Shown one piece after another: positions 1 to 64,000 of a stretch of 64,000 nucleotides of DNA (the stretch's first letter is position 1; each line of letters opens with the position of its first letter). A model generated the notes under the pieces. The model had not been told where the DNA came from, searched no databases, and saw only the letters and a list, made by a program, of their open reading frames with translations. Origin of the DNA: Planctomycetota bacterium (GTDB taxonomy: Bacteria > Planctomycetota > Planctomycetia > Pirellulales > Lacipirellulaceae); NCBI GenBank assembly GCA_029259945.1, contig JAJDEF010000029.1, positions 1-64,000 of the forward strand, read 5' to 3'. Made by a program: the position numbers and the translations under genes.

Positions 1-359
1 CCCGAATACCGTAACTCGTTGAATTCCTGATCCGTGAGCACATTGGCCCGTCGCCATAGTCGGGCAAAAAAGAACGTGCAGAGCATGAATCCCATGATCC
101 CGCCCCACCAAAACCAGTTGCGCTGCAAACCAATCGTCCGCGACCAACCCGAGATCACCAACGGCGTATCAGCCGCAAAACTCGTGGCCACCATCGAAGT
201 GCCGGCCACCCACCAGGTCATTTTTCGCCCGGCGACAAAATAGTCCGACAAACTGTTGACGGCTCTCCGCGAGAAATAAAGGCCAATCGCGAGGGTGATC
301 GCGAAAAAAGTCCCAATGACGGCCCAATCCCAAGATACCAGCGGGTCGAGTGTTTGCAT
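1..359 (-). CDS. sodium:solute symporter family protein (partial, N-terminal part)
   Basis: The first 119 codons are visible; the gene runs off the window edge. The product starts MQTLDPLVSWDWAVIGTFF and has two hydrophobic segments separated by a loop with SDYFVAGRKMTWWVAGTSM and ATSFAADTPL. This is the N-terminal signature of the SSS family, where the loop between the first two helices carries the SDYFLAGR-type motif. Members import sugars, amino acids or other solutes with sodium; the substrate cannot be told from this fragment. The ATG start is supported by a GAAGGAAA ribosome site about 9 bases upstream. It lies divergent to the downstream lipoprotein gene. Confidence 0.8.
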   Translation of the reverse strand, partial: MQTLDPLVSWDWAVIGTFFAITLAIGLYFSRRAVNSLSDYFVAGRKMTWWVAGTSMVATSFAADTPLVISGWSRTIGLQRNWFWWGGIMGFMLCTFFFARLWRRANVLTDQEFNELRYS

Positions 360-556
360 CCGATGAATTTCCTTCAGCGCGGAGTAGGAGTAATCGATAA
401 GACACCCAAAGATCGGGTGAGTCGACTATAAGAGAGCATGCTACCATCCGTAAATAGCCTGTCGCTGCCGAAAGACAACTTTTTCAGTAGTTCCAAATCT
501 GGGTAGTACTCGACCCCAGCCACCCCACAAGCACTCAAAAAATACCGACAAATTCA

Positions 557-649
557 ACCACCGAGGCACGGAGCACCCAACTGGGGTAGCGAGTACACAG
601 AGAAAAGCTTTTCCCCAGGCACCCTATGTTTCTCTGCGTTCTCGGTGGT
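557..649. repeat. imperfect hairpin of the dispersed ACAGAG/CTCTGTG repeat family
   Basis: The segment is bounded by ACCACCGAG at 557-565 and its exact complement CTCGGTGGT at 641-649, with inner arms CACAGAGAAA (596-605) and TTTCTCTGCG (629-638). Related sequence recurs near 3018-3230 and as a perfect 27-base inverted repeat at 48382-48459. It fills much of the 517-base gap between the symporter and the lipoprotein gene. I see nothing else coding in that gap. A REP- or MITE-like element is the likeliest reading. Confidence 0.55.
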
Positions 650-876
650 AATCGTTTATTCCCTGCTTTACCCGAATGGGCCGACTTTGCAGCTCTCTCG
701 GAAACTGCCCGGTCCGAAGTTGCGTCTCATTCGCAATTGCGATAGATTGCGCCGGTGGCTTGGTGTTTGGCCACCGTGTGGTGCGGAGACGATTTCGATG
801 CTGGGTGTCGCTTGATGACCGCCCCGTTGGCTTCGCTTTTTGTCGGTGTGATATTTTCAGATGGAGACTAGCTACA

Positions 877-1359
877 GTGCAACGGTTCAATCATTTTCCG
901 AAGAGCGTTTCCCCCATTCTCAACATCCTGCTTCTCGTCGGCATAGTCGGAACTCTCGGCTGCAGCGGCGGTTCACAGAGCACCGGGGAGGCTGCAGCAA
1001 GCAAGGGGAATATCCAGGCATTAGGAGCTTTGTACGGTCAATGCATGGACAGCCTTCGAGGTCGTCCCCCAAAAGATGAAGCGCAGTTCCGCAGTTTTCT
1101 CGAATCGAAAAAAGCGGCCCAATCGCTCGAACAGTTTGGCATCACAAACATCGACGATCTATGGACCGCATCGCGGTACGATGGAAAAATAGTGGTCACC
1201 TACGGCAACCAAGTGGGCCAAGGGGCTCGTGGTGGATTGCCTTACATCGCTTACGAAAGTGAGACCACCGGTGGCAAACGGTACATAGTCGATCCCACGG
1301 GAGCTTCCTACGAGGTGAAGGATGCGCAGTTTCGCCAGTATTTCCCCAACGCTCCGTGA
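877..1359 (+). CDS. small lipoprotein upstream of a DUF1559 gene
   Basis: A 160-residue protein with a hydrophobic stretch ending in a lipobox (VGTLGC, Cys at residue 29), so probably a lipid-anchored envelope protein. The mature part has a helical segment with the MDSLRGRPPKDEAQFRSFLE region and a C-terminal part rich in Gly and Tyr. I chose the GTG start because GGAG lies 10 bases upstream and the signal sequence then begins properly; an in-frame ATG 201 bases upstream would add an implausible leader. Similar short secreted proteins often accompany DUF1559 genes in planctomycetes (family knowledge). The function is unknown; a pseudopilin-associated role is inference from the next gene. Confidence 0.65.
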   Translation: MQRFNHFPKSVSPILNILLLVGIVGTLGCSGGSQSTGEAAASKGNIQALGALYGQCMDSLRGRPPKDEAQFRSFLESKKAAQSLEQFGITNIDDLWTASRYDGKIVVTYGNQVGQGARGGLPYIAYESETTGGKRYIVDPTGASYEVKDAQFRQYFPNAP

Positions 1360-1385
1360 ACCAATCCGTGGCAGTAGAACGATAC

Positions 1386-1407
1386 AGCCCGGCCATCCTG
1401 GCCGGGA
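1386..1407. repeat. palindromic repeat AGCCCGGCCATCCTGGCCGG (copy 1 of 3)
   Basis: A 22-base near-perfect palindrome just after the lipoprotein stop. Copies occur at 41827-41847 and 45721-45742, all in intergenic DNA close to gene ends. The arms CCCGGCCA and TGGCCGGG can form a stem with a very small loop. It behaves like a REP element; here it could also act as a weak 3' stabiliser. Confidence 0.6.
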
Positions 1408-1630
1408 GTGTCGGGCGCGTATTGCGCCATAACTTCAAAAAAGATTAGCCCAGCCCCTTTCGACGTGTCCCCGTGTGGCTAAATCCCGACGCGGCAGCAA
1501 TTAAGGCCATAGGACACGCAAAGAGCCTTTTTTCTAGGCCTTCTCTCCTGCCAGTCTCCTCGCTGGCAATTCTCTTCCGTGTGATTGAGCGGGCCGGCCA
1601 TCGGAGATCCCAAAAAAATTTCAAAAACCA

Positions 1631-1659
1631 TTGACCCTACCCCGTCACTTTGTTAAGAT
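1631..1659 (+). promoter_or_regulatory. predicted sigma70-type promoter for the DUF1559 gene
   Basis: TTGACC and TAAGAT are separated by 17 bases, close to the vegetative consensus, and lie about 120 bases before the DUF1559 start codon. The predicted leader carries a small CCCGG...CCGGG hairpin at about 1694-1710. The rest of the 420-base gap before the gene holds only the palindromic repeat. Confidence 0.5.
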
Positions 1660-1779
1660 AGTTAATTATTCCACGTAATATAGGGCGGGGTGTCCCGGTG
1701 ACGCTCCGGGGATCAGGGTGGTAGTTGCGGTAGCGGTATATCACAACTGTTTTCAACAGAAAAGAGAAAGGCACTTCCC

Positions 1780-2892
1780 ATGACTCAACGAAAACGAATT
1801 GAATCTCGCGGTTTTACGCTGGTAGAACTTTTGGTGGTCATCGCCATTATCGGTGTGTTGGTGGCGTTGCTGTTGCCAGCAATCCAAGCTGCTCGTGAGG
1901 CAGCAAGACGAGCCGAGTGCAAAAACAAGCTAAAAAACATGGGACTCGCCGTGCTGAACTTTGAGAGCTCGGTTGGTATCTTTCCGACGGGCGGCGATGC
2001 AGTATTTCCAAGGATAGAAAACTATCTTTCCGATAGCAAACTAGCCAATGGCAATACGAATCCCAATGCCCAGGGCACAGCCAATGGCCCGAAGAAGCAA
2101 GGGCTTAGTTGGGGTTTTCAGGTTTTGCCTTACCTCGAACAAGATGCTATTCATGGGCTCAATACAACCGAGGCAATTAAGGCAGCTGTCGTACCGCTTT
2201 ACATATGTCCTACGAAGCGAGGTGTCACGGTTTCTGATGCAATACAGTACACGACTGGGGCGACGGTTGTTTTAACCGATTACGCAGGAGCCACGCCGTG
2301 TACTGAGCAGTATGTCAGCGATTCAGCTCCGAACTTGGTTTTCGATCCTACGTTGACCATGGATGCAGGCGCGCACAATACGAACGGGGCGCATTTTTTC
2401 CACGGCGAGTTTCAAGATGTTCCCCAGAACGGTATTTATGACGGGGTGATTGTAAGGACGCCGTGGCGATGGAGAGCGCCCCCCTCTGACCCCGAGTTTG
2501 CAGAGGGTGCCCCGATGCCAACTCGAATGGCAATGATATCTGACGGGACAAGCAATACGCTCTTGCTGGGCGAGAAGTATGTTCGTACCGATCTCTACAC
2601 AGGCGGAAGCTACTCGGACGACCGAGGCTGGACCGACGGGTGGGATCCTGACACCATGCGATCGACCTGTTTTAAACCGCTAGGCGACGCCGACCCCATT
2701 GGGTTTACTGACGATAATATCTATGGCGAAATGACGGACGTCTGGCAGTTTGGTTCTGCCCACCCCGGTAGTTTCAATGCGGTGTTCGCCGATGGTTCGG
2801 TCCATACGATTAACTTTGATATTGATATAACCCTCTTTAACAACCTGGGTGCCAGAAATGACGAACAGGTTGTCGATCTGAGTGGAATCTAG
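1780..2892 (+). CDS. DUF1559 domain protein with type IV pilin-like N-terminal methylation motif
   Basis: A 370-residue protein. Residues 10-32 carry the prepilin motif ([20 protein letters not shown]), with the cleavage Gly before the Phe and the conserved Glu at position 5 of the mature form. A charged helix ([18 protein letters not shown]) follows, then the DUF1559 body. The C-terminus has the family's [15 protein letters not shown] signature. Planctomycetes carry many such paralogues, thought to be processed by prepilin peptidase and displayed at the envelope; the exact role is unknown. A GAAAGG ribosome site precedes the ATG. A strong terminator follows, so the gene is probably transcribed alone. 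Confidence 0.92.
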
Positions 2893-2922
2893 TATCAAGA
2901 CCATACGAAGCACGACAAACTA

Positions 2923-2964
2923 GGTAGCCGGATTCGCAAGAACCCGGCTACCTTTTTCTTTTTT
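2923..2964 (+). terminator. rho-independent terminator after the DUF1559 gene
   Basis: A perfect 9-base stem (GGTAGCCGG / CCGGCTACC) with a 12-base loop is followed by TTTTTCTTTTTT. It starts 30 bases after the stop codon. Confidence 0.9.
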
Positions 2965-3017
2965 GGGTCGGGCTTTTTTTGTTGGCTTCTAGTGCTACAG
3001 CGCTAAGTCCAAAGATA

Positions 3018-3230
3018 GAACCACGAAAAATCCGAAACAGGTGGGCAGATGCGTACTCAGCAGCTTAGCAAGCAAATCTACAACAGCCTATTTTCAAACG
3101 AAGACGCAACAGACGGCTTTTGTTCAATGCTTTTCGTGTACTTCGTGGTTCCTCTTTGTTCAGTAGAAAGAGCAATCTAGCTCTATCGAACGTAAATTTC
3201 CTCTGCGCTCTCTGCGTCCTCTGTGGTGAT
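3018..3230. repeat. degenerate dispersed intergenic repeat
   Basis: GAACCACGAA at 3018-3027 is mirrored by TTCGTGGTTC at 3142-3151. A stretch at about 3198-3230 (CTCTGCGCTCTCTGCGTCC and on) closely matches the right arm of the perfect inverted repeat at 48433-48459. This accounts for most of the gap between the DUF1559 terminator and the decarboxylase stop; no gene is apparent. Confidence 0.5.
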
Positions 3231-3262
3231 AAAACGAATCGCGTTCATCCTCGGTTTCATTT

Positions 3263-4543
3263 TTAGCCACCAGAGCTTGCCAAACGTGGTGCCGGCGCTT
3301 CGGGAAACTCCACCGTCGCAAAATAATCGTCGAGCGTTTCTGCACGACGGATGAGTCGGACTTCGCCCTGGTCGTTCTGCAGCAGTTCGGCGCTGCGAAG
3401 GCGACCGTTGTATTGGAATCCCATCGAATGGCCGTGGGCGCCGGCGTCGTGGATCACCACAAGATCGCCCTCCACCACCTCGGGTAATTCGCGATCGACG
3501 GCAAACTTATCGTTGTTTTCGCAAAGCGAACCCACCACATCGGCGTTGTCAACCGTCGGGGCTTGCTCTTTGCCAAGCACCGTAATGTGGTGATACGCGC
3601 CATACATGCCTGGCCGCATCAAGTTCGACATCGTCGCATCGACGCCAATATAACGCTTGTACGATTGCTTCACGTTAATAACCCTGGTGATAAGGTAGCC
3701 AAAAGGCCCAGTAATCGAGCGCCCGTTTTCCATCATCACTCTCAGCGGAGCCAAACCGGATGGCACAACGATCGACTCGTAGAGCGACTCTACCCCAGCC
3801 CCAAATTCGGCAAGATTCACCTCGCTTTCGCCCGGCCGATAGGGTACACCAATCCCGCCGCCCAGGTTGATAAATTCCACTGCAACGCCTGTGGCTTGTT
3901 TGATGGTGACAGCCAGCTCGAAAAGCATTTCTGCGGTTGCCAAAAGCGATTCGACTTGTAGCTCGTTCGAGACGATCATCGCGTGTAGCCCAAATCGTTC
4001 GATGCCCAAATCACGACACCGCGCGTACCCGTCCACGATTTGCTCGCGAGTACAACCGAATTTTGCTTCTTGAGGGTCTCCAATAATGACGTTGCCCGTC
4101 CGCTCGGCACCCGGGTTAAAGCGAAAGGAGATAAACTTAGGAAGTTTTGGCAGCGTTTGGAGTTGTCCGAGGTGATGGGGAGAATCAAGATTAACGATTG
4201 CCCCCAGGTCGACAGCCGCCTGAAACTCTTCGGAGGTTGTGTTATTCGAGGTAAACATCACCTCCTCGCCACGGATATCCAGTCGATCACAGATCACAAG
4301 CTCCGCCGGACTCGAACAGTCGGCACCACAGCCTTCTTCGGCCAACATCGCGACAATATGTGGGTTCGGGGTCGCTTTTACAGCAAAGTATTGCCGAAAT
4401 CCCTCATTCCATGAAAAGGCCTCGTAGAGATCTCGCACCCGTTGCCGAATGCCCTCTTCGTGGTAGAGATAAAAAGGCGTCGGGTGAGCAGTGGTAATTT
4501 TCTCAACCAACGATGCGTCGAACGGCAGTGGGCGATGGTGCAT
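3263..4543 (-). CDS. PLP-dependent diaminopimelate decarboxylase-family enzyme
   Basis: A 426-residue fold-type III decarboxylase. The N-terminal barrel has the PLP lysine in FAVKATPNP (K56), followed by GCGADCSSPAEL, the glycine-rich phosphate loop LGGGIG (228-232) and ENGR (272-275). The C-terminal sheet domain has the active-site region CENND (C341) and DAGAHGHSMGFQYNGR. These match LysA, which makes lysine from meso-diaminopimelate in the cytosol. Two usual LysA strings differ: CESGD reads CENND and EPGR reads ENGR. A relative acting on another amino acid is therefore possible. I chose ATG at 4543; an in-frame TTG 99 bases upstream would add a leader outside the conserved fold. The ACIII operon ends 283 bases upstream in the same direction. 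Confidence 0.8.
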   Translation of the reverse strand: MHHRPLPFDASLVEKITTAHPTPFYLYHEEGIRQRVRDLYEAFSWNEGFRQYFAVKATPNPHIVAMLAEEGCGADCSSPAELVICDRLDIRGEEVMFTSNNTTSEEFQAAVDLGAIVNLDSPHHLGQLQTLPKLPKFISFRFNPGAERTGNVIIGDPQEAKFGCTREQIVDGYARCRDLGIERFGLHAMIVSNELQVESLLATAEMLFELAVTIKQATGVAVEFINLGGGIGVPYRPGESEVNLAEFGAGVESLYESIVVPSGLAPLRVMMENGRSITGPFGYLITRVINVKQSYKRYIGVDATMSNLMRPGMYGAYHHITVLGKEQAPTVDNADVVGSLCENNDKFAVDRELPEVVEGDLVVIHDAGAHGHSMGFQYNGRLRSAELLQNDQGEVRLIRRAETLDDYFATVEFPEAPAPRLASSGG

Positions 4544-4633
4544 GGTGGGCTCGAAAGGTTTACGAGAAATTGAGGAGGTTCTGACGCTAATAACACCGAC
4601 ACGTGACGGGTGATTCAAGTTCACAGCCAGAGG

Positions 4634-4701
4634 CGGTTTCAAAATGTCCCAAAGGCATCCCGCGACCGCAGAATGGTCTGCTAGATGCAGTTTTGAAACC
4701 G
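4634..4701. repeat. 68-base intergenic element with TTTTGAAACCG ends (copy 1 of 2)
   Basis: Bounded by CGGTTTCAAAA and its complement TTTTGAAACCG. A second element of the same 68-base span lies at 45538-45605 in the opposite orientation. By eye the two share GGGAT, a T-rich stretch and the whole terminal TTTTGAAACCG in ungapped register over about 28 bases. Here it sits in the leader of the decarboxylase gene, about 90 bases before its start. Confidence 0.5.
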
Positions 4702-4826
4702 GCTCTAAAGCATTTCCGGCAAGAGACTGCCGCGAAATCGAGTGTAACAGGAAGCACGCGAAACGAAAGGCTGGTTCACAAACAGACCAGTTAGGTGAGG
4801 CGAATCACCACCTGCGGCATCGTCTC

Positions 4827-5990
4827 TCAGCAGTGATAGTGCAAACTCTCGCCTAGTAGCGGATCGCCGCTTGGAACCTGGGGTGCCTTGGCAAAGGATC
4901 GGAAGAATAGCCAGCCAAACGCGCCGATCAAAAGGCCTACGCCTGCAAGTTCCCAGATGCCGAACACGGGCGTTTTGCCAATCGTCGATGGGAAAACCAT
5001 CAGGTAGAGGTCGACCCAGCGTCCCACAAGCACAACCCACGCGACTTTCATCATCACACTCTCGCTCCGCTTGCTTGGTTTCGGCAGCAGAATAAAGAAG
5101 GGGGCGATCCAATTCAGCACGAGGTTGACCACCATCAGCGGCCCCCAAGGCCCCTGAGTCCTCGTGATGTAGTAGGACGTTTCCTCGGGCATGTTGGTGT
5201 ACCAGATCAGCATGTATTGGCTGAACCAGATGTACATCCAGAAACAACTAAACCCTAGAAGCATCTTTCCCAAATCGTGCAAGTGTTCGTCGGTAAAGAA
5301 ACCACGCAACGGGCCTCGATTACGCAGGAAGATCGCCAACACAATGATGACGGCCAAGCTTGCTTGCAGCATCCCGGCAAAGTGATAGACACCCCAAATA
5401 GTGCTGAACCACATCGGCTCAAGCAGCGAAAGCCAATCGAAACTGGCTAAGGAAAATGTGACCGCGTAGACGACGAGAAAAATGGCGGCGAGCCGTTTGC
5501 TCATGATCGACAGGCCTACGCCTCCCGTTTTATCTTGGCGACGCGACAGACCGACGAAAGCACGGGCAAAGAGAACCCAAACCACGACGTAAACAACCGC
5601 TCTTAGCATCCAGAACGACGGAGTCGCCCATAGCTCTTTGAACCAAAATGTGCCGGCATCGCCTTCACCATGCCAGTGCCAACCATAATGCTCGCGTCGC
5701 CATGCGAGTACCGTCAGCAGTCCCAAGCCAGCAGGTGCAAGCAGCACGGCCATCGCTTCAGGAATCCGGCGGAAGCCAACATTCCACGAGGCGTTGCTGA
5801 TGTAAGCCAGGGCCATGAACAGTGCGCCACCAAGACCTAGCGTGACCAGATAGAAACCAACGATCAAAAGATTGCTCCAAGTGCGTTCAGGTGCCACCAC
5901 AGCGCCGACTGCTAGGGCAATCGCTGAGATCACGGCAAGCAGAGCCAGTTTCCGAGAGGCGTTTGAGGATGAAAGTGGGGCTGGAGCCAT
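4827..5990 (-). CDS. actF: alternative complex III subunit ActF (quinol:cytochrome c oxidoreductase membrane subunit)
   Basis: A 387-residue, highly hydrophobic protein with about ten membrane helices. It has the ActF-typical stretch LSIMSKRLAAIFLVVYAVTF followed by FDWLSLLEPMWFSTIWGVYHF. In alternative complex III, ActF is the second polytopic subunit; it stabilises the membrane arm next to ActC. It is the last gene of the act set and starts 5 bases after the actE stop, so translation is probably coupled. No terminator was seen behind it. Confidence 0.88.
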   Translation of the reverse strand: MAPAPLSSSNASRKLALLAVISAIALAVGAVVAPERTWSNLLIVGFYLVTLGLGGALFMALAYISNASWNVGFRRIPEAMAVLLAPAGLGLLTVLAWRREHYGWHWHGEGDAGTFWFKELWATPSFWMLRAVVYVVVWVLFARAFVGLSRRQDKTGGVGLSIMSKRLAAIFLVVYAVTFSLASFDWLSLLEPMWFSTIWGVYHFAGMLQASLAVIIVLAIFLRNRGPLRGFFTDEHLHDLGKMLLGFSCFWMYIWFSQYMLIWYTNMPEETSYYITRTQGPWGPLMVVNLVLNWIAPFFILLPKPSKRSESVMMKVAWVVLVGRWVDLYLMVFPSTIGKTPVFGIWELAGVGLLIGAFGWLFFRSFAKAPQVPSGDPLLGESLHYHC

Positions 5991-5995
5991 GATTT

Positions 5996-6643
5996 TTATT
6001 CCGTATCGGCTTCGGCAGGCGAAGCAACAGAAGTCGTAGTAACTATTTCAGTAGGCGGTTGTGATTCATGTTGAAGACGGCGGATATGGTTGATGAGATC
6101 CCACCGACGTTCAGGCGGCAACTGAGCTGCAAACTGCGGCATGCTGTTTTGGCCATAGGTGAGAATATGGAACAGCTGTCCATCTTTCATCTCGCGCGAC
6201 TTGCCCGTCAATAAGGAGGGCGGAGGCGGGAATCCACGCTTTGCCACCGGACCGTTGCCAGCGCCATCGGCTCCGTGACACGCGACGCAAAAAGTTTGGA
6301 ACGCCGTGGCACCACGGTCGGCAGAAGCGATGCCCTCCGCCGAGCTTACCTCAAAAGGATTGGCCAACTGCTCACCAGCTCGCAGAGCGTCTTGCGGCGT
6401 TGGCTCAAAATGAAAAACTTGTGTGCCGCGTGCGATCGTGCCAGACACCGGCTGCTGCAGAGTTCGGCCGTTTGCAAAATTGCTATTCGTTGAGAACGAA
6501 CTGTAAGCGGGAGAATAGGTCATATCGTCACCTAAATTCACCTGATAATTCGGCTGCGAATGATCGACACGAAGTAGCACCAACAACGCGATAGTTAGCG
6601 AGAGGGCAAATCCCAAAAGCAAGTTGAAACGGGTAAGCATCAT
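5996..6643 (-). CDS. actE: alternative complex III subunit ActE (monoheme cytochrome c)
   Basis: 215 residues: an N-terminal signal or anchor helix (residues 5-25), then a cytochrome c domain with one heme site, CVACH at 119-123. NSMPQF further on probably supplies the axial Met. ActE is the monoheme c subunit on the periplasmic side that hands electrons out of the complex. It overlaps the actD stop by 4 bases (ATGA), so coupling is likely. Length and position between actD and actF fit the family. Confidence 0.88.
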   Translation of the reverse strand: MMLTRFNLLLGFALSLTIALLVLLRVDHSQPNYQVNLGDDMTYSPAYSSFSTNSNFANGRTLQQPVSGTIARGTQVFHFEPTPQDALRAGEQLANPFEVSSAEGIASADRGATAFQTFCVACHGADGAGNGPVAKRGFPPPPSLLTGKSREMKDGQLFHILTYGQNSMPQFAAQLPPERRWDLINHIRRLQHESQPPTEIVTTTSVASPAEADTE

Positions 6644-7176
6644 TGGAGTTCTCCCCCCGAAACAACCCGTTCCTCTAGAGCGACTAGATTAAAGGGGCTT
6701 AGCATTGCTTTGATCGTTGATACGTCGAATTGAGCGTCTGTTTCGTCGAGCAGAAGTACGAATCGATCGTCGGTCACACGTTCTAGCACCGGAAGGACTT
6801 GCTTTCCTGGAAATAGCCGCGAAACGCCTAGTAGTGCGAACACACTTCCAAACCCGGCAAATAAGACGGCCGTTTCAAAAGCCACGGGGACATTAGACGG
6901 GAGCGAGTTCCACGGCTTGCCGCCCACATCCACAGCCCAGGCCAATGCGCCTACCCAGTATTCAAACCAAAGCATTCCGAGTGCTCCTGTCATGCCACAG
7001 ACAAAACAGACCCAGGTAAGTCGCGAAGGTCTTAGTCCCAACGCTCGGTCGAGGCCGTGTACGGCGTAGGGGGTGTAGGCGTCGATGATTTTGCATCCTT
7101 TTTTGCGTACGACTTCGACCGCATCTAGCAGGTCTTCTTCGTGCTCGAAAGTCGCCAATAACATTCGGTCGCTCAT
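6640..7176 (-). CDS. actD: alternative complex III subunit ActD (DUF3341)
   Basis: 178 residues. A soluble N-terminal part ([21 protein letters not shown], then [20 protein letters not shown]) leads into two membrane helices at about 56-72 and 98-118. This is the DUF3341 layout of ActD, a cofactor-free subunit that packs against ActC and ActF. It overlaps actC by 4 bases and actE by 4 bases. Confidence 0.88.
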
Positions 7177-8600
7177 GCTGCATCTCCTTTTGAAGAGTCT
7201 TGCTTAGCAGCACGACGCGGATTTTTTAATACGCCCTTCACCTCAGCCATCGCAATGGTCGGAAGGAAACGACAGAACAGAAGGAAGCAAGAAAAGAAAA
7301 GTCCAAAACTGCCGATCAGCGTCGTAATCTCAATAATGGTGGGAGTGTAGTCGGCCCAACTCGAGGGCAAAAAATCGCGGTGCAAGCTGGTGACTATAAT
7401 CACAAAGCGTTCGAACCACATGCCAATGTTGACCACAATGCTGATGAGAAAAACAAAGGCGATATTTCTGCGCAATGGCCGGAACCAAAGAAGCTGAGGA
7501 ATCATGACATTGCAGGAAACCATCGTCCAATAAGCCCAACTAAACGGCCCCGCCGCTCGATTGAGGAATACAAACTGCTCGTAAGGATTCCCGCTAAAAG
7601 CCGCAATGAAGAATTCAGTACCGTAAGCCAACCCCACAATGCAGCCCATCGAGAGCATCAGTTTGCACATCGTTTCGATATGAAGCACCGTGATGTAGTT
7701 TTCCAGCTGCATGACTTTGCGAGCAATGATCATTAAGGTAAGCACCATCGCTAGGCCGCTAAAAATGGCTCCGGCCACAAAGTAAGGCGGGAAAATAGTG
7801 GTGTGCCAACCGGGAATGATGGCCGTCGCAAAGTCCATGCTGACAATCGTATGCACCGAAAAAACAAGCGGCGTCGCTAGACCGGCCAGCAGCATGTAGA
7901 CCGTTTCGTAGCGATGCCAAGTACGCGCTGACCCAACCCAGCCCAAGCTAAATATACCCGCGAGACTTTTCCGCCAACCCGGTTTCGACCGATCGCGGAT
8001 GGTGGCCAGATCAGGGATCAAGCCGATATACCAAAAGACGGCAGAAATCAGCAAATAGGTTGAGATAGCAAATACATCCCAAAGCAGTGGCGACTTGAAG
8101 TTGATCCACAGCGAGCCGCGGGTATTCGGGTAAGGGGCCATCCAAAAGGCCAACCATGGGCGTCCCATGTGAATCACGGGAAACAGGCCCGCACAGACCA
8201 CGGCGAACAGGGTCATCGCTTCGGCTGACCGATTCACCGAGGTTCGCCATTTCTGTCGAAACAAAAACAGCACCGCTGAGATCAGTGTGCCTGCATGGCC
8301 GATCCCTACCCAAAAAACGAAATTCGTGATGTCGAATGCCCAACCAACCGTTCGATTTAATCCCCAGGTGCCTATGCCCATGGCGATTTGGTAGGTCACT
8401 GCCACGACACCCGCAAGGAGAGCAGTCAACGAGATTGAGAGAGCCCCCCACCATAAAGCGGTAGGACGGCCCTCCATCGGAGCGCAAATATCGCGAGTAA
8501 CATCCGCAGGTGTTTTACCTCCGGTGATCAATGTTGGTCGAAGCAATTCGGATGCTTCGGTCGCAGCAGGTTCTGGTTGTTGCTGCTCGGTCTCAGCCAC
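7173..8600 (-). CDS. actC: alternative complex III subunit ActC (NrfD/PsrC-like quinol-binding membrane protein)
   Basis: 475 residues with about ten membrane helices in the NrfD/PsrC fold. It includes [19 protein letters not shown] and [21 protein letters not shown], which are typical of ActC. ActC binds menaquinol or ubiquinol and passes electrons to the iron-sulfur subunit. I chose the GTG start at 8600 because GAGGAG lies 7 bases upstream; it overlaps the actB stop by 8 bases (GTGGCTGA). An in-frame ATG 21 bases upstream is possible but has no better ribosome site. Confidence 0.88.
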
Positions 8601-11600
8601 GGTGAGGCTCCTCATCTTCATTCTTCACAACTCGCAAATAAGAAACCGAAGGACGCACGTTGAGTTCTTCCAGGACTTCATAACGCCGCGGGTTTTCCAG
8701 GGCGGCGTGAATTTTGCTTTCGGTATCGTTCATGTCGCCAAATACGATCGCGTTGGCGGGGCACGACTGCTGGCAAGCCGTTTGGATGGTGCCATCGGCG
8801 ACGGGCAGGCCTTGGCTACGGGCCTCGATTTTTCCGGCCTCGATTCGCTGTACGCACATCGAGCACTTTTCCATGACACCCCGCGAACGGACGGTCACTT
8901 CAGGATTTAAGACAAGATTTTGCAGCGAATCGTCGTGTTCATACTTAAACCAGTTGAACCGCCGGACCTTGTAGGGGCAGTTGTTGGCGCAGTAGCGAGT
9001 TCCCACGCAACGATTGTAAACCTGCTCGTTGAGCCCCTCGCTGCTATGGACGGTCGCCAACACTGGGCAAACCGTTTCGCAGGGGGCATTGTCGCAATGT
9101 TGGCACATCATCGGTTGATGGTCGATGCTCATCGCCTCGCCTTCACCCGTAAAGTACCGATCGATACGCATCCAATGCATTTCGCGTTGGCGACGAACCT
9201 CGTCGTACCCAACCACTGGCACATTGTTTTCTGACTGACAGGCAATCACACAAGCAGAGCAGCCCGTGCATTTGTTCAGATCGATCACCATGCCCCAGGC
9301 ATGCCCCGTTTTGGCATGATCTTCTGGCCACAGCTGCGCGCCTGTTTCGTGATGATGAACGGCGGCACCGGCGTGTGAATCTTTAGCAAAGGCGGCAAGC
9401 GTCGTGTGTTGGACGATCTCGCGTCGTTCGGCACCATGGGGTGCAACTTCGGGTGGAACCTCAAGCGAATTGTATAACTGTGTTGACGCCAGATCGCGCC
9501 GTTTTCCTGTTTTGGTTAGCGTGACAGTAGACCGTGTATGCTGCATCGTCCCGTTACGAAACTCGACGAAGGGGGCAGCATTTTTTCCAACCAATTCATT
9601 TTCCTCGACGGTCGGTCTGGCTTCGAACCATTGGGGCCCAATCTTCGCAAAGCGATCGGTGCCTTTGCATCCGTATGCCAAGGCGACGGTCAACACTTGA
9701 TCGTGCTGCCCGACCTGGACGAGAACCGGCAATTCGAGCAGAGGCGCTTCGTTACCTGCCGCGACTTGGACGATATCACCGTCTACGAGCCCAAGTTCCC
9801 TCGCATCGTTCGACGAAACACCAACGTAGTTGCCCCAAGTCACCTTGGTAACCGGATCGGGAAGCTCGTGCAGCCAAGGATTGTGTGCGTGTCGAGCGTC
9901 TGGCATCGATACTTTGTTGTACAAGACCAACGAAAAATCGTTCGTTGTTGTTTGCTGGGCCAGAGGTTTTATGACACTCGTATCAAAATCGCTGACAACG
10001 GTCCCCGCTCCTCTGGTTTCGATGAACCCATCTTGCAGTGATTTTTCCCAGAATGTGATAAATTGATTCGGTGTTTCGGCCTGACGGCGCGGAAAGATCG
10101 CCTCTTTCCAATGCGTCTGAAGGGCTTCGTAAGCCGTCGTCGGCCGAGCAGACCAAGCAGCAAGACTTTCTAATACCGACCGCGTATCACCGAGCGGCTG
10201 AAGCGTCGGTTGTGCGAGACTGATCAAGCCGTCGACCGGCTCGGCATCCGACCAGGATTCGAGTGGGTGATGATCGGGGCAAATATATTTGGCGAGCGTG
10301 GCAAATTCATCTTCTCGTTGCGAAAAACTAATCGTGAGCGGAACCCGGTCAATTGCATCGACCAACGTTTGTTGACCGGCAAGATCGTGTAACAGATCGA
10401 CATCGGCAACTAATAACGCACCAACTTTTCCAGCTCTCAGCTCCTCAACCAATTGTTCGACATCACGGTCGTTGCCTTGCCGCTGTCGACTGGGCCGTTG
10501 GAGGCCGAGCGTAGATTCGTAGTTGCCCAGCATGTGATTGGTGGCATTGACCAACCGTTGCACGCCCACGTCTTGGCTGTCGCTAACGACGAGACACTTC
10601 CCACGGCCATTCCAAAGTCGCTGTGCCAGTTCGGCAAGAGCAGACTCGTGGCGATCCACTATGTTTGGTGATAAAGGCTCGCTGAGAGAAATGCCTGCTA
10701 ATTTCGACACCTTTTCTGTTAGCTGTGCTATTAACGGGCCCTGGTCTTGCGGGTGGATGGCAACACGTAGATCAGCGTTGGTGCCGGTCAACGACATGCG
10801 GCTTTCGAATTGGACGTGGTAAGACATCTCTGGCACTTGCTCGCTGGGAACACGCCTTGTCGACCAGTCAGAAGTGAATTCGACCGGTGAAATCCAGGTG
10901 CCAAGAAAATCAGCGCCAAACGAAACCACCACTTCGGCACGATCGAATCGATAGTGGGGTAACACACGCGTTGAATGGGTTTGCTCGTGGGCATCGAGAA
11001 TGGCCGACGAACTGACCGCGTCGAACACAATATGTTTCGAATCTTCAAAAGGGGCGAGAAACGCGTCGATATTTGCCTTGAGCGTTGGGCTCGTGATAGT
11101 GGGCGTGACAAAACGGATGGCCGTTTGCTTCTCATTGATTTGCTTGAGTGTTTGAACAATTTCTTGATCAAGGGTCGTCCACTGCGCAGGTTTGCCAGCG
11201 CTGAGAGGCCCGGTCAGCCGGTGGCTGTCGTACAACCCGATCGGCAGCGCCTGTCCAACGGCACAAAGCCCGCCGCTCGAAAGTGGGTGCCCCGGCAGTC
11301 CTTCCATCTTTAATGGCCGACCATCGCGCGTTCCGACAAGCAGCCCGCATGCAGAAGGGCAACCTGCACAAGTCGAGGCATAGTATTGCAGCTGTCCCGG
11401 GATCGCTCCGACGGGCTGAATGGGTGAGGGCAGTGCGGTTTCGACAGGTGCCCGTCCACAACCACTCATTGCCGCAAGCGAAAGTGAGAAGCCTGCCGCT
11501 TCTAAAAATCGACGCCGACTGATAGCTAAGGATTCCTCGAGCAACGGTCCAGCAGCCTCCACAATGGGCAGTTGCCCTTGGGAGCTGTCGTTGTTCGATG

Positions 11601-11625
11601 GAGTATTTTTTGAAAGCGGTGTCAT
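8593..11625 (-). CDS. actB: alternative complex III subunit ActB (TAT-exported molybdopterin-like / iron-sulfur fusion)
   Basis: 1010 residues. A twin-arginine motif ([21 protein letters not shown], residues 36-56) may combine TAT export with lipid anchoring. A molybdopterin-oxidoreductase-like domain follows and opens with C-x2-C-x3-C (CAGCPSACG) and a distal GGLCAVGQA. From about residue 780 there is a four-cluster ferredoxin domain: [46 protein letters not shown] and [11 protein letters not shown]. ActB carries electrons from ActC quinol oxidation to ActA. I chose ATG at 11625, just after the actA stop; the longer frame upstream would overlap actA and bury the signal peptide. Confidence 0.9.
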
Positions 11626-11644
11626 TCGTATTCGTTTCACAAAT

Positions 11645-12298
11645 CTAGTGGTGGCATACGGTGCAGTCGGTCGAGGCATGGACTTCGTGTCCATTGATGC
11701 CATCGCGAGTCGCTTCGCGGTGGCAGTTGACACACCAACCCATCGAGAGCGTGGCGTGCTGCCTGACCCGCTCCATCGATTCGATTGGGCCATGGCACTT
11801 TTGGCAGCTCACCCCCACGGCGACATGGGCCTGATGGTTGAAGCATGCATAGTCGGGGAGGTTATGGACTCGCACCCAAGGAATCGATTGCGACGTGACG
11901 CCATCAATGGGCTGAAAGTTCTCATCCAGCGCCAAAGCATCGTAAAGTTTCTGGAGCTCTGTCGAGATGATGGTCTTAGGTTTGCGTTTTTCTTCATCCG
12001 CCAGATGCATCTCCTGTTGCATTGCGTCGAACGGTGCGGTGACATAGCGATGACATTTCATGCAAACGTCGGACGAAGGAATGCCGGCATAGCGGCTCGA
12101 CTCGGCGGCCGAATGACAAAACTTGCAGTCGATTTGTAGCTCGCCCGCATGAAGCCGGTGCGAGTAGGCGATCGGCTGCTCGGGAGCATATCCCTGTTGA
12201 TTGTCAGGCATTCGCCACTTGCCCATTGCCGACACCAGCAGCGCAAGGCCAAAGCATAATCCAACCAGTAACGCAATTGTTATGACTCGTTGTTGCAT
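11645..12298 (-). CDS. actA: alternative complex III subunit ActA (pentaheme cytochrome c)
   Basis: 217 residues with one N-terminal anchor helix and five CXXCH heme sites: CKFCH, CMKCH, CQKCH, CVNCH and a terminal CTVCHH. This is the ActA pattern, the periplasmic pentaheme subunit that takes electrons from ActB iron-sulfur clusters. It is the first gene of the act set and lies 40 bases after the stop of an upstream narK, with no promoter or terminator evident between them. Confidence 0.92.
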   Translation of the reverse strand: MQQRVITIALLVGLCFGLALLVSAMGKWRMPDNQQGYAPEQPIAYSHRLHAGELQIDCKFCHSAAESSRYAGIPSSDVCMKCHRYVTAPFDAMQQEMHLADEEKRKPKTIISTELQKLYDALALDENFQPIDGVTSQSIPWVRVHNLPDYACFNHQAHVAVGVSCQKCHGPIESMERVRQHATLSMGWCVNCHREATRDGINGHEVHASTDCTVCHH

Positions 12299-12338
12299 GA
12301 CTTATTTTCTAGCTCTCGATAATCCGCTCTCAGCTCTT

Positions 12339-13934
12339 CTAACAATTGATCTCGGAACCTTTTCGAGCGTAGAACCACCAATTCACCAGCAGACAACTGG
12401 CGTAATAGACGGCGAATCCGTAGAGGGCGTACTCGGGTGTTTTGGCTTTAATCTGCGTTGCAAAAATCTTGGGAATCAAAAATGCACCGTAGGCCGCAAT
12501 GGCAGATGTCCAAGCCAAGACGGGCCCCGCTTGTTCCTTGGAGAAAATGAAAGGGATCATCCTAAACGTTGAACCGTTTCCGATACCGGTCGTTGCAAAC
12601 AACACGATGAAGGTTAGCAAGAACGGGATAAAGTACTTTTCGGGTGTCTCGCTCTGCCCGGCGAGCGAAACGAGATAGCCCGCCAAGATGGTCGATCCCA
12701 CCATGATCCAGGTATCCCACTGAGTCACGCGTGCTCCACCCAACTTGTCAGACAACCATCCGCCCACGGGCCGAATCAACGCCCCGACAGCTACGCCGAT
12801 CCAGATATAGTTTGAAGTCACCAGGCCATTAGTCGGCGTGACAAAGATGTCGTCCAATAGTTTTGGGAACGCGGCAGCATATCCGATGAACGAACCGAAC
12901 GTCATCGTATAGAGCCACGTCATAACCCAGGTATGTTTGTTTTTGAAAATCGAAAATTGACTTTTAAGCGGCTCTTGGATCGGTTTGGGGGTCAGAAATC
13001 GCATCATCAGCAGCGTGGAAATCACAGCAGCCAATACGACGAAAAAAATACGAACTAATTCGGGCATAAAACTAATTTTGACAAACAGCAAAAGAAACAC
13101 GCCGATACCAGATCCGATGAATCCGATCAGTTCAAGCCATAGATACTTGCTAATGGCAACTGGTGCCGAGCCGCATGGGTGTTGCGGAAGATTGTTCATC
13201 AGAAACCATGCCATCACGGCCAACAGCGTCATGACCGGAACCCAAACGAGTGCCGCATTTTGGATCCAGAGCTGCTGGACCTCGCCGCCTTTGAAAAATT
13301 CCTGAGGCTCTCCCCCAAAACTTCCAAACATCCCGAACGTGATCACAAAGGGGATCAAGAACTGCATGACACTGACGCCCAGATTGCCCAGGCCCGCATT
13401 CAGCCCCAACGCCAACCCTTGCATTCGCTTGGGAAAGAAGAACGAAATGTTCGACATGCTCGACGCAAACGCCCCGCCGCCGACACCCGACATCGCGGCG
13501 AGTAGGATGTAAACCCAAAACGGCGTTTGCTGACTTTGCATGGCAATACCCGTCACTAGGGCGGGTAAAATCAGCAGAACCGTGGTCATAAACTTGACGT
13601 TGCGACCGCCGCAAATGGCGATCATAAACGAATTCGGTATTCGTAAGGTTGCGCCAGCAAGGCCAGCCACCGCAGGAAGGGTGTACATCAGTGCTTTGTA
13701 GTCGTCATTAGAAAAAGCTTCGCCGCCATTCCATGCGGCGAAGCTAAACAGGTCAGCATTCGCGAAATGCAAGGCCTGCATGGTTTTTGCGAGCATTCCC
13801 CAATACAACCAAACGGCAAATCCGCATAGCAGATTGGGAATCGAGACCCACAGATTCCGATTGGCAATCGATTTACCCGTCGAATCCCAAAAGGATTGAT
13901 CCTCGACATTCCAGTGTTCAGGTGTACGGGCCAT
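12339..13934 (-). CDS. narK: nitrate/nitrite transporter, NarK family (MFS)
   Basis: 531 residues with about twelve helices. Nitrate-transporter signatures are visible: RIPNSFMIAICGGRNVKF, then GLNAGLGNLGVSVMQFL, and GNGSTFRMIPFIF in the second half. It probably exchanges or imports nitrate and nitrite at the inner membrane, serving the cytoplasmic NarG active site. It lies between a second NarK-type gene and actA, all in one direction, and links the nar and act gene sets physically. Confidence 0.9.
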   Translation of the reverse strand: MARTPEHWNVEDQSFWDSTGKSIANRNLWVSIPNLLCGFAVWLYWGMLAKTMQALHFANADLFSFAAWNGGEAFSNDDYKALMYTLPAVAGLAGATLRIPNSFMIAICGGRNVKFMTTVLLILPALVTGIAMQSQQTPFWVYILLAAMSGVGGGAFASSMSNISFFFPKRMQGLALGLNAGLGNLGVSVMQFLIPFVITFGMFGSFGGEPQEFFKGGEVQQLWIQNAALVWVPVMTLLAVMAWFLMNNLPQHPCGSAPVAISKYLWLELIGFIGSGIGVFLLLFVKISFMPELVRIFFVVLAAVISTLLMMRFLTPKPIQEPLKSQFSIFKNKHTWVMTWLYTMTFGSFIGYAAAFPKLLDDIFVTPTNGLVTSNYIWIGVAVGALIRPVGGWLSDKLGGARVTQWDTWIMVGSTILAGYLVSLAGQSETPEKYFIPFLLTFIVLFATTGIGNGSTFRMIPFIFSKEQAGPVLAWTSAIAAYGAFLIPKIFATQIKAKTPEYALYGFAVYYASCLLVNWWFYARKGSEINC

Positions 13935-14013
13935 GGTTTCTCACTTTGGTTGGTTGTTTGTCATCTTTGAGTTTTTAGGCGAACTTTCATTTCATCTGTC
14001 GTGGTATTCGAGT

Positions 14014-15801
14014 TCAAAGTATTTGCGGTTCCTTTTCCTCATCGAGACGCATCAGATGGTCGAGCGAAAGTGGACCAGATCCCCGCCATACAAACAAAAC
14101 GAGCGAAAAGAAAACAAACGACGTGAATTGAAAATCTACATTCGTTCCGAGTAAGCTTCCTTCAGCAGAAGTCATTGAAAGGGCGGTAACTACTGCGCCG
14201 AAGAGGATCACGGCATTAGCTGCAGCAGCCACTCGCGTGACGAATCCAAGAAAAAGACTTGCGCCGCCAATCACATGGGCGAATACCACCGACCAAGCGA
14301 TCAGCGTCTGTCCCTCGCCAAGCCCATCGCCCAACGTGGCTTCGAGTTCATTCATATTCAAAATGAAATAGATGCCCTTAATGAGCAGCGCCACACCGAG
14401 ATAGATTCGCAAAGCATCCATTGGGCGAAGATGTCGAATTCCCGGGACGAGATCTGCGATGGGAACTCGGTCCTTGAGTTCTTCGCGTCGACGGGCCATC
14501 GCCAAGTCAAATTCCGAAGCGGCGGCCTTTTCGTCGGCCTCGCTAAATCTCACTAGGAAGGTGAAGAAGGCACAAACACTTACCAAGCCTCCTAGAATCA
14601 TCAGCGCCTGGGGATAGCTGAGGCTTTCAGACCGAAACAAAAAACCTGCGAAGACGGCACCCATGTTGCCCCCGGCGCCAACAATGCCAGCAACCGATCC
14701 AAGTGCCTTCTTATTGATGAAGGGAACAATCGAGTAAGTTGCCCCCTCAGACATCTGCGTAAAGAGGCTGAAGAGAATCATTGCAGGAATGGCTAGAGCA
14801 AGCACGCGCATCTGAGAAAAGAGCAAGAGTGCAAACCCCTCGATCAACAAGGCGATAAAGAGCCATCGGACACGTCCCTTCAAGCCGTGGTTTTGCACAA
14901 ATTTGTCACTGATAAAGCCGCCGAGCGTTCGCGCGAAGATGTTCATCAGACCGAACAGCCCCGCAACGAGTCCCGCCGTTTTGAGCCCGAGATCGAAATA
15001 GTCCATATAGTAGATTGCGGCGATATTGTTGATCGTCAGCTCAATGCCAAAGCACGCGGCATAGACAAAGAAGAGTGCCCATACCCGGTAGTCCCGTGCC
15101 GCCAGCCAAAACGACCCCTTGCCCGTCTCGGTCTCTTGTAATTCACCCGAAGCGCGTAGCTCTTTGAAATTTCCGTCTGGTAAGTCGGTGGTAAAGAAGA
15201 AATACGCGATACCGGTTATGAAACAAACGGCACCTGCAGCGACCATCGAAAGTCGCCATGCAGAGGCCTCCAGATATCCTAGGCCGACAAACCCGGCAAA
15301 GACCAGCGGCATGATCATCTGAGTCACACCGCCACCCAGATTGCCCCACCCAGCACTGGTTGCATTGGCTGTACCAACCACATTCGGAGCAAACATCACG
15401 GAAGTGTGATACTGGGTGATGACGAACGATGCGCCAATCACCCCAATGCCAAGTCGAAACAACAGGAAAGATTCATAACCGTGCGACAGACCGATTGCCA
15501 TTACTGGAAGAGAGCCTACCAGCAGAAGAACCGTGTAGCACAGTCGAGGGCCAATACGGTCGCAAAGCCAGCCAATAATCAGTCGCGCAATGATGGTGAT
15601 GGCCACCGAAGCAATGATCGTGTTACCGATTTGTTGCTTAGTCAGACTCAGCTCTTCACGTACGATCGCCATCAGCGGCGCAATGCCAAACCACGCAAAG
15701 AAACACAAAAAGAAGGCGAACCACGACATGTGGAATGCCCGCATTTGCGGAGTCTTCAGCGAAAATAAATCGATGCGGGTTGCTTTGTTACGAACTTCCA
15801 C
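14014..15801 (-). CDS. NarK-family nitrate/nitrite transporter fused to a C-terminal DoxX-like domain
   Basis: 595 residues. Residues 20-420 form an MFS transporter with NarK features (FRLGIGVIGASFVITQYHTS, GWGNLGGGVTQ). After a charged linker (about 421-455), residues 463-580 add four more hydrophobic segments with LGVALLIKGIYFILNMNELE and HVIGGASLFLGFVTRVAAAA, the pattern of DoxX-type four-helix membrane proteins. The reading frame is continuous, so this is a true fusion rather than two genes. DoxX relatives act near quinones in other systems; what the domain does here is unknown. The gene starts 4 bases after the narI stop. Confidence 0.82.
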   Translation of the reverse strand: MEVRNKATRIDLFSLKTPQMRAFHMSWFAFFLCFFAWFGIAPLMAIVREELSLTKQQIGNTIIASVAITIIARLIIGWLCDRIGPRLCYTVLLLVGSLPVMAIGLSHGYESFLLFRLGIGVIGASFVITQYHTSVMFAPNVVGTANATSAGWGNLGGGVTQMIMPLVFAGFVGLGYLEASAWRLSMVAAGAVCFITGIAYFFFTTDLPDGNFKELRASGELQETETGKGSFWLAARDYRVWALFFVYAACFGIELTINNIAAIYYMDYFDLGLKTAGLVAGLFGLMNIFARTLGGFISDKFVQNHGLKGRVRWLFIALLIEGFALLLFSQMRVLALAIPAMILFSLFTQMSEGATYSIVPFINKKALGSVAGIVGAGGNMGAVFAGFLFRSESLSYPQALMILGGLVSVCAFFTFLVRFSEADEKAAASEFDLAMARRREELKDRVPIADLVPGIRHLRPMDALRIYLGVALLIKGIYFILNMNELEATLGDGLGEGQTLIAWSVVFAHVIGGASLFLGFVTRVAAAANAVILFGAVVTALSMTSAEGSLLGTNVDFQFTSFVFFSLVLFVWRGSGPLSLDHLMRLDEEKEPQIL

Positions 15802-15805
15802 GGAG

Positions 15806-16498
15806 TCACCTTGTTTTTTCTCGACGACTATACCAACGCACCACTTGCGGCTTACGCCACAGATAGGGGTTGGGAATCACAAGGACGTGAACTAAACGAG
15901 TAAACGGAAAGAAACCGATCGTTAAAAACGCCAAAACAACATGTAACTTGACCACCCAAGGCATCGCGGCAACGAATGTGACGTCGGGGGCGAGTTTCAT
16001 AATCGACCATAAATACGGCGACATGTTGGTCGCGAACCACGAAGAACCCCAAGGATAAAACAGGGCGAGACTCACGCCGCTCGCGGTTTGCACTAGCAGC
16101 ATAAGAAACAGTATCCAGTCGGTTGGCGTGGTTACGATACGCACTTTGCTACTACCTAGTCGTCGGACGATCACCCCCACGAGGCCGATGAGTGTCAGGA
16201 TGCCAAATGCAAGAGCAGAAATTTCCAACACATAAAGCCGCCACGGCACGCTGTTCCAAGCAAGCAGCGTCCGCGGAATGAGGAACGCAAGAAAATGTCC
16301 CGCGGTGACCACCAAGATGCCGTAGTGAAAGGGCACGACCGCCCAAAAATGGTGTTTGTTTTCTAGAAACTGGCTCGACAGGCTCGAATAAGAAAACGAT
16401 TGTGCCCGATAGCGATAAATCGTCATCAGAAAAAACGTAAAAAGGCACACGTACGGAAGTGCCACAAACAGGAACTGATCGAAAAAGTGTTGGCTCAC
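15806..16498 (-). CDS. narI: respiratory nitrate reductase gamma subunit (cytochrome b)
   Basis: 230 residues, five membrane helices. Histidines in FHYGI and GHFLAFLIP in one half, and KLHVVLAF and RLVHVL in the other, fit the two heme-b ligand pairs of NarI. NarI oxidises quinol and feeds NarH. It overlaps narJ by 4 bases. Length matches E. coli NarI (225). Confidence 0.93.
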   Translation of the reverse strand: MSQHFFDQFLFVALPYVCLFTFFLMTIYRYRAQSFSYSSLSSQFLENKHHFWAVVPFHYGILVVTAGHFLAFLIPRTLLAWNSVPWRLYVLEISALAFGILTLIGLVGVIVRRLGSSKVRIVTTPTDWILFLMLLVQTASGVSLALFYPWGSSWFATNMSPYLWSIMKLAPDVTFVAAMPWVVKLHVVLAFLTIGFFPFTRLVHVLVIPNPYLWRKPQVVRWYSRREKTR

Positions 16499-17283
16499 TT
16501 CAACCCCCCGTCAGGTGTATCACGTATTTCAGTCGGGTGATTTCCGGGCTCTGAATATTGAAGCTGGAGCGGCACGATTTCCACCTGACCACAATTCGAG
16601 GTCGGCATCGGGTAGGAACGCAACGGATCGTCGCTGCCTGGTTGGCGAGGGCCATTTTGCCCGGGGAAGGCGTCGGTGTTGCTAAGCATTTTTCCGTCGT
16701 TCTCTCCCCATGGTTTGCTGGGGCCGTATTGCTGTTCGAGCACGTCCAAGAGGCACCGAACGAGATGTCGATAAGGCGATTCGTTTTTGTCTAGCGACGT
16801 TTGCATCTTGTGAAGCGCAGGAAAAACACATGCGTGTGAAAATTGACTCGCTTCGTCGTCTGGCATCGCGGCAATAACTGCCAGCACATGGGCCAAATGA
16901 TCGGGCAGTTCGGTCGATTCGGGAATCTCATACTTTGCCAATTCGCCACGCATTCGCACCAAAAATTGGCCACGCATATAATCTTCGCCAAACAGATGCC
17001 AGCCAATCTCTAAAGCACAGGAAGGATTTACGTCGAAGGTGCGCGTGTACGTCTCCTCAAGTTCATGCCCCTCGCACTGCTCAACAAACTGGCCAAACTC
17101 GGAAATCCCTTTCGCCGCGTCTGGCAATTCGCCCTGGACGATGAGGTAAAGCAGCTCGACCAACTGGTCGTAGTGTTCGTCGGGATAGCTGAGGAGTCGG
17201 CTAATCGTCCCAAGAATGCGCGCCTTTTCAGAAACAGGTTCTTCTTCAGGTGCGATCGCTTCGATAATCGGTAAATCAGTCAT
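16495..17283 (-). CDS. narJ: nitrate reductase assembly chaperone (delta subunit)
   Basis: 262 residues, all-helical TorD/NarJ type, with ILGTISRLLSYPDEHYDQLV near the start and DVNPSCALEIGWHLFGEDY in the core. NarJ binds apo-NarG and helps insert molybdenum cofactor; it is not part of the mature enzyme. The start codon overlaps the narH stop (TGATG). The C-terminal tail (from about residue 200) is Pro/Asn/Gly rich and longer than in E. coli NarJ. Confidence 0.92.
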   Translation of the reverse strand: MTDLPIIEAIAPEEEPVSEKARILGTISRLLSYPDEHYDQLVELLYLIVQGELPDAAKGISEFGQFVEQCEGHELEETYTRTFDVNPSCALEIGWHLFGEDYMRGQFLVRMRGELAKYEIPESTELPDHLAHVLAVIAAMPDDEASQFSHACVFPALHKMQTSLDKNESPYRHLVRCLLDVLEQQYGPSKPWGENDGKMLSNTDAFPGQNGPRQPGSDDPLRSYPMPTSNCGQVEIVPLQLQYSEPGNHPTEIRDTPDGGLK

Positions 17284-18776
17284 CAGCCTCCCCTTTGTGG
17301 TCCGCCGACAAAGCCAAAGCCTGCCTCAGCCCGTTGTTCATGTGGTTCTTTGACCATCTCGATGGCTTGCTCGCGATACATGGGCGGAATCACAAAGCGG
17401 TCTTCAAACGTGCACAACGAGGTGAGCTTGTAGATTGCTTCAGCTTCTTCAACTGTGCAATTGGCCTCTCGAAGAAATCGATCAGCCGTGGCACGGTCGA
17501 CATCGCCAACCGTCTCGGCGCGTCGATGCCAACGTACAGCCAGTTGTTTACCCATCGCGTAGCGAACAACGCCTTCGTGCCCGCCGCCAAACAGGTTGGC
17601 GAAATACTGCATCGGAATACGTGATTCGTCGATGCCGTGAAACAGACCCTGCATTTTGTGAGTTGCCAATCCGTCTTCAAAGTTCGCGATCACAGGCGAC
17701 ATTGGCGGCACATAGAAGAGCATAGGCAACGTGCGATACTCAATATGCGGCGGCAGCGCGATTTTCCAGTCCATCACAAATTTGTAGACAGGCGATTGCT
17801 GAGCCGACTCGATCACCCCGTCGGGAATCCCCGCCGATTGCGCTTTGCGTATCACCTCAGGGTCGTGTGGATCGAGAATCAGCGACCGATGTCCATTCAC
17901 CAATTCTTCGTCGGGAAGATTGGCAACCTCTTCCAGACGATCGGCATCGTAGAGCAGCACACCCAGATAGCGAATCCGCCCCACGCAAGAATGGAAGCAG
18001 GCGGGCGCCTGTCCTGTCTCGAGTCGCGGGAAGCAAAGGATGCACTTTTCGCTCTTGCCGGTAAACCAATTGAAATAGGTTTTCTTGTAGGGGCAAGCCG
18101 ACACGCAACTCCGCCACGCCCGGCATTTTTTCTGATCGATCAGAACAATCCCATCTTCGCCTCGCTTGTACAACGCCCCAGAGGGGCACGATGCCACACA
18201 ACAAGGATTCAAACAGTGATTGCAAATTCGTGGTAAGTAAAAAAGTACCAGCCGCTCGACCGAGCTAAGTTGCAGGCGTTGCTGCTCGGAAAGCCCCGCT
18301 AAGTTTGGATCGTTTGCCGCATAGATTTGCGATCCACCCAGGTCATCGTCCCAGTTAGGACCGGCTTCGACTTTGATATCTTTGCCAGTAATCATCGAAA
18401 TCGGTTTGGCGATGGGCTGGTCAGAACCTTCTTCGGCGTTAAATAAATTCTGATAGTCGTAGGTCCATGGCTCGTAGTAATCGTCCATGCTAGGCATGTG
18501 CGGATTATGAAAAATATTGGGGATGACCCTCGCCTTGCCGGTCGACTTGATGTGGATCGGCTGGTCCCCATCCTTTTCCCACCCGCCGTGATACTGCTCC
18601 TGGTCTTCCCATTGGGTCGGATAGCCCGTCCCCGGCTTGGTCTCGACGTTGTTCCACCACATGTAGTCCGCGCCCTTGCGGTCGGTCCACACGTTTTTGC
18701 AGGCAACGCTGCACGTGTGGCACCCGATGCACTTATCGAGGTGAAACACCATAGAAACTTGGGAACGGATATTCAT
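17283..18776 (-). CDS. narH: respiratory nitrate reductase beta subunit (iron-sulfur)
   Basis: 497 residues. All four ferredoxin-like cysteine groups are present: CIGCHTCSVACKNVW, CNHCLNPCCVASCP, CRAWRSCVSACPYKK (Trp in the group that makes the [3Fe-4S] cluster) and CILCFPRLETGQAPACFHSC. NarH passes electrons from NarI hemes to NarG in the cytoplasm. There is no signal peptide. It follows narG after 21 bases. Confidence 0.95.
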   Translation of the reverse strand: MNIRSQVSMVFHLDKCIGCHTCSVACKNVWTDRKGADYMWWNNVETKPGTGYPTQWEDQEQYHGGWEKDGDQPIHIKSTGKARVIPNIFHNPHMPSMDDYYEPWTYDYQNLFNAEEGSDQPIAKPISMITGKDIKVEAGPNWDDDLGGSQIYAANDPNLAGLSEQQRLQLSSVERLVLFYLPRICNHCLNPCCVASCPSGALYKRGEDGIVLIDQKKCRAWRSCVSACPYKKTYFNWFTGKSEKCILCFPRLETGQAPACFHSCVGRIRYLGVLLYDADRLEEVANLPDEELVNGHRSLILDPHDPEVIRKAQSAGIPDGVIESAQQSPVYKFVMDWKIALPPHIEYRTLPMLFYVPPMSPVIANFEDGLATHKMQGLFHGIDESRIPMQYFANLFGGGHEGVVRYAMGKQLAVRWHRRAETVGDVDRATADRFLREANCTVEEAEAIYKLTSLCTFEDRFVIPPMYREQAIEMVKEPHEQRAEAGFGFVGGPQRGG

Positions 18777-18797
18777 AATTCTTTTTCCTGGAGCACT

Positions 18798-21700
18798 CTA
18801 GAAATTTACGACGGGGCACTTTCGGATGATGATATGCGTGTCACGATTGCAGCCGATTGGGCCCCAATAGTTAAAGTGGTAGGTAAATTGCCCATAGCCG
18901 CCGATCATAAAATTCGGTTTCAAACGTGTTCGCGTAAGACTATTGTGTCCCCCGGCACGTCGGTTTTTTCTGAGTGGCGATTTCGGCACGCTGTAGGTGC
19001 GCTCAGGTGCGTGGTATTGAATGCCGATTCCCGGAGGAATACGTGAACTGACCGCCGCGCGAGTGACCACCACGCCGTTGTCGTTGTAAACTTCCACCCA
19101 ATCGTTGTCGTCGATTTCGAGTAGCTCAGCATCTTGTACGCTAATCCAAATCGGATCGACGCCGCGCGAGAGCGTGGTCATGCGCTGGTTATCGCCGTAA
19201 GTCGAATGGATGTGCCACTTGCCATGCGGAGTGAGATAGTTGAGCGTCAAAACCTTCGAATCACTCGGTGCCTCGCCTTCGCTGAAAGTGAGGTCTGCGT
19301 ACTGCGTAGGCAGCGGTTTGGGCTTGTAGGTCGGTACGTGCTCGCCAAATTGAATGTAGACAGGATGATCGAGATAAAACTGTTGCCGACCGGTGAGCGT
19401 CCGCCAAGGGACGTCGGATTCGAGGTTGTAGGTAAACGCCGAATACGTGCGGCCATTCTCGATCAGCCCCGACCACATGGGGCTGTTGATAAACCGTTGC
19501 GGCTGACATTGCAGGTCTTCATAAGAAGCACGAACACCACGGTTTTTCTCGCCCAAATGGGCGAGGGGGACTCCCGCCTTTTCCTCCATGTTTTTGTACG
19601 AGCGATATGCCAGCTCGCCATTCGTGACGGTAGCGAAGTGTAGAATCGTATTGCACACTTCGGTGTCACGGCGCAGTGATGGATAGGTTCCCCCCCCCCA
19701 ACTGACGGTGGGATGCGTTTCAAGGTACTCGTCGTACTCGTCCTTGATCGAGTAGCTCGTCCCATGTGCACCCAGTCCACCCTCACGCACATTCGGCCCG
19801 TAAGAAATGAATTGGTTGAACAGATTTTTGTAATCACGGGTCACAATTTTGAAGTTAGGCATCGTCTTGCCTGGGATCGCGTCGACGCCGCCATCAATCC
19901 ACTGCTTCATGTTGGGCTGCGCAATCTCGGCAGGCGAATCGTGCGCCAGCGGCACTGCCACCAAATCTTCGACCGGTTCGGGGAAGTGTTTTTCAGAAAG
20001 CTCAGAGAACTTTTGCGCTATGAGTTCAAAAATTTGCCAATCGCTTTTCGATTCCCAGGCGGGAGGCACCGCCTTCGACAGCGGATGAATAAAGCTGTGC
20101 ATGTCGGTCGAATTCAAATCGGCCTTCTCATACCAAGTCGCCGCAGGAAGGATGATGTCTGAATAAAGCGCCGAGGTATCCATCCGGAAATTAAGATCGA
20201 CGACCAAATCCATCTTGCCTTGCGGCGCGTTCTCATGCCATGCAACTTCCTTCACCGAATCGGCGGCCATGTCTTCGTTCACACAGTTATCGTGCGTGCC
20301 GAGGTAATGCCGCAAGAAATATTCGTGCCCCTTCGCACTCGACATCAGGGCGTTACCACGCCAAATAAACCAAACCCGTGGCCAATTGTCTTCTGCGTCG
20401 GGATCTTCCACCGAGAACTTCATGTCCCGGTTTTTTAGCCGATCCGCCACCCAATTGGCGATATCCTCCGGCGACTTTGCCCCGGACTCGCGCGCGGCAG
20501 CGGCGACTTCGATCGGGTTCTCTGGAAATTGCGGATAGAAAGGCAGCCAACCGTTTCGCACTGCGCGGACTTGCATGTCCATCGCATGGCCTTGCGCCAT
20601 GTTGTCTTTGTCACGCTGTTTAGGGACGGTGTGGTAGTCGGTGAAATCTTTTTCGTAACGCCATTGATCGGAATGGACGTAATGCCAACTGGGGGCATTT
20701 TGAAAACGAGGTGTCGAACACCAGTCTTTACCCGACATGATCGACGCCCACGATTCTGCCGGGGCGAGCTTTTCTTGACCCACATAGTGGGCGAGCCCGC
20801 CGCCATTCTTGCCGACACACCCACAGAACATCAGGGCGTGGATCCCGGCGCGATACATAAGATTGGCATGGTACCAGTGGTTGATTCCGGCACCGATGAT
20901 GATCGTACACTTGCCTTCCGTAAGCTCTGCCGTTTGGCCCCATTCTCGAGCGAATCGAATCACATCTTCACGGCCACGCCCGGTGTATTTTTCGGCCCAT
21001 GCGGGAGTAAAGGGGGCATTCTCGTCGTTGTAATCGATAGGGTAATCGCCTGCCAAATCACGATTCACGCCGTACTGGGCCATCATCAGGTCGTAGACCG
21101 TAGTGACCTGCACTCGCTCGCCATCGATGGTCTTAATCGTCCGAGTCGGGACGCCGCGCTGGTAGACTGTCCCCATGCCGAAGTCGTCGAGTTCGACTTG
21201 TACGACCCCGTCATTCTTGGACAGAAAGGTGAGCTCAGGCTGAATTTCACTGCCGTCTTTGCCGTCCTGTAACAGCAGGTTCCACTGTCCTTTGACATCA
21301 CCCCAGCGGTGACCGGAACTGCCCATCGGCATCTTCGGTGTGCCGGTCTTTTCGTCCCACATCAAAAACTTCCACTCGCCATGCTGCTCGTCGGCATATT
21401 GCTTGAGGCGACCCGCGCGAAGCAACTGCCCCGGACGCATGACACCATCGTCGTCCTTTTTTAGCTCTACCAAATACGGCGAGTCGGTGAATTTACGTGT
21501 GTACTGGTCGAAGTAGGGGACCGTTCGCTGGTGGTGGAACTCGGTTAACAACACATGGTTGACTGCCATCCACCAAGCGCCGTCTTGGCCGGCATTCACA
21601 TCGATCCACTCGTCGGCATACTTCGAAACCTGGCTGAAGTCGGGTGAGAAAACCCACATCTTCGAACCGTTGTGTCTCGCTTCGGCCGCGAAATGGCAGT

Positions 21701-22457
21701 CGGGCGTGCGGGTCATGTTGATATTCGACCCCATCACTGCCAGCAATTTCGCGTGATACCAATCAGCACTCTCGGCGACGTCGGTTTGCTCGCCCCAGGT
21801 TTCCGGCGAAGCGGTGGGCAGATCGCAATACCAATCGTAAAACGACAGCGAGACCCCGCCCAACAATTGCAACAGCCGCGAACCCGATGCGTAGCTAATC
21901 ATCGACATCGCAGGAATCGGCGAGAAGCCGGCAATGCGATCTGGCCCATGTGATTTGATCGTATGGACCAACGACGCCGAGATAATTTCCAAAGCGGTTG
22001 CCCAATCGGTACGCCGCAGTCCGCCTTTCCCTCGCGCCCGCTGCCAACGGCTACGCGATTCAGGATTTTCGACCATGCTCTTCCAAGCATCGGCTGGGTC
22101 TTGGTGATCGGCCTTGGCCTTACGCCACAGGTCTAAGAGCGCCCCACGGATATAGGGATATTTAATGCGAAGAGGGCTATAGAGGTACCAGCTATAGGAG
22201 ATACCCCGTTGGCAGCCGCGTGGCTCATACGGGGGAATGCCAGACTCCAGCAACGGATAGTCGAGCCCCTGCATTTCCCAAGTGACGATCCCGTCTTTCA
22301 CGTAAATCTGCCAAGTACAGCCGCCGGTGCAATTCACGCCGTGCGTGCTGCGAACGATTTTGTCGTGCTGCCAACGATTGCGATAGAACTCCTCCCAACT
22401 GCGACCTTGGGGGTTCACTTCATCGCGGATCCAGGCAACCGCGTCCAATACACTCAT
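18798..22457 (-). CDS. narG: respiratory nitrate reductase alpha subunit (molybdopterin)
   Basis: 1219 residues. The FS0 cluster ligands are H39, C43, C47 (in [17 protein letters not shown]) and C82 (EPRGCQRG). The molybdenum-ligating Asp is expected at D212 in DWYCDLP, which is conserved, followed by TWGEQTDV. It reduces nitrate to nitrite. There is no twin-arginine leader: the protein begins [18 protein letters not shown] and aligns with the cytoplasmic E. coli type, so the active site is most likely in the cytoplasm. It overlaps the upstream cytochrome gene by 4 bases (ATGA). Confidence 0.95.
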
Positions 22458-23437
22458 GATTTACCTCGAGACGAATTCGCTTCCACGAGCGATCTACGCA
22501 CACCGTGGAAACGTCGCTTCCATAGGGCGTCAAGAAAGAAAACTCCGATGACTGCCCCAGCTAGGCCAGACAATAAGAACGCTACGCGACCGGTTGAGGA
22601 GTCCGCAGGTTGCTCGGCCGTCGTCGATTCGAAGTAGGCGACCAGTGCGTGAATCTCATCGGTAGACAACGGGCGATTCTTAAAAATGGGTTGCATCGTC
22701 TCGGTTCCCGGGGCTACCAACCATGCACTCAGCGCAGCCCGTCCCTTGAGACGTTCGTAAACATTGGTTAAATCAGGTCCTAGTTGACCACCACCTAAAG
22801 CGGACAGGTCATGCATCGCGTGACACGAAACACAAGCAGTCCCACCAGCTTCTAATCGTTGTGGCCCAAGAAAAATATCTCGGCCGCGCGTTCTGTCTGC
22901 ATCGGTGAAGGGCGCCGTCGAAATCTTTAGACCCTTGAACTGCGACTCTTCGAGCTGCGACTCGGCTTCGATCAAGTCGAGCAAATTTTCAGCGCGCTCG
23001 AGGTTAATACCCGGCGGTGTCGGCATGGGAATGTTACGCGACTCTTCAAAGATTTTTTTCGCGTAAGCATCGCCACTCTCGATTACGGCGCGGGGGTCCA
23101 ACAGGAATTTAATAAGCCATTCCCGATCTTGTCTCTTGCTGACATCTTTCAAGTCAGGACCAGTCAGCCGCCCGCCGCCAATGGTGTGGCAGTTCACGCA
23201 GTTCTGGCGGAAGTAGTCTGGCGTATCCTGGGCATGCGCCAACGTCGATAGAAAGAGAGGTGGTACGCACAAACAGAAGACAGCAAACAGGGCTCGACGC
23301 AAGAAACACCCACCCGCGGTCCCAGCCAAAATGCCGTCCCCAACCTCCATCTCAAAGGGGCGGGGTCGAGCTAGTATGCATGGGGGGGTAGATGGTAGGA
23401 GAAGCTGGTTTTCAAGGGTATTTGACGTGAATAACAT
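22454..23437 (-). CDS. membrane-anchored diheme cytochrome c, NarC-like
   Basis: 327 residues, or fewer if a later start is used. There is a hydrophobic signal at about 48-69 ending ALA-like (THAQ region), then two cytochrome c modules with CVNCH (80-84) and CVSCH (202-206). A C-terminal helix at 285-305 is followed by a basic tail. First gene of the nar operon. Thermus nar operons also begin with a diheme cytochrome c gene (narC), which supports the name by position and layout. The ATG at 23437 has GGGGAG about 10 bases upstream; starts at residue 30 (ATG) or near residue 46 (TTG) are possible and would give a more normal signal peptide. Confidence 0.75.
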
Positions 23438-23600
23438 GTATTTCTTGCTCCCCTAAATGCACGGGAAGCGATATAAATAGGATAAAACGATCTCGAAATC
23501 CCGGCTTGCTATTTAGGCTATCGGTCGATATAAAGGATGTCAAGGTCTTTTTATCTGTAATTTGCAACTTTTTCCCCTCTTCTATTAGCGATCCACTGCC
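23438..23600. promoter_or_regulatory. divergent control region between the nar-act cluster and the Rrf2 regulator
   Basis: 163 bases separate the cytochrome gene (minus) from the Rrf2 gene (plus). The most symmetric stretch is GATATAAAGGA (23527-23537) facing TCTTTTTATC (23546-23555), an AT-rich imperfect inverted repeat of the size bound by Rrf2 dimers. No FNR-type TTGAT-N4-ATCAA site was seen. The operator assignment is inference. Confidence 0.3.
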
Positions 23601-24107
23601 ATGATTTCTCAGACAGTCGAGTACGCATTACGCGCCATTGTCACGATCGCTCAGCACGAAGGACAGCCTTGCACGGCGCAGCAAATTTCCTTGCTCACCC
23701 AGGTACCAGCCCCTTATCTCTCCAAGCTGATGCAAGGGTTGGTTCGAGCCGGAGTTGTCAACTCTCAACGAGGACTGCATGGTGGTTTCGTGCTGTTGAA
23801 AAAACCGGATGAACTTTCCATCTGGGAAGTGGTTGATGCGGTGGAACCATTCAAGCGAATTCTTCATTGCCCCTTGGATCTCAAATCCCACGGCACAACT
23901 CTCTGCCCACTTCATCGGCGTCTCGATCGAGCCATGGCGATGGTTGAAGAGCAGTTCCGTAGCACTACCATTTTTGATGTCTTGGCCGAGCCCGGATCAG
24001 TCACTCCACTTTGCCAGGAAAAAAAGATGGTGATAATCGGGGCCAATCTTGCAGCGAGGAAGGATGCAGAGAAAAAAAAGCATAAGAAAGCTAAAAAACG
24101 GAAGTAA
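23601..24107 (+). CDS. Rrf2-family transcriptional regulator
   Basis: 168 residues. The N-terminal winged helix is typical (SQTVEYALRAIVTIAQHEGQ, then VPAPYLSKLMQGLVRAGVV and SQRGLHGGFVL). The sensor region has Cys90 and Cys102 with His97 and His105 near them; the third Cys spacing of IscR/NsrR is not kept, and another Cys is at 138. A strongly basic tail (KKKHKKAKKRK) ends the protein. Rrf2 proteins sense NO, iron-sulfur status or redox. Divergent placement against the nar-act cluster suggests it controls that cluster (inference). Confidence 0.85.
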   Translation: MISQTVEYALRAIVTIAQHEGQPCTAQQISLLTQVPAPYLSKLMQGLVRAGVVNSQRGLHGGFVLLKKPDELSIWEVVDAVEPFKRILHCPLDLKSHGTTLCPLHRRLDRAMAMVEEQFRSTTIFDVLAEPGSVTPLCQEKKMVIIGANLAARKDAEKKKHKKAKKRK

Positions 24108-24158
24108 TGAGAATCGAGAAAACACAAACCACTGGCTTATAGAAATGGAGGTGCTTTG

Positions 24159-24767
24159 ATGCGTCCCACAGAAATTCTAATGCAGGAGCACCGGGTAATC
24201 GAGCAAGTCTTAGATTGCCTAGAGTCGATTACACAGCGCACCCTTGACGGGGAAGATCTGGATAAAAAAAACGCAAATCTTGCGGTCGATTTCTTTCGCA
24301 ACTTTGCCGACCGTTGTCATCACGGCAAGGAAGAAGACTGCCTATTCCCGTTGCTCGAACAAAAAGGCTTCTCGCCAGAGCAGGGACCAACCGGTGTCAT
24401 GCGCCACGAGCACGAAACTGGCCGTCGGCACGTCTGCGGTATGGCAGACGCGATCAAATCGGCGTCTACTGGAGACCCCTCGGCAACAGCCAGCTTTGTG
24501 TCCCATGCCCAAGCATTCATCCCACTTCTTCGAGAACATATTCAAAAAGAAGACCATTGCTTATTTCAGATGGCCGATCAGACTTTGAGCGCTGAAGAGC
24601 AGGCGCAGTTGCTCGAGGCGTTTGCCCACGCAGAGCATGACAGTGTCAGTCCAGGCACGCACCAGAAGTATCTCGACGTCGCCGCCGATCTTGCAGCTCG
24701 TTACTGCGTACCCTGCCGAGTCTCAACTTCAAATTCAGATGCCAGTCCCTGCGGTCACATTAAATAG
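24159..24767 (+). CDS. hemerythrin-like protein
   Basis: 202 residues. Four-helix hemerythrin pattern with likely iron ligands H11 (MQEHRVIEQ), H54/H55 and E59 (RCHHGKEEDCLF), H83/H85 (MRHEHETGR) and H127 with D132/H133 (HIQKEDHCLF). Such proteins bind a diiron site and handle oxygen, NO or iron. The C-terminus has extra cysteines (RYCVPC and SPCG). The ATG is preceded by GGAGG at 7 bases. It follows the Rrf2 gene by 51 bases, so both may be one transcript. A role in NO or oxygen handling beside nitrate respiration is inference. Confidence 0.85.
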   Translation: MRPTEILMQEHRVIEQVLDCLESITQRTLDGEDLDKKNANLAVDFFRNFADRCHHGKEEDCLFPLLEQKGFSPEQGPTGVMRHEHETGRRHVCGMADAIKSASTGDPSATASFVSHAQAFIPLLREHIQKEDHCLFQMADQTLSAEEQAQLLEAFAHAEHDSVSPGTHQKYLDVAADLAARYCVPCRVSTSNSDASPCGHIK

Positions 24768-24839
24768 TAGGTCGATAGTCCTAAGCCGACGACCGGCAGG
24801 ATTTTTTGTTGACAAGGCCGTATTCATTTCTCTTGCACG

Positions 24840-26630
24840 ATGCCAAAAATGCCGCAACTCAATTCATGTCATCCAGTCCACCCCAAAGGCACCAAGGCAC
24901 GCGTACTGCTTGCAAGCGTCTTTGGCCCCTATGCTCAAGACGATGCTTACGGCAGTCGGCTCATAAACCCGATGGAGCTTTACCACAATCAGGTCACTCG
25001 CGTGCAGCAAGCTTTTTCGTTTCGCACTTTTAATCGTTCTTGGGGGCTGATGCTAATTCACGTCAACGTTCAAGCGCCTTGTACCTTGCTTGATTTCCCA
25101 ACCGAAGCTCGATTTGTCGAAGAGCTCAAAGCAAACCAATACGACATCATTGGCATCAGCTCGATTATGACGAACTTGCTCAAAGTGCGTCGCATGTGCA
25201 AGCTAATCCGCAAATGCCAGCCAGACGCGACCATCGTGGTCGGTGGGCACATCGCAAATCTTTCGGTGCTTTCAAAATATGCCGACATCGATCACATTGT
25301 CCTGGGCGATGGGGTGCGCTGGATGCGAAAGTTCCTCGGCGAAGACGAGCACCAGTCGATTCGGCATCCAGTGGTCCGAGCTAACATCGGCTCGAAGATC
25401 ATGGGCGTGAGTCTGCAAAATCACCCCGGCGATGCCTGCGCGACGCTAATCCCCTCGGTCGGCTGCCCCATGGGTTGCAACTTTTGCTCCACCTCGGCCA
25501 TGTTCGGTGGCAAGGGCAAGTTCATCGAGTATTACCATTCTGGGGATGATGTTTTTGACATCATGTGCGAGTTGGAATCGGCGCTAGGAGTGAAGGCGTT
25601 TTTCGTCATGGACGAAAATTTCCTGATCGACAAGAAGCGTGCCTTACGACTACTCGAGCGAATCGAAGAAAACAAAAAACCGTGGTCGATGTATGTTTTC
25701 AGTTCGGCTAACGTTTTGCAGAAGTATACCATCGAACAAATTGTTGCGTTGGGAGTATCGTGGGTCTGGATGGGCTTGGAAGGGAAAGGCTCGCAGTACA
25801 CGAAACTGGCCGGGACCGACACGGTCGAGTTTGTAAAGAAACTACGTGAGCACGGCGTGCGTGTCTTGGGCTCTAGCATCATCGGCCTCGAAGAGCACAC
25901 GCCAGAGAATATCGATGAAGTCATCGAACATGCCGTTAGCCACGAGACCGAGTTCCATCAGTTCATGCTCTACACGCCCATTCCCGGTACCCCCTTGTTC
26001 GCAGAGCATGAAGCAGACAATTCCTTGAAGAGCCTGGCCGACGTTTCAATCGCCGATATTCATGGACAGCACGTTTTTAACTACCATCACCCACACATTA
26101 AGGATGGTCAAGAAACCGAGTTTCTGCTGCGGGCCTTTCATCGTGATTTCGAAGTCAACGGTCCGAGCGTGGTACGCATTGTCCGCACCGTGTTGCGTGG
26201 CTGGAAGAAATACAAACACCACCCTAATGCTCGCATCCGCGCGCGGTTTGCACACGAAGCCTCGAATTTACCAGGGCGCTATGCAGGCGTACTCTGGGCA
26301 ACTCGACGCTATTACCGCGACAACCCTCGCCGAGTTTCGCAGATCGACCAGCTGCTGGCAGAATTGCATGCCGAGTTCGGTTGGCGCTCAAGACTTGCCG
26401 CCCCTATTGTTGGCCGTTATTTGTACCGAATGTTAAAACGTCAAGAGCAGGCGTTACAGGAAGGTTGGACCTACGAGCCCCCAACCTATTACGAATCGAA
26501 CCACCCCCAGGGGCCACCCAACTCGAAACAGGTTAAAAGCGTTCCTGCATGCCATGAAACGCCAAAAAATTCCCTTCCCCAAGATCCTCATGAAGCGGTA
26601 CCCCGATCGACCAGCCTGTTGTCAAGCTGA
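24840..26630 (+). CDS. B12-binding domain radical SAM protein
   Basis: 596 residues. The N-terminal part resembles a cobalamin-binding Rossmann domain (YDIIGISS, then ATIVVGGHIAN and HIVLGDG, about residues 70-165). The radical SAM cluster motif is CPMGCNFC (C209, C213, C216), followed by a TIM-barrel region with FFVMDENFLIDKKRALRLLE. A long basic C-terminal region (about 430-560) is not assigned. The family includes methylases and ring-forming enzymes of the BchE/HpnR type; the substrate cannot be inferred from sequence. The ribosome site is weak, but the segment RVLLASVFGPYAQDD at 21-35 is family-like and supports the upstream start. Same strand as the hemerythrin gene, 72 bases on. Confidence 0.8.
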   Translation: MPKMPQLNSCHPVHPKGTKARVLLASVFGPYAQDDAYGSRLINPMELYHNQVTRVQQAFSFRTFNRSWGLMLIHVNVQAPCTLLDFPTEARFVEELKANQYDIIGISSIMTNLLKVRRMCKLIRKCQPDATIVVGGHIANLSVLSKYADIDHIVLGDGVRWMRKFLGEDEHQSIRHPVVRANIGSKIMGVSLQNHPGDACATLIPSVGCPMGCNFCSTSAMFGGKGKFIEYYHSGDDVFDIMCELESALGVKAFFVMDENFLIDKKRALRLLERIEENKKPWSMYVFSSANVLQKYTIEQIVALGVSWVWMGLEGKGSQYTKLAGTDTVEFVKKLREHGVRVLGSSIIGLEEHTPENIDEVIEHAVSHETEFHQFMLYTPIPGTPLFAEHEADNSLKSLADVSIADIHGQHVFNYHHPHIKDGQETEFLLRAFHRDFEVNGPSVVRIVRTVLRGWKKYKHHPNARIRARFAHEASNLPGRYAGVLWATRRYYRDNPRRVSQIDQLLAELHAEFGWRSRLAAPIVGRYLYRMLKRQEQALQEGWTYEPPTYYESNHPQGPPNSKQVKSVPACHETPKNSLPQDPHEAVPRSTSLLSS

Positions 26631-26647
26631 GAAAATGAGGTGCAGCG

Positions 26648-27013
26648 ATGCGGCCAGTAAAGACCTGCGTTCAGGTATTTCGATGGATGGCAAGAGTCGT
26701 CGGGGCGTTAATCCTCGCTTTTGTCTCGCTACATGTGGCCGTTGAGGGACCGCCGGATGTTGTAAACATTTCCCCCAGAGAATGGCTGCTCTGGGGCGGG
26801 TTTGGGGGGAGCCTTGTTGGCTTTGCACTGCTCTGGAAGTGGGAGCTAGCAGGCGGTATCACGGCTCTGTCCGGCATGACGCTGTTCTATTCGATGAACT
26901 ACGCCCTCTCTGGCAAGTTTCCCGGAGGATGGATATTTCCTCTGTTCTTCCTGCCTGGTTTTTTGTCGATTGCTTGCTGTCTGGTAGAACGGATTACCAC
27001 GCCTAAGGGCTAA
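26648..27013 (+). CDS. small polytopic membrane protein
   Basis: 121 residues with about four hydrophobic segments and the loop NISPREWLLWGGFGGS. It lies 17 bases after the radical SAM gene with a GAGGTG ribosome site, so it is probably in the same operon. No catalytic motif is visible and I do not recognise a function. Confidence 0.6.
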   Translation: MRPVKTCVQVFRWMARVVGALILAFVSLHVAVEGPPDVVNISPREWLLWGGFGGSLVGFALLWKWELAGGITALSGMTLFYSMNYALSGKFPGGWIFPLFFLPGFLSIACCLVERITTPKG

Positions 27014-27154
27014 AGTTTTTTTCAAAATTGCAAGTGCCAGTAGAGTGCGCAGCTGTCGCTCGAGTCAGTGCGTTGAACGTAGATAGTGCGATCAGAGCGA
27101 CCTTGGTCCCAAAAATGAAACGCACCATCCACTCACAGCCACGCACCCTGATCG

Positions 27155-27538
27155 TTAATGCGAGCGAGCGTTTACCTTATCTGCTAGAGGGCCAGATGGC
27201 AGCCCACGCAAGGGATTATTAGTGGCCTGCTCACCTCGTTTTTCAACAGACCAGTGGTTAGCAGTAACTTGACCGACTTCAAGACCATGCCGACGCGAGT
27301 TCCGTTCACTCGGTTGCCGAGCGGAGTCCGGGGTTTTGACTGCGTCGGGATGGGGAAGTTCCTTCTGCGCGTGAGTCTCCTCAGGTAATTCAAAGACCAA
27401 CTCGCCGCGTAATACATTGACGTCGTCTGGAGCTTCGATACCTAGTCGCACTGCTTTTCCCTTCATGCGCAGTACTGTAATCGTAATCTGGTCGCCAATT
27501 TGAATTTTCTCGTTCTGCTTCCGTGTAAGGACCAACAT
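27155..27538 (-). CDS. csrA: CsrA-type post-transcriptional regulator with a long C-terminal extension
   Basis: 127 residues. Residues 1-55 are a clear CsrA domain (MLVLTRKQNEKIQIGD, ITVLRMKGKAVRLGIEAP, then VLRGELVFE), including the RNA-contacting region around VLRGE. CsrA binds GGA motifs in mRNA leaders. The typical protein is 60-75 residues; here about 65 polar residues follow, rich in Pro, Ser, Arg and Asn. The extension is open frame to the stop and could be disordered. The gene stands alone; the 275 bases before it hold nothing I can name. Confidence 0.85.
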   Translation of the reverse strand: MLVLTRKQNEKIQIGDQITITVLRMKGKAVRLGIEAPDDVNVLRGELVFELPEETHAQKELPHPDAVKTPDSARQPSERNSRRHGLEVGQVTANHWSVEKRGEQATNNPLRGLPSGPLADKVNARSH

Positions 27539-27813
27539 GACACACTCCCTTGGTTGGTAAGAAAAGTCTTCTTAGAAAAGGTTGCCAGATTGCTCTGACG
27601 TTGACACGCTGGGAACCATACGCACAAGCCGTGCCAAAGGTGCGCAAGCGTTGGCGGGAAATCCGCAAACGGCTACAGATAAACGGGTTACGACGACACC
27701 AGCAGTGCAAGCATGTTCACTATGCGGTGAAGATTTGCCAAACCTTTGTAAGAATTCCGTTCAAGTGTTTGTGTTGGTAGAAGTGAACACTGAGATACTG
27801 ATAGAAAGTTGGC

Positions 27814-28557
27814 TCAGCGCGAGTTGGGAAAAGTGTGTGGCGACGCTTGTTCTGGGCCGTAAACGGTTTTCGATTCTTGCATAATTTGTAGGTCACACAC
27901 AAAGGCAATATACAGAGGCCATACGCAGCCATAAACGAGTGCCCATAGCAACTCGTAGGTTGGTATTCCGTATGCAGAGATTGGAAATTGAGCCGCAGGA
28001 TTCCAACTGTTGAAAAACGTCGGCTGGAGTATTTTGATTACCAGAAGAATGCAAAGATAGAAGGCGGTAAAGGAAAACCCACCTCTCACGGCAAACATCA
28101 ACAAATCGCGTCGAGCGATTGTCAAAACGATTCCTAACGCGACAATCAACGCCAATGCCAAAGGCATGACGAAGAATATTTCGGGCAGGGCTGTCCGAAA
28201 AACAACCCAGAGGCTGATAAGCAAGGAGAAAGTTAGGACGAACCGTTTTGCCATCGGCCGGTAGTCGATCTGACACTTCACCTGATTCGCATAGGGAAGC
28301 AAAGCAATAAACATACTGATTACCCCTACGCTCACCGAAAAAAGAATATCTTCGAGGCTGGTGATGTAGTGGAACAAAACGCGAGGATTCCAGTACGCGG
28401 GAATAAACTCGCAGGAGAAAAACGCCGGGGGAACCGCAAGCAGCCCACTTAGCAGAAGGATTGGCCACTGCCGGCGCAAAACAACAAAGGTGAAAGCTGC
28501 CAAAACGGACAGCGTCAACCCTGCGGCAAGATAATGATACGATGCCAGATACTGCAT
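27814..28557 (-). CDS. polytopic membrane protein resembling lycopene cyclase-domain proteins
   Basis: 247 residues, seven or so membrane helices. Two motifs recall the heterodimeric-type lycopene cyclase fold: YWNPRVLFHYITSLEDILF and GIPTYELLWALVYGCVWP, where acidic residues sit at helix starts. It is 22 bases behind the MMPL exporter gene in the same direction, so both are probably co-transcribed. A carotenoid role is only a suggestion; a transport accessory role is equally possible. Confidence 0.55.
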   Translation of the reverse strand: MQYLASYHYLAAGLTLSVLAAFTFVVLRRQWPILLLSGLLAVPPAFFSCEFIPAYWNPRVLFHYITSLEDILFSVSVGVISMFIALLPYANQVKCQIDYRPMAKRFVLTFSLLISLWVVFRTALPEIFFVMPLALALIVALGIVLTIARRDLLMFAVRGGFSFTAFYLCILLVIKILQPTFFNSWNPAAQFPISAYGIPTYELLWALVYGCVWPLYIAFVCDLQIMQESKTVYGPEQASPHTFPNSR

Positions 28558-28579
28558 AAAGGCTATCCTAACACGGCGT

Positions 28580-30877
28580 CTAGTTTATTTCATCGTCTCG
28601 ATTCAAGCAAACATCCGCTTCTCGATTAGAACGGGGCCGACTACGAAATATTTTTCCCGCAGGCCCGGCCAACATCGCAGGCAAAACAACCAAATCGCCC
28701 ACCAGCGCAGCCATTAGCAGCATGAACATCAAACACCCAAATCGGGCCGTCGATGTAAACGAGCTGAACATGAACATGAGAAGCCCTAGCCCTGCAATGA
28801 AACTTGTCTGACACATTGCCTTAGCGCACGACCGGTAGGCGTATCGGATGGCATTGTGTTGGGTGAGCCCAACATCTAAACCACGACGAAACCAAGTTAA
28901 GAAATGGACCGTGTCGTCCACGGCAACTCCCATGGCAACGCTGGCAGTAATCATCGATCCCAGGTCAATATTTTTCTCTAGCCAGCCCATCGAGCCATAA
29001 ATGAAAACGACAGGGAAAATATTGGGAATCATCGACAGGAGTCCGGTGATGGGACTTCGCAAAACCAGCATCATCACGAAGCCGATTAACACAAACGCCA
29101 ACGCTAAACTTTCGACCAAGCCAACGAGGAGTTGTCGTTGTGTTTTTGCGAGCAATGGCACCAATCCCGTGTAGACGACAGAGACGCCGTCGATGTCTGC
29201 AAGAGGGGGCTCGCTGAGTTCCATTTCGACTTGTTTTTGCACGTCCGCAGCAAAGCGGTCGTAATCCAGGTCGTGAAGAGCCAATGCGCGAGCGCTGATT
29301 CGCCAAAGCTGGAGCCCACCATCGGTAGTGTCAATTTCGGACAGATAATGACTCTTCACGAACTCCGAACGATAGTTTTCGAGTTTTTTGCTTGCCAAAG
29401 ATCGTTGAACTACTTTTCGGTTACTGATTGTTGGAATGGGTGGTGCAAAACTAGTTGCTGACATTGCACCCGTCACAAGTTCGAGCTGGACAACGCTTTG
29501 CTGGATTTTTTCAACTAATTCTATTTGCCGGAGGAAGTTTAAGTGGGATTTATCAGGATCAATCTGAATCACAATCTCCAGAGGCACAAATCCGCCCAGA
29601 TGCTGTTCGAGCCAGCGGTAGTCTTGAACGATTCTCGATTCTTCGGAAAATAAATTGATCACTTTTAAGGAGGAGTTTACGCGCGGCAGCCCTAACGCGG
29701 CAATCACCAGAATGATAACACTGACAATGAACACTCCTAGGTTAAAGCGTAATACGAACTCACAGAGTTTTTGTAAGAAGTCTGTAGGTCGTGGCGGCTC
29801 TTGCCGAAGATTGGGCGGCCACCGCTGCAGGGCCGCAGGCAAGAGACCGAATAGAAATATCAGCGAACAAACGACGCCAGATGCTGCATAAACCCCGAAT
29901 CGTTTAACAGGATCAAGATCGCTTGCTACTAGGGAAGCTAAACCGATCGCCGTTGTGCCAACCGCCAAACTGCAAGGGAGCCAGCCTCGAACTATTGCCC
30001 CGTCGACTGCAGGAGCTAAATCGTTTTCACAAATTTCATCCTTGTAGTAGTTGACCAAATGGACGGCACCAGAGAGCGTTATGACATAGACCAACGAGGG
30101 CATCGTCAATTGAAATGCATCGAGTGTGCCGCCGGCGTACCAAACAATCGCCAAACTCATTGCGCTACTTGCGATCGCGGTAAGAAAAACAAGAGTGATT
30201 AGCCGCCAACTCTGCAAGCAAGTCCACGCGACCATGAGAGCTACAATGCCCGATAGGATAGAGATACTTAGAAGCGTCCACTCGCCTTCCGCATCGATCG
30301 CACGGTTTTCGACCGGTAGCCCGCCGAGGTGGATTTCGTCACGTGCTGTATGCGTAGTCGTCGACAGGATTTCATAGACGGCTTCGATAGCAAATCGTAC
30401 ATTGTTTTCGCCCTCTTCCGACAGGACGAAAATAGCACATGTTTGTTCACCTTCGAGACCGACCATCGTGCCTCGTAAGCGATCAATGATTTCTCGGCGA
30501 TTCGCATGCCTGCCTTTGATCGAAATATTTTCAAGTTGGTTAACAAGGTCATTACCTGAAGCGACCGAATCGAAAAATCGCAGAGTCTCGCGGTTACCGG
30601 TTTCATCCAAAGTGTACCGTGCAAGGTCGTCCAAAGCGGGGTTGCCAAGGACACATCCTTCCCAGCTTGCAACGATAATTTGGTCGCGACCAAAATGTTG
30701 ACGAAACCAATCGTAGTTGTCGGTTTCCGCAAAACCCTTTGGTAACCAATCGAGAGTATTGCTCCGCTTATTTACAACCGAGAGATAGGCCCCGTGAAGG
30801 ACAAATGGCGATAGGAAGAGCGTAGCAAGAAGGATCCACACACTGTATCGGTCGTAAAACAGTTTGCGAGTTGACAT
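28580..30877 (-). CDS. MMPL/RND-family membrane exporter
   Basis: 765 residues in the RND half-dimer layout: helix 1 near residue 15, a periplasmic loop to about 200, a bundle of helices, helix 7 near 385, a second loop, and a final bundle with GSMITASVAMGVAVDDTVHFLTWFRRG. That last motif, with paired Asp in the membrane, is typical of MMPL/SSD-type RND proteins driven by proton flux. Hydrophobic or lipid substrates are common in the family; the substrate here is unknown. It is probably in an operon with the lycopene-cyclase-like gene. Confidence 0.85.
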   Translation of the reverse strand: MSTRKLFYDRYSVWILLATLFLSPFVLHGAYLSVVNKRSNTLDWLPKGFAETDNYDWFRQHFGRDQIIVASWEGCVLGNPALDDLARYTLDETGNRETLRFFDSVASGNDLVNQLENISIKGRHANRREIIDRLRGTMVGLEGEQTCAIFVLSEEGENNVRFAIEAVYEILSTTTHTARDEIHLGGLPVENRAIDAEGEWTLLSISILSGIVALMVAWTCLQSWRLITLVFLTAIASSAMSLAIVWYAGGTLDAFQLTMPSLVYVITLSGAVHLVNYYKDEICENDLAPAVDGAIVRGWLPCSLAVGTTAIGLASLVASDLDPVKRFGVYAASGVVCSLIFLFGLLPAALQRWPPNLRQEPPRPTDFLQKLCEFVLRFNLGVFIVSVIILVIAALGLPRVNSSLKVINLFSEESRIVQDYRWLEQHLGGFVPLEIVIQIDPDKSHLNFLRQIELVEKIQQSVVQLELVTGAMSATSFAPPIPTISNRKVVQRSLASKKLENYRSEFVKSHYLSEIDTTDGGLQLWRISARALALHDLDYDRFAADVQKQVEMELSEPPLADIDGVSVVYTGLVPLLAKTQRQLLVGLVESLALAFVLIGFVMMLVLRSPITGLLSMIPNIFPVVFIYGSMGWLEKNIDLGSMITASVAMGVAVDDTVHFLTWFRRGLDVGLTQHNAIRYAYRSCAKAMCQTSFIAGLGLLMFMFSSFTSTARFGCLMFMLLMAALVGDLVVLPAMLAGPAGKIFRSRPRSNREADVCLNRDDEIN

Positions 30878-30972
30878 CGTTCTTGTGGTTGCGCGGAAGA
30901 ACGGGGGTAGTTTGAACTACGCTTTCGATTTTTTGTTACCTTACGATATGCAAAATCCGGCCAGGACGAAAC

Positions 30973-31716
30973 CTAGTTTTCGCCGCCTAGGTAGTCTATG
31001 CGGTCGCGAAGTTCGGCTGCCAGTTCATATTGCTCGGCGGCAATGGCTTCGGCAAGTTGCTCGGTAAGCGAGGGCCCAACGTCGTAGTGTTCGACCACCG
31101 AATTACGCATTTCGCGTAGTTTGATGACAAACACATCGTCGTCGAAATGTTCAGTGGCGTCGTGTTTTTCAAACACCTCGGCGAGTTCTTCCAAGCCCTT
31201 ATCAATAGCGCGAATTGCGGCATCGGCATCAGATTCTTCAAGCTCAAGAAGTGCTGTGGCTTGAATCTTATGGAACATCACAAACGGACGATATTGCTCA
31301 TGGATCAGTGCCCATTCGGGATCGGGGGCATACTTCGAACTGAAATCCATCAGTGCCATGGTATGTAGTGAATCACGAATTGCGTTCTGATATGTTTTGA
31401 GAGTCAGCCAACAAACGCGGCGGTGATAGAACTGATAGAATTCGCGATCGATTTCGTGACACCGTCTTTCATCCAGACTAAATGCACCCCCCTCATCAGT
31501 GACGAGCGACTTGAGGTAGTCGTAGTAGGTATCAAATCCTTCAGGCTTCACTCCATCGGGGCGGCCCGTGAGTTCGAGCTGGATGATGCCCATATCGACT
31601 CGCATCTGAAGGATGTCGCGCCCATCAGCCCCTTGCACTTGTCGAACGAGAACCTGACCTGCGGTAAACGGCCAGTTGACCAGGAGATGATCGAGGTTCT
31701 GAGGGCGATCAGACAT
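30973..31716 (-). CDS. UVR (UvrB/UvrC) motif protein
   Basis: 247 residues. The C-terminal 35 residues form a UVR helical hairpin (EQLAEAIAAEQYELAAELRDRIDYL). The N-terminal part is conserved-looking but unassigned, starting DRPQNLDHLLVNWPFTAGQV. UVR motifs mediate protein contacts in UvrB/UvrC and also occur in stress proteins such as McsA. No nuclease or helicase motif is present, so this is not a repair enzyme itself. Confidence 0.7.
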   Translation of the reverse strand: MSDRPQNLDHLLVNWPFTAGQVLVRQVQGADGRDILQMRVDMGIIQLELTGRPDGVKPEGFDTYYDYLKSLVTDEGGAFSLDERRCHEIDREFYQFYHRRVCWLTLKTYQNAIRDSLHTMALMDFSSKYAPDPEWALIHEQYRPFVMFHKIQATALLELEESDADAAIRAIDKGLEELAEVFEKHDATEHFDDDVFVIKLREMRNSVVEHYDVGPSLTEQLAEAIAAEQYELAAELRDRIDYLGGEN

Positions 31717-31833
31717 ACGACTTTCGGGCGAATTGAGTGAGGTTGAGGAGCAATGCTTAGACTCTCCTCTGATTATACCTCACCACGCACCTTTTCGGCG
31801 AGCCGTGTTGCAAATTGCTGCCGGTCGGAACGA

Positions 31834-32298
31834 CTAGCCTTCGCCTCCCTCGTCCATCATGATCGTTTCTTGAAGAAGATCGATTTCTTCCATGTCGTGA
31901 ATATCAAGCCGTTCTAGAAGAGTTTCAATCTCGCCACAGACCTCTTCAAAATCTTCGCATTGATATTCACTCAAAGACTCGACCTCAGGCGACAGGTCGT
32001 GCAGAGCATGGCGAAACAGGACATGATCTCGTTCGAGTCGCTCAACGCGCGATTGCATGTTGGGCCTTGTCTCGGCAACGTACACCATGTAGCCGTCTTG
32101 TTCCTCAAGGTCGAGCAGGCGTTCTAAGTGACGTTGGAAAGATTGAAACGTAAAACGCACACTCGAGACTTTTCGGGAAAACCCCGCCGAAGGCACTCTC
32201 CAATCGAGGGTGACCCGTAGTGCTTGTTTTACGTGATCCAGAATTCGATGCTCCATTTGAGCCACATTGGCTTGCGATCGTGTGTCAATTCCATGCAT
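31834..32298 (-). CDS. small acidic helical protein, possibly hemerythrin-like
   Basis: 154 residues, mostly helical, with HRILDHVKQALRVTLDW near the start, SVRFTFQSFQRHLERLLDLEE in the middle and RVERLERDHVLFRHAL after it. The C-terminus is strongly acidic. The spaced His residues hint at a four-helix hemerythrin-type bundle but the ligand set is incomplete. I chose ATG at 32298 because GGAGG lies 7 bases upstream; the longer frame has no such site. The function is not known. Confidence 0.6.
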   Translation of the reverse strand: MHGIDTRSQANVAQMEHRILDHVKQALRVTLDWRVPSAGFSRKVSSVRFTFQSFQRHLERLLDLEEQDGYMVYVAETRPNMQSRVERLERDHVLFRHALHDLSPEVESLSEYQCEDFEEVCGEIETLLERLDIHDMEEIDLLQETIMMDEGGEG

Positions 32299-32675
32299 GT
32301 TACTGCCTCCATAATAAAAGATCACGGGACTACCTTTCCCGCTGCTAGATCGCCTCACATCCCCCATACGCTAGTTCAAGTCGCTACTTTGTCAGGACCC
32401 AGCGCATGCTGGACTAACGATCCATCCTCCTGGTTTTACCCATGCCGGGCCGTCGATTGGCTCGGCTAAACGCTGCCAAATCTCACGTTCCAAAGCAAAA
32501 GGGCCCTGCGTCTGCCCCGTCGTTAGCATTCGTGTTGATAAGTATGTATCAGAGAAGAAAAGTTATCTGGAGAATGCTTCCAGTGATGAGGCTATGCATT
32601 CTAACCGAAAAGTGGAAAATACGCCAAGCTCACCCCCCGGCAGATGGGTTAAGCTTACTTCGCACCTTGTAAAAA

Positions 32676-32753
32676 TACGGACTTAGCTCCTCCCAACATT
32701 TTGCCACTGTTTTCCGAAAAGAATTCGGAGGCTCGCCAAGCGAGTATCAATGA
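32676..32753 (+). pseudogene. C-terminal fragment of an AraC-family regulator
   Basis: 25 codons plus a stop read YGLSSSQHFATVFRKEFG followed by GSPSEYQ. This is the last helix-turn-helix and tail of AraC/XylS regulators (compare the family pattern GF.S.SHFSRVFKK.FG.SPSEY). The frame is closed by a stop directly upstream, so the rest of the gene is missing. The fragment sits 96 bases before the rhamnosidase gene, where such regulators often lie. The 308 bases before it (32368-32675) show nothing recognisable. Confidence 0.75.
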
Positions 32754-32849
32754 CGTCACGATGAGGGCCGGAAGCAACCGGCTTGTGCCTAACATAAATC
32801 GCATCTAACAGGCAGCCTGACGGTGCCATTTTCACGAAAGTATAGACTC

Positions 32850-35684
32850 ATGAAATCTACCAGAAGAAGTTTCTTGAAGACCGGGACGATCGGTGCTTCG
32901 GCACTGGTGCTTTCTCCCATGCCGTTCCAGCAATGTAATTCCCAGGACACCAATGATCAACTTCTTGCAGATATCTTCATGGGGTTTCAAAATCCCCCCA
33001 TGAATGCAAAACCTTTTGTCCGCTGGTGGTGGAATGGTGACCGGCTAACAAAGGATGAGCTTCTCAGGGAACTGGATGTATTGAACGAGGCAGGAATAGG
33101 AGGGGTAGAAATCAATCCTATTAAATTTCCACATGGAGCAGAGCCGGTTGGGTATAAAACCCTTCAATTGATGAGTGACGAATGGATTGAGATGCTGAAG
33201 GTTGCATTGCAGGGAGCCCGTGAGAGAGGCATGGTGTGCGATATGATCGTCGGTTCAGGCTGGCCCTTTGGCGGGGAATTTCTGGAAAAAGATGAACAGA
33301 TCCAGATGGTAACCATCGAAACCATCGACCTAGAAGGAGGCCAGACTTATCAGTTCAATAGGGAGGAGTTGCTTCGAAAGGTCGATCCCAAAATCCACTC
33401 CAAGCATGATACGGTCTACAGAGATCTGCTGATGCTGCGCCTTTTGCCGGCGGTATCAGATCAATTCCAGGAAGGGGCGGATCTTTCCTCGCAGAGCCAG
33501 CAAGAGACCATCACCGTGGAGGTTCCTCCCGGGAAGCATGTCCTTTACTACGTCGTCAAGCTGACCGGTTACATGGCCGTGATCAATGGTGCACCGGGAG
33601 CCGCTGGCCCGGTTCTCAATCACTACAGCAAACCAGCCGTGGAACGATATCTCAATCGAATCTCCAATGTACTTACAGACAAGATCGGCCCTTTGGGCAA
33701 GTATTTCCGAGCCATGTTCTGTGACAGTATGGAGCTGGAAGGTGCCAACTGGAATGATGATCTTCCGGAGGAGTTTGGAAAAAGAAGGGGATACTCCCTA
33801 CTTCCTTACCTGCCCTTTGTCTTGAAAAAGGTGGGCCACATGGGAAATCCCCTCGAAGAGAAGTACGGGACAAAGTTTTCTCCCGAAGTATTGGATAGAT
33901 TGAACAGAGTAAGATTGGATTTCTACAAAACGCGTCTGGAACTATTCAAAGAACGATTTATCGATACTTTTAACCAGTGGTGTCATGACAACGGGGTACT
34001 TTCCCGTGTACAGGCATACGGAAGGGGAATGCATCCCCTGGATACCAGTCTGGATATTGATATCCCGGAATGCGAATCATGGATGAGGCCCGAGGTCGGG
34101 GGCGAACTGCCAGACAGGGGCCCACAAGGCAGGCCTCACTGGATGATTAATCGATTCGTTTCTTCCGGAGCCCGACTTGCAGGAAAAAGGTTGGTAAGCT
34201 GTGAAGAGATTACCAATACACAGGCGGTCTTCATGACCACTCTGGAGCAGATTAAGATCACTGGCGACCAGAGCAATCTCTCAGGCGTCACTCACTCTAT
34301 CCTGCATGGATTCAATTATTCTCCCCCGGAAGCTCCCTACCCAGGGTGGGTGCAGTATGGCACTTGGTTCAACGAGCGAAATCCATGGTGGCCTTACTTC
34401 AAACGCTGGACCGCATACAAGGCCAGACTTTCCTGGCTTTTTCAGAACGCTGACCTGCGGTCAAATGTGGCGATCTTGCAACCTCTGACCGACCTCTGGC
34501 TGAAACACGGTCCCCAGCGTGATCCATTCCCGAGGCATGCCTATCCTGATTACCAGCATAATCTATGGGAGGTTGCCCATAACCTTGGGGATGGCTGCGA
34601 CTACGTCTCTGAAAAGATCCTTCACAACGCTTCCTTCAAGTCCGGCAGCCTGATTTACGGGCAGCGCTGCTACCAGGTCCTACTGATTCCTGAAACCGAG
34701 ACGATGGATCTGTTGACCATCAAGGCGCTGGATGCGCTGGCCACTTCCGGTGGCAAGGTTGTGTTTATCGGAAAGAAACCATTTCGCTCTCCTGTTTTCA
34801 ACGACCATTCAGCAAAGAATAAAGAGGTTGCCGATGCCATCGACAATCTCTTTGCCAATCACAGCGAGAATGTAATCCTAATTGCGTCTCCGGGAGATGA
34901 TCTGCTGCGATGGTATGCTTCGCTGCAAAAAGTGACCGGGCATGCGCCGCTTGTCCACATTGAAGGAACGGATAAACAGTTAAGTCAGGTCTGCTACCAA
35001 GCAAGTGAATCGCAAATCTTCTTCTTTGTGAATTCCAGTCTGACAAAGCACATTTCTTTCTCTGCACGATTCCCTAGCGAGACGATTGGGTTTCCCTGGA
35101 TATGGAATCCTGAAACTGGTGAGAAATCCCGTTATCCAACCCCGGCTGGCAAGAAAGAAATTCAAATAGAGCTGGCACCGGCAACTTCCCTGCTTGTTGT
35201 ATTTGAAAAGACAAAGGATGGTGATGTCCTTCAACCCCTTAAAGAAACGGGGGAGGGTGAGGAAGTTACCGGTACCTGGAAGCTGAGCCTCAGGCATGTG
35301 AATGGCGAAGAAAAGGAGTTGAGACTTAACCGGCTTGTTGACTTTCTTGAAGACAATCGATTGAAAACATTTGCCGGTGAAGCTACCTACGAGAAAGAGG
35401 TTCAGGTGGATGATCCCGCTGCGCTGACACAAATCGACCTGGGCAATGTTCAGGGCGTATCCGCCTTGACGGTCAACGGTAAAAACGCAGGTGTGAAGTG
35501 GTATGGGAAACATACCTATGATGTAAGCGGCCTGCTGACAAAAGGAAGCAATCAGCTCTCCATAACAGTAACAACGATTGCCGGCAACTATTTGAAAAGT
35601 CTCGAGAGTGCCCCGACAGGCCGCTACTGGAAAAGTGGGCAACCTCATCCAGTGGGTATGATAGGACCTGTAACGCTGCATTAG
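32850..35684 (+). CDS. GH106-like alpha-L-rhamnosidase, exported
   Basis: 944 residues. The N-terminus MKSTRRSFLKTGTIGASAL is a twin-arginine-like leader. The body opens with KPFVRWWWNGDRLTKDELL, then LNEAGIGGVEINPI and CDMIVGSGWPFGGEFL, as in GH106 family enzymes, and ends in a beta-sandwich with HPVGMIGPVTLH. GH106 enzymes release L-rhamnose from plant or algal polysaccharides. The ATG at 32850 starts the leader; an in-frame codon 27 bases upstream is unlikely. Codon use and the gene's style (AT-richer, weak ribosome site) differ from the neighbours, and broken mobile sequences flank it, so acquisition by transfer is likely. Confidence 0.75.
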   Translation: MKSTRRSFLKTGTIGASALVLSPMPFQQCNSQDTNDQLLADIFMGFQNPPMNAKPFVRWWWNGDRLTKDELLRELDVLNEAGIGGVEINPIKFPHGAEPVGYKTLQLMSDEWIEMLKVALQGARERGMVCDMIVGSGWPFGGEFLEKDEQIQMVTIETIDLEGGQTYQFNREELLRKVDPKIHSKHDTVYRDLLMLRLLPAVSDQFQEGADLSSQSQQETITVEVPPGKHVLYYVVKLTGYMAVINGAPGAAGPVLNHYSKPAVERYLNRISNVLTDKIGPLGKYFRAMFCDSMELEGANWNDDLPEEFGKRRGYSLLPYLPFVLKKVGHMGNPLEEKYGTKFSPEVLDRLNRVRLDFYKTRLELFKERFIDTFNQWCHDNGVLSRVQAYGRGMHPLDTSLDIDIPECESWMRPEVGGELPDRGPQGRPHWMINRFVSSGARLAGKRLVSCEEITNTQAVFMTTLEQIKITGDQSNLSGVTHSILHGFNYSPPEAPYPGWVQYGTWFNERNPWWPYFKRWTAYKARLSWLFQNADLRSNVAILQPLTDLWLKHGPQRDPFPRHAYPDYQHNLWEVAHNLGDGCDYVSEKILHNASFKSGSLIYGQRCYQVLLIPETETMDLLTIKALDALATSGGKVVFIGKKPFRSPVFNDHSAKNKEVADAIDNLFANHSENVILIASPGDDLLRWYASLQKVTGHAPLVHIEGTDKQLSQVCYQASESQIFFFVNSSLTKHISFSARFPSETIGFPWIWNPETGEKSRYPTPAGKKEIQIELAPATSLLVVFEKTKDGDVLQPLKETGEGEEVTGTWKLSLRHVNGEEKELRLNRLVDFLEDNRLKTFAGEATYEKEVQVDDPAALTQIDLGNVQGVSALTVNGKNAGVKWYGKHTYDVSGLLTKGSNQLSITVTTIAGNYLKSLESAPTGRYWKSGQPHPVGMIGPVTLH

Positions 35685-35688
35685 TGCG

Positions 35689-35799
35689 ATGGCCCAAGAG
35701 CGGTTCGACGATTGGCGAAAGGATTACAATGAGGTGCGTCCACACAGCTCACTGGAGAACCGGACGCCGAAAGAATCCGCAAATTTTTTTCCAGGCTAG
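35689..35799 (+). pseudogene. C-terminal fragment of an IS3-family transposase
   Basis: A 36-residue frame reads MAQERFDDWRKDYNEVRPHS then SLENRTPKESANFFPG. The string WRKDYNEVRPHSSL with TPKE after it is the end of IS3-family OrfB integrases. The catalytic DDE core is absent, so this is a remnant. It begins 4 bases after the rhamnosidase stop. Confidence 0.85.
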
Positions 35800-35843
35800 C
35801 CTGGAAAAAGGCTGAGGAAACTAACATTCCAACTGGTACCAAG

Positions 35844-35860
35844 TTGGGGAGGAGGTCACA
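35844..35860. mobile_element. candidate right terminal end of the IS3-family remnant
   Basis: TTGGGGAGGAGGTCACA ends in CA and reads TGTGACCTCC... on the other strand, the TG...CA form of IS3-family ends. It lies 45 bases after the transposase stop, a normal distance. No matching left end was found in the window. Confidence 0.45.
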
Positions 35861-35862
35861 GT

Positions 35863-37197
35863 TTGACTCCACGTGAAAGAGTAGTCGCTGCTTTAAACCT
35901 TGAAGAGCCGGACAGGGTTCCCATCGACGTCGGCGCCACGGGCCTGAGCAACATTAACCTAATGGCATACGGGCGTCTTAAAAAACACTTGGGTATTAAT
36001 CAAGGGACTGCCAAAGTGTATCACGGTTGGATACAGGTTCCTTATATTGAGGAGGCGGTCCTGAATCGTTTGCATGGTGATTGTGTCGCTTTGCCTCGCT
36101 ATCGTATGTCTCTTGGGATCGAAAACGAAAGGTTTAAGCCCTGGACGCATGCATGCGGTACGGAGTTTCTTTTCCCGAAAGATTTTAATCCCATCAAAAA
36201 TGACAGGGGTGACTGGGAGTGGCACGAACATGGCGAGATGATCGCAAAAGCGCCTTCTGAAGGCACACATGGGTTTGCGCTTTATAAGCACCCGCTGAAT
36301 GAGATTACTTCCAATAAGCAGGTCGATGAGTTTTTCGAAAGCTACCAGGGTAACTTTGTTGGACGTATTCATGTTGATGACAAGGAAATTGAATATGCAT
36401 CGAAGATGGCAAAGGATCTTTATGAGAATACAGATAAATGCGTGGTCTCCGACTATTTCGGCACCGTGTTGGAGAACGCGCAGGGGATCGTTGGCTGGGA
36501 TGAGATTTATGTGAAAATGATGGTTGAGCCAGATCTGGCGAAATACTTTTTAGAACATCTGACGGAGGCCTTGCTGGAAGGCCTAAAGCGATATATTCCT
36601 GCGGTGAAGGATTATGTTCAGGTCATCGTTTTCGCAGATGATATCGGCCAGCAGCAAGGACCTATGATTTCACCCGAAATGTATCGTGAGTTCTTGAAGC
36701 CTTTTCATTCAAAGTTGTGGCAGTATGTTCGAGAAAACAGCGACATCAAGGTTTTTTATCACAGCGATGGCGCGATCGTGGATTTGCTTCCTGATTTAAT
36801 TGACGCTGGGGCGCAGATTTTAAATCCGGTTCAGACTGATGTGGTTGGCATGGATCCAGTGAAATTGAAACGGGAATTCGGAAAGGATCTGGCTTTCTGG
36901 GGAGCCGGCGTTGATACACATTCAGTCTTAGACCGAGGCAATCCTGCGCAGGTTCGCGAAGATGTTCGGCGCAGGGTAGAGGCCCTCGCTCCGGGCGGCG
37001 GTTGGGTATGGGCTTCCATCCATAATATGCTGTCTAATGTGAGGCCGGAAAATATTTTGGCTGCAGTCGATGCTGCTTATGATTTTGGGGAATATCCCAT
37101 TGCCAGCAGACATCAGTCGGCTAAGGAACTTCAAGAGGCCTACACCGATTACTGGATGTCGCCAATGAGCCAGTTGAAAGAAATAACAGTTCAATGA
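35863..37197 (+). CDS. uroporphyrinogen decarboxylase-family protein (not a canonical HemE)
   Basis: 444 residues. The N-terminus TPRERVVAALNLEEPDRVPID is the family start and requires the TTG codon; AGGAGG lies 7 bases upstream. Later landmarks are VIVFADDIGQQQGPMISPEMY, KVFYHSDGAIVDLLPDLIDAG and FWGAGVDTHSVL, of the URO-D/methyltransferase barrel. It is longer than HemE (about 350) and lacks the HemE N-terminal substrate motif, so a role as corrinoid methyltransferase or in sugar catabolism is more likely than heme synthesis. Such genes often accompany glycoside hydrolases in planctomycetes and Verrucomicrobia. Its ribosome site lies inside the candidate IS end. Confidence 0.75.
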   Translation: MTPRERVVAALNLEEPDRVPIDVGATGLSNINLMAYGRLKKHLGINQGTAKVYHGWIQVPYIEEAVLNRLHGDCVALPRYRMSLGIENERFKPWTHACGTEFLFPKDFNPIKNDRGDWEWHEHGEMIAKAPSEGTHGFALYKHPLNEITSNKQVDEFFESYQGNFVGRIHVDDKEIEYASKMAKDLYENTDKCVVSDYFGTVLENAQGIVGWDEIYVKMMVEPDLAKYFLEHLTEALLEGLKRYIPAVKDYVQVIVFADDIGQQQGPMISPEMYREFLKPFHSKLWQYVRENSDIKVFYHSDGAIVDLLPDLIDAGAQILNPVQTDVVGMDPVKLKREFGKDLAFWGAGVDTHSVLDRGNPAQVREDVRRRVEALAPGGGWVWASIHNMLSNVRPENILAAVDAAYDFGEYPIASRHQSAKELQEAYTDYWMSPMSQLKEITVQ

Positions 37198-37301
37198 GGA
37201 CAAACTATGTGAAACGCGCTGGGTCTATAATGAAATTACATGAGGGCAATGTTGATGAATATAAAAGGCGCAACGATGAAATTTGCACCGAGACAAAAAC
37301 A

Positions 37302-37327
37302 TAAAAAAAGCCCGGGTAAACCAGGCT
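37302..37327 (-). terminator. rho-independent terminator downstream of tRNA-Glu
   Basis: On the minus strand AGCCTGG and CCGGGCT pair (one U-G pair) across a 5-base loop, followed by TTTTTTTAT. It lies 50 bases beyond the tRNA 3' end. Confidence 0.7.
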
Positions 37328-37376
37328 AAAATGCAAAGTAGTGCGATTGCCCGCATTAGTGAACAAGTGTCCACAG

Positions 37377-37449
37377 TACCCCGTAGGGGAGTCGAACCCC
37401 TGTCTCCGCCGTGAGAGGGCGGTGTCCTGGGCCACTAGACGAACGGGGC
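37377..37449 (-). tRNA. tRNA-Glu (anticodon CTC)
   Basis: 73 bases fold as a full cloverleaf. The acceptor GCCCCGT pairs with ACGGGGT (one G-U), the anticodon stem CCGCC/GGCGG encloses CTCTCAC, and the T-stem AGGGG/CCCCT encloses TTCGACT. The CCA end is not encoded. The anticodon CTC reads GAG. Confidence 0.95.
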
Positions 37450-37575
37450 AGGTAGGACTTTTGAACCGTTGAGTAGGCAAGGGTGAGGCCCAAAAAGCAT
37501 CTTTCCCGCAGTACCCAAGCCACCATTTTCCGGCGTTAGCCGGTGCTGTCAACCGGGGGTGCCCACTCGTGGGAA

Positions 37576-37643
37576 TGTCCAAAGCCCAAATGACCAATGC
37601 TGAGGTGCCAAGTCCTGTTTATTGGTCATTAGGGCCTTGGACA
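37576..37643. repeat. imperfect 23-base inverted repeat (ATTGGTCATT family)
   Basis: Left arm 37576-37598 and right arm 37621-37643 (ATTGGTCATTAGGGCCTTGG then ACA) match with two mismatches across a 22-base spacer. A further ATTGGTCATT follows the right arm. It lies in the 249-base gap between tRNA-Glu and the ABC transporter gene, where no gene is seen. Confidence 0.6.
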
Positions 37644-37698
37644 TTGGTCATTGAGACTGACAGCCTTTGTCCAAACTAATCCACTACCTGACCTACCA

Positions 37699-38625
37699 CT
37701 AGGAGGTGATGCCCTTGGTTAGGGTCATAAATGCCGTTTCGAGATTGATTTCTTCTTCGGCCAGACGCGTCAGGGCGTGGCCGCTTTCGAAGAGAGTGCG
37801 TACCAGTTGGCTGTAATCGTGCTCGCCTGCAACCAGAGTGACCCGTAGCCCTTCTTCATCCACCTCGATTTTGTCGATCATATCGTGGCCTTCCAGCTGT
37901 CGGGCGGCGTCGTCGCGATCTCCGGCCACATCAATTCGCAGGACCGTTTGCCCGCGAACCTGTCGCATGACGTCGTCGACGTTGGAATTTACGATCAGCT
38001 CGCCCCGCTCGATAATGCCGATCTTGTTACAGATGTCGGCCAGCTCGGGCAGGATATGGCTCGAGACCATAATCGTCTTGCCCATGTTGCGAAGTTCTTT
38101 CAGTAGTCCTCGAATTTCGATTCGAGCGCGCGGGTCGAGGCCACTGGCGGGTTCGTCGAGCAGCAAAACTTGCGGGTCGTGCAGCAGCACACGCGCCAAG
38201 CCCAGTCGTTGTGTCATGCCGCGCGATAGGCTAGTGACCAACTCATCCCGTTTGTAGCCCAGGTCGACGAGGTCGAGCACTTCGTCACAGATTTTTTTAC
38301 GCTGTGGCCCTTTGATGCGATAGGCAGCGGCAAAAAACTCAAGGTACTCGGTGACTTTCATATTGTCGTACACACCAAAGAAATCGGGCATGTAGCCGAT
38401 GATACGACGGATTTCTTTCGGCTTAGTGTAGATCGAGTACCCACCGACATAGGCTTCGCCCCAAGTGGGGTTAAGCAGCGTGGCGAGGATCCGCATGGTG
38501 GTCGTCTTGCCGGCGCCATTGGGGCCGATGAAGCCGAACACATCGCCCCGTTCGAGTTTCAATTCGAGCTTGTTAATGGCAAATAAGTCGGAGTACTTCT
38601 TGGTGAGGTCGTGTATTTCTATCAC
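37699..38625 (-). CDS. ABC transporter ATP-binding protein
   Basis: 308 residues. Walker A GPNGAGKTTT, signature LSRGMTQRLGLARV (a variant of LSGGQ), Walker B VLLLDEPASGLDP and the switch His in VSSHILPEL are all present. The C-terminal 80 residues are a regulatory extension, as in GldA/CcmA-type exporters. The partner is probably the large membrane protein gene 62 bases upstream. The cargo is unknown. Confidence 0.92.
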   Translation of the reverse strand: MIEIHDLTKKYSDLFAINKLELKLERGDVFGFIGPNGAGKTTTMRILATLLNPTWGEAYVGGYSIYTKPKEIRRIIGYMPDFFGVYDNMKVTEYLEFFAAAYRIKGPQRKKICDEVLDLVDLGYKRDELVTSLSRGMTQRLGLARVLLHDPQVLLLDEPASGLDPRARIEIRGLLKELRNMGKTIMVSSHILPELADICNKIGIIERGELIVNSNVDDVMRQVRGQTVLRIDVAGDRDDAARQLEGHDMIDKIEVDEEGLRVTLVAGEHDYSQLVRTLFESGHALTRLAEEEINLETAFMTLTKGITS

Positions 38626-38687
38626 AGCAGTGGCGAGGGGTTGAGGATGTGGTGTTAGTAAAATATCTCAAGGCGAAAAAGGAGAAA

Positions 38688-40943
38688 CTACTCTTCCGAC
38701 ATAGTGACGGGCGACGCAGTAACGGGAAGCAAAAATCGATAAAAGGTCCAGCGGCGATCTTCCTCGCCGCGAAGGGGCTTCGTCTCGTTTAGCCACTGGC
38801 TACCTGAGATGGTCGATTTGGCGACGAGGATGGCACAATCGTCTTGCTGCAACAGATGGCTCAGGTCGACGAACGATTGGTAACGATTAAGCATGCCTGA
38901 GTAGCGATGCCCGTTGATCGCTTTGAAAAACATCATCGTTTTGAGCAAACGCGTGACGTCGGACGAGGCCAAATGGTAGGGCACCGTGCCATCGTCGGCG
39001 GTATTCGTGATCGTAGTATCACCTGCCGTGGCGCTAGTCAGCAAAGTTTTTACGGTTCGCGGCTGTCGAGAATGGTCAATGGTGATGGTTGCATCCTCGG
39101 TGACTCGACCCAAATAGTACGCCCAGTGATTATAAAGGAGCAAGCAGTCGTCGAGTTCAATTCCCGTTTTATTGGTGAACTGGCCTAGTAATAATCGATC
39201 GACCGTCGGTCGCAATTCCGAACGGATTATTGGCGAATCGATTTGTGCCGACCAACGAGCAGAAATGGTCTTGGTCGACCAAATTTGCACGGGTAGTGCA
39301 GTCATCTCGCGACGCGCCGAGCTAAACGCATAACCCGTCTTAAACACCCCCGTCTGCGTCGCGCTGGCTTGCATCCCCCCCAACGCATAGCCCGGAAGCC
39401 CAAGCCAAGAGACTTGGCTATCGATATTTTCAAGGCCCTCGTTGTCAAACAAGCTGGGTACGAGTGTTAAGTGGTACTTGTCGACTTGAGGGGTAAAGAA
39501 ATGGCTCCAGACGGTGCCCCGTGCGAGGCCACTGGTGGTATCGATGTCGACGACTTCGACTTGGTTCACTCGCAGTTGGTCGCCCTTCGTCCAATTGGCA
39601 TAAAAGTAGGCCGCAGCAGAAACCCCAATAACCATGGCCGGAAACGTAAGCCAAGTGAGTTCAGGACGTCGAAAAACTTTGCGTACCAAATAGTAGTCGC
39701 CGGGGCCGATCAGCACGATGTAACCCAAAACTAAAAACGCGACAAACGCAAACGAGACCACTTCGACACCCGCAAACTTGCTGTCGAGTGCGTTGCGAAG
39801 CTGGCCGATCATATCGACACTTTCCACCGCGGCTAGCCCTTGTTCGAGCTGATCCGGCTCAATTCCTTCCGCGTCCCAGCCTAGTACCTTCCGTAGAAAA
39901 GTCGTACGGCCAGCCCAGTCTCGCAGGGGAGGGCGGTCGAAATCTAGTCCTACAAAAACCAACTCGCCAAGTCCTAGTCGCGACCGTACCACGATCGGTA
40001 AATCCGTAGGACGGCTACCCGCATGGACAAGAATTTGGCCTTCGACGTTCTCCAACTTGGGAATTTGTAAATCGACTCGTCGGTTACCGGCCACCAGCTG
40101 TTCGCCGCCGCTAAAAGTTTCGAGAGGATGCGATTGGCGAAGGCGTTCGAGCGATGCATAGGTTCCGGGAATCAAATCAGCTAGCGGCCCGTCGGAGGCA
40201 AGAAGTTCCGCGCTTTCAGACCCACAGAAAACTACGAGGCGACCACCCAGCTCTACCCAGCGATGTAACGATTCAAGACGCCCCGGATTTTGTAGCAGGG
40301 GGCGATATAGCGCTGGCTTCGAGGTCGTCATCAAGACGGTGTCCACGGCCTCGTATCCTATCCAACTCGTCGGCAAGCTTGCTGCATCTTCCAGATGGGC
40401 AACGCGAGTCATCAGCAACTCGTTATCCGTCTGATCGCTAGCGACCAGTTCTCCCAAACCCAGCGAAGGGCCAAATTCGACCAGCAATCGATTCGTCGCG
40501 GGGATGCCACTTGCGATCACTCCGGCAGCAGGTTCTGGCCCTGGGTAGAACTTTCGCTTGCAACGCACTTTTCCTTCGGCGAAGAAGTTGACCTCCAGAG
40601 GGCTATAAGTCTGACCAACACGTATCATCAGTCGTGCCGTCGTGATTTGACCAGGTTGAATGCCTACGGGTCGATCCTCCGAAGAATGAATCGTGGTGGG
40701 CACGCCATCGCTATCGGGGACGGTCACGAACAACTGACCCGTGTAGGGCGTCGAACCGCCGAGCAGGTCGACTTCCAACGAAGTCCAGCAGCCGAGTTTA
40801 TAGACGCCACCAAAGCCAAGGCGGACTTCACGAATCTCAGGTTCCTGCAATTGCTCTGCAAGCGCTACCGACTCGACTTGGGCGAAAAAAAACGAGAAGG
40901 CAACCGCAAGCGAGGTGGCGAATAGGACGCAACGTTTGCTCAT
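38688..40943 (-). CDS. large exported membrane protein paired with an ABC ATPase
   Basis: 751 residues. There is a signal peptide (about 5-30). A glutamine-amidotransferase-like segment follows (WIGYEAVDTVLMTTSKPALY, RLVVFCGSESAELLAS), as in GldG or DUF4350 relatives. Two membrane helices lie near 400-450 (FVAFLVLGYIVLIGPGDYYL), and a beta-rich region ends the protein. The gene order (membrane protein then ATPase) suggests a Gld-like exporter or cell-surface machine. No known catalytic residues were seen. Confidence 0.6.
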   Translation of the reverse strand: MSKRCVLFATSLAVAFSFFFAQVESVALAEQLQEPEIREVRLGFGGVYKLGCWTSLEVDLLGGSTPYTGQLFVTVPDSDGVPTTIHSSEDRPVGIQPGQITTARLMIRVGQTYSPLEVNFFAEGKVRCKRKFYPGPEPAAGVIASGIPATNRLLVEFGPSLGLGELVASDQTDNELLMTRVAHLEDAASLPTSWIGYEAVDTVLMTTSKPALYRPLLQNPGRLESLHRWVELGGRLVVFCGSESAELLASDGPLADLIPGTYASLERLRQSHPLETFSGGEQLVAGNRRVDLQIPKLENVEGQILVHAGSRPTDLPIVVRSRLGLGELVFVGLDFDRPPLRDWAGRTTFLRKVLGWDAEGIEPDQLEQGLAAVESVDMIGQLRNALDSKFAGVEVVSFAFVAFLVLGYIVLIGPGDYYLVRKVFRRPELTWLTFPAMVIGVSAAAYFYANWTKGDQLRVNQVEVVDIDTTSGLARGTVWSHFFTPQVDKYHLTLVPSLFDNEGLENIDSQVSWLGLPGYALGGMQASATQTGVFKTGYAFSSARREMTALPVQIWSTKTISARWSAQIDSPIIRSELRPTVDRLLLGQFTNKTGIELDDCLLLYNHWAYYLGRVTEDATITIDHSRQPRTVKTLLTSATAGDTTITNTADDGTVPYHLASSDVTRLLKTMMFFKAINGHRYSGMLNRYQSFVDLSHLLQQDDCAILVAKSTISGSQWLNETKPLRGEEDRRWTFYRFLLPVTASPVTMSEE

Positions 40944-41260
40944 GGCTTCTCCTGATTGTCACAAGTGCAAACCAGTCGCCCGCAGCCGGGGCAGCCTGAG
41001 CCATATTTTTTAGCCACTGCCGCAGTGAGATCGACCTCAGCGACGTTGGCAATCGTCGTCAGCCAAGCCAGCACATCGGCAAATTCGGCGGCCACTTCTT
41101 CTGGGGTGCCTTCGCGTAGGGCGGAAGCCAATTCGCCAACTTCTTCGATAAGCCACATAAAGGTGCCATCGATACCTCGCGACACGTCCTTCTCATGGTA
41201 CATATCGCGAATTAGTTGTTGCATGTCTCGCAGCGAGATTTCCGTGGATGCCTCGGGCAC
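40940..41260 (-). CDS. MazG-like nucleotide pyrophosphohydrolase
   Basis: 106 residues. The MazG helix motif WLIEEVGELASALREG is followed by EEVAAEFADVLAWLTTIANV, giving the EExxE...ExxD metal ligands. These enzymes hydrolyse (d)NTPs to monophosphates. The C-terminus has an unusual cysteine group (GCPGCGRLVCTC), perhaps a small zinc site. It overlaps the next gene by 4 bases (ATGA), so translation is coupled. Confidence 0.85.
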   Translation of the reverse strand: MPEASTEISLRDMQQLIRDMYHEKDVSRGIDGTFMWLIEEVGELASALREGTPEEVAAEFADVLAWLTTIANVAEVDLTAAVAKKYGSGCPGCGRLVCTCDNQEKP

Positions 41261-41478
41261 AGATTCTGTTCCTTGATTTTACGGCTGTTTGTCGAGCTAC
41301 CATCATCAGCCCCAAAGGGCTACATTTACTGCACGTCTCCATGCTGTTTGGTTGCGCTAATTTCCCGCGTCGCTGGATGCCTCCAAGCTAGTTCTGGGAT
41401 AGACTCTAGTGTACTCGAAGCGAAGTCGTCCCGACCAGGGACAGACGATTTCTTAACACCATAGGGACTCGACGACTG

Positions 41479-41817
41479 ATGTCGAAGTTTGTGACAGTTG
41501 CCAAAGTCGGAAGCATTCCAGAGGGGCAGGGGGCGACTTTTCCTGTGGGCGACCGGCTCGTGGCCGTCTTTAATCATCAAGGTGCCCATCATGCCATCGA
41601 CGATATCTGCCCCCATATGGGAGCATCGCTCGGGGCAGGGCAGCTAGACGAAGAGGGCACCGTCATTTGCCCCTGGCACGCATGGCGGTTCGATGTCTGT
41701 GACGGAACCTGGTGCGACAACCCTCGATTGAAGATCGATCAGTTTCCGCTGAGAATCAAAGGCGACGAAATTCAGATCCAAGTTTCTCAGAAGAAAACAA
41801 CCGATAGCGAGGAGTAG
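41479..41817 (+). CDS. Rieske [2Fe-2S] ferredoxin, NirD-like
   Basis: 112 residues, a stand-alone Rieske domain. Ligands are in CPHMG and CPWHAWRF. There is no membrane anchor or signal peptide, so it is cytoplasmic. This size fits the small ferredoxin components of dioxygenases or NirD. No oxygenase or NirB gene is adjacent, so the partner is unknown. Confidence 0.9.
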   Translation: MSKFVTVAKVGSIPEGQGATFPVGDRLVAVFNHQGAHHAIDDICPHMGASLGAGQLDEEGTVICPWHAWRFDVCDGTWCDNPRLKIDQFPLRIKGDEIQIQVSQKKTTDSEE

Positions 41818-41826
41818 GCGCCACAT

Positions 41827-41847
41827 AGCCCGGCCATCCTGGCCGGA
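41827..41847. repeat. palindromic repeat AGCCCGGCCATCCTGGCCGG (copy 2 of 3)
   Basis: Starts 10 bases after the Rieske stop; identical to the copies at 1386 and 45721 through AGCCCGGCCATCCTGGCCGG. It is preceded by ACAT, as is copy 3. Confidence 0.6.
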
Positions 41848-41878
41848 AGCATCAGAGCACACAACAGTAAAACGCCGA

Positions 41879-44206
41879 CTATCGAGTCACCGACTCACTG
41901 TGTTCTGCCGAGTAGGCCGCTTCGCTGTCTTCCCAAAGCTGCTCCTCTTCGAAAAATCGCGTGGTCTCTTCGGCTGCCAGCTTGATCTCTAGATCCTGGC
42001 AAGCGACTTCCGCACGGAACACATGGGTGCCCGCATGATTGGCGGTCGCGCGAATGCGTAACACAACCTCGCTGCCAGCCGGCAAACTTTTGATCGGGTG
42101 GAACGTAACCCGTCCATCGCGAATCGAGTATTGGGCACCTTCGACCGACGTCGGCTCGATGCCTGCCGAGAAGAGGCCGATCACGCCCACTCCTTCCGCA
42201 GCGGTCTTGCCCCGATTAAGAATTCGAATTTCATAGAGCACGGTTTCGTTCAAGGCGATTGGCCCCTGCGGGTCGCTCACCTCGAGTTTAAGATCGGCCA
42301 AAGCGACCACCTCGGTTTGTATTTGTTTCGAGTCGCTCAAATCGCCCTCGGCGGTTTGAGCCGTCACATCAAAAACATTAGCCCCAGGTCGATCCACTTG
42401 GCAACGCACTTGCATAAATTGTTCCTGCCCGGCACCGATTCCGGGCAAGTTCCAACTCACCACATCCGTTTTGGCGTTATGGCGGTATCCCTTGCTTGCG
42501 GTCACAAATTGCGCACCTTCGGCAAGCTGAACTTGAACCGACACCCGCTCGGTGTTTGCGGTTCCCGGGTTGCGAACCCGAATGTTGTAGCTTGCGGTGG
42601 TGCCGGCATACTTGGTCTCTGGCCCGCGCCAGTCGACTTGTAATTCTGGTTTTTTGCATAGAATATTTTTCACCGACTCCGCAGTCAGGCCACCGATGGC
42701 AGTAGCACTTGCCTGGATGTTCAACTCACCCGCCTCGCGGGCAATAAATTCAAGATCAAGGTCACGAACTTCGCCCGGCTTAAGGGTGCCGATTGCTTGA
42801 GTAATTGCAGACTGGGCGTTGCCTCCAGGCGGAACGAGCCGGATGACAACTTGCTCTGCTTGACCGGTGCCCGGATTGCTCAAGGTAAGGCGATAACGTT
42901 GTGGTTTGCCAAAGAGCACCTCTTGAGGCCCTTCGACATCCAGCAGCAATTTGGGTTCTTGCACTTCGACCATTGTTGACGAGGCGATAGGGGCCTGACT
43001 CCACTGGACGCCTAACGCGAGCGGCTGACCACTGTGAGGAATCAAACGAAGGTGAAGTGTTTCGGAAGATTGTGCGGCGAGTTCGCTCAGGTTCCAATCG
43101 AGAACGTCGACTTCCTCGCCTTGGCTCGCATGCTTCACCACACCACTTGTCGACGTGACATCGACCACCTCGGCCCAATGAGGAACATGAATCGAAGCCG
43201 CTAACGATTTTGCCGAAGTGTTGCTCGTGTTTTCAAGGGTCACTTGGTACGTTGCTTCGCGGCCCACCATAATGCGGCGAGGTCCTTCGACGTGCGAGAC
43301 AATCACTGGTTGCTGATAACTTTGCGAAAAATTGTCATTGGAAGTCTGTTCTTCGACGTCAACCGTTTCTCTGGTGACGTTCGTGGTTTGATTTCTGCTT
43401 GGATTTGCAGAGTAAGTTTTTTTCGAAGTGACCGGCGATCGAGGAGCAAATACCGATGCCGACCGTTTGACGAGGGGTTTTGCCCCGTCCGTCGCCGTTG
43501 TCTCATCCGTCGCAACGACACGGGATCGGCCAGCTCTCGCTTTAGAGTCTTCGGCAACCGCTTCACTTTCACGATCTTCCGTCAGCAATCGGTGAAGATC
43601 GAATGCCTGACTTGGCACGCGAGCTCGACGCGAGGTGGATCTCGTCAAGGGCGTGGGAGCGATCTCGAAGCTCGATCCATCCGACTCGTCGGTCGCTTCG
43701 GCACTCTCGGTTGGCAAGACATCGGCCAAAGTGGTTTCCAACTCGTCGGTTTGGTTGGTCGATGGCAATCTACGTGTGACAGGCCGTCTTGCGTGACTTC
43801 GAGCGGAATTACTTCCAGCACGCGGCATGGCATCTACTTGTTCCGATTCAATCGGGTCGTAGGCTTGAGGAGGTTCGCTGTAAGCATCCGAAGTTTCGCG
43901 GTTAGGTCGGGTGCTTGACTTACGGCCAAAGAAATGCTCCGGCAGAAGGTTGCTCGGACTGATACTTGGCAGCAGCGATTTTCGCTTCTTGGTTTGGTTT
44001 GGTTGAGCGCTACGCTTCGCAGGCTTCTGAAGCGCAGAAGCATTTTGCTCGTCACTTCGGAACTTGCTTTGTAGTGCCGCCAAACGATCGACCAAAGTGG
44101 CCGTTCCCGAGGAACTCTCGGAGCGACCCGATTGGGCAACGCTGATGGAAACCGAAGTGCAAAAAATCGTCAAACTAACGATTCCGATAATCCAACTACG
44201 AGACAT
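41879..44206 (-). CDS. large exported protein with repeated DUF11/CARDB-like domains
   Basis: 775 residues. Signal peptide MSRSWIIGIVSLTIFCTSVS. A low-complexity Ser/Arg/Thr-rich region follows (about 20-260). Then come four or more Ig-like repeats, each with a GP.....G....Y.....N.G.A core (GPRRIMVGREATYQVTLENT; GPQEVLFGKPQRYRLTLSNP; GPETKYAGTTASYNIRVRNP; GPIALNETVLYEIRILNRGK). Such proteins are surface or envelope structural proteins in planctomycetes. ATG at 44206 has GAGGAAGAG upstream. Confidence 0.8.
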   Translation of the reverse strand: MSRSWIIGIVSLTIFCTSVSISVAQSGRSESSSGTATLVDRLAALQSKFRSDEQNASALQKPAKRSAQPNQTKKRKSLLPSISPSNLLPEHFFGRKSSTRPNRETSDAYSEPPQAYDPIESEQVDAMPRAGSNSARSHARRPVTRRLPSTNQTDELETTLADVLPTESAEATDESDGSSFEIAPTPLTRSTSRRARVPSQAFDLHRLLTEDRESEAVAEDSKARAGRSRVVATDETTATDGAKPLVKRSASVFAPRSPVTSKKTYSANPSRNQTTNVTRETVDVEEQTSNDNFSQSYQQPVIVSHVEGPRRIMVGREATYQVTLENTSNTSAKSLAASIHVPHWAEVVDVTSTSGVVKHASQGEEVDVLDWNLSELAAQSSETLHLRLIPHSGQPLALGVQWSQAPIASSTMVEVQEPKLLLDVEGPQEVLFGKPQRYRLTLSNPGTGQAEQVVIRLVPPGGNAQSAITQAIGTLKPGEVRDLDLEFIAREAGELNIQASATAIGGLTAESVKNILCKKPELQVDWRGPETKYAGTTASYNIRVRNPGTANTERVSVQVQLAEGAQFVTASKGYRHNAKTDVVSWNLPGIGAGQEQFMQVRCQVDRPGANVFDVTAQTAEGDLSDSKQIQTEVVALADLKLEVSDPQGPIALNETVLYEIRILNRGKTAAEGVGVIGLFSAGIEPTSVEGAQYSIRDGRVTFHPIKSLPAGSEVVLRIRATANHAGTHVFRAEVACQDLEIKLAAEETTRFFEEEQLWEDSEAAYSAEHSESVTR

Positions 44207-44456
44207 GGTCTCTTCCTCGCGCAATGATATCCAGGGTGACAAAGGTTCGTCGTGAAGGTTTATCGGCCTGCTGCCACTGAGAAGATGAACCGATCCTACG
44301 AAAAAATCCGGTCAGATAAGATGGGATACTTGAGAAGAGTAGGGGTGGCAGCTAGGAGTGGTTTGCTAGCACGGCTGTCAGAGTTCACAGCAGAAACAAG
44401 AAGAAACTGCCTCCTCGTTTTGCAACAAAAAGCGACAGAACCAAATAGCCGCAACT

Positions 44457-45491
44457 CTACGAGTTGCCGGAGGCAGACTTCACCACCTCAAACCCTAAAT
44501 CGCGGATCATCGCGTAGTCGGCTTCGGGCAGTTGCCCTTTGGTGGTGAGATAGTCGCCGACGAAAATGGAATTCGCCGCATACAGGCCCATCGGCTGCAA
44601 ACTGCGGAGATGCAATTCGCGGCCACCGGCAATGCGAATTTCTCGCTCAGGATTCGTCAAACGAAACATGGCTAGCGTTCTTAAACAGTCGTTCGGCGTA
44701 AGGTCGCTACGGCCTTCGAGCGTGGTCCCTTCGATCGCGTTCAAAAAATTGACCGGAATCGATTCGACTTTTAGCTCGCGCAAGTCGAGTGCCATGTCGA
44801 CAATGTCACTCGGACGCTCACCCATGCCGATAATGCCCCCCGAGCAGAGTTCCATGCCGGCATCGCGAACTGCGTGCAGCGTGTCGAGCCGATCCTGATA
44901 CGTGTGCGTTGTGCAAACTTCGCTATAAAACTCACCGCCCGTATTAAGATTGTGATTCACCCGATCGACGCCGCAAGCTTTGAGCCGCGCTGCCTGCTCA
45001 GGAGTCAGCAGTCCCAAGCAAGCACAAATGTCGAGGTCGTATTGCTGCTTAATCTCAGGGACAAGCTGCTCGACGGCAGCGATTTCTCGTTCGCTGGGCC
45101 CGCGCGCCGAAATCACCATGCAGTAGGTTTTCGCCTGCCGCTCGGCGGCGGCTTTTGCGCCAGCGAGAAGCTCTTCACGATTCAACAGATTATATTTAGG
45201 AATTTCGGCGGTCGAGTTTTTCGACTGCGAGCAGTAGCTGCAATCCTCGGGGCACAAACCGCTCTTGGCATTCATTAGAAAATAAAGTTGCACGCTTCGC
45301 CCAAAGTAATGATGCCGCACCCGAAACGCGGCATGCAAAAGATCGAGTACCTCTACATCGGGCGCCGCCAACACCTCCTGGGCTTCGTCGGCCGACAGTT
45401 CCTCGCCGGCGAGTACACGCGTCGCAAAGGTTTGCCACCGGCTGGTGGAGTTGGTTTCGAGGGAAACTGGGCTTAGCGAAGGAGAAGTCAT
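44457..45491 (-). CDS. bioB: biotin synthase
   Basis: 344 residues. The radical SAM motif CPEDCSYC is followed by family landmarks [39 protein letters not shown] and [11 protein letters not shown], and Arg in [11 protein letters not shown]. BioB inserts sulfur into dethiobiotin. I chose ATG at 45491; an upstream in-frame start would add 24 residues outside the family. No other bio genes are near. A 68-base intergenic element lies 47 bases before the start. Confidence 0.93.
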
Positions 45492-45537
45492 GGGGCTTTT
45501 TCTCGAAGTTGGGGCGTCGATCACCCAGTTTTTCAGC

Positions 45538-45605
45538 CGGTTCAAAACCCACTTTCGGCACAAAAATCTCCGGCCGTGGGATACTTTTTTGGAGTTTTGA
45601 AACCG
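45538..45605. repeat. 68-base intergenic element with TTTTGAAACCG ends (copy 2 of 2)
   Basis: Bounded by CGGTTCAAAA and TTTTGAAACCG. Compared with the reverse strand of the copy at 4634-4701, the right halves align without gaps: GGGAT, a C/T-rich stretch including TTT, and TTTTGAAACCG, then a looser TCTNGCT. It lies between the divergent bioB and PSP1 genes. Confidence 0.5.
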
Positions 45606-45720
45606 TATCTAGCTACAATACTGGTCGGAGATTCCCTCCAGTATCGACGCCACCGCCACAAACGCAAGGTGGCATTTAACAGCCGAGTGTTCCGCCTCGC
45701 CGGAAACGATAGAACCACAT

Positions 45721-45742
45721 AGCCCGGCCATCCTGGCCGGGA
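45721..45742. repeat. palindromic repeat AGCCCGGCCATCCTGGCCGG (copy 3 of 3)
   Basis: 17 bases before the PSP1 gene start, in its leader. Sequence as in the copies at 1386 and 41827. Confidence 0.6.
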
Positions 45743-45758
45743 AATAACGCATACCAAC

Positions 45759-46313
45759 ATGGGCTACCACCTAGTACGATTTAGTTTGCAAGGACAAGTG
45801 GGGCGGTTCGTCGCCGCCGATGCCGTGCGCTATCCACGTCAATCGCGTGTGATCGTACGTAGCGCTCGCGGACTGGAGATCGGCGAAGTCGTTGCCGAGC
45901 CCGAGTCGGGTGACGATACGAGCCGCTCCGATGGCCAAATTCTGCGGCGGATGACGGTTGAAGACCAGCTGCTCGAAGCGAGACTAGAAAAACATCGGCA
46001 CAATGCGTTTCAAGCTTGCTGTGCGCTTCTCGACGAGCGCCAGATTCCGGCCACCTTGATCGATGTCGAACATCTTTTTGACGGCGAAGGACTGTTTTTC
46101 TATTTTTTGGGCGACGTCCCCCAAGAAGCCGAGCAGCTGACTCAGCAGCTAGCCGAAACTTACGAGGCCACGGTCGAGTTCCGTAAATTCGCAGAGACGC
46201 TTGCCGAAGGTTGCGGCCCCGGTTGCGGCACCGAAGATGCAATGGGGCAGGGCGGTTGCGACAGCTGCACCTCGTGTGCCGTGGCGACCGCGTGTTCAAC
46301 GAAAAGTCGCTAA
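45759..46313 (+). CDS. PSP1/RicT-like protein with a cysteine-rich tail
   Basis: 184 residues. The PSP1 domain is seen in VIVRSARGLEIGEVVAEPES and LIDVEHLFDGEGLFFYFLGD. The C-terminal 35 residues hold seven cysteines in GCGPGCG, GGCDSCTSCAVATAC. In Bacillus, RicT (YaaT) forms an iron-sulfur complex with RicA and RicF that affects RNase Y. A metal-binding tail fits that, but the role here is inference. Confidence 0.75.
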   Translation: MGYHLVRFSLQGQVGRFVAADAVRYPRQSRVIVRSARGLEIGEVVAEPESGDDTSRSDGQILRRMTVEDQLLEARLEKHRHNAFQACCALLDERQIPATLIDVEHLFDGEGLFFYFLGDVPQEAEQLTQQLAETYEATVEFRKFAETLAEGCGPGCGTEDAMGQGGCDSCTSCAVATACSTKSR

Positions 46314-46321
46314 GGCTGTTC

Positions 46322-46648
46322 TTACCCCTCGCCAAGTCCACCCAGCGAGGCAAGAAATTCGCTCATTTCGCTTGCCGCATGGGCATCCCCCTGGCTGCGT
46401 GCCTGCTCGATGCCGTCGCGAAGAACGCTGCGTGCCTCGTCGACTCGGTCGAGTCGAGCCAGTTGTTGGCTTGCCATAAAAAACGCGGGGATGTAGGGCG
46501 GCTCGTCCTTGGTGAGTTCGCCAAGGCGTTCGAGGCTTGTGTCATGATCCTCCTCTTTGTCAAGTTCCATCGCTAGGCTATAGCGTAGAAAGGTGTCGAC
46601 CGGGTCGTCGACCAACATCGCTTCGATTTTTTCGCGTCGAGTAGCCAC
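46322..46648 (-). CDS. small TPR-like protein
   Basis: 108 residues with two to three TPR-type helix pairs (FLRYSLAMELDKEEDHDTSL, AFFMASQQLARLDRVDEARS). No catalytic motif; probably a protein-contact module. It ends 8 bases from the PSP1 stop (convergent) and starts 9 bases after the secreted propeller-like gene's stop, so it may be co-transcribed with that gene. Confidence 0.65.
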   Translation of the reverse strand: MATRREKIEAMLVDDPVDTFLRYSLAMELDKEEDHDTSLERLGELTKDEPPYIPAFFMASQQLARLDRVDEARSVLRDGIEQARSQGDAHAASEMSEFLASLGGLGEG

Positions 46649-46657
46649 ATTTTTCTT

Positions 46658-47719
46658 TCAAAAATTGCCAGTGATTTTTAACAAGACGCCTTGCTTATCG
46701 TTTTCGGCTGCGCCGAACGCCGTCACATACAGCGTACCATCGGGAGCGAATGCCAAGGCCGTGGGTCTAGTGACGGACGCGATTTTCACAGCTTGACAGG
46801 CTAGCCTGCCTTCGAGGCGTGCATCGTCAAGCCGATAGACGCCGCCCGCTTGCTCATCACTCCATGAGATATCTGCAGCATATAAATTTCCCGCAGGACT
46901 GTAAGCCAGTGCAGAAATATCGTTCAGCCCAGTGCCAAGGCTCATCGCCATGGCCCCGGTGGCGGGAACGAAAAAGGTAATCGAGCTGTCGCCCGCAATC
47001 TCTTTGCTACCCATTTGGCCAACGACTAAAAACGCAGGTCTCGGCTTTGGGATGATAGCAAGACAAGTCGGGGCACCCCCGGTCGTCGATTTATGAGTCG
47101 CAATAAACCGCTGGAGAAAGGTGAGGCGGTTCGCCGCAATGCCCGACTTAAGAATCCAACCCGCTGGGCCATCGCTACTCGCAACCACGAAGAGCGACTC
47201 TTCCGTTTTTACCAGTCCCAAAAATTGGTCGTGCGCGGCCTGATTCCGGCTTCCGGCAGAAAGAGGCCCAACCGTATGGTCGGTTTGCTCCGCGGTGATC
47301 GACGAACCACTGATTGGCAAAGCATAGACACCAACCACATTCATGCCCACTTCGCGGCCACCGCCCCCCACAACCAGTTTCGTGCGCGTAAGCAGTGCCA
47401 TCCCCAGCGGGCCAACTCGGGCGCCTGGCTCTCTGCCAAAGAAATCAACGGCAAAGCCGGTAATCACCTCATGTATTTTTTCAGGTTGCGCAGTGGAGAT
47501 CCGAATAATTCGTCCGGCACCACTCTCAGCGATAAAAAGCTCATGCGGCCCCGTGCCCACCGGGCCTTCGCGCACGACCAACCCAGCAGGATTGTCGAGG
47601 CTATCACGCACGATTTCGCTGCGATAGTTTACCGACTCGTCGCTTAGCGCGGCATCTTGAGCCACCGCGACCGCAACCATCACGGCGACCACGGTCAATA
47701 ACGTCATAAATCGCCACAT
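46658..47719 (-). CDS. secreted beta-propeller-like protein
   Basis: 353 residues with a signal peptide (residues 1-20, cleaved near VAVAQ). The body has repeated blade-like segments ending SAGRIIRIST, SPAGNLYAADISW and APDGTLYVTAFG, as in NHL/SMP-30 type propellers. No enzyme motif is clear. It starts 22 bases after the leuD stop in the same direction. Confidence 0.6.
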   Translation of the reverse strand: MWRFMTLLTVVAVMVAVAVAQDAALSDESVNYRSEIVRDSLDNPAGLVVREGPVGTGPHELFIAESGAGRIIRISTAQPEKIHEVITGFAVDFFGREPGARVGPLGMALLTRTKLVVGGGGREVGMNVVGVYALPISGSSITAEQTDHTVGPLSAGSRNQAAHDQFLGLVKTEESLFVVASSDGPAGWILKSGIAANRLTFLQRFIATHKSTTGGAPTCLAIIPKPRPAFLVVGQMGSKEIAGDSSITFFVPATGAMAMSLGTGLNDISALAYSPAGNLYAADISWSDEQAGGVYRLDDARLEGRLACQAVKIASVTRPTALAFAPDGTLYVTAFGAAENDKQGVLLKITGNF

Positions 47720-47741
47720 GAGGTTCGCCTATCACAATGCT

Positions 47742-48341
47742 TTAAGAAGCAGAAATGCCGTGGGTCGCTTCGTAAACCGAAATTTTGTTTTCGTGTTCCA
47801 GCGTGAGTCCAATATCATCCAACCCATTAAGCAAACAATGGCGTCGGAACGCATCGACTTCAAACGAGGTAGAGAATCCATGCTCATCGCTCAAAGTGCA
47901 ACTCTCGAGGTCGGCCGTCATGCGATAGTCGGCATGCTTCTCAGCGCGAGAGAAGATCTCGTCCACCAATTCTTCAGAAAGTCGAATTGGCAGCATCCCG
48001 TTCTTAAAGCAGTTGTTGTAGAAAATGTCGGCAAAGCTGGGGGCGATGATGACTCGGAAACCGTAGTCCTCCAGCGCCCAGGGAGCATGTTCGCGGCTCG
48101 AGCCACAACCAAAATTCCGCCGAGCGACCAGCACGCTTACGCCGACGGCTTCGGGCCGATTGAGTTCAAAATCAGGATTTGGCGAGCCATCTTCAAGCTG
48201 GGCCCAATCCCAAAACAGAAACTCACCGAAGCCCGTACGCTCAATTCGCTTCAGGAATTGCTTCGGAATAATTTGGTCGGTGTCGACGTTGGCCCGGTCC
48301 ATGGCGACCGCTAAGCCAGTATGCGTGGTAAATGATTTCAT
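47742..48341 (-). CDS. leuD: 3-isopropylmalate dehydratase small subunit
   Basis: 199 residues. Family landmarks: [34 protein letters not shown] and [16 protein letters not shown]. With LeuC it isomerises 2- to 3-isopropylmalate in leucine synthesis. It follows leuC with a 196-base spacer that holds a perfect inverted repeat. Confidence 0.95.
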
Positions 48342-48381
48342 CGTTGCTACTGCAGATGGTTAAAGTATTACAAATAATTGA

Positions 48382-48459
48382 ACCGCAGAGGACACAGAGA
48401 GCGCAGAGGAAATGCCACTCCAATTGATTTTTCTCTGCGCTCTCTGTGTCCTCTGCGGT
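48382..48459. repeat. perfect 27-base inverted repeat in the leuC-leuD spacer
   Basis: Left arm 48382-48408 (begins ACCGCAGAGGACACAGAGAG) and right arm 48433-48459 (begins CTCTGCGCTCTCTGTGTCCT) are exact complements across a 24-base loop. A further family piece, GTTCATCCGTGTTTATCGG, lies at about 48506-48524. The arms match the degenerate copies at 557-649 and 3198-3230. It would form a very strong hairpin in leu mRNA. Confidence 0.85.
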
Positions 48460-48537
48460 AATAAAAAGAATCTGATGTATTGGTTACGACAATGCTGCGC
48501 TGTGTTCATCCGTGTTTATCGGTGGTTCCATTTTTTA

Positions 48538-49935
48538 CTATTTCCAATCCCGAATATCAACAAAATGACCAGCGATCGCAGCAGCGGCGGCCATCGCAGG
48601 CGAAACCAGATGGGTGCGTCCGCCCTTACCCTGTCGGCCTTCAAAATTGCGGTTCGAGGTCGAGGCACAGCGCTCGCCGGGCGAAAGCTTGTCGGGATTC
48701 ATCGCCAGACACATGCTGCATCCGGCTTCGCGCCAGTCGAATCCAGCCTCTTTGAAAATCTGGTCGAGACCTTCCTCTTCGGCCTGTTGTTTTACTTGGC
48801 CGCTGCCCGGAACCACCATTGCATCGACATGGTCAGAAACTTTGTGCCCTTGGGCAACCGTTGCCGCAGCACGTAAGTCTTCGATTCGGGCGTTGGTGCA
48901 TGAACCAATAAATACGCGATCAAGCTGAATGTCGGTGATCGCCTCGCCACCTTCGAGGCCCATGTAATCGAGCGCGCCCGCGACCGTTTTCTGATCGGTC
49001 GGATCTGAATAGTCGGCGGGCTTAGGAACATGGGCATCAACCGAGGCGACCAATCCAGGGTTGGTTCCCCAAGTGACCTGCGGGGCAATATCTGCTGCGG
49101 CGAATCGTAGCGATTTGTCAAACTGAGCCCCTTCGTCGGTGGGCAGCTCTTGCCAACGCGCGACGGCGGCTTCAAAATCCGCGGGCACATACTTTCGGCC
49201 GCGAAGATATTCGTACGTAGTTGCATCCGGTGCGATCATGCCAGCGCGAGCACCGGCTTCGATTGTCATGTTGCAAACCGTCATGCGGTTTTCCATGCTG
49301 AGAGCGCGGATCGCCTCGCCGGTGTACTCCACGCAATAACCGGTTCCGCCATCGGTCGTGATCTGACCAATCAGATAGAGCACCAAGTCTTTTGCCGTCA
49401 CGCCCGGCTTCAATTGGCCGTCGACTCGCAACTCAAGCGTTTTCGGCAAAGTCTGCAACAGAGTTTGGGTTGCTAGAACGTGTTCGACTTCGCTCGTGCC
49501 GATGCCAAACGCCAAAGCTCCAAAAGCGCCATGCGTCGAAGTGTGACTATCGCCACAAACGATGATCATCCCCGGCTGGGTGTAGCCGAGTTCAGGCCCG
49601 ATCACATGGACAATGCCTTGATTGGGGTCGTTGAGATCGTAGTGCTGGATGCCAAATTCGCGGCAGTTGTTACGCAACGTGTCGATTTGCAGTTTAGAAA
49701 TCGCGTCTGCAATGGGCAGACTACGGTCGGTCGTCGGGATATTGTGATCTGCCGTCGCAATGGTTTTTCCAGCGCGTCGAACACTTCGTCCTGCCAGTCG
49801 CAACCCTTCGAAGGCTTGGGCGCTGGTCACTTCATGCACCAGATGCAGATCGACATAGAGAATGGTCTGCTGACCCTCTTCGGCGTGGACTATATGGTTA
49901 TCCCAAATTTTTTGAAACAGAGTGCGTGGTTTCAT
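48538..49935 (-). CDS. leuC: 3-isopropylmalate dehydratase large subunit
   Basis: 465 residues, aconitase fold. Cluster cysteines lie in [17 protein letters not shown] and [14 protein letters not shown]; substrate-region motif [20 protein letters not shown]. The [4Fe-4S] enzyme works with LeuD. The ATG has a weak ribosome site. Confidence 0.96.
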
Positions 49936-50066
49936 ATCAGGTCAGTAAATCTGCAGATCGAGTGCGAAAAAAGGACGGCGGAAAGCTAAACACAAACGAT
50001 CCATTGTATTCGCCTAGGGCCTCTAGCGAAAGACACCTGCCAGACGAACAATGTTCATCGCCCCCG

Positions 50067-51728
50067 CTATACAGCCGCCATTTCGAGCACTGCTGCTGCC
50101 CGTGCTTTTCGCACGGGGCAACCGTTGCTTTGCCACCACTCGGCTGCCTGCCCACGCGACCACTCCTGCCGAGCAGGCACTTCCTTCAGCACTTCGCCCA
50201 ACGTGGCGGTATCTTGAAAGCGGTCTTCGGGTTGCTTCTCAAGGCAACGGAGAATGATTTCTTCAAGTTCCGGCGGGATAGCTGGATTGATTTCTCGCGG
50301 CGGTTGGGGCTGCTCTGAGGAATGGGCAACAATCACTCGGATTGTTTGGTCGTAGTGAAACGGCGGCTGCCCGGTGGCCAGGTAGTACATCACCGCACCG
50401 AGCGAATAGATATCGCTACGCGCGTCGACCTCCCCGCTACCGGTGGCCTGCTCGGGCGACATAAACAAAGGCGAGCCCGTGATGGCCCCTTCTTGAGTGA
50501 GCTCGACATCCTGTTTTTCTGCAATCGGCTTCGCTAATCCGAAATCGAGCAACTTTGCGACATCGAAAATGCCACCTCGGTAAGCACAAAAAATATTGGC
50601 CGGCTTAATATCTCGATGCACCAGACCATGACTATGGGCCTCGGTCAAAGCGTCGCAGACCTGGCGCATTAAGTAGACAATGCGTCCCGACGGCATGGGG
50701 CCATATTCTTCGACCAACTCACCCAGGTTGTGCCCCGGCAAATACTCCATGACATAGTAAAAGGTGCCGTCGTCGGTTCGGCCGTAGTCGTAGATTTCGA
50801 TCGAATTCCAATGCGACAATTTCGCCGTCGCGCGCACTTCTCGCTCGAAACGCGCAAGTACCTGAGGGTTACCAGCCTTTTCGGGCCGGATCACCTTGAT
50901 GGCACAGGGCCGCTTCATCATTTGGTGTTCGGCCAGATAAACTTCGCCCATGCCTCCGCTACCAAGCATCTCACGAAGCTGATACTTCCCTAACTGCTTT
51001 GCAACAAAGGCTTCTTTCCGCAGCGAGCCAATCGTTTTCACCCCCACTGTGGCTGTGATGACGCTAATCACCAGGAGTAAAAACTGCGAGAAAAACTCCT
51101 CGCTGAACTCTGCCCTCCTGGTGAGAGCGACAAACTCTTCCGAACGAAAACTGGCCAGGCCCCACATCATCATTGGTGCGATCCCAAGTAAGCTCAGCAC
51201 CACACTAGCACGCTGCCAGGTGTTAGGCACAAACAACGCGTAGCAGAAAATCAGCAGTATCCAGCCTCCGACAACTTTCGGGACATGGGCATGGCCCTCA
51301 GGCATCATCGCGCAGAGGATCAGGTTGTGATACGTAAGAAAAACAAGAAAAGCAGCCGGGCCACCAATGACAAGAAACTCTGAAAATCGCAAGCGGCCAG
51401 TCACGAATTCGCAGCTCGTACACAATCGCTGGGTCATCAACGCCAGCAAGACCGTGACGGCAGTGTGGGCATAAAAAATCGGCATGCTGCGGAGGCTTCC
51501 CTCCGCCAGCAATTGCCACAAACTACGTATCCAAAAAGCAGCAAAAAGAAAAAACAGCAGCAGGGCAACCGTGCGCAATCGATCGCGAAGCAGGCTGCGC
51601 ATTTCTTGGCTCAGCTCTGGCGCACTCCCCTCGACAAGAGCCACATGCCGCGGCTTTGGGGTCGGCACGTTGCCAAACGATGCCAAACGACTCGGCGATT
51701 CAATCGTTTCTGCGAGGTCTGAGTTCAT
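50067..51728 (-). CDS. membrane-anchored Ser/Thr protein kinase
   Basis: 553 residues. About six helices fill residues 50-240. The kinase domain follows: Gly loop LGSGGMGEVYLAEH, Lys in CAIKVI, catalytic loop HRDIKPANIF, LLDFGLAKP and SPLFMSPEQATG. It is a Hanks-type kinase with the membrane part in front of the kinase, unlike PknB, where it follows. No PASTA or sensor domain. The target is unknown. Confidence 0.92.
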   Translation of the reverse strand: MNSDLAETIESPSRLASFGNVPTPKPRHVALVEGSAPELSQEMRSLLRDRLRTVALLLFFLFAAFWIRSLWQLLAEGSLRSMPIFYAHTAVTVLLALMTQRLCTSCEFVTGRLRFSEFLVIGGPAAFLVFLTYHNLILCAMMPEGHAHVPKVVGGWILLIFCYALFVPNTWQRASVVLSLLGIAPMMMWGLASFRSEEFVALTRRAEFSEEFFSQFLLLVISVITATVGVKTIGSLRKEAFVAKQLGKYQLREMLGSGGMGEVYLAEHQMMKRPCAIKVIRPEKAGNPQVLARFEREVRATAKLSHWNSIEIYDYGRTDDGTFYYVMEYLPGHNLGELVEEYGPMPSGRIVYLMRQVCDALTEAHSHGLVHRDIKPANIFCAYRGGIFDVAKLLDFGLAKPIAEKQDVELTQEGAITGSPLFMSPEQATGSGEVDARSDIYSLGAVMYYLATGQPPFHYDQTIRVIVAHSSEQPQPPREINPAIPPELEEIILRCLEKQPEDRFQDTATLGEVLKEVPARQEWSRGQAAEWWQSNGCPVRKARAAAVLEMAAV

Positions 51729-51950
51729 GTCCTGACGCGCCCTTGCTTGTGTCCTGTACCGTCCTGCGACAACTCTCCATCGTATCCGACTACCACCCTC
51801 CAGGACAGGAATGATTACGTGATTGGCACGCCGATTCCCACCCTCCCCCTAGATTTCCAGGGCAAACGATGCTTGAATGACGAACTACCGAAGAAAGTGC
51901 CTAAGCGTCTGTAGAACTCCAAGAACATCTGGCTGCAATAAAGTAAATCG

Positions 51951-53219
51951 ATGAACGAAGATGCCAGCCACGAGGTTGAGCACATTTTGATTGTGGGTGG
52001 CGGAGTGATCGGTGCTGCTTGCGCCTACTACTTGGCCCAAACGGGACGTCGTGTGACGATTATCGATCGCGACGAATTTGGCAAAGGCAGCTCGCACGGG
52101 AATTGCGGATTTATCAGCCCCTCGCATGTGCCCCCCCTTTGTCGGCCAGGCGCTATCTCGAAGACGTTCAAATCGCTATTCAATCCAGACTCGTCGTTTC
52201 GTATCAAACCAAGTCTTCGTCCATCGATGCTGCGCTGGCTGTGGCAATTTCTGCGACGATGTAACCAGCGCGACATGCTAACCGGTGCGGCAGCGCGCCA
52301 TGCGTTGCTTCAGTCCTCCGCTTCGCTCTATCGACAACTTATCGCCGAAGGCATCCTTGAAGGCTGCGAATGGGAAACCGAGGGGTTGCTGTTCGTCTTT
52401 GAAACCGAAAAAGAGCGAGACTATTTTGCTCCCCTCGCGAACCTGGTTCGAGAGGAGTTTGGCGTTGGCGCAAATTGGCTGGATGGCGACCAACTAGTCG
52501 CGATGGAACCGGCTCTCCGACCAGGATTAACCGGTGCCTACCATTACCAGGACGATGCGCACTTGCGTCCCGACCGGTTACTGGCCGCTTGGAGAGATCG
52601 ATTAAACAAGGTCGGCGTCGAAATCATCGAGCAGTGTGCCTTTCAAGGCTTTGCCGACGAACAAGGCAGGGCCAAGGCTGTCTTCACTTCAAAAGGCGAA
52701 ATCCAGGCCGATGCTTTTGTGGTGGCGATGGGCGCTTGGTCGCCCCAATGGAACAAGGCGCTCGGCTGCAAGTTGCCCATTCAACCCGGGAAAGGTCTCT
52801 CGGTGACCATGCCTCGACCTCGCATTTGTCCAAAGTATCCGATGATCCTCGAAGAATGTCATGTGGGCGTCACGCCGTTTGCGTCGGGATATCGTTTGGG
52901 ATCGACCATGGAATTCGCCGGGTACGACGAGCGAATCAATCGCCGTCGTCTTGCTTTGTTGCGAAAAGGGGCTGAACGCTATTTGGTCGAACCCACTTGC
53001 GAACCCATCGAAGAAGAATGGTGTGGTTTTCGGCCCATGAGCTGCGACGGAGCCCCGATTATCGACCGCAGCCCAACGATGGCGAACGTCATGATCGCCG
53101 CAGGGCACAGCATGCTGGGCGTCTCAATGTCTCCAGCCACAGGCAAGCTCGTTACCGAGATGCTCACCGGAACCACCCCGCACGTCGACCCCCACCCCTA
53201 TCGGCTTTCAAGGTTTTGA
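51951..53219 (+). CDS. FAD-dependent D-amino acid dehydrogenase-like oxidoreductase
   Basis: 422 residues, DadA/DAO family. The FAD-binding fold opens with ILIVGGGVIGAACAYYLAQTG, then HGNCGFISPSH. The C-terminal part has GFRPMSCDGAPIIDRSP and AAGHSMLGVSMSPATGKLV. It oxidises D-amino acids or D-hydroxyproline and passes electrons to the membrane. It stands alone; the exact substrate is uncertain. Confidence 0.85.
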   Translation: MNEDASHEVEHILIVGGGVIGAACAYYLAQTGRRVTIIDRDEFGKGSSHGNCGFISPSHVPPLCRPGAISKTFKSLFNPDSSFRIKPSLRPSMLRWLWQFLRRCNQRDMLTGAAARHALLQSSASLYRQLIAEGILEGCEWETEGLLFVFETEKERDYFAPLANLVREEFGVGANWLDGDQLVAMEPALRPGLTGAYHYQDDAHLRPDRLLAAWRDRLNKVGVEIIEQCAFQGFADEQGRAKAVFTSKGEIQADAFVVAMGAWSPQWNKALGCKLPIQPGKGLSVTMPRPRICPKYPMILEECHVGVTPFASGYRLGSTMEFAGYDERINRRRLALLRKGAERYLVEPTCEPIEEEWCGFRPMSCDGAPIIDRSPTMANVMIAAGHSMLGVSMSPATGKLVTEMLTGTTPHVDPHPYRLSRF

Positions 53220-53222
53220 AAG

Positions 53223-53296
53223 AGGCGCGAGTTACGGGGCGCTAGGCGCGAGTTAGAAATCGAGAACTCGCGCCTAGCGCCTAGTAACTAGCGCCT
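53223..53296. repeat. 32-base imperfect inverted repeat (GGCGCTAGGCGCGAGTT)
   Basis: Arms 53223-53254 and 53265-53296 differ at three positions across a 10-base loop; the inner 17 bases are perfect. It starts 3 bases after the DadA-like stop and may end that transcript, though the T-run is some distance on (GTTTTTTG at about 53319). Confidence 0.7.
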
Positions 53297-53371
53297 CACG
53301 CCCCTGGCGTCTTTCAGCGTTTTTTGTTAGCCTAAAACCGTCGATTCGCTTCATCTGCTCCGACCCAACCA

Positions 53372-53442
53372 TGGGGAATAGTGTAACGGTAGCACTACGG
53401 ACTCTGACTCCGTCAGTCTAGGTTCAAATCCTAGTTCCCCAG
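53372..53442 (+). tRNA. tRNA-Gln (anticodon CTG)
   Basis: 71 bases. Acceptor TGGGGAA pairs with TTCCCCA; anticodon stem ACGGA/TCCGT holds CTCTGAC; the T-arm has GGTTCAAATCC. CCA is not encoded. The anticodon CTG reads CAG. The last 23 bases are repeated at 56402-56424. Confidence 0.95.
53420..53442. mobile_element. putative attachment site in the 3' end of tRNA-Gln
   Basis: The 23-base stretch AGGTTCAAATCCTAGTTCCC then CAG, covering the T-arm and acceptor 3' strand, is exactly repeated at 56402-56424. This is the usual core of tRNA-integrating elements, which restore the tRNA 3' end on insertion. Confidence 0.7.
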
Positions 53443-53486
53443 CTTTTTCTATTAGTCGCTCACGACTTCTGCACTTGTCACTCAAT

Positions 53487-53522
53487 AAGTACTTGAATCA
53501 ATTTGCTTCAAGTACTTTTTTC
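53487..53522 (+). terminator. rho-independent terminator after tRNA-Gln
   Basis: A perfect 11-base stem (AAGTACTTGAA / TTCAAGTACTT) with a 9-base loop is followed by TTTTT. It lies 44 bases after the tRNA. The rest of the 388 bases before the protease gene shows no other gene. Confidence 0.85.
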
Positions 53523-53830
53523 GTCTTAACACCGGTCGCACTGGTCCAAAATCGCATTGGAAGAAAGGCCGGAATGTCACAGCAATTAGTGGTAGCCATT
53601 TAGTGTGATTACTGCTCTGTCCAGCTGAGAGGTCCTTGAGGCTATCTTACAGATCGTCCGAGTAGAGCCGTTTTTTTAGAAATTGAATTAAAGTCTTGCA
53701 ATACGTAATATTTGATCTACAACCAGGGACATTGCGTCTCTTATACGCAATAGTTTCCCAATACGCTTTCTTCTCAAATTCTTGCGTTTACCATCGCCCT
53801 GGTCAAAACACTACCCAAGGAATTCTCACT

Positions 53831-56176
53831 ATGGTTAACACGCGACCTGCAAGGCACTCGCTACTCAAGAGTGTCCGAACGTGCTCGTTTGAGTGTCTTG
53901 AACCTCGTCAAATGCTTTCTGCAACAGGCCTCACCACTACACAGGGGGACGCGGCCCAACTAAGCGATATCATTCGCGAGCGGTTCGGTCTGGATGGCGC
54001 CGGGGTCAAGATTGGTGTAATCTCCAATAGCTACGATAGGGCAACGCTGTTGAGTCAACCAAGCGAGGCCGAGGTTGATGTTGCCAATGGTGATCTACCA
54101 GGTGTAAGCAACCCTAATGGATTCTCAACTCCGGTAAGCGTAGTTCACGATAGTCTAGGGGGCGACGAAGGACGCGCAATGCTACAAATAATTCACGATG
54201 TAGCACCGGCTGCTGAGCTTTTCTTCCATAGCGGTTTAGGTACGACTGGAATGACAACGGCTATCAATGCCTTGGTAAGTGAAGGCGTAGATATCATCGT
54301 TGATGATCTAACGGTGGGCGCACCATTTTTCCAGGATAGTTCTGCCGCACAGGCAGTTGAGTCGGCGGTAACCAGCGGTGTTGTCTACGTATCGTCTGCG
54401 GGCAATGAGGGTCGACGGAGCTACGAGAGCACATTTGTTCCTGGGCCAGTACTTGACTTCAATGGACGCATGGAAACCGTTCATCTGTTTGATGCCACAG
54501 CGGGAGATTATCGACAAAGCATCACAATTCCAGAGGGGGGAGTAATAAGTCTTACTCTTGGCTGGGATTCAGTGTTTCCTGTGTTTAATAAGCTCAATAT
54601 GTATCTCTATGAAGGAGGTGAAGTTGTTGCCCAATCAGTAGGCTTTGATGGCCTCTCTTCAGCACGTGACTTATTGTCCTTCACGAACGAGAGCATAAGT
54701 AATACGGAATTCGACTTGGTTATTACCTTAGAGTCGGGAGTTACGCCAGGGCTTATAAAATATTATGACTCTGCGACATCTTCTTTATTCCCGGAGTTGG
54801 CTGCAGTGTTTAACGAATACCACACAAACTCGTCCACTATTTTCGGGCATGCGAACGCAGAAGGAGCAATCACGGTGGGAGCGGCCGATTATCGCGACAC
54901 CCCTGCTTTCGGAACCGATCCCCCAATTATTCAGTCTTTTTCCTCTGCCGGCGGAACGCCGATTCTCTTCGATACGAGCGGGGGACTTCTCGCCGAACCG
55001 ATTGTCCGTATGAAACCAGACATAGTTGGTCCCGACAACGGAAATACCACCTTCTTCGGAGAAGAGTTTTTTGGGTTAAGCCCTGAAATTGATGCACTGC
55101 TTGATCCTGAGGGGGACGGTTTCCCAAATTTTGCCGGTACTTCAGCAGCAGCACCGCATATTGCTGGGTTAGCCGCTCTTCTACTCCAAGCAAATCCCAC
55201 ACTTTCGCCTGAAGACGTCCGCCAAGCTCTTACGTCAACCGCTATCGATATGGATGATCCCTCCACCGCAGGTTTCGATGTCGGCTTTGATTTTGGCACC
55301 GGTCATGGCTTTGTCGATGGATTGGCCGCACTGACCTCCGTTCTTCCGCCTAAGGTTCTCGACGTCACGGTCAGTAGTTCGGACCCATTGGTGTTCCACG
55401 ATCCCTTTGTGTTCAGCACAGTGGATGGAGCTGGTACTCAGATTAGGACCGTGCCGGTGGGCAAGGCCGATACGGTAGCAGTCACTTTTAGCGAAGCGGT
55501 GAGTATCTTAGAGGGTGACCTGCAGTTTGTGGGAGTGACGACTGCCAATGTGCCTGTGCTTGACCCGCTCACACCTTTTACGCCGCCTACTTTGGCGAAC
55601 GGATTTACAGCAACTTGGCAATTCGACGCACCGGTGACTGTGGGAGACCATTACTCGCTGTCGCTGAATAGCGCCACGATTATCGACCTGGACGGCAATC
55701 TACTAGATGGCGAGTGGACCAACCCTTCAACTATCCTCACGGTCGATCCACTGGTAAGCAAATTCCCTTCAGGCGACGGCCAGGAGGGTGGCGACTTTAA
55801 TTTCGTAGTGACGCTGTTTCCAGGAGACGCAAACGGCGACTTGGCAATCAATAACGACGACTTTAACATCGTCATCAACAATTTCTTTCTGTCAGTCGAC
55901 ACATTCGGCGAAGGCGATTTCAATGGCAACGGAACTGTCGACAACGACGATTTCAGCTTGGTCATCAATAATTTCTTCACGGGCCTAGGCCCTCTCGAAC
56001 TACTCGGCGATCTCGATAATGACGGCGATGTTGATGGCGACGATCAGACGCTGTGGGACGATTACGACCTGACCAACAATTTGGCAGGCGACCTGGATGG
56101 CGACGGAGACGTCGACACGGACGATTTCGACCTGCTGTTTGCTCAAATAGGACTAGAGCTTATCACGCTAGTCTAG
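53831..56176 (+). CDS. secreted subtilase-like (S8) protein with planctomycete LEPR motif and dockerin-like repeats
   Basis: 781 residues. Near the start is CLEPRQMLSA (22-31), a planctomycete surface-protein motif. A subtilase-like domain runs from about 45 to 500: IGVISNSYD (61-69), GGDEGRAMLQIIHDVAP (110-126), oxyanion Asn in SSAGNEG (192) and the nucleophile motif FAGTSAAAPHIAG (Ser 438). In place of the usual Asp and His are Asn66 and Glu113. The C-terminus (about 655-780) has at least four calcium-type dockerin repeats (DANGDLAINNDDF, DFNGNGTVDNDDF, DLDNDGDVDGDD, DLDGDGDVDTDDF). I chose ATG at 53831, with AAGGAA upstream. It is the only gene between the two tRNA-end repeats. Confidence 0.85.
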   Translation: MVNTRPARHSLLKSVRTCSFECLEPRQMLSATGLTTTQGDAAQLSDIIRERFGLDGAGVKIGVISNSYDRATLLSQPSEAEVDVANGDLPGVSNPNGFSTPVSVVHDSLGGDEGRAMLQIIHDVAPAAELFFHSGLGTTGMTTAINALVSEGVDIIVDDLTVGAPFFQDSSAAQAVESAVTSGVVYVSSAGNEGRRSYESTFVPGPVLDFNGRMETVHLFDATAGDYRQSITIPEGGVISLTLGWDSVFPVFNKLNMYLYEGGEVVAQSVGFDGLSSARDLLSFTNESISNTEFDLVITLESGVTPGLIKYYDSATSSLFPELAAVFNEYHTNSSTIFGHANAEGAITVGAADYRDTPAFGTDPPIIQSFSSAGGTPILFDTSGGLLAEPIVRMKPDIVGPDNGNTTFFGEEFFGLSPEIDALLDPEGDGFPNFAGTSAAAPHIAGLAALLLQANPTLSPEDVRQALTSTAIDMDDPSTAGFDVGFDFGTGHGFVDGLAALTSVLPPKVLDVTVSSSDPLVFHDPFVFSTVDGAGTQIRTVPVGKADTVAVTFSEAVSILEGDLQFVGVTTANVPVLDPLTPFTPPTLANGFTATWQFDAPVTVGDHYSLSLNSATIIDLDGNLLDGEWTNPSTILTVDPLVSKFPSGDGQEGGDFNFVVTLFPGDANGDLAINNDDFNIVINNFFLSVDTFGEGDFNGNGTVDNDDFSLVINNFFTGLGPLELLGDLDNDGDVDGDDQTLWDDYDLTNNLAGDLDGDGDVDTDDFDLLFAQIGLELITLV

Positions 56177-56401
56177 GCAGTTGTGGAATAAGGGGAATGT
56201 TATGAAAGTGTTGTTTCAGATAACGACTCTTCCACCTAAAATAGCGACAAGATTTCTGACACAAATTTGCCACAACACGGACAATGCAAAGCCCTCGTGG
56301 CTGCCATACACGTGCAACATTGCAAAGCTACAAAAGCTTTACGGTAGAGAGTTTCCATGCAAGTGTCCTACAACTGCCCTGTAATAGAAGTGCAATAACA
56401 C

Positions 56402-56424
56402 AGGTTCAAATCCTAGTTCCCCAG
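56402..56424. mobile_element. duplicate of the tRNA-Gln 3' end (putative attR)
   Basis: Exact 23-base copy of the tRNA-Gln 3' end, same orientation, 2982 bases downstream. No tRNA 5' part is present. It ends 15 bases before the stop codon of the FemAB-like gene. The 225 bases from the protease stop to this copy hold nothing recognisable. Confidence 0.75.
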
Positions 56425-56439
56425 TTTGTTTGCTCCTAC

Positions 56440-57522
56440 CTAGTTTGGCAGTCCCTTGCGAATCCACGGGCCGGCGAGTTTTGTGAGTGGGACCGGCAGC
56501 CGTTGCCATAAACGCACCGCCTTCATGTATTTTCCGGAGGCCTCGCCCGTCTGTTCGCCGAGGTCCGGCTCACACGCCCAGTAGAGTTGTAGCGGCTCGG
56601 CGCCCCATTGGCGTTTTGCTTCGTAGGTTCCATCACCTCGTGACGAGCGACCAAGGTCGAGGAAACGACAGCCGTGATCGATTCCATAGCGCATGGCTTC
56701 CCAATAGAGCACCTGATTCGGGCACCTATTAAAGTACGGCCGTAATGAAGAGACCCAGGGAATCGACATGGTGTCTCCGTGAATAAGACAAAAAGCGACT
56801 CCGATGGTCAGGGGGCCATCTTTCACGAGCAGAATCGCTGACCGCTCGCCGAACGTCCGCAGCATAGAGCGGAAAAAACTCAGCCCATGCACCGGCGATC
56901 CCAAGTCTCGCATATTCCGTGCAAAAACCGTGAAAAAATCTTGCAGAGCCTCTTCTCCATGCCAGGTTGCCACCAAGCCGTTCTTTTGCCCTTTGCGAAT
57001 ACGATTGCGTCTTCCAGACGGTAGACGCGACCAAAGGTCTTCGGCAGAGTCCCCCAGTTCGAGCACCATCGAGACTCTTCTTAACGAAGTAGAAAGTGGC
57101 AGATGGTGTTCTTGCCGGTAACGCAGATTGAGTGCGGCATTATTGGCAGCGCAGATTTCACGAGCTTGATCCAGGAGTGCGCTCCGTGCTTCTTCATCCT
57201 CTGTCAGAATCCCTCCGTAGTCCATGTAGGGCATGGATGTCAAATGCACACCGAACAGTGGGCTTCGAGTAAGGACCAACGGGAGTACACCGCGGATTCC
57301 GTTTTCATCGTGGGCCGCCAGGTAGAAAGTCTTCTGACCGTACGCCTGCTCAATGGCAGTTTTCCATCCAAACAAATGGCATATCGTGCCATCTTGCGAT
57401 GATGCGACAAAGTCGTCCCACGAAGCAGAGTCTAACCATTCGCGAACCTGAAGCTTGGTCGCTGGTGGTGTGGTTGAATCGTGGTCCATCGACCGCGAAG
57501 ATTGGGAACTCAAAGTGGACAT
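56440..57522 (-). CDS. FemAB-like protein of exopolysaccharide/exosortase type clusters
   Basis: 360 residues, two GNAT-like halves. Landmarks: LFGWKTAIEQAYGQKTFYLA, YMDYGGIL, LPSGRRNRIRKGQKNGL and FLDLGRSSRGDGTYEAKRQWG. These match the FemAB-related family linked to PEP-CTERM/exosortase loci. The role is unknown, perhaps aminoacyl or acyl transfer to a surface polymer. No exosortase gene is in the window. It ends the exopolysaccharide gene run. Confidence 0.85.
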   Translation of the reverse strand: MSTLSSQSSRSMDHDSTTPPATKLQVREWLDSASWDDFVASSQDGTICHLFGWKTAIEQAYGQKTFYLAAHDENGIRGVLPLVLTRSPLFGVHLTSMPYMDYGGILTEDEEARSALLDQAREICAANNAALNLRYRQEHHLPLSTSLRRVSMVLELGDSAEDLWSRLPSGRRNRIRKGQKNGLVATWHGEEALQDFFTVFARNMRDLGSPVHGLSFFRSMLRTFGERSAILLVKDGPLTIGVAFCLIHGDTMSIPWVSSLRPYFNRCPNQVLYWEAMRYGIDHGCRFLDLGRSSRGDGTYEAKRQWGAEPLQLYWACEPDLGEQTGEASGKYMKAVRLWQRLPVPLTKLAGPWIRKGLPN

Positions 57523-57601
57523 GGTTTACTTCTCGAGTGAATCTGTGGGGATGTTAGCTGTGGTATCAATACTGTGCACAGGTACGCATTCGATGCCTCC
57601 G

Positions 57602-58441
57602 TCAATCTTCGTACGCCGAAGGTAGGTCTTGTTGTTGTAGAAACCGGGGCACCAGACTTGAATTATTGAAAGCGTGCATTGCCAGCCGCCCAACAAAGAC
57701 TGGGTTGCCGAGGAGATAGCGCTTCCAGGTATGAAGGGGCTGGTTGCAAAGGCGAAACGCCCACTCAAAGCCATTGTCAGTGATCCAGCGCGGAGGTCGT
57801 TTGAGTTGACCGGCAATAATCTCCATCATGCCGCCGCACGTCAGAATGATTGGCACTTGTAGTTGGTGTCGGCAACGATCGACCCACAGCTCTTGGATGG
57901 GGTTGCCCATACCTACCCAGAGGACATCGGGTTTTAGTCGCTTGATCTCTGCCAGTAATTCTTTTTCTTCGTGTTGATCGAAATAACCAGAGCGCGCACC
58001 TTTGATGAGAAGTCCAGGATACTTTTCCTTCATTCGTTGCGCTGCCTTCTGAGCAACACCGGGGGCATTCCCCAAGATATACATCGAAAGACCTTCGTCT
58101 GCGCAGCGAGCGGCAATCGGGTCGAGACAGTCGGTGGTTGTAAGCTTCTCGGGAATTGGTTTTTTTAACAGCTTGCATCCCCAATAGACGGAGATGCCAT
58201 CGCAGTACACGGCTTCGCACCGTTGCAGCGCATCCCAGTAGGCGCGATTCTTGAAAGCAATGTTAACTGAGGAGGCGTTGACAGCATAAACGGTGGACGG
58301 ACGCGTCCCCTTGGCCCGATCGACGACCCACTCGACAAATTCCTCCTTGGTCCAGCCGGAGAGAGGGATGCCAAGAAAATCAATGGGCTTGGTTGAATGG
58401 TCAGTCGGGGTCGCCGTCTCGTATTCTGTCGAGCGTATCAT
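57602..58441 (-). CDS. WecG/TagA/CpsF-family glycosyltransferase
   Basis: 279 residues. Family landmarks: NASSVNIAFKNRAYWDALQR, YCDGISVYWGCKLLKKP, DCLDPIAARCADEG and DVLWVGMGNPIQELWVDR. These enzymes add ManNAc-type sugars to lipid carriers. The Asp in the YCDGISV motif fits the catalytic position. Next to the FemAB-like and deacetylase genes, it is probably part of exopolysaccharide assembly. Confidence 0.9.
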   Translation of the reverse strand: MIRSTEYETATPTDHSTKPIDFLGIPLSGWTKEEFVEWVVDRAKGTRPSTVYAVNASSVNIAFKNRAYWDALQRCEAVYCDGISVYWGCKLLKKPIPEKLTTTDCLDPIAARCADEGLSMYILGNAPGVAQKAAQRMKEKYPGLLIKGARSGYFDQHEEKELLAEIKRLKPDVLWVGMGNPIQELWVDRCRHQLQVPIILTCGGMMEIIAGQLKRPPRWITDNGFEWAFRLCNQPLHTWKRYLLGNPVFVGRLAMHAFNNSSLVPRFLQQQDLPSAYED

Positions 58442-58469
58442 TGGAATGCCAGCTGAAGATGAATGAGGG

Positions 58470-59459
58470 TCAAACGGAGTACTTATGCTTTTTCAGTCGT
58501 CGAATGGTTGAGGAAATCGAGCTGGGCAGGTTAATGCTTTTGGCCTGCCGCTTTACGTCGCGTCGTCCAGACAACATAAATCTTCCCAGCGAGAGAAGTT
58601 GCGAGCTGCTCGCATGTTCCAGGTCGGTGTTCCACCGTGCGTCAATGGTCATTCCCAACTCATAGCCAAGGTCTGCACATAATGTCGTGACAAAGTCCGC
58701 GTAGTCTCCGTTCGGATACGAGATCACGCGAGGCTTTTGTTGTAGTTCTTGTTCGAAGAACGCCTCTGCCGAACAAATTTCTTTGCGGATGGTGGCCTCA
58801 TCCTGAAATGGCAATGCCGTGTGGTGAAACGTGTGATTGCCTAGAAAGACCAGCGGCTCGCGAGCAAGATATTGAAGTTCTTGCAGCGTGAGTGGTCGGT
58901 CTAAATCAGAGGTGATATCAAACGCCTGCTTGCCCCAGCGGTCCGTGATAAATCGATAAATTTGATCGAACGATTTCTTTCGGAGCAGACCCATCTGGCG
59001 AGAGACACTAGCATCACCAGCCCCACTTGCCCGAGCATTGCGATAAAAGGCATCCCACCAAAACGACTTAGGGGCCTCGATATAGCCGGGGCAAATGAAA
59101 CAGGTCGCGGGGATTTGGTATTCGTGCAGTAGGGGCAATACGCGTACGAAGTTGTGATAACCGTCGTCGAAGGTGAGCATCACTGCCTTGTCTGGAAGGT
59201 GGCTCACCGCCAGCACCTCGTCCGGCGAGACAAACGTGTACCCCATTTCGAGAAAGTTATCGAAAAACTGTCGCAACTTGTCGACCGTCATCTGCTCGTG
59301 GGGATAGACTCCGGCATTGTCCGCTTCGTTCTCGTGATGATAGAGCGAGTGAACCAACAGGATGACCAGTCGTCGAAGCTTATTGGTTTGACGCCCTAGC
59401 GACGCTGGAAGCAGCGTGTCAATTCGCTCAGCGGTGGACAGAATTGTGGATTTCATCAT
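58470..59459 (-). CDS. polysaccharide deacetylase (NodB domain)
   Basis: 329 residues. The NodB motifs are AVMLTFDDGYHNF (catalytic Asp and metal Asp) and FLGNHTFHHTALP (metal His residues). A hydrophobic stretch near residue 30 may be an anchor. It removes N-acetyl groups from surface polysaccharide. It overlaps the methyltransferase gene by 4 bases. Confidence 0.9.
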   Translation of the reverse strand: MMKSTILSTAERIDTLLPASLGRQTNKLRRLVILLVHSLYHHENEADNAGVYPHEQMTVDKLRQFFDNFLEMGYTFVSPDEVLAVSHLPDKAVMLTFDDGYHNFVRVLPLLHEYQIPATCFICPGYIEAPKSFWWDAFYRNARASGAGDASVSRQMGLLRKKSFDQIYRFITDRWGKQAFDITSDLDRPLTLQELQYLAREPLVFLGNHTFHHTALPFQDEATIRKEICSAEAFFEQELQQKPRVISYPNGDYADFVTTLCADLGYELGMTIDARWNTDLEHASSSQLLSLGRFMLSGRRDVKRQAKSINLPSSISSTIRRLKKHKYSV

Positions 59460-60145
59460 GAACTACTCCAAAACGTAACTCGCAGGCCGTTTTGAGTTTT
59501 GAATTCGCTGGACTTGTTCAACCACGGACAAGCACCCAACACCTCCTCGTGGACCGAGTTGTAATACACAACCCGAATGCGCCGAGGGTTGGTCTTTAGA
59601 GAACGCCCGATGTTCTCAAATACGGCGCGCAGCGTATCGCAGCCGAACGGGTTGAACAGGAAGTACACAGTTCCTTTCGAGAGATCCGCAATTGCCGCAT
59701 CCTGGCAAATGACTTCGATCGGCGCGTGTTTACCAGAAAGACGCGCCGCGTTACGCCTTGCGCATTCGCACAAGTCCTCAAGGAATTCAACGCCCACAAC
59801 CTTCTTGAAAGGCGATTGCGCCATGACCGCAAGAATGCGTCCCTTGCCACACCCCAAGTCAAAGAACACGTCGTCCGAGCTTAGGTCACTGGCGAGAATA
59901 CGCCGAATTTTCCGTAGGTACCAGTAGTCAGGACTTTCGTAAGCCACGGGATCGTGATAGAGAGACATCGGCGCGGCTGCAGATTTTTCTGTCAAAGCAA
60001 GATGGTGGTTTGCCCCTTGGGTTCGATCGACAACGGTATCGATATTCAAGGCAACGTCATTCGCTCTAGCCCAGAGGCGACGGGCAGGCGCAGCCAGATG
60101 TCTAAACGCTTTCCTTTGGAGGAGGGGCAGATGAAGATAACCCAT
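59456..60145 (-). CDS. class I SAM-dependent methyltransferase
   Basis: 229 residues. The SAM-binding motif is VFFDLGCGKGRILAVMAQ, followed by VVGVEFLEDLCECARRNA and a NPFGCD motif (YFLFNPFGCDTLRAVFENI). The substrate is not known. It lies in the exopolysaccharide run, 2 bases from the O-antigen ligase-like gene's stop. Confidence 0.85.
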   Translation of the reverse strand: MGYLHLPLLQRKAFRHLAAPARRLWARANDVALNIDTVVDRTQGANHHLALTEKSAAAPMSLYHDPVAYESPDYWYLRKIRRILASDLSSDDVFFDLGCGKGRILAVMAQSPFKKVVGVEFLEDLCECARRNAARLSGKHAPIEVICQDAAIADLSKGTVYFLFNPFGCDTLRAVFENIGRSLKTNPRRIRVVYYNSVHEEVLGACPWLNKSSEFKTQNGLRVTFWSSS

Positions 60146-60147
60146 GG

Positions 60148-61506
60148 TTAGTGCTCCCCTTCAGGCACAGTATACCGTAGCTGAGAAGAAACAAGTTCTC
60201 GGCGGAGCCCTTCGAACACGCCGATTGCCGAGAAATATAAGAAAGCTAGTAGCTGTGGCGCATCGATATCTTCGGTGAGCATCCAAAATGCCATCGAGAA
60301 AAACACCACCCCCAAAGCCATCCACACAAGACGATGATCTCGATTGCTGCGCACGTACTCTTTCAGACGATACCATCGTACTAACAGCACCGCTTGTAGT
60401 AGAAGGAAGATGGACAAGCCGCATAAGCCAGTCCGGTAGAGTAACGATACATAAGTCGAATGAGAGCCTAAAGGCATACGTTGCTCTACCGAAGGAGTAC
60501 GGATGCCACGTCCCACGACCCACTCAAGGCCTTCAATCTTATTGATGCTCTCTTGATACAAACTAAACCTTGACAGCGAACTTCCCTCGCGGGCTGTAAT
60601 AACGCTGTTGGCCGAGTGTTGTAGCCATGGCGTTGCGAGTACAAGGATCACGAAACACAAGAATCCCCACGCCACCAGATAGCTCCGCTTTTGCAGCACG
60701 TACACAATTGCCAAACTCGCACCGAGCGCGGCAATTGCCATACGCGCTAGGGTCATAGTCATTCCGAGAAAATTTCCGAGAAATAGCAACCAAAATAATG
60801 GGCTAGAGAGTCGTCGGTTACGAGCGCCCCACGCTAAAAGCATCGGAAGCGAGATCATAAAGAAGGCGCCAGCCGCCGTGGGGTACGGAGCATAGAGATT
60901 CAATCGAGCGACAGATCTTCCCGAAAACCAGTCTTCCGTGATGAATCGGATGTTCACCGAGTACTCGACGAGTGCTGTCCGCCCCAACACATCCATCAAA
61001 GGTGATAGCGGCGTTGGGATACTCAGTGAGTAAACTCCCCGCGATGCCACGACAACGAAAATAACCACAAACAGCGCATTGCATACGCCCAGGATGGCGA
61101 AGAGTCGCAGTAGCCCAGGCAGATGGTGGAGCCGAAATCGGGCAGACAGCCCAATGACAAGCATGACAGCCATCAGCCAGTAACTCAAATTGTTCGCGGC
61201 TGCAACAATCCGCATGGTGTCATGCGAATGTACATTAAGAAGAATCGAAAACCCATAGATCACCGAGATGGCCAACAGCAGACAGGCGACCGGTGATACC
61301 GAAAGCCGCCGGTTGTCATAACTCGTCTCTACAACCAGCGCTGCGAAGAGGATCGCTGCGGTCAGATGATAAATAACGAGGTTAAGGCCCAACACCCACC
61401 ACAAGGGCGCGCACATCACCACCAAACCGACGAACTTTATCGGGTAATCGCCGCGCAGAGAATCACTCTGCGACAGATTCGAGGTGCGGATTGCTATCGG
61501 ATGCAT
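60148..61506 (-). CDS. O-antigen ligase-like polytopic membrane protein
   Basis: 452 residues with ten or more helices and a large loop in the second half (about 325-365) containing GLEWVVGRGIRTPSVEQR and MPLGSHSTYVSLLYRTGL. The G.H.......G..G pattern in that loop is typical of Wzy/WaaL/ExoQ-type proteins. It may polymerise or ligate polysaccharide. It overlaps the upstream gene by 13 bases. Confidence 0.82.
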   Translation of the reverse strand: MHPIAIRTSNLSQSDSLRGDYPIKFVGLVVMCAPLWWVLGLNLVIYHLTAAILFAALVVETSYDNRRLSVSPVACLLLAISVIYGFSILLNVHSHDTMRIVAAANNLSYWLMAVMLVIGLSARFRLHHLPGLLRLFAILGVCNALFVVIFVVVASRGVYSLSIPTPLSPLMDVLGRTALVEYSVNIRFITEDWFSGRSVARLNLYAPYPTAAGAFFMISLPMLLAWGARNRRLSSPLFWLLFLGNFLGMTMTLARMAIAALGASLAIVYVLQKRSYLVAWGFLCFVILVLATPWLQHSANSVITAREGSSLSRFSLYQESINKIEGLEWVVGRGIRTPSVEQRMPLGSHSTYVSLLYRTGLCGLSIFLLLQAVLLVRWYRLKEYVRSNRDHRLVWMALGVVFFSMAFWMLTEDIDAPQLLAFLYFSAIGVFEGLRRELVSSQLRYTVPEGEH

Positions 61507-62744
61507 GCGAACAATGTCCGTTGAAATTGACCTTCGTGCGCATCGTGGCCATCATTGTCCCTACCCAAGGGAACGACCTGCTTGAAGGTAGTGTGTTGTA
61601 AAATGCATGTGCGGATGTATTCGACGTACTTTCCTGGAAGTGAGGAATGAGAACACGCCGCTGCTTCGTGTCCGTAATCCAAAATCAGGATGCGCCCCGT
61701 GATACCGTCAAGTTGTCTTAAGAATTCATTGTCTTCCGGTCGCTCCTTCAGGGCGTAGCGAGGAAGGTCATTCAGAGAGAGGACCAGGTCCTGTTTTTTG
61801 TTTGAGTGCTGTAGTGCCGTGGTTGCCTCCTGGCAACGAATTGCGTCGTCGGTCAACCCATAAGCGATGCGACCGATTTTCAAATGTGCGGCAACGGGAG
61901 TGATTCCCTCGGCGTCCAAGCCGCGACTTTGCAACTGGTCGACAAACCAGCCGTAGCCACAAGAAACGTCGAGCACGGTCTGAATCGACCGACCACGGTC
62001 TTGCCCGTCGAGGAAATCGCAAATCAATTCCAATTGCTCCGAGCACCTCTGCCTCACGGCCCAACCGCGCACGTCTCGGTTTTCTACGGGCTGATCCAAC
62101 TCGCGTTTATTTGCCTCGTTACTCTGGCGAACTAGACGCTGCAAATAAGAGGTCTTTTGTCCAAAAACTTGCACCGTGATTTTGCGTTTACCGAGCATAT
62201 AGTTAATCGCAGCGCGGTGATGTCCATCGCTCAGTTCATAACATGTCGAATCTTTGATCTTGCTCATCAGCAACAGCTCTCCCTCTGCCGAATGCTGATA
62301 GTTGTCCATATGCACTGCGCTGTGACGTCCCTCACGAATGCTGAGGTAATTTTCGTAGAATGCATGCATTTGGCGTTTGATTCCCTCGGGTGTTCTCGCC
62401 CCGAAGTAGCTGCCGGTGAATTCAACCGCGATGCGAGCCATTTGGTAATAAGGCTGTGCCTCTAAAAAGCCGTCGTCGCGTAGTCGATTCTCATCCTCCG
62501 TAATTGTCTGCAGGAAAATCACATACGGAGAATCTGCCAGCAAACACGAGGCGCGGTCCCATTCGTGCGTTCGCTCTACCCATTTTTCTAGTGGAGTTCC
62601 GCACTGTTCACCAATCAGTACCTCCTCTAAGTTCACCTCACTGGTGTAGACCGGGTTCCCACTTAGAGCGAGGCATGCAAACTGCGCATGCAGCTTGAGC
62701 TTCGAGAAGCTTCTTCGCACCTTGTTTCGTAGTAAAGTACTCAT
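61494..62744 (-). CDS. two-domain protein: ParB-like N-terminal region fused to a SAM methyltransferase
   Basis: 416 residues. The N-terminal half has SAEGELLLMSKIKDSTCYEL then SDGHHRAAINYMLGKRKITV, a ParB/sulfiredoxin-like motif seen in proteins that bind nucleotides. The C-terminal half has TVLDVSCGYGWFVDQLQSRG, the SAM motif. The order within an exopolysaccharide cluster suggests modification of a sugar or lipid intermediate, but the substrate is unknown. Confidence 0.7.
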   Translation of the reverse strand: MSTLLRNKVRRSFSKLKLHAQFACLALSGNPVYTSEVNLEEVLIGEQCGTPLEKWVERTHEWDRASCLLADSPYVIFLQTITEDENRLRDDGFLEAQPYYQMARIAVEFTGSYFGARTPEGIKRQMHAFYENYLSIREGRHSAVHMDNYQHSAEGELLLMSKIKDSTCYELSDGHHRAAINYMLGKRKITVQVFGQKTSYLQRLVRQSNEANKRELDQPVENRDVRGWAVRQRCSEQLELICDFLDGQDRGRSIQTVLDVSCGYGWFVDQLQSRGLDAEGITPVAAHLKIGRIAYGLTDDAIRCQEATTALQHSNKKQDLVLSLNDLPRYALKERPEDNEFLRQLDGITGRILILDYGHEAAACSHSSLPGKYVEYIRTCILQHTTFKQVVPLGRDNDGHDAHEGQFQRTLFACIR

Positions 62745-62756
62745 GAATTTTGTCTG

Positions 62757-64000
62757 TTAGGTCATTTCTCGGGCTAATTCACGTGGCCGATGCGAGGCAT
62801 CACAAGGTTTGGACTCAACGCTTGAATTCGAACCACTCAATAGGACACGCTGCTTCGTCACAAAGTAGAACAGCACGATCGCGTGCAGGACGCTAGCCGT
62901 TGTCGTCGCAATGCCGATCCCAATCAGGCCATAACTCGGAATCAAAATGCAGTTCAGCCCGACGAGAAGAATCAACTTGAAAGCTGCCAGCAACGAATAC
63001 GTGGCGTCTAACTTCAGGATAATGAGAACCCGCACAGAAAGTAGCGAGGTAACGTCAAACGGTAAAGCAACGATGAAGATTGCAAAGAGTGTCGCAACCA
63101 GGGGTAATTTGTCTTCGGGAAAGGCTCCCCATCCCAAAACGATCGAAGCAAGCTGATCTCGACAGAGAATGAGGCCGACAGCGCTCACCCCAGAAACCAA
63201 AAATAGTTTGCCAAACACGCGCTTGATGCGAGGCCAAGTAAACTCACCAGAAGAACGGCTATGGCCAGATGACCAGTGCGAGAGTACGACCGTCCCCAGG
63301 CCAGTTGTGAAAATCAGCGCAGGAACTTTTCGCATCTGCAATGCGTAAGCAAAAATCGAAAGGCTTCCTGCAGCCAACCAAGAGGCAGCAAGATGATTGA
63401 CGAACGAAGTCAGGCTAAGTAACCCAAAGCCAATCGCCTGATAAGAGGCACTGGCAAAAAAGTCGGCGGTCACGGCATTTTCCGCCCAAGATAGTTCCAG
63501 TCGATGGCTGCGTTTGAGGTAAGCGTGTAGTGCTGCTATCAGACGCAAGCTTTCACCACAAAGAAATCCCCAAGCCGCAGAATAGATTCCCCATTGTTCG
63601 TTAAAAACAACGATGAAAAAAATGACCACGACGGTTCGAAACAACGGCGAAAGCGCTCCCACGTGAAATACTTTTTCGGCATTCAGGGCCCCAATCAGCG
63701 TACTGGTCCACGCCATCAGCAGCGCCATCGGCGCCATGATCAGGAAAAGTCGGAAAGCAAGGTCTAGCGACTCTGGCGAAAACTGCGTCAGTGTTGCCAG
63801 AATCGGCTTGATCGTAGGTACCGCAATCAAGAGCAACAGTCCAACGAACAACGTGGTTCGAGTCATGGCTGCGCCGACAAGACGATCGACTCGTTGGCCG
63901 CGCGCCGAATTCTCAGCGAGGTGTGGGACGATGACGGACTCAAAAAGATGCCCCATGAGCAGCATCAAACAAAGAATGCCGCCATAGATCAGAAAGAATA
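62757..64000 (-). CDS. MurJ/MviN-like lipid-linked oligosaccharide flippase (partial)
   Basis: About 414 codons are visible; the frame continues past the window end, so the start is missing. It has about ten helices in the MOP superfamily fold with ESVIVPHLAENSARGQRVDR near the visible N-terminus and APMALLMAWTSTLIGALNAE. It probably flips a lipid-linked sugar precursor for the exopolysaccharide made by the neighbours. Lipid II flipping is less likely given the context. Confidence 0.78.
   Translation of the reverse strand, partial: FFLIYGGILCLMLLMGHLFESVIVPHLAENSARGQRVDRLVGAAMTRTTLFVGLLLLIAVPTIKPILATLTQFSPESLDLAFRLFLIMAPMALLMAWTSTLIGALNAEKVFHVGALSPLFRTVVVIFFIVVFNEQWGIYSAAWGFLCGESLRLIAALHAYLKRSHRLELSWAENAVTADFFASASYQAIGFGLLSLTSFVNHLAASWLAAGSLSIFAYALQMRKVPALIFTTGLGTVVLSHWSSGHSRSSGEFTWPRIKRVFGKLFLVSGVSAVGLILCRDQLASIVLGWGAFPEDKLPLVATLFAIFIVALPFDVTSLLSVRVLIILKLDATYSLLAAFKLILLVGLNCILIPSYGLIGIGIATTTASVLHAIVLFYFVTKQRVLLSGSNSSVESKPCDASHRPRELAREMT

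Follow-up and report, generated by a model that had tools for sequence, protein, structure and literature searches.

A recurrent gene cluster of nitrate reductase, nitrate carriers and alternative complex III in Planctomycetota, probably a nitrate-respiration module

The window analysed here comprises 64,000 nucleotides of contig JAJDEF010000029.1 from a bacterium of the planctomycete family Lacipirellulaceae (GCA_029259945.1; genome G000, assembly 92% complete). According to the open reading frame list of the window, positions 4827-23437 hold thirteen genes on the minus strand, namely narC-G-H-J-I, two narK genes and actA-F. The tight same-strand spacing described in the first-pass annotation was confirmed, with gaps ranging from -29 to +79 bases and the maximum of 79 lying between the two narK genes. 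No oxidase gene was found in the cluster, and act therein lacks the adjacent oxygen reductase genes that characterize the solved oxidase-linked type of alternative complex III (ACIII). Divergent from the cluster, an Rrf2-family protein is encoded on the plus strand (23601..24107; PF02082, TIGR00738), a candidate regulator of the nar-act genes. A scan of positions 4600-24200 returned 6 promoter-like sites against 12.6 in shuffled sequences and 27 terminator-like sites against 24.5; the scan favours neither joint nor separate transcription.

The nar portion opens with narC (22454..23437), which encodes a diheme cytochrome c with two CxxCH motifs (PF00034) and a C-terminal membrane helix. It is followed by narG (18798..22457), the nitrate reductase alpha subunit (TIGR01580, 1467 bits), whose score lies far above the cut-off of the nitrate reductase model and at whose N-terminus inspection of the sequence revealed no twin-arginine signal. 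The beta subunit narH (17283..18776; PF13247, PF14711), the chaperone narJ (16495..17283; PF02613) and the cytochrome b subunit narI (15806..16498; TIGR00351) complete the enzyme. The position of narC ahead of narGHJI is that of the Thermus-type NarC nitrate reductase. In NarI, the positions of all four haem histidines of the E. coli protein are kept, while Lys86 is replaced by Arg. Two carriers follow: narK1 (14014..15801; PF07690, TIGR00886) encodes an MFS nitrate/nitrite carrier to which Pfam assigns a C-terminally fused DoxX domain (PF07681), and narK2 (12339..13934) encodes a NarK/NarU-type carrier (TIGR00886, 263 bits; NarU model). In 8 planctomycete loci narK1 lies downstream of actF, so that carrier genes occur on both sides of act.

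The six act genes stand together in the order actA-F that typifies ACIII. The first, actA (11645..12298), encodes a pentaheme cytochrome c (five CxxCH) with 6btm_A as its best PDB match. The reading frame of actB is open from 11793, within actA, and the Met at 11625, 19 bases past actA, is probably the likelier start. The actB gene (8593..11625; 6btm_B, 6f0k_B) encodes a subunit with an extra four-Cys motif, in which an alignment to 6f0k_B over positions 87-1059 spans the fused molybdopterin-like and Fe-S domains; PF04879 is matched at 136-183 of the ORF. An AlphaFold model of ActB built from 8 sequences reached a mean pLDDT of 44 and was unusable. The remaining genes encode an NrfD-type quinol-binding subunit (actC, 7173..8621; 6btm_C, 636 bits; 6f0k_C, 621 bits), ActD (6640..7176; PF11821, 166 bits), a monoheme cytochrome c with one CxxCH (actE, 5996..6643; PF13442) and a second NrfD-like membrane subunit (actF, 4827..5990; 6btm_F, 6f0k_F).

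Several features identify this set. Compared with solved ACIII, ActA, B, C and F each match best the chain of the same letter, and the haem motifs, five in ActA and one in ActE, agree with the ACIII pattern of five or six plus one. Five CxxCH motifs were found in ActA in all 50 nar-linked rows (one locus counted twice). In addition, all 23 functional residues of Rhodothermus marinus ActC, covering the quinol site and half-channel (list taken from PMC8076601), are kept here and are invariant in 14 nar-type ActCs. On sequence grounds, the nar-linked six genes encode an ACIII, with a predicted quinol:cytochrome c oxidoreductase activity. The available text of PMC10732223 instead offers the hypothesis of a membrane NrfAH-like nitrite reductase, with which the position after nar, the multiheme cytochrome and the NrfD-type subunit would agree. 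The chain-by-chain matches to solved ACIII, the assignment of ActD to its Pfam family and the 23 retained residues speak against it, as does the merely marginal match of ActA to an NrfA structure (E 4e-4), and this reading is scarcely credible.

The linkage of nar and act is a recurrent one. Among 294 genomes sampled across the phylum, 45 gave a strong NarI match; in 25 of these, from 13 families, ActD lies on the same contig and strand at a distance of 5.3-9.8 kb, and in 10 the two sit in different places. This recurrence excludes a chance arrangement and shows nar-act synteny to be conserved in planctomycetes. Absence from close relatives, which would have spoken against the linkage, was not observed, as actA adjoins NarK2 in 18 of 18 relatives with strong NarK2 (97 searched). 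Within the genus itself, ActD occurs in all 8 genomes with strong NarK2 and is absent from 4 of the 6 without it. Outside the phylum, the arrangement is present in named loci of Acidobacteriota, Myxococcota and Bacteroidota, and 13 instances of nar upstream of the same six genes were already published (PMC10732223, excerpted text).

Phylogenetic analysis further separated the nar-linked complexes from those next to oxidases. In the ActC tree, one clade (support 95) holds 42 of 43 nar-linked and 0 of 65 oxidase-linked rows; in the ActB tree, the corresponding clade (support 93) holds 45 of 46 nar-linked and 0 of 63 cox-linked rows. Three loci depart from this pattern, with L053 nar-linked yet outside the clade and L128 and L131 inside it without nar. 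The ActB four-Cys Fe-S motif is similarly partitioned, being present in 43 of 46 nar-linked and 0 of 100 oxidase-linked sequences, and PF04879 in 14 of 16 and 0 of 16, respectively. Domain B1 of the solved R. marinus complex holds no cofactor (PMC5928083, in part), and B1 without an Fe-S ligand motif is a trait of the solved oxidase-linked type; the present protein carries both the motif and PF04879. As judged from these trees, nar-linked ACIII constitutes a distinct clade, which, like its ActB motif, has not been seen in print.

The nitrate reductase itself is less clearly partitioned. The NarH tree partly intermingles linked and unlinked nar (6 label changes), so nar forms no separate linked lineage, and NarH and ActC tree distances correlate across 41 linked loci with a Pearson coefficient of 0.83 that shared species history alone could produce. 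NarC-type nar was also found without nar-type ACIII, and NarC can therefore do without it. In viral contigs scanned for NarC, none of 4 pattern matches was confirmed. Loss of the NarI quinol site was considered as proof of a NarC-fed enzyme and rejected: Arg replaces Lys86 throughout the linked set (50 rows, 49 distinct loci), yet it does so too in 11 of 13 planctomycete rows without the linkage, and Phe takes the place in the remaining 2. The substitution thus marks NarC-type Nar in the sample rather than a tie to ACIII. The fork uniting the nar-type and Bacteroidota groups in a joint ActB+ActC tree (fast method) had a support of 11, and no rooting was drawn from it.

Which acceptor the complex serves can be approached through the distribution of oxidases. 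Queries for COX1 and COX2 had no match in any of 42 nar-linked planctomycete stretches, and the observation that the cluster lacks an oxidase gene was upheld, oxidase-linked ACIIIs sitting in other clades. Three genomes carry two ACIIIs, one adjoining nar and one adjoining cox. The narC gene of G158 has COX1 and COX2 about 3.8 kb upstream of it, and for five instances the available text of PMC10732223 reports oxygen reductase genes on the downstream side of the cluster. ACIII could act as a general complex III, reducing cytochrome c for an oxygen reductase elsewhere, with nar adjacency reflecting joint low-oxygen regulation. Such a role would accord with the pairing of solved ACIIIs with oxidases (PMC5928083, in part) and with an oxygen-type oxidase (COX1) elsewhere in 32 of 34 linked genomes, so that ACIII may serve oxygen too. 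This reading is nevertheless unlikely, given the separate clade and a bc-type cytochrome b within 15 kb of the oxygen-type oxidase in 21 of those 32 genomes. Moreover, neither an oxygen-type nor a bd oxidase was found in the present genome (92% complete), where ActD occurs once only.

The same lack of an oxygen reductase argues against electron flow in reverse, with Nar acting as a nitrite oxidoreductase that passes electrons via NarC to an oxidase while ACIII runs backwards and reduces quinone, as a NarC-like cluster of Nitrobacter is described to work (PMC7694296, in part). Neighbouring genes suggest NO and nitrate reduction, and NarG scores as a nitrate reductase, though sequence cannot give the direction; this route appears very improbable.

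The first-pass annotation had also proposed that ACIII feeds periplasmic nitrite, NO or N2O reductases via cytochrome c. Some neighbours would fit: the divergent unit beside the cluster carries hemerythrin (in G300 also qNOR and MobB), in family f43, 2 of 3 loci have a divergent member of the oxidase superfamily after act-narK1, and the present genome has an octaheme cytochrome gene. That gene, however, comes with its own Rieske protein and cytochrome b. The sole COX1-family match in this genome, on another contig, is NorB and bears a cytochrome c-like domain of the qNOR type; it is read as quinol-dependent. Among the 34 linked genomes, a search confined to NirK and NosZ found no NirK that passed the cut-off of its model, and for NosZ a single long match that fell short of its own, which weakens the proposal further and leaves it rather improbable.

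Altogether, the cluster is best explained, with a probability of about two in three, as a nitrate-respiration module inherited as a unit, whose nar-type ACIII would serve the nitrate branch and not an oxygen reductase. Its direct basis is gene content and order, recurrence, the separate clade, the retained ActC residues and the ActB motif. The genes would be expressed as one transcript; NarK carriers would move nitrate and nitrite, NarC-NarGHI would reduce nitrate, and nar-type ACIII would oxidize menaquinol and translocate protons for this branch. Electrons may leave ACIII through the ActA/ActE haems and be accepted by diheme NarC, passing on to NarI, NarH and NarG. The suggested exchange between ACIII and the NarC-like protein is now favoured, because narC adjoins narG in 20 of 20 upstream stretches, although the transfer itself is still conjectural, and the NarC route taken alone is proposed tentatively. 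By this route ACIII-Nar would be to nitrate what the ACIII-oxidase pair is to oxygen.

The four-Cys motif is usual in the enzyme superfamily of ActB. On this basis, nar-type ACIII may have retained an ancestral condition, from which the oxygen-linked type would be derived through loss of the motif. A more speculative extension combines this with a cytochrome c-fed nitrate respirasome, in which electrons would run from menaquinol through ACIII, ActA/ActE and NarC, and inward via NarI to NarGH, with nitrate replacing oxygen in an ACIII supercomplex and the B1 cluster prolonging the [4Fe-4S] wire. As ACIII would pump protons and NarI would carry electrons inward, two coupling sites per quinol would result.

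These findings join a nitrate-breathing enzyme to a complex usually thought to serve oxygen breathing. In the text available, PMC10100899 assigns ActB to aerobic respiration alone and uses oxygen to date it. This premise is made testable by a nitrate-linked clade that spans several phyla and has its own conserved Fe-S motif. Furthermore, the role of clusters FeS2-4 was termed elusive (PMC5928083, in part), and nar-type ActB is a natural variant that may show where this wire ends. In metagenomes, nitrate-branch ACIII could be told from oxygen-branch ACIII by two sequence marks, the ActB motif and the order of narC and act.

Among known systems, Thermogutta terrifontis likewise has a planctomycete complex III gene set adjoining nar, but this is bc1 instead of ACIII, and no NarC was found there in the portion of PMC5673643 consulted. 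The narCGHJIKT cluster of Thermus thermophilus resembles the present one in placing diheme narC first, followed by narGHJI and carriers (PMC7694296, excerpts, as for the following points). Physical contact between NarC and NarI was shown for Thermus, and NarC was proposed as an electron branch replacing complex III. The Thermus cluster differs in being without ACIII, its complex III being repressed under nitrate, and in having next to it an nrc NADH dehydrogenase as well as dnr/drp regulators, of which no counterparts were found here. With solved ACIII the complex shares six subunits in the same gene order, pentaheme ActA, all listed ActC residues and cysteines for four Fe-S clusters in ActB2; it differs in having nar upstream, no oxidase genes and a separate clade, and, relative to R. 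marinus, in the extra motif within B1. A direct counterpart is the set of six genes beside nar that PMC10732223 describes in MAGs of Planctomycetota and KSB1; its arrangement is the same, and MAG OFTM341 of that study corresponds to our L185, the same locus as L054. The linkage is thus already in print, but in the text available the six genes were said to match no described complex and were not recognized as ACIII, whereas here they are assigned to ACIII, with a clade, a motif and a cross-phylum spread.

All thirteen same-strand genes described in the first-pass annotation were found at 4827-23437 on the minus strand of the window. Profile searches named NarG, NarH, NarJ, NarI, two NarK-family carriers, ActD, an NrfD-type ActC and a fused ActB, and ActA, B, C and F match chains A, B, C and F of the solved alternative complex III (ACIII). 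With actB started at the Met at 11625, the intergenic gaps are, in order, -4, 21, -1, -4, 4, 79, 40, 19, -29, -4, -4 and 5 bases; the ActB reading frame as listed opens within actA, and this downstream Met is the likelier start. The first carrier (14014-15801) bears a DoxX domain at its terminus, and the same NarK-DoxX fusion occurs in another family (L059:3900-5693). Beside narC, a divergent unit at 23601-27013 encodes an Rrf2 regulator, a hemerythrin, a B12/radical SAM protein and a DUF7670 protein. The corresponding unit of genome G300 (L161:1744-9133) comprises Rrf2, a nitronate monooxygenase-like protein, hemerythrin, radical SAM, MobB and NorB, the last bearing a cytochrome c-like domain. 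An Rrf2 unit with hemerythrin, joined in G300 by MobB and NorB, fits nitrate and NO respiration. The source assembly (3.48 Mb, 44 contigs, 92% complete) holds one ActD match and one COX1-family match. The latter is a NorB that carries a cytochrome c-like domain and is encoded on a different contig. That contig also carries a RepC-type replication protein (L007:1626-3080).

The nar-act arrangement is real and conserved. Among 294 genomes sampled across the phylum, ActD was detected in 161 and NarI (threshold 1e-3) in 77, the NarI match being strong (E 1.5e-35 or better; weaker rows set aside) in 45, one of them partial. By hand pairing of both match tables, NarI and ActD were found on the same contig and strand, 5.3-9.8 kb apart, in 25 of these 45 genomes, spanning 13 family codes, which bears out the synteny that the first-pass annotation had proposed to look for in planctomycetes. 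The two lie at separate places in 10 genomes, nine could not be assigned (contig ends or no ActD position listed), and in one ActD was not found. Four of the 10 genomes belong to family f26, and six carry oxidase-linked ACIII (L081, L084, L089, L092, L094, L096); genome G240 has a second ACIII copy (L088) with weaker COX matches. The linkage that the first-pass annotation had noticed also extends to close relatives: a strong NarK2 match was obtained in 18 of 97, and actA adjoins NarK2 in all 18. ActD was detected in 15 of them, the contigs of the remaining three ending within or near act. Within the genus itself, ActD is present in 8/8 genomes with strong NarK2 and absent from 4/6 without it. 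NarC adjoins NarG in all 20 upstream stretches. Among 13 unlinked nar stretches, eight show the same adjacency and five are interrupted by a contig end. Carrier genes stand on either side of act: narK1 follows actF in eight loci, and L057 and L080 have no carrier above 100 bits in the NarI-actA interval. Such placement is as expected of one functional unit.

Classification by neighbours of the window and 120 fetched stretches gave 50 cox, 42 nar, six with a weak NarI-like gene and 23 with neither; COX1 and COX2 matches were absent from all 42 nar stretches. The ActC tree, built from 111 rows, contains a group (support 98) that unites 36 nar, six NarI-like and 12 unclassed rows, and all 50 cox rows fell outside it. 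Three genomes (G176, G100, G016) each possess two ACIIIs, one nar-linked and one cox-linked. Named genomes were scanned with 14 nar-type ActC queries, and the best 80 of at least 584 confirmed stretches comprised 70 Bacteroidota, three Planctomycetota, three Acidobacteriota, two Myxococcota, one Elusimicrobiota and one unclassified. Nar adjoined act in eight of these best 80: two from Myxococcota, one from Acidobacteriota, three from Bacteroidota, one unclassified and one from a planctomycete, which is locus L054 again. In the enlarged trees, 42/43 nar-linked ActC rows (support 95) and 45/46 nar-linked ActB rows (support 93) formed one group, with 0/65 and 0/63 cox rows inside; L053 was the sole nar-linked row outside in both. 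Nar-linked Bacteroidota ACIIIs cluster with planctomycetes, apart from Bacteroidota with oxidase-linked ACIII. Such a pattern suggests either that the module was transferred or that an old duplication took place. Three nar-type ACIIIs with no nar seen (L128, L131, L148) have an ActE with seven CxxCH motifs, and that of L131 stands beside ferredoxin-type and membrane Fe-S proteins.

The first domain of nar-type ActB, which is molybdopterin-like, bears an extra motif, C-x2-C-x3-C-x(20-40)-C. Among ActBs of at least 700 residues, it was present in 43/46 nar-linked and 6/6 NarI-like rows and in 0/100 cox-linked rows, and in 6/6 unclassed planctomycete rows of the clade versus 0/5 outside. The three nar-linked exceptions form a single family, f43; two clade rows (L181, L196) lack the motif because the contig begins inside the gene, and one Bacteroidota row outside the clade with neither neighbour (L214) bears it. 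In two f43 genomes, act and narK1 are followed downstream by a divergent member of the heme-copper oxidase superfamily (PF00115, 45 bits; L056:1427-3034, L059:1620-3029). The four cysteines are invariant across eight ActBs from several phyla. In hand-picked sets, the molybdopterin Fe4S4 domain PF04879, which also matches the window ActB, was found in 14/16 nar-type versus 0/16 oxidase-linked ActBs. PF00384 (3/16 in each set) and PF01568 (10/16 versus 2/16) were also matched; no molybdenum site is claimed. We infer that the motif would bind a predicted cluster prolonging the [4Fe-4S] wire.

All 23 residues listed for the quinol site and half-channels of R. marinus ActC (PMC8076601) are kept in the window ActC and fall in columns that are invariant among 14 nar-type ActCs. 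Judging from these residues, quinol oxidation and proton translocation are probably kept. Among 34 linked genomes, NirK exceeded the cut-off in none (seven partial matches); NosZ likewise exceeded it in none, with one long match (G005) and only a short C-terminal stretch in 19. A bd oxidase occurs in five, bc-type cytochrome b in all 34, and an oxygen-type COX1 in 32, the exceptions being the window's genome and G199, whose COX1 rows are fragments and NOR-like only. After NOR-like, weak and fragmentary COX1 rows were removed by hand, cytochrome b lay within 15 kb of oxygen-type COX1 in 21 of the 32 genomes, and the oxygen branch thus often has its own quinol oxidase. Since, in addition, the cytochrome c partner NarC was present wherever its position was readable, NarC is favoured as the putative electron acceptor of ACIII. 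Nitrite may also have its own branch in the window's genome, because Rieske, cytochrome b and octaheme cytochrome genes are grouped together there. Two loci of one genome (L008:6235-9710, L009:6554-14211) combine Rieske and cytochrome b with neighbouring multiheme cytochromes: an octaheme protein from the multi-haem family PF13447 at one, proteins with 14 and 9 CxxCH at the other. G158 has COX1 and COX2 on the same strand as narC and about 3.8 kb upstream of it (L166:10443-13100).

In f26 genomes that have nar elsewhere, ACIII is preceded by genes for a diheme cytochrome c and a NarI-like protein, the latter directly before actA in L085, L086, L122, L123, L124 and L153. All six NarI-like rows have His where E. 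coli NarI has His66 and His187, which bind the periplasmic haem, but not where it has His56 and His205, the ligands of the haem facing NarH. This would fit a NarC/NarI-like pair working with ACIII alone, though the alignment is weak at these positions.

The nar-act linkage is previously published: PMC10732223 describes 13 instances in which nar precedes these six genes, five of them with oxygen reductase genes downstream. Finding no known complex that the six genes match, it proposes a nitrite reductase or a respiratory role. No further report of the linkage or of the ActB motif was found in the literature searched, which mostly excluded subscription journals. The nar context disagrees with the view in PMC10100899 that ActB is exclusively aerobic, whereas PMC9386147 allows for ACIIIs apart from oxidases, serving periplasmic acceptors. 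In R. marinus ActB, according to PMC5928083, the domain corresponding to that with the extra motif has no prosthetic group, and the role of three [4Fe-4S] clusters, the last near the surface, is elusive. Altogether, nar-type ACIII, a clade marked by a motif of its own, seems to be a new form of this known complex.
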